23,695 bases of DNA from a virus. The notes below the pieces were generated by a model, which did no database searches, was not told the origin of the DNA, and saw only the letters and a program-made list of their open reading frames with translations. Shown here one piece after another: positions 1 through 23,695 of this stretch (within the stretch, counting starts at the first letter, position 1; each line of letters begins with the position of its first letter). Both the position numbers and the translations under genes were made by a program. The DNA is taken from positions 1-23,695 of the IMG/VR virus record IMGVR_UViG_3300032323_001175; one strand, written 5' to 3'.

Positions 1-1
1 A

Positions 2-127
2 CAGGGCATGTTCGCCAACGGCGTGCGCTCCCCCAAGTATGGCAAGCAGGCCCTAATCATGACCAACGGGAAGTTCACCCAGTGGGCCATGCAGAACGGC
101 TATCTCTTCGCCGCTGATAAGCGTTGA
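2..127 (+). CDS. C-terminal fragment of an unidentified phage protein
   Basis: An open frame enters from the left edge and ends at TGA 125-127, leaving the last 41 residues, which end in GYLFAADKR. The fragment is too short to assign. DUF2201/VWA proteins such as the one starting at 334 are usually encoded next to a MoxR-type AAA+ ATPase, so this could be the end of such an ATPase. That is inference from context only, because no Walker or sensor motif lies inside the window. The next gene starts 10 bases downstream on the same strand. Confidence 0.6.
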   Translation, partial: QGMFANGVRSPKYGKQALIMTNGKFTQWAMQNGYLFAADKR

Positions 128-136
128 GGTGGTGAC

Positions 137-334
137 ATGAGCAAGGATCAGATCGAGGCGCTTAAAGAACGCCTGTCCGTGTTTTCCGATAGCAAGGAGG
201 TGTGTGCGGGACTCCGCGCACACTCAAGCAGCGACCATGAATACGCCTACTGGCCAAACGAGGCCGCAGTCCACATCGAGGGTCTGTGGGACTTGGCTAA
301 AGAACTTATGCGCTACATCGAGGAGAACAACTGA
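137..334 (+). CDS. small hypothetical protein (65 aa)
   Basis: ATG 137 is preceded by GAGGTGGTGAC, a good ribosome binding site. The stop TGA (332-334) overlaps the ATG of the VWA gene, so the two are probably translationally coupled. The product is acidic and probably mostly helical (N-terminal MSKDQIEALKERL, C-terminal LWDLAKELMRYIEENN), with no signal peptide or membrane span. I do not recognise the family. Its position between the leftmost gene and the VWA/metallopeptidase gene suggests an accessory of that unit. Confidence 0.7.
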   Translation: MSKDQIEALKERLSVFSDSKEVCAGLRAHSSSDHEYAYWPNEAAVHIEGLWDLAKELMRYIEENN

Positions 335-1548
335 TGTTTATGTTAGGCCAAGCACTAACACTGGAGCAGCGGCTCCAGAAGGCTGTGATCGACATCATGG
401 CCAACCCCAAATACGTCGCCCTTGCGGGCATCCTGATGATCGGTGGACGCCGCATCGAGGACGATCCTGCCAAGTGCCCGACTGCCTACACCAACGGCAG
501 GGACGAGGTCTATGGCCGTGCCTTCTGCGAGCCTCTGAACGATGCCGAGTTGCGCTTCCTTGTGCTGCACGAGTGCTATCACAAGCTCTATCGTCACCTG
601 ACCACGTGGCGCTGGATGTATGACGAGAACGCTAAGCTGGCCAACATCGCCTGTGACTATGTGATTAACGTCAAGCTGGTGGACGACAACGCAGCGGACG
701 GCTTCGCCAAGATGACGGGCCCGCTCAAGATCGGCTGCTACGACAAGAAGTATGCGGGCTGGGATAGTGCGCAGGTCTACCACGACCTCAAGAACGGCGG
801 ACAGGGCAACGGTGGTGGCTCAGGCTCAGGCTCAGGCACTGGCTTCGATGAGCACGGCTGGGACGATGCCAAGGAGATGACCGCTCAGGAGAAGCAGGAC
901 TTGGCCCGTGAGATCGACGAGGCTGTGCGTCAGGGCGCACTGATGGCGGGCAAGATGGGAAGCGGTGGCGACCGCGACCTTGAAGCGTTGCTCCAGCCCC
1001 AAGTGGATTGGCGTGAGGTGCTGCGTGACTTCGTGCAGGCAACATGTGCAGGGACTGACTATTCCACATGGCGTAGGCCGAACCGCCGATACATCGGCGC
1101 AGGTATCTACATGCCAAGCGGGATCAGCGAGAGCATCGGTGAGATCGTGGTGGCTATCGACACGTCAGGCTCTATCGGCGGGCCGCAGCTGTCCGCCTTC
1201 TTGTCCGAGGTCAAGAGCGTGGCCGAAACCGTCCACCCAGAGGCAATCCGCTTGCTCTACTGGGACACCGCGGTGTGTGGCGACGAGCGCTACGAGGGTG
1301 AGGAACGGGATAAGATCGTGCAGAGCACCAAGCCCAAGGGTGGTGGCGGCACAACAGTTGAGTGCGTGCCTCGCTACCTGCAGGACAAGCAGATCAAGGC
1401 ACAGTGCGTGATCGTGCTGACCGACGGCTATCTGGGCGGCTCATGGGGTGATTGGCAGCACCCGGTCCTGTGGGTCATCCTCGACAACAAGTCGGCTGTC
1501 CCGAGCGTGGGTCAGGCCGTGCACATCAGAGGGAGGGACATGCGGTGA
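334..1548 (+). CDS. DUF2201-type putative metallopeptidase / VWA-domain protein
   Basis: The 404-residue product has two recognisable halves. Residues about 8-120 carry a zincin-like helix with HECYH at 79-83 (HExxH) and a downstream NIACDYVIN segment whose Asp108 could be a third metal ligand; this matches the DUF2201 N-terminal putative metallopeptidase. A Gly/Ser linker (about 155-172, GGCTCA repeated three times in the DNA) follows. Residues about 268-400 form a VWA domain with a complete MIDAS: DTSGS at 276-280, a Thr in GGGGTT near 340, and Asp364 in LTDG. In cellular genomes this family pairs with MoxR-type AAA+ ATPases as chaperone-like assemblies. No signal peptide is seen, so it is probably cytoplasmic. 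Protease activity and substrate are unknown. The ATG overlaps the previous stop, and a GTTAGGC dyad lies inside codons 3-9. Confidence 0.85.
   Translation: MFMLGQALTLEQRLQKAVIDIMANPKYVALAGILMIGGRRIEDDPAKCPTAYTNGRDEVYGRAFCEPLNDAELRFLVLHECYHKLYRHLTTWRWMYDENAKLANIACDYVINVKLVDDNAADGFAKMTGPLKIGCYDKKYAGWDSAQVYHDLKNGGQGNGGGSGSGSGTGFDEHGWDDAKEMTAQEKQDLAREIDEAVRQGALMAGKMGSGGDRDLEALLQPQVDWREVLRDFVQATCAGTDYSTWRRPNRRYIGAGIYMPSGISESIGEIVVAIDTSGSIGGPQLSAFLSEVKSVAETVHPEAIRLLYWDTAVCGDERYEGEERDKIVQSTKPKGGGGTTVECVPRYLQDKQIKAQCVIVLTDGYLGGSWGDWQHPVLWVILDNKSAVPSVGQAVHIRGRDMR
342..360 (+). repeat. GTTAGGC dyad, copy 1
   Basis: GTTAGGC, six bases, CTAACA; with the outer bases this is TGTTAG (341-346) paired with CTAACA (355-360). 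It lies in codons 3-9 of the VWA gene, 8 bases downstream of the ATG. The orientation is the same as in all other copies. Confidence 0.6.
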
Positions 1549-1865
1549 AACCGAGACATGAACCATCTTGGAAGGAGCCCGAAGTTGTTGGCAACGAGAT
1601 TCTAATCGGCCATGTCGGGCCCTTGGACGTCTACTACGAGGACAACTATCACAATAACGAGGAGGAGTGGATTCTCGTGGTCGGGCCGCGCGAGCGCAAG
1701 CTACGCGAACCTTACGTATCCACAACAAACTTCGATATCTATGTGATTACGGATGGGCACAGACTGATGCCCACCGCGTTAAAGCCCGACATCCACATCG
1801 AACTGGCTGAGATGTGTGAGATTTATGCGCTGGCTATCAGCCTTGGATACTTGGAGGAGCAGTGA
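1545..1865 (+). CDS. hypothetical protein (106 aa)
   Basis: I place the start at GTG 1545, which overlaps the VWA stop (TGA 1546-1548) and follows a GGGAGGGAC ribosome binding site. An earlier in-frame ATG at 1452 lies inside the VWA coding region and has no comparable site. The product is probably a soluble, beta-rich protein with segments such as EILIGHVGPLDVYYEDNY and EEWILVVGPRERK. I see no catalytic motif and do not recognise the family. The stop overlaps the next ATG. Confidence 0.7.
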   Translation: MKPRHEPSWKEPEVVGNEILIGHVGPLDVYYEDNYHNNEEEWILVVGPRERKLREPYVSTTNFDIYVITDGHRLMPTALKPDIHIELAEMCEIYALAISLGYLEEQ

Positions 1866-2275
1866 TGGGATACATGAGTGACGTGGTGATTGCCTTTGCA
1901 TTCAACAGCAAAGAGCAGATCGACGAGGTGATGGCGATCTATCGCATGCACAAACTTGTGCAGGAGCATGATCTGGCCAAGGAGTGGCAGGTCCATGACT
2001 GGAATGGTGTATGGGGCCTGACCTACAGCTCAGCCGGTGTGAAGTGGTATGAAACGTATGAGGATGTGCAGGGTTTCGAGCACATGGAAAATGTCGTCGT
2101 GGACTTCGCAGAGAACCGCGAGGGTTTTGAGTATGCCTACCGCAAGATCAGGATCGGCGAGGACGACAGCGACACTGAGTGGAATAGCCACGGCCAGCAA
2201 GAAGATAGAAGCATCCTAGCGGACGAACTCTGGGACCGCATGTCCCTAACCCGTGAGATCAATACAACCTTCTAA
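1865..2275 (+). CDS. hypothetical acidic protein (136 aa)
   Basis: ATG 1865 overlaps the preceding TGA (1863-1865) and sits 7 bases after GGAGG, so it is preferred over the in-frame GTG one codon upstream; ATG 1874 is an alternative. The protein is acidic, rich in Glu, Asp and aromatic residues, and begins with a possible beta-alpha unit (VVIAFAFNSKEQIDEVMAIY). This could be a ferredoxin-like half-fold, but that is inference. No known motif is seen. The gene ends just before the cluster of CTAAC/GTTAG half-sites at 2246-2332. Confidence 0.7.
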   Translation: MGYMSDVVIAFAFNSKEQIDEVMAIYRMHKLVQEHDLAKEWQVHDWNGVWGLTYSSAGVKWYETYEDVQGFEHMENVVVDFAENREGFEYAYRKIRIGEDDSDTEWNSHGQQEDRSILADELWDRMSLTREINTTF

Positions 2276-2280
2276 CCGTC

Positions 2281-2300
2281 GTTAGGCCAACCGACTAACA
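2281..2300 (+). repeat. GTTAGGC dyad, copy 2 (spacer 7)
   Basis: GTTAGGC (2281-2287), a 7-base spacer and CTAACA (2295-2300), wholly inside the 39-base gap between genes and 14 bases before ATG 2315. It is flanked by further CTAAC pentamers at 2246, 2272 and 2328; CTAAC 2272 with GTTAG 2281 forms a second, smaller dyad (CTAACcgtcGTTAG). The spacer is one base longer than in the other copies. Confidence 0.65.
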
Positions 2301-2314
2301 AGAGGATCAATCCA

Positions 2315-3388
2315 ATGACATACATCCCTAACCTGAGCAGCTTCGACGAAGTCGCTAAGAAATACGCCGACACCAAGCCTGTGCGCAGTACACTCCACCC
2401 CGTCGAGCAGGACGTGCGCCCCATCGGCAAGCGTGCCCGCAAGTGGGAACGGATCATCAAGGTCAATGACCACTGCTACGCCCTGTCCTGTGGCGGCTAC
2501 GCCGACCCGGTATTCAACTGGGGCTATACCGACCTACTCAAGGTGCACCCCCTGACCACCAAGGACATCGCGCTGTGTGCTCCCATCGTGTGGCGCAAGC
2601 ACAAGGATGGCACCGAGACGATCACCGTGCGCAACGGGGCGGGTGAGTGGCAGCACAACCAGACCTACTCGTTCATCTCTCGTGCGCTGCCCCGTGAACT
2701 CTGGTTCCGCCAGACCCGTGAGGGCAAGCAGTATATCTACAACCGCGCAGCCGGACAGACGCTGCACCTACCCAAGACCCGCACCGTGCCGCGTCACATC
2801 GTCGAGCACCACAAGAAGGTGGCTACGAAGAACAAATCCTCGTGGTATATCAAGCGCTACCTCAAGGCCTTCCAGACCGGGGACGACGGGCTTAGCGTGA
2901 CGTTCAAGCGTGAGAGTGACGGCAGGTTTACCCTCGTCGGCGAACCCCAGAAGGTCATGGTCGACAGGACCCGTGTGAACAAGGACGAGAAGCGCGAGTT
3001 CAAACCGCACATTGAGGCGCTCTACGGTTGGGCGCAGACCATGTACCCCATGATGCGTGACCAGCTGAACTGGAGTTTTCGGATAGAGATAAACAAGCAG
3101 CTCGACCAGATCGCCGCGGAGCACAAGGTCAATGGCTATGACAGGAGCCACTCCGCCCTGTTTTTAAATGCTGACGCGGCGCTCGTCCGTGCCATCCTGA
3201 AAGACCCTGAGCACGTGATGCGTTACGGCTTTGGTGTGGCGGTCATGATGTCCATGCACGACGCGGAGAGGTCTTACAACGGCTACGATGGCGACGTGGA
3301 GGCGCTGGCTAAGCACATCCGCGCACGCTTCAACAGATGGATCAACGAGATGGCTGGCTTTGCCACCAAAGTGAAGATGGAGAAATAA
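2315..3388 (+). CDS. unrecognised phage protein (357 aa)
   Basis: ATG 2315 follows AAGAGGATC in a short gap that also holds a GTTAGGC dyad. The protein is basic and rich in aromatic residues and His. It has an N-terminal MTYIPNLSSF stretch, a Lys/Arg-rich middle (RHIVEHHKKVATKNKSSW at about 160-177) and a probably helical C-terminal half with many Met and Asp residues. I do not recognise a domain. Its first residues resemble those of the next gene (MTYRYQPNLVSLY), which hints at a shared module or common origin for the block. The basic middle could bind nucleic acid, but nothing proves it. It ends one base before the next ATG. Confidence 0.75.
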   Translation: MTYIPNLSSFDEVAKKYADTKPVRSTLHPVEQDVRPIGKRARKWERIIKVNDHCYALSCGGYADPVFNWGYTDLLKVHPLTTKDIALCAPIVWRKHKDGTETITVRNGAGEWQHNQTYSFISRALPRELWFRQTREGKQYIYNRAAGQTLHLPKTRTVPRHIVEHHKKVATKNKSSWYIKRYLKAFQTGDDGLSVTFKRESDGRFTLVGEPQKVMVDRTRVNKDEKREFKPHIEALYGWAQTMYPMMRDQLNWSFRIEINKQLDQIAAEHKVNGYDRSHSALFLNADAALVRAILKDPEHVMRYGFGVAVMMSMHDAERSYNGYDGDVEALAKHIRARFNRWINEMAGFATKVKMEK

Positions 3389-3389
3389 A

Positions 3390-4295
3390 ATGACATACAG
3401 ATACCAACCAAACCTCGTCTCGCTGTATGCGAATGGCGACCAAGCGCTCAAAGAACAGCACGAGCACTATGAACTCGCAGGTTACCGCGCCGAGCAGATC
3501 AAGAACTTCATCAAGGCCACGTGCAAGGCACTTGGGGCTGTCCACTGCAACCTCGACTACGGCTCCGCCGTGATCTATCGCCCGGGCGACACCCATGTGC
3601 TGGGCGAGATTGGCTTCAAGGATATTCGGGTCAAGGGTAAGGGTGCGTCCGACCCGCAATACTACGTTAGGGCGCGGACTATCGCCAATGGGAAGTATCG
3701 CGACACGATATGGCAGCACAACATCATCGGCACCAAGTCGATGAAGAACGCGGTCAAACATGCGGAGGAATACTTCAAGCCCGTGCCTGCCTTGGAGGCT
3801 ATCCGACTGACCGCGACCCGGGCGCGGAGCGTCGTCGATAAGGCCGTGTCTGTGCACTTCGATGTGGTGCGTAACGCATACCGCCAACTGTTTGGGGACT
3901 CGGGCTACGGCAACAAGTTTGACACGCCGATCTTTCAGGAGTTGCGGCACAGCACCTTCATATCGCCACAGGTAAGCAAACTTATGGCTGAGTTCTTCGA
4001 GGGTCTCGATGCGTGGCGTGAGGCTAAGGGTATCATCGAGAAGGGCATTCACTATGTGTCGCTGACCGACAACTACGGACAGCTGGTAGCCGACACGGCA
4101 CACTGTGGCACGTTTGGACTCGACAACGGGACCGGCGAGATCACGCGGCTTCCCGCTACGGAACTTCCCGAGTGGATGCAGGGTCGCATCGCTGTGCTGC
4201 AGATGCTTAAGCCCGAGAACTACGTGCAGGGGGTGGGCCTGCGGCTAGACGACAAGGTGTTTTATATCATGGGGGACACGACGGATGAAGAATAG
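3390..4295 (+). CDS. unrecognised phage protein (301 aa) with a C-terminal module shared with the next gene
   Basis: ATG 3390 starts one base after the previous stop and is preceded by GGAGA in the end of that gene. The function is not recognised. Residues 259-294 (LPEWMQ, then IAVLQM, then GVGLRLDDKVFYIMG) align with residues 91-130 of the following 134-residue protein (LPAWMQ, LAVLSMM, GVGMRIDDDVFWVI). This shared C-terminal unit points to a partial duplication. The N-terminal two thirds, with HCNLDYGSAVIYRPGDTHV and several basic helices, has no counterpart in the next gene. No membrane span is seen. The stop overlaps the next gene. Confidence 0.75.
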   Translation: MTYRYQPNLVSLYANGDQALKEQHEHYELAGYRAEQIKNFIKATCKALGAVHCNLDYGSAVIYRPGDTHVLGEIGFKDIRVKGKGASDPQYYVRARTIANGKYRDTIWQHNIIGTKSMKNAVKHAEEYFKPVPALEAIRLTATRARSVVDKAVSVHFDVVRNAYRQLFGDSGYGNKFDTPIFQELRHSTFISPQVSKLMAEFFEGLDAWREAKGIIEKGIHYVSLTDNYGQLVADTAHCGTFGLDNGTGEITRLPATELPEWMQGRIAVLQMLKPENYVQGVGLRLDDKVFYIMGDTTDEE

Positions 4296-4689
4296 GATGA
4301 AGCGTATAGTAGACCTGCAGAGGGTCACGGAGCATGATTTGGCCGCAGCGGCGGTGCCCAAACACTTTCGCGCCATGGCGGACGTGCTGAAATATTCGGC
4401 CCAGACCAAGGCGATGCGTGCCCAGTGGACCGCAGACTTTGAGAATGTTTATCGTGTTATGATAGCGCCTAACACTGGATGTGTTGAGGTTGTATGCCTT
4501 GGCATTGATAGTGTTGACAGTGAAGCGGAAGGCACCTACTCTGACAGTTCGCAATTACCTGCGTGGATGCAGGAGAAGCTGGCTGTTCTATCAATGATGA
4601 AGGTTGATCCCCCACAGACAAAGGTCGAGGGGGTCGGCATGCGTATCGACGACGATGTATTCTGGGTCATCAAAGGGGAGAGAGCATGA
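4285..4689 (+). CDS. small paralogue of the preceding protein's C-terminus (134 aa)
   Basis: The start is ATG 4285, inside the end of the previous gene and about 8 bases after GGGGGA; ATG 4297 is an in-frame alternative with a weaker site. The C-terminal 40 residues duplicate the LPxWMQ...GVGxRxDDxVF module of the upstream 301-residue protein. The N-terminal half is helical and Ala-rich. Codons around 4440-4540 are richer in A/T at third positions than in neighbouring genes (for example GAGAATGTTTATCGTGTTAT), a possible sign of different ancestry. Function unknown. Confidence 0.65.
   Translation: MKNRMKRIVDLQRVTEHDLAAAAVPKHFRAMADVLKYSAQTKAMRAQWTADFENVYRVMIAPNTGCVEVVCLGIDSVDSEAEGTYSDSSQLPAWMQEKLAVLSMMKVDPPQTKVEGVGMRIDDDVFWVIKGERA
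4456..4474 (+). repeat. degenerate GTTAG dyad
   Basis: GTTAT, 8 bases, CTAACA. The outer six bases GTGTTA (4454-4459) and TAACAC (4470-4475) are a perfect inverted repeat. The half-site spacing equals that of the consensus dyads, but the left arm has lost GGC. It lies inside the coding region of the 134-residue protein and could be coincidental. Confidence 0.3.
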
Positions 4690-4856
4690 TGGCTAAGTGG
4701 GACGTGACGGAGGAGCCGTTTGAGATCATCGACGAGCGGTTCCTAAATGAGATGGGCCTACGTCCGAAACCGAAACCCGCGCCGCAGCAGGCCGAGCCTG
4801 TTAGGCAGGAGACTAACAGCGATTGGTATAAACAAGGAAAGGAGTGCCCGTTTTGA
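4686..4856 (+). CDS. small hypothetical protein (56 aa)
   Basis: A short open frame begins at ATG 4686 (followed by a second ATG at 4689), overlaps the previous TGA, and ends at TGA 4854-4856. GGGGAGAG lies just upstream. The product starts MMAKWDVTEEPFEIIDERF, continues through a Pro/Lys/Gln-rich stretch (RPKPKPAPQQ) and ends WYKQGKECPF. It fills the only gap in the operon and its end overlaps the TTG start of the next gene. These features support it as a real gene, although it is short and matches no family I know. A GTTAGGC dyad lies in its 3' third. Confidence 0.55.
   Translation: MMAKWDVTEEPFEIIDERFLNEMGLRPKPKPAPQQAEPVRQETNSDWYKQGKECPF
4800..4818 (+). repeat. GTTAGGC dyad, copy 3
   Basis: GTTAGGC, six bases, CTAACA. 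The arms extend to a perfect 7-base inverted repeat, CTGTTAG (4798-4804) with CTAACAG (4813-4819). It ends about 20 bases before the AAAGGAG ribosome binding site of the gene at 4853, inside the small 4686-4856 frame. Confidence 0.65.
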
Positions 4857-5131
4857 GCAACGACCCTATGAGCCCGAACATAACCTCGGAAAAGCTGGAC
4901 GAAATCATGGCGACGCTGCCCGATAGGCTGGAGGAGGCCGAGATTTCCGCGCTGACGCTGACCATCCACAACGCCTACCTCGACGAGCCAGCCGAGATCA
5001 TCAACAACCTGATCGCCACGATCTACTCCTACGGCATGTCTATCGGGATCAGCTACCCGTCAATCTCTGAGGGGCTGCGCCGGACCGCGGACATGCAGGA
5101 CGAGGACTATCAGATTCGGATGCGGAACTGA
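4853..5131 (+). CDS. hypothetical protein (92 aa)
   Basis: I choose TTG 4853, because it overlaps the preceding stop (TTGA) and lies 8 bases after a strong AAAGGAG. The upstream in-frame GTG 4844 overlaps that site, and ATG 4868 is too far from it. The product is acidic and helical (NITSEKLDEIMATLPDRLEEAEISAL...), with no recognised domain. The stop TGA overlaps the ATG of the VRR-NUC gene, so the two are probably co-translated. Confidence 0.65.
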   Translation: MSNDPMSPNITSEKLDEIMATLPDRLEEAEISALTLTIHNAYLDEPAEIINNLIATIYSYGMSIGISYPSISEGLRRTADMQDEDYQIRMRN

Positions 5132-5430
5132 TGGCCGACACCCCGGAGAAGAAGGTCAAAGCCAAGGTGGTGGCCCAGCTGAAAACGCTGGGTGCCTACT
5201 ACTTCTACCCCGTGACAGGCGGATACGGTGCATCGGGTGTTCCTGACATCGTCGCTTGTCTTAAGGGCCGATTCATCGGCATCGAGTGCAAGGCCAATGG
5301 CAACAAGCCTACGGCACTGCAGCAGATGAACCTAGACAAGATCGCGGCGCAGGGCGGCATCGCCCTCGTCATCGACGAAACCAACGTGAATGAATTGAAA
5401 GGGATGATCGAGAATGTTCTGGAAAGCTAA
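5131..5430 (+). CDS. VRR-NUC domain nuclease
   Basis: A compact 99-residue protein, the usual length for stand-alone phage VRR-NUC domains. It has the PD-(D/E)XK arrangement: an N-terminal helix with Glu6, then GVPDI with Asp39, then IECKA with Glu52 and Lys54, and QQ at 64-65 in the following helix. VRR-NUC proteins are structure-selective nucleases related to the FAN1 C-terminal domain and Holliday-junction resolvases; phages often carry them beside family A polymerases and SNF2 helicases. The likely role is resolving branched replication or recombination intermediates, though the exact substrate is inferred. The ATG overlaps the upstream stop, and the next gene overlaps its 3' end by 17 bases. 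Confidence 0.9.
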   Translation: MADTPEKKVKAKVVAQLKTLGAYYFYPVTGGYGASGVPDIVACLKGRFIGIECKANGNKPTALQQMNLDKIAAQGGIALVIDETNVNELKGMIENVLES

Positions 5431-5632
5431 ACGCGCCGAGGCCATGCCGCACCGAGACGTGCAGGCAGAGGCCGCACTAGGGATCAACAGCGCAGCGCAG
5501 GTGCTGCCACCCAAGAGGTTCATGGACCTCGTCTACTGGGCCATCATTAGCAATCGCCAGATCAGCGTCGAGGACATCGACGCGCTGGCCAACCGACTGT
5601 CGCGCATGGCGTGGGAACGGGGGCGGAAATGA
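5414..5632 (+). CDS. small hypothetical protein (72 aa)
   Basis: ATG 5414 overlaps the end of the VRR-NUC gene by 17 bases and follows AAAGGGATGATCGAGA; ATG 5444 is a shorter alternative. The product has a basic start (MFWKAKRAEAMPHRD) and a helical C-terminal half (ISVEDIDALANRLSRMAWERGRK). Family not recognised. Its stop overlaps the ATG of the next gene. Confidence 0.6.
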   Translation: MFWKAKRAEAMPHRDVQAEAALGINSAAQVLPPKRFMDLVYWAIISNRQISVEDIDALANRLSRMAWERGRK

Positions 5633-5799
5633 GAGACTTTTGGGACAACCTCGTGCCGATGGCGCTGATCGCTTGCGCCGCCTTCTTCATCTACGGGCTG
5701 GGTCAGGTGATCTTTTCCGACATGGAGAAAGCTCAGGTCCGTTACGAACAGTGCATCGACGCAGGCAAGCAATGGGTTGAGGGGAACTGTGTGAAATGA
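5629..5799 (+). CDS. small single-span membrane protein (56 aa)
   Basis: ATG 5629 overlaps the previous TGA and is preceded by GGGGGCGGAA. An upstream in-frame start at 5611 would lie inside the previous gene with no better site. Residues about 8-29 (LVPMALIACAAFFIYGLGQV) form one hydrophobic span. The short tail has two Cys residues (QCIDAGKQWVEGNC) that could form a disulphide if the C-terminus is periplasmic. The size and layout could fit an inner-membrane accessory such as a small lysis or exclusion protein, but there is no specific motif and no adjacent lysis gene. Confidence 0.6.
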   Translation: MRDFWDNLVPMALIACAAFFIYGLGQVIFSDMEKAQVRYEQCIDAGKQWVEGNCVK

Positions 5800-6191
5800 T
5801 CGACATGACCAACAACCGAGTGCCGTATGGCCTGCTGACCGACGAGGAAAAGGCTGCGCTGCATGAGCATGAGAAGGCGGGTGGGGAGTTTAAGTATTGG
5901 TGCGGTGAATGGGCGCAAGTTAAACCTTCTTGGTATTACAACATGATCTACCGCACCGTCCCCCTGCCCAAGACCCAAGACGTGATCGCATGGGAGAAGC
6001 TGCCTGATTGGGTTGAGTGGGTGGCGCGGAATAATTCAGGCGGAGTTTGGGCTTATCAGAAAGAACCACTCATGTTGTCTATCATGTGGGATAATGTCGG
6101 AGGTGACCTCCGCCGCATCGACGACTTCCCCGGCATCGTGTTCCACGGGACAGTGGATTGGAAAGAAAGCAAACAGCGGAGGCCGAGATGA
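5796..6191 (+). CDS. hypothetical phage protein (131 aa)
   Basis: ATG 5796 overlaps the preceding TGA. The protein begins MIDMTNNRVPYGLLTDEEKAAL and contains many Trp and Tyr residues (EFKYWCGEWAQVKPSWYY, then MIYRTVP). In my recollection, proteins with a LTDEEKAAL start followed by a Trp-rich middle are common small phage proteins of unknown role. No catalytic motif is visible. The last bases overlap the next start (ATGA), which supports membership of the accessory operon. Confidence 0.7.
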   Translation: MIDMTNNRVPYGLLTDEEKAALHEHEKAGGEFKYWCGEWAQVKPSWYYNMIYRTVPLPKTQDVIAWEKLPDWVEWVARNNSGGVWAYQKEPLMLSIMWDNVGGDLRRIDDFPGIVFHGTVDWKESKQRRPR

Positions 6192-6415
6192 GTGGGTATT
6201 GCTACGGAGAGCCAGAGCCAAAAGAAAACTGTCCGTATTGCGGGCAAGAGTGCTGGGCAATTTTTGTGGATATTGGAGTTGGTATGCAGCAAGTCGCTCC
6301 GTTTGCCTGCGAAGGCTGTCACGCCGTTCAGATTGGACCTTACGATGAGGAGCGTCCGCTAACGGAGCAAGAAATTAAGACGGGTTGGTATGAGCCTGAG
6401 TTGAGGAGAATATAA
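6188..6415 (+). CDS. zinc-ribbon-like small protein (75 aa)
   Basis: ATG 6188 overlaps the preceding TGA; an in-frame ATG at 6158 lies in the previous gene without a clear ribosome site. Two Cys pairs, CPYC (15-18) and CEGC (41-44), are spaced as in a zinc ribbon. The rest is short and ends TGWYEPELRRI. It is not a clear member of a named family. It sits directly upstream of a Lar-type protein with similar architecture and could be a diverged relative. Confidence 0.65.
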   Translation: MSGYCYGEPEPKENCPYCGQECWAIFVDIGVGMQQVAPFACEGCHAVQIGPYDEERPLTEQEIKTGWYEPELRRI

Positions 6416-6416
6416 A

Positions 6417-6770
6417 ATGAGTGACGATCTAAAACCCTGCCCGTTCTGTGGTGGAGAACCCTTCTCCTTTGAAGACTACGGCCACTCTACAGCATGGGAA
6501 GTTGGCTGTTCCAATTCTTCGTGTCGTGTGGAGCCGCATGTATGGGAGAAAACAAAAGACGAAGCTATCGCTTCATGGAACACCCGCACCAAGACCAAGG
6601 CTGAGCAAGCCTTCGACCAACAGATTGCGGACTATGTGACGGAACTGGTGGAAGCAGCGAAAGCACTAATGGCGCGCTGGCCGACAGATCAGCATTCTGC
6701 AAGCCCGCTTTACGAGGAAGCCCAGAGGCTGCGCGCCGCCGTCGCAAAAATGAAGGGAGAGAAGGGATGA
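6417..6770 (+). CDS. Lar-family restriction alleviation protein
   Basis: The N-terminal 57 residues match the Lar family: LKPCPFCGGEP with Cys8 and Cys11, a second pair at Cys31 and Cys36, and the closing DEAIASWNTR signature. Lar of the Rac prophage modulates type I restriction and modification, relieving restriction of incoming DNA. Many phage members of this domain family are untested, so anti-restriction is the family role and not a demonstrated one. Residues 58-117 add a helical tail (about 63-110) not needed for the domain. The ATG starts one base after the upstream stop, and the stop overlaps the next ATG (ATGA). Confidence 0.8.
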   Translation: MSDDLKPCPFCGGEPFSFEDYGHSTAWEVGCSNSSCRVEPHVWEKTKDEAIASWNTRTKTKAEQAFDQQIADYVTELVEAAKALMARWPTDQHSASPLYEEAQRLRAAVAKMKGEKG

Positions 6771-7246
6771 GTGACGAAAAACTGGTGAAGATGGCACGAC
6801 TTGCTCAGCGTGATGACCGCATGGCCACAGGTGCGCTGTATGGTGATCTTGCCGACCGCATCGAAGCCCTGACCGCCGAGCGTGACGAGCATTGGAAGTC
6901 GTTTGTGCATTGGCGGAAAGAAGCTGACGCCCTGACCGAGCAACTCGAAGCCGCCCGTGCTGACGCCAAGGAGGCCGAGGCTTATGCGGAGGAGTTGGCG
7001 GGGGATCAGGTTGATCTGTGCAGCCAACTTATTGCCGCAGAAGCCAAGCTGGCGAAGGCGGTAAGTTTGACTGTTAGAGCCGACAACTTGCGAGAAGCCT
7101 ACCACGCACTGCCTAACGATCATAACCGCATCGGGGACAAGAGATCGCGCAAGGGCCATGCGCGTGAAGCGTGGCTGCGTGCCTTTAGAAAAGCAGCGAA
7201 AACATCACGCGCCATCATCGCAGAGATTGAAGGAGAGAAAGGATGA
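6767..7246 (+). CDS. coiled-coil phage protein (159 aa)
   Basis: ATG 6767 follows GAGAAGGG and overlaps the previous TGA. Residues about 22-105 are Glu/Ala/Leu-rich with heptad-like spacing (RIEALTAERDEHW, then LTEQLEAARADAKEAEAYAEEL), which predicts a long coiled coil. A basic C-terminal part (DKRSRKGHAREAWLRAFRKA) follows. The layout resembles Ea22-like or Ead-like phage early proteins of unknown function. The ending IEGEKG echoes the KGEKG end of the preceding gene; both stretches encode the GGAGAGAAAGG ribosome site of the next gene. Confidence 0.7.
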   Translation: MSDEKLVKMARLAQRDDRMATGALYGDLADRIEALTAERDEHWKSFVHWRKEADALTEQLEAARADAKEAEAYAEELAGDQVDLCSQLIAAEAKLAKAVSLTVRADNLREAYHALPNDHNRIGDKRSRKGHAREAWLRAFRKAAKTSRAIIAEIEGEKG

Positions 7247-7443
7247 GTGCCTTGACCACCTTCGACCGAGAGATACTGAGAGAGATCGCCGATCCGGGTT
7301 CTGTCAGTGGCCTGAGTTGGGGCGCTGCGATGGGCGTGTCCCTTGAGTGGCTGCAGGGGCAAGGCTACGTCACCAGAGGGCCTTTCCCGCAGGTCACAGA
7401 CAAGGGCCGAGAAGCGTTGGCTGAGGAGGCACCCAATGACTGA
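7243..7443 (+). CDS. small winged-helix-like protein (66 aa)
   Basis: ATG 7243 overlaps TGA 7244-7246 after a strong GGAGAGAAAGG. The pattern DREILREIADPG, AMGVSLEWLQGQGYVTRG and FPQVTDKGREAL resembles a compact winged helix (helix, recognition helix, wing, then the TDKGREAL helix start common in such folds). This suggests a DNA-binding or protein-interaction role, by inference from the pattern only. It overlaps the next gene by 8 bases. Confidence 0.6.
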   Translation: MSALTTFDREILREIADPGSVSGLSWGAAMGVSLEWLQGQGYVTRGPFPQVTDKGREALAEEAPND

Positions 7444-7627
7444 TCTAGACAACCGCATGCACTTCCGCTGCGGTGACTGCGAAACCAACTTCAGCACCCC
7501 CGATGCGGTCTTCCCGATGGACGTGAAGAAGCTGAGCAAGCTGGTCCGCGAAACCAAATGCCCAACATGCGGTGCCGGGTCGAAGCGGCTGTATCTGCGG
7601 GCGAATGTGAAGGAGGAGAAGCCATGA
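7436..7627 (+). CDS. zinc-ribbon-like small protein (63 aa)
   Basis: I choose ATG 7436, which has GAGGAGG just upstream; an in-frame start at 7343 would run through the previous gene. Cys pairs CGDC (12-15) and CPTC (42-45) are separated by 26 residues with a helical insert (MDVKKLSKLVRETK). This is the third Cys-pair protein within 1.4 kb. Function unknown. Confidence 0.65.
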   Translation: MTDLDNRMHFRCGDCETNFSTPDAVFPMDVKKLSKLVRETKCPTCGAGSKRLYLRANVKEEKP

Positions 7628-7803
7628 CCCTGAAAGTCATACCCGGCGCGGGCCAGAGGGCCGAGGACCTAACAGGCGAAATGGCCCAACGCATCAAAGA
7701 GGTGATCTATGAATACGGCGGGCGGCTGCCGCTGGCCGCTGCCATTGGGGTGCTAACTATGGTGCAGCATGAATTGATGGCGGACGACGACGATGCCCCG
7801 TGA
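7624..7803 (+). CDS. small hypothetical protein (59 aa)
   Basis: ATG 7624 overlaps the preceding TGA and follows GAAGGAGAAGCC, a strong ribosome site. The product is mostly helical (EMAQRIKEVIYEYGGRLPLA, then IGVLTMVQHELMA) with an acidic end (DDDDAP). The hydrophobic stretch LPLAAAIGVLTMV is short and interrupted, so I do not call it a membrane span. Family not recognised. Confidence 0.6.
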   Translation: MTLKVIPGAGQRAEDLTGEMAQRIKEVIYEYGGRLPLAAAIGVLTMVQHELMADDDDAP

Positions 7804-7981
7804 AGTCAGCAACAGCCCCGGAGCGAGAGCGTTGAGGTTGGCGGGCTACGTCAAGTTGCCTGCGTGGTGGGTCACGCAGGAGCAGTTAGAGTTGATAGAG
7901 TATATGGCTAAACAAAACAAAGCCGAGATAGACGCAATAAAGGAGAGAGCGAATGCGCCTTGGATCAAAAAGGATTACTAG
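7793..7981 (+). CDS. small hypothetical protein (62 aa)
   Basis: ATG 7793 lies 11 bases inside the preceding gene with only a weak upstream site. The sequence is nevertheless protein-like: ALRLAGYVKLPAWWVTQEQL followed by ELIEYMAKQNKAEIDAIKER. I recall similar Trp-Trp-Val-Thr short phage proteins, but with no known function. Its last 29 bases overlap the following gene in another frame. Confidence 0.55.
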   Translation: MPREVSNSPGARALRLAGYVKLPAWWVTQEQLELIEYMAKQNKAEIDAIKERANAPWIKKDY

Positions 7982-8261
7982 AGACATGCTGGAGGCGGCA
8001 CTGGCCAAGCAGTGGGACCCGACCACCACGGCACGGCATTATGGAATGCACCGGACATCTATCACGGCGGCATGTGAGCGGTTCGGTATCGTGCTTCCCA
8101 TGCACAAGTTCTCCCCACAGGCGGTGTCGAGGCGCAGCCCTGAGTGGAAAGAAGCCGTTGACGCCATGACCCTCCAACCCAAGGGGAACCCGATCTGGTC
8201 GTGCAGCCCGGCGGCGATAGAAAAAGCACTTGCAAAGATGAAGGAGAAAAGCGGTGTTTAA
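7953..8261 (+). CDS. putative helix-turn-helix protein (102 aa)
   Basis: ATG 7953 sits 7 bases after AAAGGAGAG, a strong site that outweighs the 29-base overlap with the previous gene. Residues 11-42 (MLEAALAKQWDPTTTARHYG, then MHRTSITAACERFGI) fit a helix-turn-helix of the homeodomain-like type, in which TTTARHYGMHRTSI would hold the turn and recognition helix. The rest has a basic segment and ends AIEKALAKMKEKSGV. A DNA-binding regulator is plausible. Its AAGGAGAAAAG tail also supplies the ribosome site of the next gene. Confidence 0.65.
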   Translation: MRLGSKRITRDMLEAALAKQWDPTTTARHYGMHRTSITAACERFGIVLPMHKFSPQAVSRRSPEWKEAVDAMTLQPKGNPIWSCSPAAIEKALAKMKEKSGV

Positions 8262-8718
8262 TATGTCCTTGGAGGAAGCGGACGTGTGGAACTATCTGGT
8301 GAAGAATAAGACGGCCACGGCAGCCGAGGTGGTTAAGCACTGCGATGTATCCATCGAGTTCGCGCAACACTGTATCGACCGGATCGGCACGCCGAGAGAG
8401 GTGTTTGAGAGAGAAGCCATGCAGGCCAAGCCCACCCGGGTGCAGACCTTGGAGACGGCGATCAATCTGACGGCAGGGGATCGGGACAAGGCATACGGAC
8501 CCCCGCATCGCAATCTGTCGGACTGCGCTCTACTGTGGGACGCCTATCTGGCTATCCGCAACGGGGCACAAATCGACGCCGAGGCTGTGGCATGGATGAA
8601 CGTGCTGCAGAAGATCGCGCGCTCTGCGCAACCGGGCTACCACCCGGACAACTACACTGACGCCGCGGCCTACTCAGCCATTGCTGGTGAGTGCCGTCAA
8701 ATTGAAATCGAAGAATAA
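8254..8718 (+). CDS. DUF6378-like phage protein with N-terminal winged-helix-like segment
   Basis: GTG 8254 is preferred because GGAG (8243-8246) lies 7 bases upstream; ATG 8263 is 16 bases away. Residues 6-50 form an HTH/winged-helix-like unit (VWNYLVKNKTATAAEVVKHC). Residues 64-154 match the phage DUF6378 pattern: GDRDKAYGPP at 75-84, a LLWDAYLAI helix, MNVLQKIAR near 115-123, then PDNYTDAAAY. DUF6378 has no established activity; the all-alpha pattern with conserved acidic residues recalls MazG-like hydrolases, but that comparison is inference. The gene ends 10 bases before the start of the next. Confidence 0.7.
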   Translation: MFNMSLEEADVWNYLVKNKTATAAEVVKHCDVSIEFAQHCIDRIGTPREVFEREAMQAKPTRVQTLETAINLTAGDRDKAYGPPHRNLSDCALLWDAYLAIRNGAQIDAEAVAWMNVLQKIARSAQPGYHPDNYTDAAAYSAIAGECRQIEIEE

Positions 8719-8728
8719 GGAAATGACC

Positions 8729-9442
8729 ATGAACTACTTCACACCTGCAGACCTGAAACAGATCGAAGCCACCTATAACTACACCGCCCGCGCGGGCTTG
8801 GGCTTTGGCATCACCGAAAACAACGAGATGGTGTTCATCACCGCCCGTGACGTGGAGCGCCTCAACCTTGACGTAGGCGATGCCATTCGTGTCTGGGCCA
8901 CAGATAACTATGCCTCGCCGCACACGGCGCACTACCCCTCTCGCTGGCGTGCTGTGCGCGTCGAGGTCGTCGCTCGAGTGGGTGATAGTGTTAGGGCGAT
9001 GCCTACCACTGCGCTGGTGTATGCACCTCCGGTATACACGCCGCCCCCTGCCCCTGCGGCTGAGCAACCCGCACCCCGCGATTATAGCGCTATTGTATCG
9101 GAGTGGGACGAAGACGATGACGATGACGCGCCCGTAACTCCGCCTGCACCTGCACCGCACTCCACCGATTTCGTTGGGGTGGTAGCACAGTTCATGGCCG
9201 AGAGCCGTGCGTGGACGCCCAATGAGTTGGCCCATGCCGTCGCTAAGTTCAGCCCGCCGCTGGCTGCGCTGCCCGATCTCTTGCCGAAGGTTGCCGGTCG
9301 CCTCACGACGCTGCACAAGAACGGTGAAGCCGCCTGCGTTAAGGTCTATGCTCGGGGCGATCAGGAGCGTGCCTCTGCGATCTACTATGCCAAGAACGTG
9401 GACGTGCTTTACGACCACCTCGACACCCCGCTGGAGGAGTAA
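8729..9442 (+). CDS. putative nucleic-acid-binding protein carrying the SSB-tail peptide (237 aa)
   Basis: ATG 8729 follows AAGGAAA at suitable spacing; ATG 8723 overlaps that site. Residues 20-82 are beta-rich (GLGFGITENNEMVFITARDV, VGDAIRVWATDNY, RWRAVRVEVV) and resemble a cold-shock/OB-like barrel, which is my inference. A Pro/Ala linker (100-145) contains DYSAIVSEWD at 118-127 followed by a run of acidic residues. Nearly the same peptide ends the SSB-like protein at 15218-16120. Residues 147-237 look like a winged helix (RAWTPNELAHAVAKF). The protein may therefore bind nucleic acid and share a partner with the SSB-like protein. A degenerate GTTAG dyad lies inside the gene. Confidence 0.65.
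   Translation: MNYFTPADLKQIEATYNYTARAGLGFGITENNEMVFITARDVERLNLDVGDAIRVWATDNYASPHTAHYPSRWRAVRVEVVARVGDSVRAMPTTALVYAPPVYTPPPAPAAEQPAPRDYSAIVSEWDEDDDDDAPVTPPAPAPHSTDFVGVVAQFMAESRAWTPNELAHAVAKFSPPLAALPDLLPKVAGRLTTLHKNGEAACVKVYARGDQERASAIYYAKNVDVLYDHLDTPLEE
8990..9008 (+). repeat. degenerate GTTAG dyad
   Basis: GTTAGGG, six bases, CTACCA. GTGTTAG (8988-8994) pairs with CTACCAC (9003-9009) with one mismatch. The 8-base spacing between pentamers is kept. It lies inside a coding region and may be chance. Confidence 0.3.
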
Positions 9443-9447
9443 GAGGT

Positions 9448-10191
9448 ATGGACTTAGACACACTCCTTCGCGCGATGCCAAAGCAAGATTTGGAGTATCT
9501 GAAAGACGCGTCTGTGTTTGTCATCTCAAAAGAGATCGCAAAGGCTTCCGAAGAAGTTGGCCAAATTTGGCTTAACAATGCGCGGAGTAGCCCACATATA
9601 AATTTGCCCGCTACCGCACGGCTCCCAGCCGAGAAAGTGATCCTGCACGTAGATGGGAAAGATTTTCTAGTTTGCTGCCGCAAGCGTGAAGAGTGGGTTC
9701 TAGTAGCGGCCACGCCACATGGGGGCGTTGGGTGGAAGAATGTAGGGTCTTATATTCCCGGCGGAGAGGGGAGAGTAGACGACTCTGACTACGCCGAAAC
9801 ATCGGTTACTACTAAGGGGTCGTTCATTGTCTTGGTGGCCCACCTTTTTTCGTTGATAAACACACCAACGTACACAACCTCTCGTCCCCCCATCCGGCAG
9901 CAAAAAAGAGCTCATGCGCGTGCCTTTGGACAAAACAGCGCGGAACGAATCCGCGTTATCGCGTGGGACATAACCAAGCCGAAACTAGCTGCTGGGGAGA
10001 GCGTCGGTTCCGGTAGGCACATGCCACTGCACTACACACGCGGGCATTGGCGTAAATGTGAGGCGCACCACAACGGGGCTATAACCCACGACGACGGAGT
10101 TGTTCGTCAGTGGATTGAGGGGTTTTGGTCGGGGCACCCGGCCTATGGAACGATAAAGTCAGTCTATGCACCGACGCTAGGGGAAGCCTAA
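9448..10191 (+). CDS. unrecognised phage protein (247 aa)
   Basis: ATG 9448 follows GGAGGAGTAAGAGGT. The N-terminal half is helical (MDLDTLLRAMPKQDLEYL, ISKEIAKASEEVGQIW), and the middle has a beta-like FLVCCRKREEWVLVAATPHG stretch. The C-terminus contains MPLHYTRGHWRKCEAHH, then RQWIEGFWSGHPAYG; this His/Trp/Arg-rich ending recurs in phage proteins of unknown role, as I recall. Codon use is less GC-biased than in the flanking genes (many AAA, TTT, GCA and CCA codons), a possible sign of separate acquisition. The stop TAA overlaps the polymerase ATG. Confidence 0.7.
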   Translation: MDLDTLLRAMPKQDLEYLKDASVFVISKEIAKASEEVGQIWLNNARSSPHINLPATARLPAEKVILHVDGKDFLVCCRKREEWVLVAATPHGGVGWKNVGSYIPGGEGRVDDSDYAETSVTTKGSFIVLVAHLFSLINTPTYTTSRPPIRQQKRAHARAFGQNSAERIRVIAWDITKPKLAAGESVGSGRHMPLHYTRGHWRKCEAHHNGAITHDDGVVRQWIEGFWSGHPAYGTIKSVYAPTLGEA

Positions 10192-12026
10192 TGGATATCA
10201 TCACACTGGACTTCGAGACCTACTACGACAAGGACTACTCGCTGTCTAAGATCACCACGGAGGAGTATATCCGTGACCCCCGGTTCCAAGTCATTGGGGT
10301 CGGGGTGAAGGTCAACGACGGCAAGACCGAGTGGTTCACCGGGACGCACGGTAAGATCAAGGAGTTCTTGGCCCAGTATGACTGGGCCAACTCCGCGGTG
10401 TTGGCACACAATATGATGTTCGACGGTGCGATCATGTCGTGGCGGTTCGGCATTCGTCCGAAGGTGCTGTTCGACACACTGTGCATGGCCCGTGCGATCC
10501 ACGGCGTAGAGAAGAGCGCCAGCCTCAAGGCCCTCGCCGAAAACTACGCGGTAGGGGAGAAGGGCACCGAGGTGCTAGACGCCAAGGGTAAACGGCGTGG
10601 TGACTTCGAGCCGGAGGAGCTGTCGGCCTATGGGCGCTACTGTGTCAATGACGTAGACCTGACCTACGACATCTTCAACATCATGATGTCCCGTGGGTTC
10701 CCGAAGTCTGAACTCAAGCTGATTGATCTGACGCTGCGTATGTTCACTGAGCCGACGCTGGAGTTGGATAGGGAGCGGCTGGAGGCGCACCTGCAGAAAA
10801 CGCAGGTGATGAAGGAAGACCTACTCAAGTCCGCGGGCGTCGAGGACAAGGCCGACCTCATGTCGAACCCGAAGTTTGCCGCGCTGCTCGGTAAGTTCGG
10901 TGTCCCGTGCCCCATGAAGATCAGCCCCACCACAGGCAACATGACCTACGCGCTGGCTAAGAGCGATCAGGGTATGAAAGACCTGCTGGAAGATGACGAT
11001 CCGCATGTGCAGGCGCTGGCTGCTGCACGGCTAGGGGTGAAGTCTACGCTCGAGGAGACACGCACACAGCGGTTCATCGACATCTCTGGGCGTGGCATGC
11101 TGCCTGTCCCGGTGCGTTACTACGCGGCGCATACCGGGCGCTGGGGTGGGGACGACAAGATCAACCTGCAGAACCTCCCTAGTCGGGGGCCTAACGCCAA
11201 GGCGCTCAAGAAGTGCATCGTTGCACCCGAGGGCTACAGCATCGTCGAGTCCGACTCGTCACAGATCGAAGCGCGCATGCTGGCGTGGCTGGCTGGGCAG
11301 GACGACGTGGTAGAGACATTTGCGTCTAGGGGTGACGTGTACAAGAAGATGGCCTCGGCGATCTACAACGTGGACGAGGCTGACGTGACCAAGGACCAGC
11401 GGTTCGTGGGCAAGACCACGGTGCTGGGTGCGGGCTATGGCATGGGCGGCGAGAAGTTCCAGCTGGCGCTCAAGAACTCTGGTGTGGAGATCACGAAGGC
11501 GGAGGCCGCTAAGATCATCGGCATCTACCGCGAGACTAACGACATGATCTCGAACATGTGGAAACAGGCTGGCACCATGCTGCGCTACATGGTGCGTGGT
11601 GATGTTATGCCGTTCGGTAAGGACGGGGTGCTTGGGGTCAACACATATGAACCCGGCATCGTGCTGCCCAATGGTCTGCTGATTCGCTACGACGAGCTGC
11701 AAGAGGCCGAGAACGAGAAGGGCGGCACCGAGTATTCTTACAAAACCCGCATCGGGCGCACCCGCATCTATGGCGGGAAGGTCGTCGAGAACGTCACACA
11801 GGCGCTCGCGAGGCTTATCATCGGCGAGCAGATGTTGCGAATTAGTAAGAAATACAGAGTTGTGTTGACTGTGCACGATAGCATCGTATGCTGTGTGCCT
11901 GACGACGAAGCCGAAGCCTGCAAGGCCTACGTCGAGGAGTGTATGCGCTGGGTGCCCGCATGGGCCGAGGGCTTACCCGTGGACTGCGAAGCCGGGGTCG
12001 GCAAGAATTATGGAGAGACGGAGTGA
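10191..12026 (+). CDS. polA: family A DNA polymerase with 3'-5' exonuclease domain
   Basis: The 611-residue product has a DnaQ-like exonuclease (ExoI DFE with Asp7 and Glu9; ExoII NMMFD with Asn74 and Asp78; ExoIII YCVND with Tyr150 and Asp154) and a Pol I-type polymerase. Motif A is ESDSSQIEAR (Asp355), motif B runs from Arg404 through Lys408 to Tyr416 (RFVGKTTVLGAGYG), and motif C is VHDS (Asp563). There is no 5'-3' exonuclease domain, as usual for phage forms. The residue equivalent to E. coli Phe762 is Leu412, a variant studied in marine viral surveys. ATG 10191 overlaps the previous TAA; an in-frame ATG at 10125 lies in the preceding gene. It is very likely the replicative polymerase of this phage. 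Confidence 0.95.
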   Translation: MDIITLDFETYYDKDYSLSKITTEEYIRDPRFQVIGVGVKVNDGKTEWFTGTHGKIKEFLAQYDWANSAVLAHNMMFDGAIMSWRFGIRPKVLFDTLCMARAIHGVEKSASLKALAENYAVGEKGTEVLDAKGKRRGDFEPEELSAYGRYCVNDVDLTYDIFNIMMSRGFPKSELKLIDLTLRMFTEPTLELDRERLEAHLQKTQVMKEDLLKSAGVEDKADLMSNPKFAALLGKFGVPCPMKISPTTGNMTYALAKSDQGMKDLLEDDDPHVQALAAARLGVKSTLEETRTQRFIDISGRGMLPVPVRYYAAHTGRWGGDDKINLQNLPSRGPNAKALKKCIVAPEGYSIVESDSSQIEARMLAWLAGQDDVVETFASRGDVYKKMASAIYNVDEADVTKDQRFVGKTTVLGAGYGMGGEKFQLALKNSGVEITKAEAAKIIGIYRETNDMISNMWKQAGTMLRYMVRGDVMPFGKDGVLGVNTYEPGIVLPNGLLIRYDELQEAENEKGGTEYSYKTRIGRTRIYGGKVVENVTQALARLIIGEQMLRISKKYRVVLTVHDSIVCCVPDDEAEACKAYVEECMRWVPAWAEGLPVDCEAGVGKNYGETE

Positions 12027-12688
12027 GCAAAGCAGGGGCATGGTCGTTCAGCAAGATTAAGAACTTCGAGACTTGTCCGAAGCAGTTCTACCACGTCACC
12101 GTGCTGAACGAGTTTCCCTTCAAGGACACCGAGGCGACCCTGTACGGGAAGTCTTTCCATACTGCGTGCGAAGAGTTCATCCGTGACGGCAAACCTCTGC
12201 CGCCGCAGTTCTCGTTCATGGAAGAGACCATGCAGAAGCTGGCTGCCATGCCGGGACAGAAGCACTGCGAACTCAAGATGGGCCTGACCGCTGATCTTGA
12301 GCCGTGCGGCTTCTTCGATAAGAACGTGTGGTTCCGCGGCGTCGCCGACCTGCTGATTATCGACGGCGATAAGGCTCGTGTCGTGGACTACAAGACGGGC
12401 AAGAGTGCGAAGTATGCCGACGTCGGACAGTTGCAGTTGATGGCACTGTCGGTGTTCAAACACTTCCCGCAGGTCAAGAAGGTGAAGGGCGCGTTGCTCT
12501 TCACCATCGCCAACGACATCGTGAAGCAGGACTACTCGGTGACTGACGAGGGTGTGCTGTGGAAACCGTGGGTGATGAAGTACGCGGCACTGGAGAAGGC
12601 CCACGAGACAAACGTGTGGAATCCTCGACCTTCTGGGCTATGCCGAAAGCACTGCCCTGTGGTAGAATGCGCCCATAACGGGGGTTGA
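12023..12688 (+). CDS. RecB/Cas4-like PD-(D/E)XK nuclease with four Cys residues
   Basis: GTG 12023 overlaps the polymerase TGA and follows GGAGAGACGGA; the longer frame from 11939 lies inside the polymerase. The 221-residue product has His46 in YGKSFHTACE, Asp109 in RGVADLLII, the core VVDYKTGK with Asp122 and Lys124, and Gln136 in QLQLM, as in RecB-type nucleases. Cys18 in the N-terminal FETCPKQF and a C-terminal trio (Cys207, Cys211, Cys216) resemble the Fe-S staple of Cas4 and AddB, though the C-x3-C-x4-C spacing differs. It probably processes DNA ends in recombination-dependent replication and is coupled to the polymerase. It is not a CRISPR Cas4: no other cas genes are present. Confidence 0.85.
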   Translation: MSKAGAWSFSKIKNFETCPKQFYHVTVLNEFPFKDTEATLYGKSFHTACEEFIRDGKPLPPQFSFMEETMQKLAAMPGQKHCELKMGLTADLEPCGFFDKNVWFRGVADLLIIDGDKARVVDYKTGKSAKYADVGQLQLMALSVFKHFPQVKKVKGALLFTIANDIVKQDYSVTDEGVLWKPWVMKYAALEKAHETNVWNPRPSGLCRKHCPVVECAHNGG

Positions 12689-12693
12689 TTGCC

Positions 12694-12951
12694 ATGCCAT
12701 ACACGAAGTCGCCTAGACCTTATAAGCACGAATACCAGAAGCAGAAAGAGCGTGGGGAACATGAGCGCCGCATGGAGCGGCAGCGCGCTCGGCGTGCCTT
12801 GGACAAGAAGGGCGTCGACCGCACAGGCAAGGACGTGAGCCACAAGAAGGCTCTAGCCAAAGGCGGGAGCAACGCCGACGGCTACAAACTGGAGTCGCCA
12901 TCGAAGAACCGGAGCCGGAACGGTCATAAGCCCGGCGAGAAAAAGAGTTAG
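12694..12951 (+). CDS. small basic HNH-like protein (85 aa)
   Basis: ATG 12694 lies 9 bases after a GGGGG tract; a TTG at 12685 is an alternative. The protein is strongly basic. Residues about 45-80 read GKDVSHKKALAKGGSN, then SPSKNRSRNGHKPG. The DxxH, Lys-Gly-Gly-Ser-Asn and Asn...His pattern resembles an HNH core (His, Asn, His), but the usual zinc-binding Cys pairs are absent. It may be a minimal or degenerate HNH nuclease, or simply a DNA-binding protein. The stop codon (TAG 12949-12951) lies inside a GTTAGGC dyad. Confidence 0.65.
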   Translation: MPYTKSPRPYKHEYQKQKERGEHERRMERQRARRALDKKGVDRTGKDVSHKKALAKGGSNADGYKLESPSKNRSRNGHKPGEKKS

Positions 12952-12965
12952 GCACAAGCCTAACA
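12947..12965 (+). repeat. GTTAGGC dyad, copy 4 (perfect hairpin)
   Basis: GTTAGGC-ACAA-GCCTAAC is a perfect 7-base inverted repeat with a 4-base loop, followed by A to give CTAACA. It spans the stop codon of the HNH-like gene and the 29-base gap before the helicase, 15 bases upstream of ATG 12981 and just before the CGGAGA ribosome site. No T tract follows, so it is not a typical terminator. Confidence 0.75.
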
Positions 12966-12980
12966 CCTCGGAGAACAAAC

Positions 12981-14516
12981 ATGCAGATCATCGACAATAA
13001 GGCGTTGCTGTTAAAGCTACGCAATCCAAAACAAGTCTCTACGATCATCCCAAAGAGCAAGGTGATCGGTGAACATGAGGTCGTCGTTAACTGGGGTGTG
13101 CAAGAGGCACGTACCCTACGCGGCCTGAACATCAAGGTGCCGTCACCCATCGAGGGCCGTTACAACTGGACGGGCAAGTTCGCTCCGATGTCGCACCAGC
13201 GCACGACGGCGTCCTTCCTGACCATGAACCAGAAGGCGTTCTGCTTCAACGAGGCGGGGACGGGCAAGACGGCCAGCGCGATCTGGGCCGCGGACTTTCT
13301 CATGAAGCAGGGCATCATCAAGCGGGCTCTGGTCATCTGCCCGCTCTCGATCATGGACAGTGCGTGGCGTGCGGACCTGTTCACGTTTGCTATGCACCGG
13401 ACTGTAGACGTCGCCCACGGCACCTCGGCCAAGCGCAAGAAGATCATCGCCGGGAAGCCTGACTTCCTCATCATCAACTATGATGGCGTTGAGATCGTGC
13501 GGGACGATATCGCTGCGGCGGGTTACGACCTCATCATCGTGGACGAGGCCAGCCACTACAAAAACGCCATGAGTAAGCGCTGGAAGGTGCTGAACTCGCT
13601 GGTGAAGCCCGAGACATGGCTCTGGATGATGACAGGCACCCCTGCGGCTCAGGGGCCCGAGGACGCGTTCGGCTTGGCGAAGCTGGTCAACCCAGCGGGC
13701 GTGCCTAAGTTCTTCAACGCTTGGAAGGACATGGTGATGTACAAGGTCTCCGCGTTTCGCTGGAAACCCAAGGAGCACTCTGAGCGCACTGTGCACCGGG
13801 CCCTGCAGCCTGCCATCCGCTACACCAAGGAAGAATGCCTAGACCTACCGGACATGCTCTACGTTAAGCGGGACGTGGCCCTGACCAAGCAACAGGACCT
13901 CTACTACAACCGTCTCAAGAACCAGATGGTCATGGAGGTGGCCGGGGCGCAGATCACGGCGGTGAACGCGGCTGTGATGATGGGTAAGCTGCTCCAGATT
14001 TCTGCAGGTGCGAGCTACACCGAATCCGGCGACACAGTGCAGTTCGACATCAACAACCGCTACAGCGTCCTCAAGGAGGTCATCGCCGAAAGTACCCACA
14101 AGGTGCTGGTGTTCGTGCCGTTCAAGCACGTCATCGAGATGCTGTCGGCGCAGCTGTCCAAGGATGGTATCACTAACGCCGTCATCAACGGCGACGTGAC
14201 CGCCGCAAACCGGACTGAAATCTTCAAACAGTTTCAGAGCCAGCCCGACCCTCGGGTGCTGGTCATCCAGCCGCAGGCTGCAGCGCACGGCGTGACGCTC
14301 ACGGCGGCAAACACAGTTGTCTGGTGGGCACCGACATCGTCGCTCGAGACCTACGCGCAGGCTAACGCGCGGGTGCACCGCAAGGGGCAGGCCAACAAGT
14401 GCACCGTGGTGCAGCTGCAGGGCTCTGGCGTAGAACGTCGTGTCTACAGGCTGCTTGACGAGAAGATTGACGTGCACACTAAGGTCGTCGATCTTTATAA
14501 AGAATTGCTTGACTAG
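12981..14516 (+). CDS. SNF2-type superfamily 2 helicase/translocase
   Basis: 511 residues, a typical size for compact phage SNF2 proteins. The motifs appear in order: Gln73 region SHQRTTASF, Walker A EAGTGKT (91-97), Walker B VDEASH (187-192), motif III MTGTP (217-221), a second RecA-like domain with VLVFVPFKHV and VINGDVTAANR, and motif VI QANARVHRKGQ (460-470), whose RxHRxGQ ending is diagnostic of SNF2. The role is ATP-driven DNA translocation or remodelling at forks or recombination intermediates. ATG 12981 follows CGGAGA and is preceded by the hairpin at 12947-12965. This gene, the polymerase, the VRR-NUC nuclease and the primase match a gene set often found together in phages. Confidence 0.92.
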   Translation: MQIIDNKALLLKLRNPKQVSTIIPKSKVIGEHEVVVNWGVQEARTLRGLNIKVPSPIEGRYNWTGKFAPMSHQRTTASFLTMNQKAFCFNEAGTGKTASAIWAADFLMKQGIIKRALVICPLSIMDSAWRADLFTFAMHRTVDVAHGTSAKRKKIIAGKPDFLIINYDGVEIVRDDIAAAGYDLIIVDEASHYKNAMSKRWKVLNSLVKPETWLWMMTGTPAAQGPEDAFGLAKLVNPAGVPKFFNAWKDMVMYKVSAFRWKPKEHSERTVHRALQPAIRYTKEECLDLPDMLYVKRDVALTKQQDLYYNRLKNQMVMEVAGAQITAVNAAVMMGKLLQISAGASYTESGDTVQFDINNRYSVLKEVIAESTHKVLVFVPFKHVIEMLSAQLSKDGITNAVINGDVTAANRTEIFKQFQSQPDPRVLVIQPQAAAHGVTLTAANTVVWWAPTSSLETYAQANARVHRKGQANKCTVVQLQGSGVERRVYRLLDEKIDVHTKVVDLYKELLD

Positions 14517-14537
14517 TGTAACGGATGTCATTAGATA
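14509..14537 (+). promoter_or_regulatory. weak candidate sigma70-like promoter
   Basis: TTGACT (14509-14514), a 17-base spacer and TAGATA (14532-14537). The -35 matches 5 of 6 consensus bases and the -10 only 3 of 6. It lies at the end of the helicase gene and in the 50-base gap before 14567, one of the few gaps in the early region. Confidence 0.25.
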
Positions 14538-14550
14538 TCAATTTCTGATA
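14536..14550 (+). promoter_or_regulatory. short inverted repeat, possible operator
   Basis: TATCA-ATTTC-TGATA is a perfect 5-base inverted repeat directly after the candidate -10 and just before the GAAGGAGA ribosome site of the next gene. The location suits a repressor site, but it is short enough to arise by chance. Confidence 0.25.
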
Positions 14551-14566
14551 GTGAAGGAGAACCACT

Positions 14567-14980
14567 ATGACTGCTGATACTGTGGGCGAAACCGCCCTCA
14601 CCCCCGAGGTGCTGACCAAGACCTACATCAAAATCCGCGACAAGCGGGCCGAGCTCAAAGCCGAGTTCGAGCAGAAGGATGAGGTTCTGGAGATGCAGCT
14701 CAACACCATCAAGTCGGAGCTGCTCGACTACTGCAAGACGCAGGGTATCGACAGCGTTCGCACCCCGTCGGGAGTGTTTTACCGGACGATGAAGACGCGC
14801 TACTGGACCAACGACTGGGACTCGATGAACAGGTTCATCTTGGAAAACGAGGTTCCGCAGTTCTACGAGAAGCGTCTCAATCAGACCATCGTGAAGCAGT
14901 TCCTCGAAGAAAACCCTGACGTGCTCCCGCCCGGTCTGAACTCCGACAGCGAGTACGTCATCACTGTGAGGAAGAAGTAA
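14567..14980 (+). CDS. conserved phage protein of unknown function (137 aa)
   Basis: ATG 14567 follows GAAGGAGAACCACT. Residues about 12-60 are helical and charged (TKTYIKIRDKRAELKAEFEQ), probably a coiled coil. Then comes a conserved-looking globular part: GIDSVRTPSGVFYRTMKTRY, WTNDWDSMNRFI, FLEENPDVLPPGLN. I recall this layout from phage proteins found beside HTH and SSB genes. It loosely recalls Gam-type host-nuclease inhibitors (coiled coil plus small domain), but I cannot confirm that. The stop TAA overlaps the next ATG. Confidence 0.7.
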   Translation: MTADTVGETALTPEVLTKTYIKIRDKRAELKAEFEQKDEVLEMQLNTIKSELLDYCKTQGIDSVRTPSGVFYRTMKTRYWTNDWDSMNRFILENEVPQFYEKRLNQTIVKQFLEENPDVLPPGLNSDSEYVITVRKK

Positions 14981-15207
14981 TGACCGAAACTCCAACCCCG
15001 TTCGCCACCATTGAGGACGTAGCAAAGTACTTCGTCGTCTCGGTTGCGACCGTGCGTACATGGCTGCGTAACGGCACCATCCCGAAACACACCTACCTCA
15101 AGGCGGGTAACACCTACAGGTTCAACCTGCCCGACGTGGCAGCGGCCCTTGTCAACGCACCGAAAGAACCGGTGCAGTTGGAACTAGACCTCGACAACAA
15201 AAACTAA
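14980..15207 (+). CDS. excisionase/MerR-type helix-turn-helix protein (75 aa)
   Basis: The N-terminal 55 residues fit the HTH_17/excisionase-like fold: FATIEDVAKYFVVSVATVRT (8-27), WLRNGTIP (28-35), then a wing ending YRFNLPDVAAAL. This family includes phage excisionases and small regulators that bend or recognise DNA. No integrase lies in the window, so an Xis role is unsupported; a transcriptional or replication regulator is equally possible. The C-terminal tail is acidic (LELDLDNKN). It overlaps the previous stop (TAATG) and its end carries the AAGGAG site of the next gene. Confidence 0.8.
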   Translation: MTETPTPFATIEDVAKYFVVSVATVRTWLRNGTIPKHTYLKAGNTYRFNLPDVAAALVNAPKEPVQLELDLDNKN

Positions 15208-15217
15208 GGAGAACGAC

Positions 15218-16120
15218 ATGAGTGAAATGACCCTCTTCGGTGCTGGCAACCCGCTGGCAAATAGCGACCTCTTCAAGTCGCTGCGTGACATGAACAAAAC
15301 CCTCGCTGGTGGCGGCGGTGGCGGCGGTAAGCGCATCTCGATCAAAGGCAACAAGTTCCGCCTCTTCGTCGATGGTGAGCAGGTCTCTGTGTCCAAGGAA
15401 GATCACCTGAACATCGTGGTGGTTAACGTCGCTGCGGTCTCGCGTACCTACTACGAGGGCACCTACGACCCGAATAACACGGCTGCACCGACCTGCTGGT
15501 CGGCTGATACCAAAACGCCTTCGCCTGATGTGCCCGCGGATCAGAAGAAAGCCTCGCGCTGCACCGACTGCCCGATGAACGTCAAGGGCTCGGGACAGGG
15601 CGACAGCCGTGCCTGCCGCTTCAACCAACGTCTGGCGATCACGCTCGAGGGCAAGCCTGACGAAGTCTACCAGCTGCAGCTCCCGGCCACGTCGCTGTTC
15701 GGTGACGGCAAGAATGGCAAGATGCCGATGCAGGCGTATGCTAAGTTCCTTGACGCGCACGACACGCCGATCATCGCGGTCATGACCAAGATGTCGCTGG
15801 ACGAAAACTCGGAGACCCCGAAGCTGTTCTTTAGCCCCGTGCGTCCTCTGACCGAGAAAGAGCTGCACGAGGCTGTCGCAGTCAAGGACAGCGAAGATGC
15901 CATCAAGGCTATCACGCTGACCGTTTCGCAGACCGACGGTGTTAAGAAGGACTCCGCGGCTGGGACCAAGAGCTACAATCCGGCCAAGGAGAAGATCATC
16001 GTCGATGACGAGGACGAGATCGCAGAGCCTAAGAAGGTCGAAGCCAAGAAGATGGCAATGGCCGGTGCAGGTGCTAAGCCTGACCTCTCGGCTATTGTCA
16101 CGGAATGGGACGACGAGTAA
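15218..16120 (+). CDS. putative single-stranded DNA-binding protein with zinc ribbon and acidic tail
   Basis: 300 residues. After a flexible start with a seven-Gly run (31-37), residues 38-210 are beta-rich. Four Cys residues (Cys93, Cys115, Cys118, Cys133) lie in TCWSADTK, SRCTDCPMN and RACRFNQR, as in a zinc ribbon inserted in a DNA-binding core. Residues 255-300 are disordered and charged, ending DLSAIVTEWDDE. A basic/beta core with an acidic tail containing an aromatic residue is the layout of phage SSBs such as T7 gp2.5 and T4 gp32, whose tails bind replication partners. SSB is therefore the best assignment, but it rests on layout and context. ATG 15218 follows AAGGAGAACGAC. Confidence 0.7.
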   Translation: MSEMTLFGAGNPLANSDLFKSLRDMNKTLAGGGGGGGKRISIKGNKFRLFVDGEQVSVSKEDHLNIVVVNVAAVSRTYYEGTYDPNNTAAPTCWSADTKTPSPDVPADQKKASRCTDCPMNVKGSGQGDSRACRFNQRLAITLEGKPDEVYQLQLPATSLFGDGKNGKMPMQAYAKFLDAHDTPIIAVMTKMSLDENSETPKLFFSPVRPLTEKELHEAVAVKDSEDAIKAITLTVSQTDGVKKDSAAGTKSYNPAKEKIIVDDEDEIAEPKKVEAKKMAMAGAGAKPDLSAIVTEWDDE

Positions 16121-16134
16121 TCCTTAATAGGCTC

Positions 16135-16174
16135 GCCGCGACGGGGGATAAAAACAACCTCACCTCGTCGCGGC
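16135..16174 (+). promoter_or_regulatory. long hairpin in the leader of the primase-helicase gene
   Basis: GCCGCGACG (16135-16143) and CGTCGCGGC (16166-16174) are a perfect 9-base inverted repeat. It extends inward to 12 pairs with one G-U (16144-16146 with 16163-16165), leaving an A-rich 16-base loop (GATAAAAACAACCTCA). No T run follows on either strand, so it is not a standard intrinsic terminator. It fills most of the 78-base gap between the SSB-like and primase genes. It could be an RNA-stability or processing element, an attenuator, or a protein or replication-initiation site. Confidence 0.6.
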
Positions 16175-16198
16175 ACCCCAACAGATAGAGTGGCGGCT

Positions 16199-19057
16199 AT
16201 GGATACAACGACGTTTTTGCAGTCCGTTCTTGGAACTGCAGGCTCCTACTGCGTTCTTGCCCTCAATGATGGCAGGCGCATTCAGAAGTTCTACGACACC
16301 ATCGAGCAGCTTGAGCAGGCTGCGCTGAACTTCGACGAGAATGGTTTCGATGCCTACTACGCCCTCGGCACGTTCGAGGAGGCGGGTTCGCGTGAGGCCG
16401 AGAACGTCAAGCAGATGCGGGCGTTCTTTATGGACCTCGACTGCGGGGTGAACCTCAAGACGGGCAAGCCCAAGGACTTCCCTGACCAGCATGCCGCCAT
16501 CTTGGCGCTCAAGGAGTTCGTGAAGACCACCGGGCTGCCTAAGCCGTTCCTCGTCAACTCCGGCTACGGTGTGCACGTTTACTGGCCGCTGACCGCGCCT
16601 GTAGACTTTATGGCATGGCTCCGCGTGGCTGAGAAGCTCAAGGCGCTGGCCAAGGCGAAGGGGTTCAAGGCCGACGAGGCCGTGACCGCCGATGCTGCCC
16701 GCGTGCTGCGAGTGCCGGGGACGCATAACCACAAGGGCGACGACCCCAAGGCTGTGTCGTTTTTCGGGGTGTCCGCACCAGAGCCAGTGGAGTTCTTTGA
16801 CTTCGCTGCACGGCTCGAGACCGTGGCCGGTAGTCTGCCGACTAGCCTGCCCGCGCGGCGCTACTCACCTGCGGTGACAAACAGCGCGATGATGGATGCC
16901 CTGATCGGCAGGCGGGAAGCCTCGTTCAAAAACATCATGCAGAAGACCGTGGCGGGTAAGGGCTGTGCCCAGCTGGCCTACTGCATCGAGAACCGCGCCG
17001 ATCTGGCTGAGCCCATGTGGCGCGCGGCGCTCTCTATCGCCAAGCACTGCACCGATATGGTCAAGGCTGTGAAGGCGGTTTCGCAGGGGCACGCCGAATA
17101 CGACGAAGGCGAGGCGATGTGGAAGGCTGACCGCATCAAGGGCCCGTACCTCTGCACGCGCTTCGAGGAGTACAACCCGGGTGGGTGCCAAGGCTGCCCC
17201 AACTGGAACAAGATCAAGTCGCCCATCGTTCTCGGCCAGCAGTTCACTGAGGCTGCGCCCGAGGACAACACCGTCGTCGTAGCGGACCCAGACGCACCCG
17301 AGGCACCACCGAGGGTCTATGAAATCCCGAGCTACCCCAACCCCTACTTCCGCGGCAAGGATGGCGGCGTGTTCATCCGTATAATTGACGACGAGGGCGA
17401 GGTCAGTGAGCGGATTGTCTGGCACCACGATCTCTACGTCGTGCGCCGCCTGTATGACCCGGAGCAGGGCGAGATCATCGAGATGCGTCACCACCTACCA
17501 CGGGATGGAGTGCGGTCGTTTGTGGTGCCGCTCTACGTCGTCACATCGAAAGAAGAATTTCGGAAAGTCCTCGCCACCAACGGCGTCATAGCGATCAACA
17601 AGGAAGTGGATGCGATCATGAGCTTTACGCAAAGCATGGTTAAAGACCTGCAGATCACCACGCAGGCAGACAACGCACATCGCCAGTTCGGCTGGCTGCC
17701 CGACTTCAAGGGCTTTGTCCTCGGGGACAAGGTAGTCTATGCGGACCGGGTCGATTTCAACGCACCGTCCTCGGCTACACGAGGGATGATCGAGTTCTTT
17801 GAGCCTGCGGGTAGCCTCGACGAGTGGCGTGCCGCGGTCAACTTCTACAACCGCCCCGGCTTCGAGCTGCACCAGTTCATCACCTGCGTCGGTTTCGGCT
17901 CGGTGCTGATGAAGTTCTTGCCCATCAACGCCGCGCTCCTGCACATCTGGTCGAAGGACTCCGGTTTCGGCAAAACGCATGCCCAGTTTGCGGCACTATC
18001 GGCGTGGGGCAACCCCAATAAACTTATCCTGCAGGAGCGGGACACCGTAAACTCGTTCATGAACCGCGCCGATGTGATGCACAGCCTGCCGGTTTGTATG
18101 GACGAAGTTACCAACATCAAGCCCCACGACGCCTCAAACATGATCTACCAGATCACCGGGGGCCAGCAGCGCAACCGCTTGGCATCGACGGGCAACACTG
18201 AACGCTATCGTGGCGACCCTTGGAACCTGCTGTTTATTTCGTCGGGGAACTGCAGCCTGATCGACAAGGTGGCTATGGCGAAGGCCATGCCGAAAGCGGA
18301 AGCCCAGCGAGTGCTGGAGATCGAGACGAGCAGGCTCTTCACCGAGAAGGCCGACAAGCGCCAGACCGACGAGTTCAGTTCCAAGGTCCAGAGCAACTAC
18401 GGCCACGCAGGCATCCTGTTTGTGCAGTACGTGATGTCCAACCTCGCCGAAACTAAATTGCTGGTGGAGACCCTACAGCGCAAGATTGATGAAGCCGCAG
18501 ACCTTGGGCCTCAGAACCGCTTCTGGTCGGCAGCTGTCGCCACCTCCCTCGCCGCTGCGGTGATCTGCAAACACCTCGAGCTCTTGGACTACGACATCCC
18601 CACGCTGCGCGACTACATCATCAAGAACATCCTCAAGGCCAACAAGGCGGTCAGTGCTGATATGTCTCTCGACCCGATGGACCTCGTGACTGCCTACACC
18701 TACCAGAACTTGGGTCGCATCCTGCAGATCAAGTCCACCATCGACCGCCGCAGCAAGGGGAACGACAACGGCCTCGACGACCTCGTGGTGCCAGATCAGC
18801 AGCCAAAGACCGCCGACATCGTCGGGCGCTACGAGACCGATCTGCACGTGCTGTATCTCCTGCCGTCCCCGTTCAAGGTCTGGCTGGCCGAGCAGCAGAT
18901 AAACTACAACTCGGTGTTCTCCGAGCTCAAAGCCAAGTACAATGCCAAGAAGTCGAAGGTCCGGCTGACTAAGGGCACCAAGCTACAGATGCCCGTCGCC
19001 GACACCATCGAGGTGCCGATTGTTCTGGGTGACGTTAATGGCGAAGAAGGTAAATGA
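16199..19057 (+). CDS. primase-helicase: AEP-type primase fused to DUF927-like ATPase
   Basis: 952 residues from ATG 16199; GTG 16190 is an in-frame alternative without a better site. The N-terminus is an archaeo-eukaryotic-type primase: FMDLDCG with Asp79 and Asp81, SGYGVHVYW with His126, and RVPGTHNHK near 171-179. A Cys cluster (Cys319, Cys330, Cys333 in YLCTRFEEYNPGGCQGC) may bind zinc. From about 490 a DUF927-like helicase follows, with GWLPDFKGFVLGD, Walker A KDSGFGKT (Lys592) and Walker B VCMDEV (Asp635, Glu636). It should prime and unwind DNA at the phage origin. No DnaB or DnaG gene is visible, so this protein may do both jobs. The long hairpin at 16135-16174 lies in its leader. Confidence 0.9.
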   Translation: MDTTTFLQSVLGTAGSYCVLALNDGRRIQKFYDTIEQLEQAALNFDENGFDAYYALGTFEEAGSREAENVKQMRAFFMDLDCGVNLKTGKPKDFPDQHAAILALKEFVKTTGLPKPFLVNSGYGVHVYWPLTAPVDFMAWLRVAEKLKALAKAKGFKADEAVTADAARVLRVPGTHNHKGDDPKAVSFFGVSAPEPVEFFDFAARLETVAGSLPTSLPARRYSPAVTNSAMMDALIGRREASFKNIMQKTVAGKGCAQLAYCIENRADLAEPMWRAALSIAKHCTDMVKAVKAVSQGHAEYDEGEAMWKADRIKGPYLCTRFEEYNPGGCQGCPNWNKIKSPIVLGQQFTEAAPEDNTVVVADPDAPEAPPRVYEIPSYPNPYFRGKDGGVFIRIIDDEGEVSERIVWHHDLYVVRRLYDPEQGEIIEMRHHLPRDGVRSFVVPLYVVTSKEEFRKVLATNGVIAINKEVDAIMSFTQSMVKDLQITTQADNAHRQFGWLPDFKGFVLGDKVVYADRVDFNAPSSATRGMIEFFEPAGSLDEWRAAVNFYNRPGFELHQFITCVGFGSVLMKFLPINAALLHIWSKDSGFGKTHAQFAALSAWGNPNKLILQERDTVNSFMNRADVMHSLPVCMDEVTNIKPHDASNMIYQITGGQQRNRLASTGNTERYRGDPWNLLFISSGNCSLIDKVAMAKAMPKAEAQRVLEIETSRLFTEKADKRQTDEFSSKVQSNYGHAGILFVQYVMSNLAETKLLVETLQRKIDEAADLGPQNRFWSAAVATSLAAAVICKHLELLDYDIPTLRDYIIKNILKANKAVSADMSLDPMDLVTAYTYQNLGRILQIKSTIDRRSKGNDNGLDDLVVPDQQPKTADIVGRYETDLHVLYLLPSPFKVWLAEQQINYNSVFSELKAKYNAKKSKVRLTKGTKLQMPVADTIEVPIVLGDVNGEEGK

Positions 19058-19256
19058 CCTAGACCCCGACGGTGTGCGCATCATCGTGCCGTGGCGAGAA
19101 CTGCATGTGGGGGGCTCACTCTTTGTCCCCTGCATCAACACTGAGGCCTGCGAGAGACAGGTTCAGGGTGTGGCAGAAAGGTTAGGCATCCGCCTAACAT
19201 GCAGGCAGCGGATAGAGGCCCAACACTTGGGGTTGCGAATTTGGAGAACCACATGA
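19038..19256 (+). CDS. small hypothetical phage protein (72 aa)
   Basis: ATG 19038 overlaps the end of the primase gene by 20 bases with a modest GGGTGACG site upstream; an in-frame start at 19020 is also possible. The sequence (VPWRELHVGGSLFVPCINTE, then RLGIRLTCRQRIEAQHLGLR, ending IWRTT) resembles widespread short phage proteins with the pattern WxxLxVGxSxFVPC and a final LRxWR, whose function is unknown. It is the last plus-strand gene before the terminator and contains a GTTAGGC dyad. Confidence 0.65.
   Translation: MAKKVNDLDPDGVRIIVPWRELHVGGSLFVPCINTEACERQVQGVAERLGIRLTCRQRIEAQHLGLRIWRTT
19181..19199 (+). repeat. GTTAGGC dyad, copy 5 (perfect hairpin)
   Basis: GTTAGGC-ATCC-GCCTAAC plus A is again a perfect 7-base inverted repeat with a 4-base loop. 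It lies in the 3' part of the last early gene, about 120 bases before the terminator. The loop and spacing match copy 4, but the loop sequence differs. Confidence 0.7.
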
Positions 19257-19268
19257 TATTGTGCGCCT

Positions 19269-19302
19269 GACAGAAGAGCTTGCCGCCAGCTCGCCTCCTG
19301 TC
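19269..19302 (+). other. nested hairpin before the terminator
   Basis: GACAG (19269-19273) pairs with CTGTC (19298-19302), and inside it GAGCT (19276-19280) pairs with AGCTC (19288-19292). With the terminator that follows, this is the only content seen in the 88-base gap 19257-19344. It may protect the 3' end of the early transcript. Confidence 0.35.
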
Positions 19303-19316
19303 GTTCTCCATACTGG

Positions 19317-19346
19317 CCCCGGCTTCGTGCCGGGGTCTTTTTTCTT
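19317..19346 (+). terminator. rho-independent terminator of the early transcript
   Basis: CCCCGGC (19317-19323), loop TTCGT, GCCGGGG (19329-19335), then TCTTTTTTCTT (19336-19346). It is a perfect 7-base GC stem with a T tract, oriented for the plus strand. The last bases of the T tract overlap the stop codon of the convergent minus-strand gene (TTA at 19345-19347), so the two transcription units meet with no spare sequence. On the minus strand no T tract follows the stem, so it is probably one-directional. Confidence 0.92.
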
Positions 19347-22300
19347 AGAAGAGCTGGAAACCTCGGTTGTACATGGCACCCAGATCGGCCAGCCCATCGC
19401 GCACTGCCGGGTTCACCGAGATACCACCCTGCATCTGTTCCGACGTTCTCTGGTGACTACGCAGCGAGTTTTTCAGGAACTCTTGGTCGATGACCGCCTG
19501 TGGGAAGCGCTCGACAACACCCTCGTTAAACGCTTGGATGTCCATCAGCACGTCCTGCACGCCCTGCATGTCACCTTCGCGCAGCGCGATGTAGTAGAGC
19601 TTGGATAGTTCGGAGCGCTTATCGGCGACCTTCTTGCTGATCCGCACCTTGAGCTGGTTGATATCCTGCTGCAGCGTGGCCTTCGTGGGCGCAAAGCCGA
19701 GGGCCTGACCCAAGAGATCGCTGGTCCCCAGATCACCGACGACAACGTCGTTTCTGCGAGTGTCGATACCGCCCTCGGAGGCATAGCGCCCGGACTTGAT
19801 GAAGTTACGCACCCATGCCGGGACCATGTTCTCGATACCGCGAACCATCTCGCCGGGACCACCGGTCATCGCGGAGTAAACCTCCGAAATGCCTCGACCC
19901 ATCTGGGTTGCAGTTGACCATGCCGGACCGCCAAGGTTGGTGACGAGCGTTTCTTCCGCAGACGGGTCGGTGTTGTAGCGGTTCTCGCGGATCAGGAGCC
20001 CGGTCAGACCGATACGAGACGAGATGTCCATGCCGCTGAGTTCGGTCAGGAAGCCCTTGTAGACCCCTTCACCGAGGTAGCGACGGGTCAGCATGTCGGC
20101 ATCTTCTTCATCGTCGCCGAGGAAGGCATTGGCCACCGTCGAGACAAGCCCGTAGAGCGGCACACCAGCGACACCCGCGAGAGCGAAGGACGACAGCTGC
20201 AGACCCACAAGCTGCTTGAAGGCCGTGCGGCGGTCCTCCGGCGTGAAGTCCGGGTCGTTACTGCCGAGCGTGATCTGCTTTGCCAGCTTCATTTGCAGGT
20301 AGAACATCGACAGGCCGTAGTTCTTGAACATCAAGGCTACGCGACCAATGCCCTGCTGTGCCCAGCGTGGGGCCGATGCGAGAGTGGCACCGCCACCCGT
20401 TTCAGTTGCCTGATAGACAGCCCGCTCGGCAGCGCGCACGCGGCGCTGGTCCTCGGTGAGCCCCCGCTCAGCCTCAGTAGGCTTGTTGCGAAGCCGCTGC
20501 AGCTCAAGGTTATAGGCTGCCACGAGCGCCACCTGCCGGTTGGCCCGTTCGACTTGGTGGAACATCGCACCAGACAGTGCCGCGAAGCGATCACTAAAGC
20601 CCCGCGCCCGACCGACGTCCTCGGCACCGATGCTATCGTAGTAGATCGAGCGGTTTAGCTGACCATTCTTTGACGCAACATCCACCAGAGTGGCGAGCTC
20701 CTGCAGCATCGGGCGGAGCTCCGGTGCAACGTCGTCGCGCAGGACGTACTTGTTGTCGTTGTTGAGCACAAAGTAGTTGTCGATAGACGGCATGGCCGTG
20801 ATCTTGGTGGTGCCCTTGCCCTCGAAGGTGCCGGGGAGTGCCACTTCTCGCGACAGCCCACTGTTCATGAATACCTTGTAGGCATTGCCGATGGCCAGAG
20901 CCGACGACTTGCTTCCGTAGCGCCCCGACAAGTAGGGGTACAGCACCACGGGAACGGACGACAAGTTCACCAGAGCCGACGACACGTTGAAGCCGATGGT
21001 GAAGGAGAACGCCGCACGGTTAACAGTCTGCACCGCGCGCTCGAGCATGTTGTTCGGCGGGTTCGTGGCGAAGTTGGCGCGTGCGACAAGCTCCTCGATC
21101 ACGGCAACCTTGTTCTGGTCATTCGTGTTCTGAGCCTGCTGCGCGACACCGTCCGAGACTGCTCTGATCTTGTTGCTAAAGGCGTACCGCACGCCCTGCC
21201 GACCGAGGCTGTAACCCTTGAGGCGCAGTGCCTCGAGTGAGTCCTCGATGTAGCCCTTGGTGTTTTTCCGCTTCTGCAAAGACTTTGCAAACGAGGTTTC
21301 AGGCAGGGCGTCTACAAAGAGCCGGGTGATCTCCTGCTGGATGCTCTGTGCAGTGGCGGCATCGACCCCCGTGTTGGCAAGGTTCGACCGGATGATCGAC
21401 AGGGTGTCCCGCACAAACAGGGAGTCCGGCGTCCGCCCACGGTTCACAATGTCGAGAGTCGAGTAGAAGTTGGTGATCGGCTTGCCGTCAGCGCCCTTCA
21501 CAATACCCGGCATGTTTTCGAGCTCGCGCGCTGCACGCTCACGGGCCCGAGGGCTTTCGTAAGTTTCTTTTACAGGCTCCGTGGTGCCCGTTTCCGGGTC
21601 AAACGCGCTGTACTCCAGCCAGTAGTCCCCAGTACGTGCCAAGGGGAAGTACGGCTCGATGCGGTTCAGGTCGAAGAACTTGGTGTAGATGCTCTTCTTC
21701 ACTTCGGCGGCGAGCTCGGGGTTAGCCGACAGGATGAAGTCGATCTTCCCCTCGAGGGCCTTGCGCAGGCGCTCATACTGCGCCCGATACATCTGACGCA
21801 TGTTGCTGTAGAGGTCGCGCCCGTCCTTACCGAGAGCCGCCCAGTCCTTCTGCATCGCGTCGTAGGTGGCCAGCTTTTCCGAGCCAGCGCCGTACTTCTT
21901 GATGGCCTTGTCCCGCGACAGACCCGGGTCGACCTGATTTACCGTGGAGCGCGTCACGGTGCGATCCAACAGGGGTTTGAGGTTCGGGTTGTTCTTCACC
22001 CACTTCTGGGCGATCTGCAGCACGCCATCGACTTCGTTGTCGGACTTGATGGACGCAGCGTCCATCTGCTGGACCGCGTTTTGCAGGTCAACTGCACCGT
22101 CGATGCCCAAACTGCCAGCCACATCAGTGAGGGGCTGCATGCCCATGAAGCCGAGGACAGTGCGCTTCATACCCCAAGACAGGCCAGCCAGCACGCCAGA
22201 GGCGTCGTCGCCAAACTGCTGAGCGAACTCCTTGGTGCGGCCCGGGAAGGAACCGTCAACCTGTGCGATGCGGTTGAGGATGGTTGCAGCGCCATCCGGC

Positions 22301-23695
22301 GTCGAGATTTCGCCAATGCTGACCGGGGAGCCGAGCATCTTGAAGACCATCTGGTCCACGACGTCGAACGTGTTGGCTACGTTCTTGGGCGGCAGGCCGA
22401 TCAGTCTGCGTACAAAGTTCTGCACCTCGCGCAAGAAGCTGGCAAACACGCCCTTGCCGTCCACAGACAGACCCGAGAGTTCCCGCTGGAAGGCCGGGTT
22501 CGAGAACGCATCGGCCACAAACTCCATGACATTCGAGCTGCCGTTGCTAGTGGACAGCTTCGGCTTTGCCTGTGCGTAGAGCTTCTCCATGCGCTTGCGG
22601 AGCGGCGACGCCGGGTTCCGCATCTCTCTGATCGTGGCCGCGTGGGTCATCTCATGCAGAAGAGTCTCGATGCTGAGGCCGACGTCTGCATCCAACAGGA
22701 TTTCACTCGGCACGCCGGGGAAATCACGCCGATACTGGCCAGCCAGCGGCACGCCATCGTCATCGACGAGGTTGTTTATAATGCGAACCCCAGTGCCCTG
22801 TGCGTACTCTGCGAGAGCGCGGACGATCTGCTTGGTGCGAGCATTGGGGGCGTAGAGTTGCAGGGCGCGCAGCGCCATTTCGAGGTTGCCACGACGCAGC
22901 TGGTTGACCACTGCAGGGTGCAGGGGCGTTTCGAGCTCGAGAACTTCCTCGGGGCGATTGAAGCGGGTGCCAAGGATTTCGTTGGTGATGAAGTCGATCT
23001 GATCTTCATCTGACATCTTGCGCATACCGACAGCGCGTTTCTGCACCGGGGCTTTGGTCTCTTGCACTGCGCCGAGCAGGGCGTCGAGCCCCTTGCCGCC
23101 GAGAGACACGAGGCGCTGCCCCTCTGCTTTCTGCACAGCCTTGGTTTTGGCTTGGACGTCGAGCTCGCGTTCAAACTCCTGCCGCTCGTCAAGAGACGCA
23201 CTGCGTCCACCGATAGCGGTGGACCCGGAAAGAGAAGAGCTCGCCCGCATTGGGACTTTCGCTTCTTCCGCCTTCTTATATCTGCGCTGGAGGTCCCGCA
23301 CCTTGGCTTGCGCCTGCGGAGACATGTTGGCCTCTACCCACGCAAGGGCCTGCTTCGCACGCTCCGCGCTCATACCCGTGAAGAACTCTTTTTCGACCGG
23401 GTTAATCGTCTCGTCCCCAGCGGGGAGCGCGCCTTCTTCTTTCAGAAGAATCTTCTCGCCCTTGAACCGTTGATTTTTCAAGGTGGCATCGGCAACGATG
23501 TACTCGAGCGCGTCGATGGGGCGCTTGAAGCGGGAGAAGTACTCCTGTGCATTCTCTGCTGGCGCTGACCCCGCCTTGCCCTTTCTGACGGCACCGGGCT
23601 GGAACAAGCCCATAATCTTCCGCTTGTCCTCCGACGTAGTCGGGTCATCCGCGACCACGGCGTCGGGGACGGAGTATTCTTCGACGAGCGAAGCC
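19345..23695 (-). CDS. giant polyvalent virion-type protein with zincin centre and PLxRFG-like motif (5' end outside window)
   Basis: At least 1,449 residues; the frame is open through the right edge, so the gene is partial (GTG 23658 is only the first start codon in view). Numbered from there, HEMTH at 335-339 plus EFVAD at 379-383 form a gluzincin-type metallopeptidase centre. YFPLARTGDYW (670-680) resembles the PLxRFG motif of phage polyvalent proteins, and the C-terminal half (about 880-1437) resembles LPD-type regions. Hydrophobic stretches occur near 885-910 and 1150-1180. Family knowledge and the opposite strand from the early genes suggest a virion-internal protein ejected into the host, where the peptidase and membrane-active segments may act. 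The host target is unknown. The stop lies in the terminator T tract. Confidence 0.85.
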   Translation of the reverse strand, partial: ASLVEEYSVPDAVVADDPTTSEDKRKIMGLFQPGAVRKGKAGSAPAENAQEYFSRFKRPIDALEYIVADATLKNQRFKGEKILLKEEGALPAGDETINPVEKEFFTGMSAERAKQALAWVEANMSPQAQAKVRDLQRRYKKAEEAKVPMRASSSLSGSTAIGGRSASLDERQEFERELDVQAKTKAVQKAEGQRLVSLGGKGLDALLGAVQETKAPVQKRAVGMRKMSDEDQIDFITNEILGTRFNRPEEVLELETPLHPAVVNQLRRGNLEMALRALQLYAPNARTKQIVRALAEYAQGTGVRIINNLVDDDGVPLAGQYRRDFPGVPSEILLDADVGLSIETLLHEMTHAATIREMRNPASPLRKRMEKLYAQAKPKLSTSNGSSNVMEFVADAFSNPAFQRELSGLSVDGKGVFASFLREVQNFVRRLIGLPPKNVANTFDVVDQMVFKMLGSPVSIGEISTPDGAATILNRIAQVDGSFPGRTKEFAQQFGDDASGVLAGLSWGMKRTVLGFMGMQPLTDVAGSLGIDGAVDLQNAVQQMDAASIKSDNEVDGVLQIAQKWVKNNPNLKPLLDRTVTRSTVNQVDPGLSRDKAIKKYGAGSEKLATYDAMQKDWAALGKDGRDLYSNMRQMYRAQYERLRKALEGKIDFILSANPELAAEVKKSIYTKFFDLNRIEPYFPLARTGDYWLEYSAFDPETGTTEPVKETYESPRARERAARELENMPGIVKGADGKPITNFYSTLDIVNRGRTPDSLFVRDTLSIIRSNLANTGVDAATAQSIQQEITRLFVDALPETSFAKSLQKRKNTKGYIEDSLEALRLKGYSLGRQGVRYAFSNKIRAVSDGVAQQAQNTNDQNKVAVIEELVARANFATNPPNNMLERAVQTVNRAAFSFTIGFNVSSALVNLSSVPVVLYPYLSGRYGSKSSALAIGNAYKVFMNSGLSREVALPGTFEGKGTTKITAMPSIDNYFVLNNDNKYVLRDDVAPELRPMLQELATLVDVASKNGQLNRSIYYDSIGAEDVGRARGFSDRFAALSGAMFHQVERANRQVALVAAYNLELQRLRNKPTEAERGLTEDQRRVRAAERAVYQATETGGGATLASAPRWAQQGIGRVALMFKNYGLSMFYLQMKLAKQITLGSNDPDFTPEDRRTAFKQLVGLQLSSFALAGVAGVPLYGLVSTVANAFLGDDEEDADMLTRRYLGEGVYKGFLTELSGMDISSRIGLTGLLIRENRYNTDPSAEETLVTNLGGPAWSTATQMGRGISEVYSAMTGGPGEMVRGIENMVPAWVRNFIKSGRYASEGGIDTRRNDVVVGDLGTSDLLGQALGFAPTKATLQQDINQLKVRISKKVADKRSELSKLYYIALREGDMQGVQDVLMDIQAFNEGVVERFPQAVIDQEFLKNSLRSHQRTSEQMQGGISVNPAVRDGLADLGAMYNRGFQLF

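Follow-up and report, generated by a model that had tools for sequence, protein, structure and literature searches.

A conserved multi-copy array of GTTAG-type dyads in a phage group: candidate DNA sites for the control of early transcription

The window analysed here (23,695 bases, the entire virus record IMGVR_UViG_3300032323_001175) contains the distal portion of an early region that reads rightward and meets a large leftward gene. Its early-region genes encode a VWA-type metallopeptidase-like protein (334-1548), a DNA polymerase, an SNF2-type DNA helicase (12981-14516, plus strand; phrog_62), a conserved HTH_17 (excisionase/BldC-like) protein of 75 aa (14980-15207, plus strand) and a primase/helicase (16190-19057, plus strand), of which the SNF2 and primase/helicase genes served as anchors to find relatives; a 102-aa product is encoded at 7953-8261 (plus strand). 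The head of the early region, where most copies of the element described below are located in four relatives (G001, G002, G006 and G018), is missing from the window. A megablast search of the window against phage records returned no match, and the direct repeats found in it look like chance coding similarity.

Five inverted repeats (dyads) of the form GTTAGGC-N6/7-CTAACA had been listed in a first-pass annotation, and all five are present. Dyad 1 (342-360; GTTAGGCCAAGCACTAACA) lies in the first codons of the VWA/metallopeptidase-like gene, while dyad 2 (2281-2300), the form with an N7 spacer, stands 14 nt before the ATG at 2315. Dyad 3 (4800-4818), an exact copy, is upstream of the ORF at 4844 and ends 25 nt before its putative GTG start; dyad 4 (12947-12965), with perfect 7-bp arms, overlaps the stop codon of the preceding ORF and ends 15 nt before the ATG of the SNF2 helicase gene. 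Dyad 5 (19181-19199), also with perfect 7-bp arms and downstream of the primase/helicase gene, is not before a start: it falls inside a 78-aa ORF (19020-19256). The list itself was correct but incomplete, a sixth, near-cognate dyad with one mismatch (GTTAGGGCGATGCCTACC) being found at 8990-9007, inside the ORF 8681-9442. As for the idea that all copies share one orientation, it is weakened by the symmetry of the element: the pentamer form (GTTAG-N8-CTAAC) is its own reverse complement, so that orientation rests on the inner bases only, and these are mixed in G001, a near-identical relative, where the copy at 55608 (GTTAGTCCGTCGCCTAAC) reads the opposite way.

The dyads are far more numerous than expected by chance. 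None of 100 dinucleotide shuffles holds a match to the strict form, and in 500 codon-preserving shuffles (which also permuted the non-coding bases), the control proposed in the first-pass annotation, this form is absent from 496 and occurs once in four, against five copies observed; the pentamer form is absent from 490 and occurs once in 10. When gapped palindromes with 5-base arms are counted in an unbiased way, GTTAG dyads come first in the window, G001, G002, G006 and G016.

Relatives were collected from IMG/VR by searches with the primase (32 loci) and SNF2 (at least 80 loci) genes, with 103 locus ids (L007-L109), and the 18 records that contain the longer loci were searched for GTTAG-N6..10-CTAAC; 15 of them were fetched. 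The pattern is matched in 17 of the 18 scanned records, while the reversed-pattern control gives no match in any of them. Conservation in related phages, which the first-pass annotation had treated as decisive, is observed: eight of the 15 fetched relatives hold 11-22 GTTAG-N7/8/9-CTAAC dyads (G001 14, G002 17, G006 22, G013 11, G018 12, G015 20, G016 22, G017 18) and the other seven 1-7 (G003 7, G011 5, G007 3, G010 3, G012 3, G004 1, G009 1), with five in the window; these per-record counts are not independent, G003 being almost a copy of G001, and G015 closely resembling G016. Among the array-poor relatives, G010 (51 kb, three exact dyads) and G009 (39 kb, one) have more TTAGG-N6-CCTAA dyads (5 and 3 in all) than dyads with the outer pair, and some loci of 7-16 kb show no visible dyad. 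Two other candidates were dropped, the TAGCTA dyads of L100 being a tandem repeat and the GTTATA dyads of L073 overlapping copies. Rollin, KPP25 and phiA008, represented by 39.3 of 61.3, 44.1 of 64.1 and 50.0 of 65.3 kb, respectively, showed no enriched dyad of this geometry, so that the element does not accompany the polymerase/helicase genes everywhere. No close relatives of the helicase were confirmed in bacterial genomes.

The array follows the early region. With bounds drawn from gene direction after the sites were seen, this region contains all dyads of G001 (14/14 in 24.1 of 65.6 kb), G002 (17/17 in 25.5 of 60.5 kb), G013 (11/11 in 27.8 of 64.2 kb) and G018 (12/12 in 15.9 of 59.8 kb), the remaining 41.5, 35.0, 36.4 and 43.9 kb having none; shuffled early regions hold on average 0.00-0.05 exact dyads (20 shuffles per genome). 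Among the 15 fetched relatives, dyads past the end of the early region occur only in G011, G015 and G016 (one each), and in G019, 20 of 21 dyads fall in one 18-kb block, with one elsewhere. The sites at the head of the region surround the first early gene, with dyads on both of its sides in G001, G018 and G016, and promoter-like TATAAA/TATAAT boxes are visible by eye near such sites in G001 and G016.

Individual sites can also be followed between genomes. Dyad 1 has equivalents at the same position of the gene in G001 (59113) and near the same codon in G016 (12781), where the bases have changed; the site is kept there although the proteins encoded by the gene are 48% identical. No dyad is found at this position in G002, G006, G013 and G018, with G013 having one upstream of the gene. 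A counterpart of dyad 2 exists at the matching place in G001 (61034), G018 having a dyad (58751) similarly placed before its next gene; dyad 3 also has its counterpart in G001 (63734), and exact dyads stand at the apparently matching place of the sixth site in G001 (1509), G002 (42053) and G006 (14868). Among the matches listed, 47 of 79 records (the window plus 78 of the 80 listed SNF2 loci, L054 and L068 lacking the gene start) have a dyad no more than 75 nt ahead of the SNF2 gene, while 32 have none; these 47 dyads amount to 18 sequence forms of 16, 17 or 18 bp, and 43 of them lie 10-17 nt before the ATG. Their inner pairs mostly change together (GGC/GCC, GGG/CCC, TG/CA, also GCTAG/CTAGC).

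Dyad 5 is kept in the window and in all 19 (of 32) primase loci for which the match reaches the 78-aa ORF. Over 15 distinct sequences, 10 of its 10 arm bases are invariant while five of the eight inner bases vary, and invariant third codon positions reach 3/3 in the arms vs. 15/62 in the rest of the ORF. An equally invariant pattern occurs at one other place of this ORF, from 19230-19233 onward. This place belongs to a separate feature, a candidate structured RNA within 19225-19345.

An array of the same kind exists in a distant cultured relative (24-39% protein identity), the Rhizobium phage RHph_TM29, whose genome is named and complete, whose Rhizobium host is recorded and for which there are records of three near relatives. 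When gapped palindromes are counted without bias, TTACC-N6-GGTAA and GTTAC-N8-GTAAC rank first in this genome, and the whole record holds 54 GTTACC-gap-GGTAAC sites with at most one mismatch (37 with a gap of 6 and 17 with a gap of 5), against none at gaps 2-4 and 7-10, and 0, 0 and 1 for three control arms. The sites span both early and late regions at a density of roughly one per kb: the early part (28.1 kb) holds 33 and the rest of the record 21. Over 15.0-60.9 kb, the 47 sites are evenly spaced (cv 0.49; none of 5000 uniform draws was as even), a property that was rejected as a general rule because it does not extend to G002, G006, G016 and G017. Against a coding fraction of 0.88, 30 of these 47 sites are fully in CDS, five straddle a CDS end and 12 fall between genes; for 14 of 47, a start follows within 60 nt, vs. 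a random mean of 4.1 and maximum of 12 in 2000 draws.

Across the group, the sites measure 16-19 bp and their geometry is constrained: a gap of 8 separates the arms in 72 of the 75 dyads of G001, G002, G006 and G016 (gaps 4-13 tested), even though two or three spacer lengths coexist in G013, G018 and RHph_TM29, which is unusual for a rigid dimer. The arms are of different types by clade (GTTAGG, GTTAGC, GTTAGTG, GCTAGG, GTTACC). The letters of the site thus differ between clades, and they are uniform in some genomes but not in all: the pair at position 6 is G-C in 20/22 dyads of G006, T-A in 12/12 of G018 and C-G in 15/22 of G016, while G001, G002 and G013 each mix two or more inner-pair types. 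Taken together, the tight spacing, the lack of a clear G.U preference among arm mismatches and the lack of a -10 element (see below) favour DNA sites over RNA hairpins and promoters. From the range of candidates put forward in the first-pass annotation, the broad class of operators of a phage regulator, here two-fold double-stranded DNA sites for a phage-encoded protein, comes out ahead, while RNA hairpins lose ground to the fixed spacing, the mismatches without G.U bias and their lack of compensation.

The two HTH products that had been proposed as binders (7953 and 14980) fare poorly. A homologue of the 7953 product was detected in only three of the ten records compared, some of which are fragments (the window, G001 and G002), while all ten carry some form of the dyad; moreover, this product has no Pfam match up to E 0.1. 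Conversely, the HTH_17 protein is nearly universal, with a tblastn match in 100 of the 103 listed loci, the exceptions (L025, L055 and L083) being short or cut fragments, and a Pfam match in each of the seven IMG/VR records examined, above the cut-off in six and below it in G006; none was found in Rollin and KPP25, and RHph_TM29 scores 13.5 bits, below the cut-off. Yet it does not track the presence of dyads: it is also encoded in loci without visible dyads, and its helix SVSTIRAWVRQG is identical in L073, which has no dyad before SNF2, and in the GTTAGTG record L097. By structure comparison, its nearest folds are Pukovnik Xis and BldC (best E 6.2e-3), and excisionase/BldC proteins are known to bind direct repeats. 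It is at best a weak candidate binder. The first early gene was likewise rejected as the binder, there being no homology between the main clades: a profile comparison of its G001 type with the head genes of G016, G018 and RHph_TM29 was not significant (a 34% match does link the head gene of G013 to that of G018), and the AlphaFold model (mean pLDDT 39.9) was not used. Other HTH-like proteins were seen by eye in RHph_TM29, namely EVB31_044, with several HTH-like segments and weak PHROG matches, and EVB31_056. No tyrosine integrase (PF00589) was found in the 10 records searched, so that a lysogeny repressor is not an obvious choice.

The existence of the array, its conservation, its constrained spacing and the clade-specific inner bases of its arms are observed directly in the sequences. 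Our preferred interpretation, to which we give about an even chance of being right, is that the dyads are two-fold double-stranded DNA sites for a phage protein exerting a stoperator-like control of early transcription. A phage-encoded protein with two equivalent DNA-contacting units would bind each site. At promoter-proximal sites, the bound protein might limit initiation, while before ribosome-binding sites and inside genes it might block the elongating RNA polymerase, early transcription being damped or shut off as the binding protein accumulates. Such a roadblock is favoured because, in the group of the window, the dyads track the early unit, crowd at its head in several records and are frequently found just ahead of gene starts. 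More speculatively, and with rather less confidence, the whole could be a phage-wide roadblock system, with no integrase detected, in which one putative phage protein would use symmetric sites to tag the early region (in RHph_TM29, the entire genome, about every 1 kb), the arms and spacer of the 10-50 copies drifting along with the specificity of the protein.

Among the competing explanations, the one that survives best is that the dyads are genome-organising sites, bound by a phage protein of nucleoid-like, partition, replication or packaging type. It is kept in play by the even spread of the sites over both regions of RHph_TM29, as well as by copies close to the start of the early region, next to a non-coding stretch that is rich in AT and contains repeats (seen by eye in G001, G006 and G018). 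Nevertheless, the near-confinement of the array to the early region in the group of the window and the enrichment of the RHph_TM29 sites just upstream of gene starts make it unlikely.

Rather improbable, in our view, are RNA hairpins in the early transcripts, acting in 5' UTR processing, as translational operators or as antitermination signals. Several observations would suit them, such as the short distance to start codons and the joint changes of inner pairs between clades. RNA folding is also clearly better than in shuffles at two of the six window sites (12947, z -4.4; 4800, z -3.3), but the other four reach z -1.6 or weaker. An outward extension of the stem by at least four pairs occurs in six dyads out of 111 from nine sequences (expected, about 2%), and two of these six are the stems of terminator-like hairpins in G013; the dyad centres are mostly non-complementary and unpaired. 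A stem formed in the sense-strand RNA is expected to prefer G.T mismatches. Yet the one-sided arm mismatches of nine sequences (RHph_TM29 oriented to transcripts), which include near relatives and are not independent counts, amount to 18 G.T, 17 A.C and 35 others, and it is only RHph_TM29 that leans weakly to G.T (14 G.T, 9 A.C and 14 others, vs. 4, 8 and 21 in the other eight). Furthermore, 37 of the 54 RHph_TM29 sites bear one uncompensated arm mismatch, and in its main stretch one of eight double changes falls at a matched pair, vs. 0.7 expected (control arms expect 3.7 such sites). The nearly fixed spacer also speaks against hairpins, because a loop would not need a fixed length, as do the sites inside genes and the absence of any Rfam match at gathering score in the window.

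That the dyads are sites of a host-encoded DNA-binding protein, exploited or tolerated by the phage, would agree with the failure to find a binder among the phage proteins. This is quite improbable, as related phages do not share one prevailing arm sequence, which would be easiest to understand with a phage-encoded factor. Promoters, or parts of promoters, for a phage or host RNA polymerase would account for the many copies that precede gene starts, but are very improbable: the few conserved flank columns (7 genomes) are beside the dyad, scattered or part of the G018 ribosome-binding site, and form no -10/-35 elements, sigma-70-like sites in window 1-20000 are at chance level (6 found vs. 6.5 expected), and the dyads are palindromic and in many cases inside genes. 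Finally, chance or a by-product of codon usage, to which the location of three of the six window sites within ORFs might point, is refuted by the codon-preserving shuffles and by the copy numbers and spacing in relatives, and retains practically no probability.

Returning to two-fold DNA sites for a phage protein, our preferred interpretation, the first-pass annotation knew of no described element with this pattern. For the sequence itself, this still stands, since literature searches revealed nothing on GTTAG/GTTAC dyads in phages, as judged from the titles and abstract starts of the top matches, but a very similar kind of element is known from the Cluster O mycobacteriophages. According to the Corndog paper (PMC4351075), these carry more than 30 copies per genome of a 17-bp dyad, TGTTCGG-N3-CCGAACA, found both between and within genes and in the great majority of cases away from predicted promoters, and lack an integrase; the authors predict dimeric DNA-binding proteins but offer no explanation of what such scattered dyads do in phages that have no evident lysogeny system. 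Tens of copies of one dyad, both intergenic and intragenic, are also what is seen here (11-22 in eight of 15 relatives, 54 near-cognate sites in RHph_TM29), and in architecture the two sets of dyads are of the same kind, in different phage groups. The differences are clear as well: the sequence and geometry are other (TGTTCGG-N3-CCGAACA is not the top dyad here), the Cluster O host is mycobacterial, and the sites described here measure 16-19 bp and are nearly confined to the early region in the group of the window. Moreover, the Corndog arms are invariant among the 34 sites listed in that paper, whereas here the inner arm bases vary and differ by clade, and clade-wise differences in arms and spacers are not reported for the Cluster O dyads in the passages of the paper considered. 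To that question, our analysis contributes a large comparative set in which arms and spacing differ by clade, while RHph_TM29 makes binding, transcription and mutation tests straightforward.

Two other mycobacteriophage systems are instructive. Many of the SAS/ESAS sites of Cluster K lie just upstream of translation starts, as the dyads here often do, and ESAS includes an inverted repeat (PMC3203893); SAS, however, is an asymmetric 13-mer tied to starts, while the dyads here are also found inside genes, and no SAS-like partner is seen at most of them. The stoperators of Cluster A (L5, TipsytheTRex) number over twenty short sites in each genome, in promoters and in the small gaps between genes, and all are targets of a single phage protein for which a role in halting elongation has been proposed (PMC9283540). 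In contrast to the symmetric dyads described here, these are asymmetric 13-mers, oriented with transcription and recognised by a monomeric immunity repressor; here, the pentamer dyad is self-complementary, the orientation of the inner bases is mixed in G001, and no PF00589 tyrosine integrase accompanies the array in the 10 records. If such a phage-wide roadblock system exists, the dyads would represent a dispersed regulon in a viral genome, with a visible recognition code evolving clade by clade, and if control operates by roadblock, stoperator-type regulation would extend beyond the temperate mycobacteriophages.

A candidate phage RNA (window 19225-19345) lies in the interval that separates the final gene of the early region from the gene convergent with it. 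In this candidate, a promoter-like TTGCG...TGATATTGT is followed by a predicted three-way junction, closed by the stem GGAGAAC/GTTCTCC, and then by a strong terminator. Across 12 aligned sequences (the window and 11 relatives), the majority of its pairs are maintained, with a two-sided change at just one of the 27. The outer pairs are disrupted, as aligned, in some sequences, including the relatives' loci L022 and L024; in two IMG/VR records (G016 and G018), the outer stem appears by eye to be retained with altered bases. An Rfam search of the window, the candidate RNA included, returned no match. The GTTCTCC of the closing stem is also the complement of GGAGAAC, the common Shine-Dalgarno of this phage, which occurs six times on the + strand of window 1-19260 and is followed by ATG or GTG in five of these cases.

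Along the early region of the related record G001, the inner bases of the palindromic dyads change with position, from mostly GTTAGTC..GACTAAC at the head, through hybrid forms in the middle, to GTTAGGC..GCCTAAC at the distal end. Such a shift may reflect either graded affinity or two putative dyad-binding proteins. In another relative, G013, two dyads (53022 and 56162) each form the stem of a terminator-like hairpin with a T-rich tail after it.

Two further elements adjoin the head-of-region dyads (coordinates of the oriented records). The first, a repeated element found in several relatives, has a GC-rich tail after either CCAGTTCTCA or CCAGTTCTTA (G001 54069-54185; G006 9-280; G018 52778-53023). 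The second is an AT-rich non-coding stretch with the repeated words AATGTTNC and CATTGATTT (G001 about 54330-54640; G006 330-650; G018 52970-53330), which, judged by eye, is possibly a replication origin.

In the early region of Rhizobium phage RHph_TM29, a distant named relative with GTTACC dyads, about a dozen small proteins share, by eye, an AMLLG-like motif (21644-24193, 24742-25014, 33747-34040, 36755-36991 and 37495-37713).
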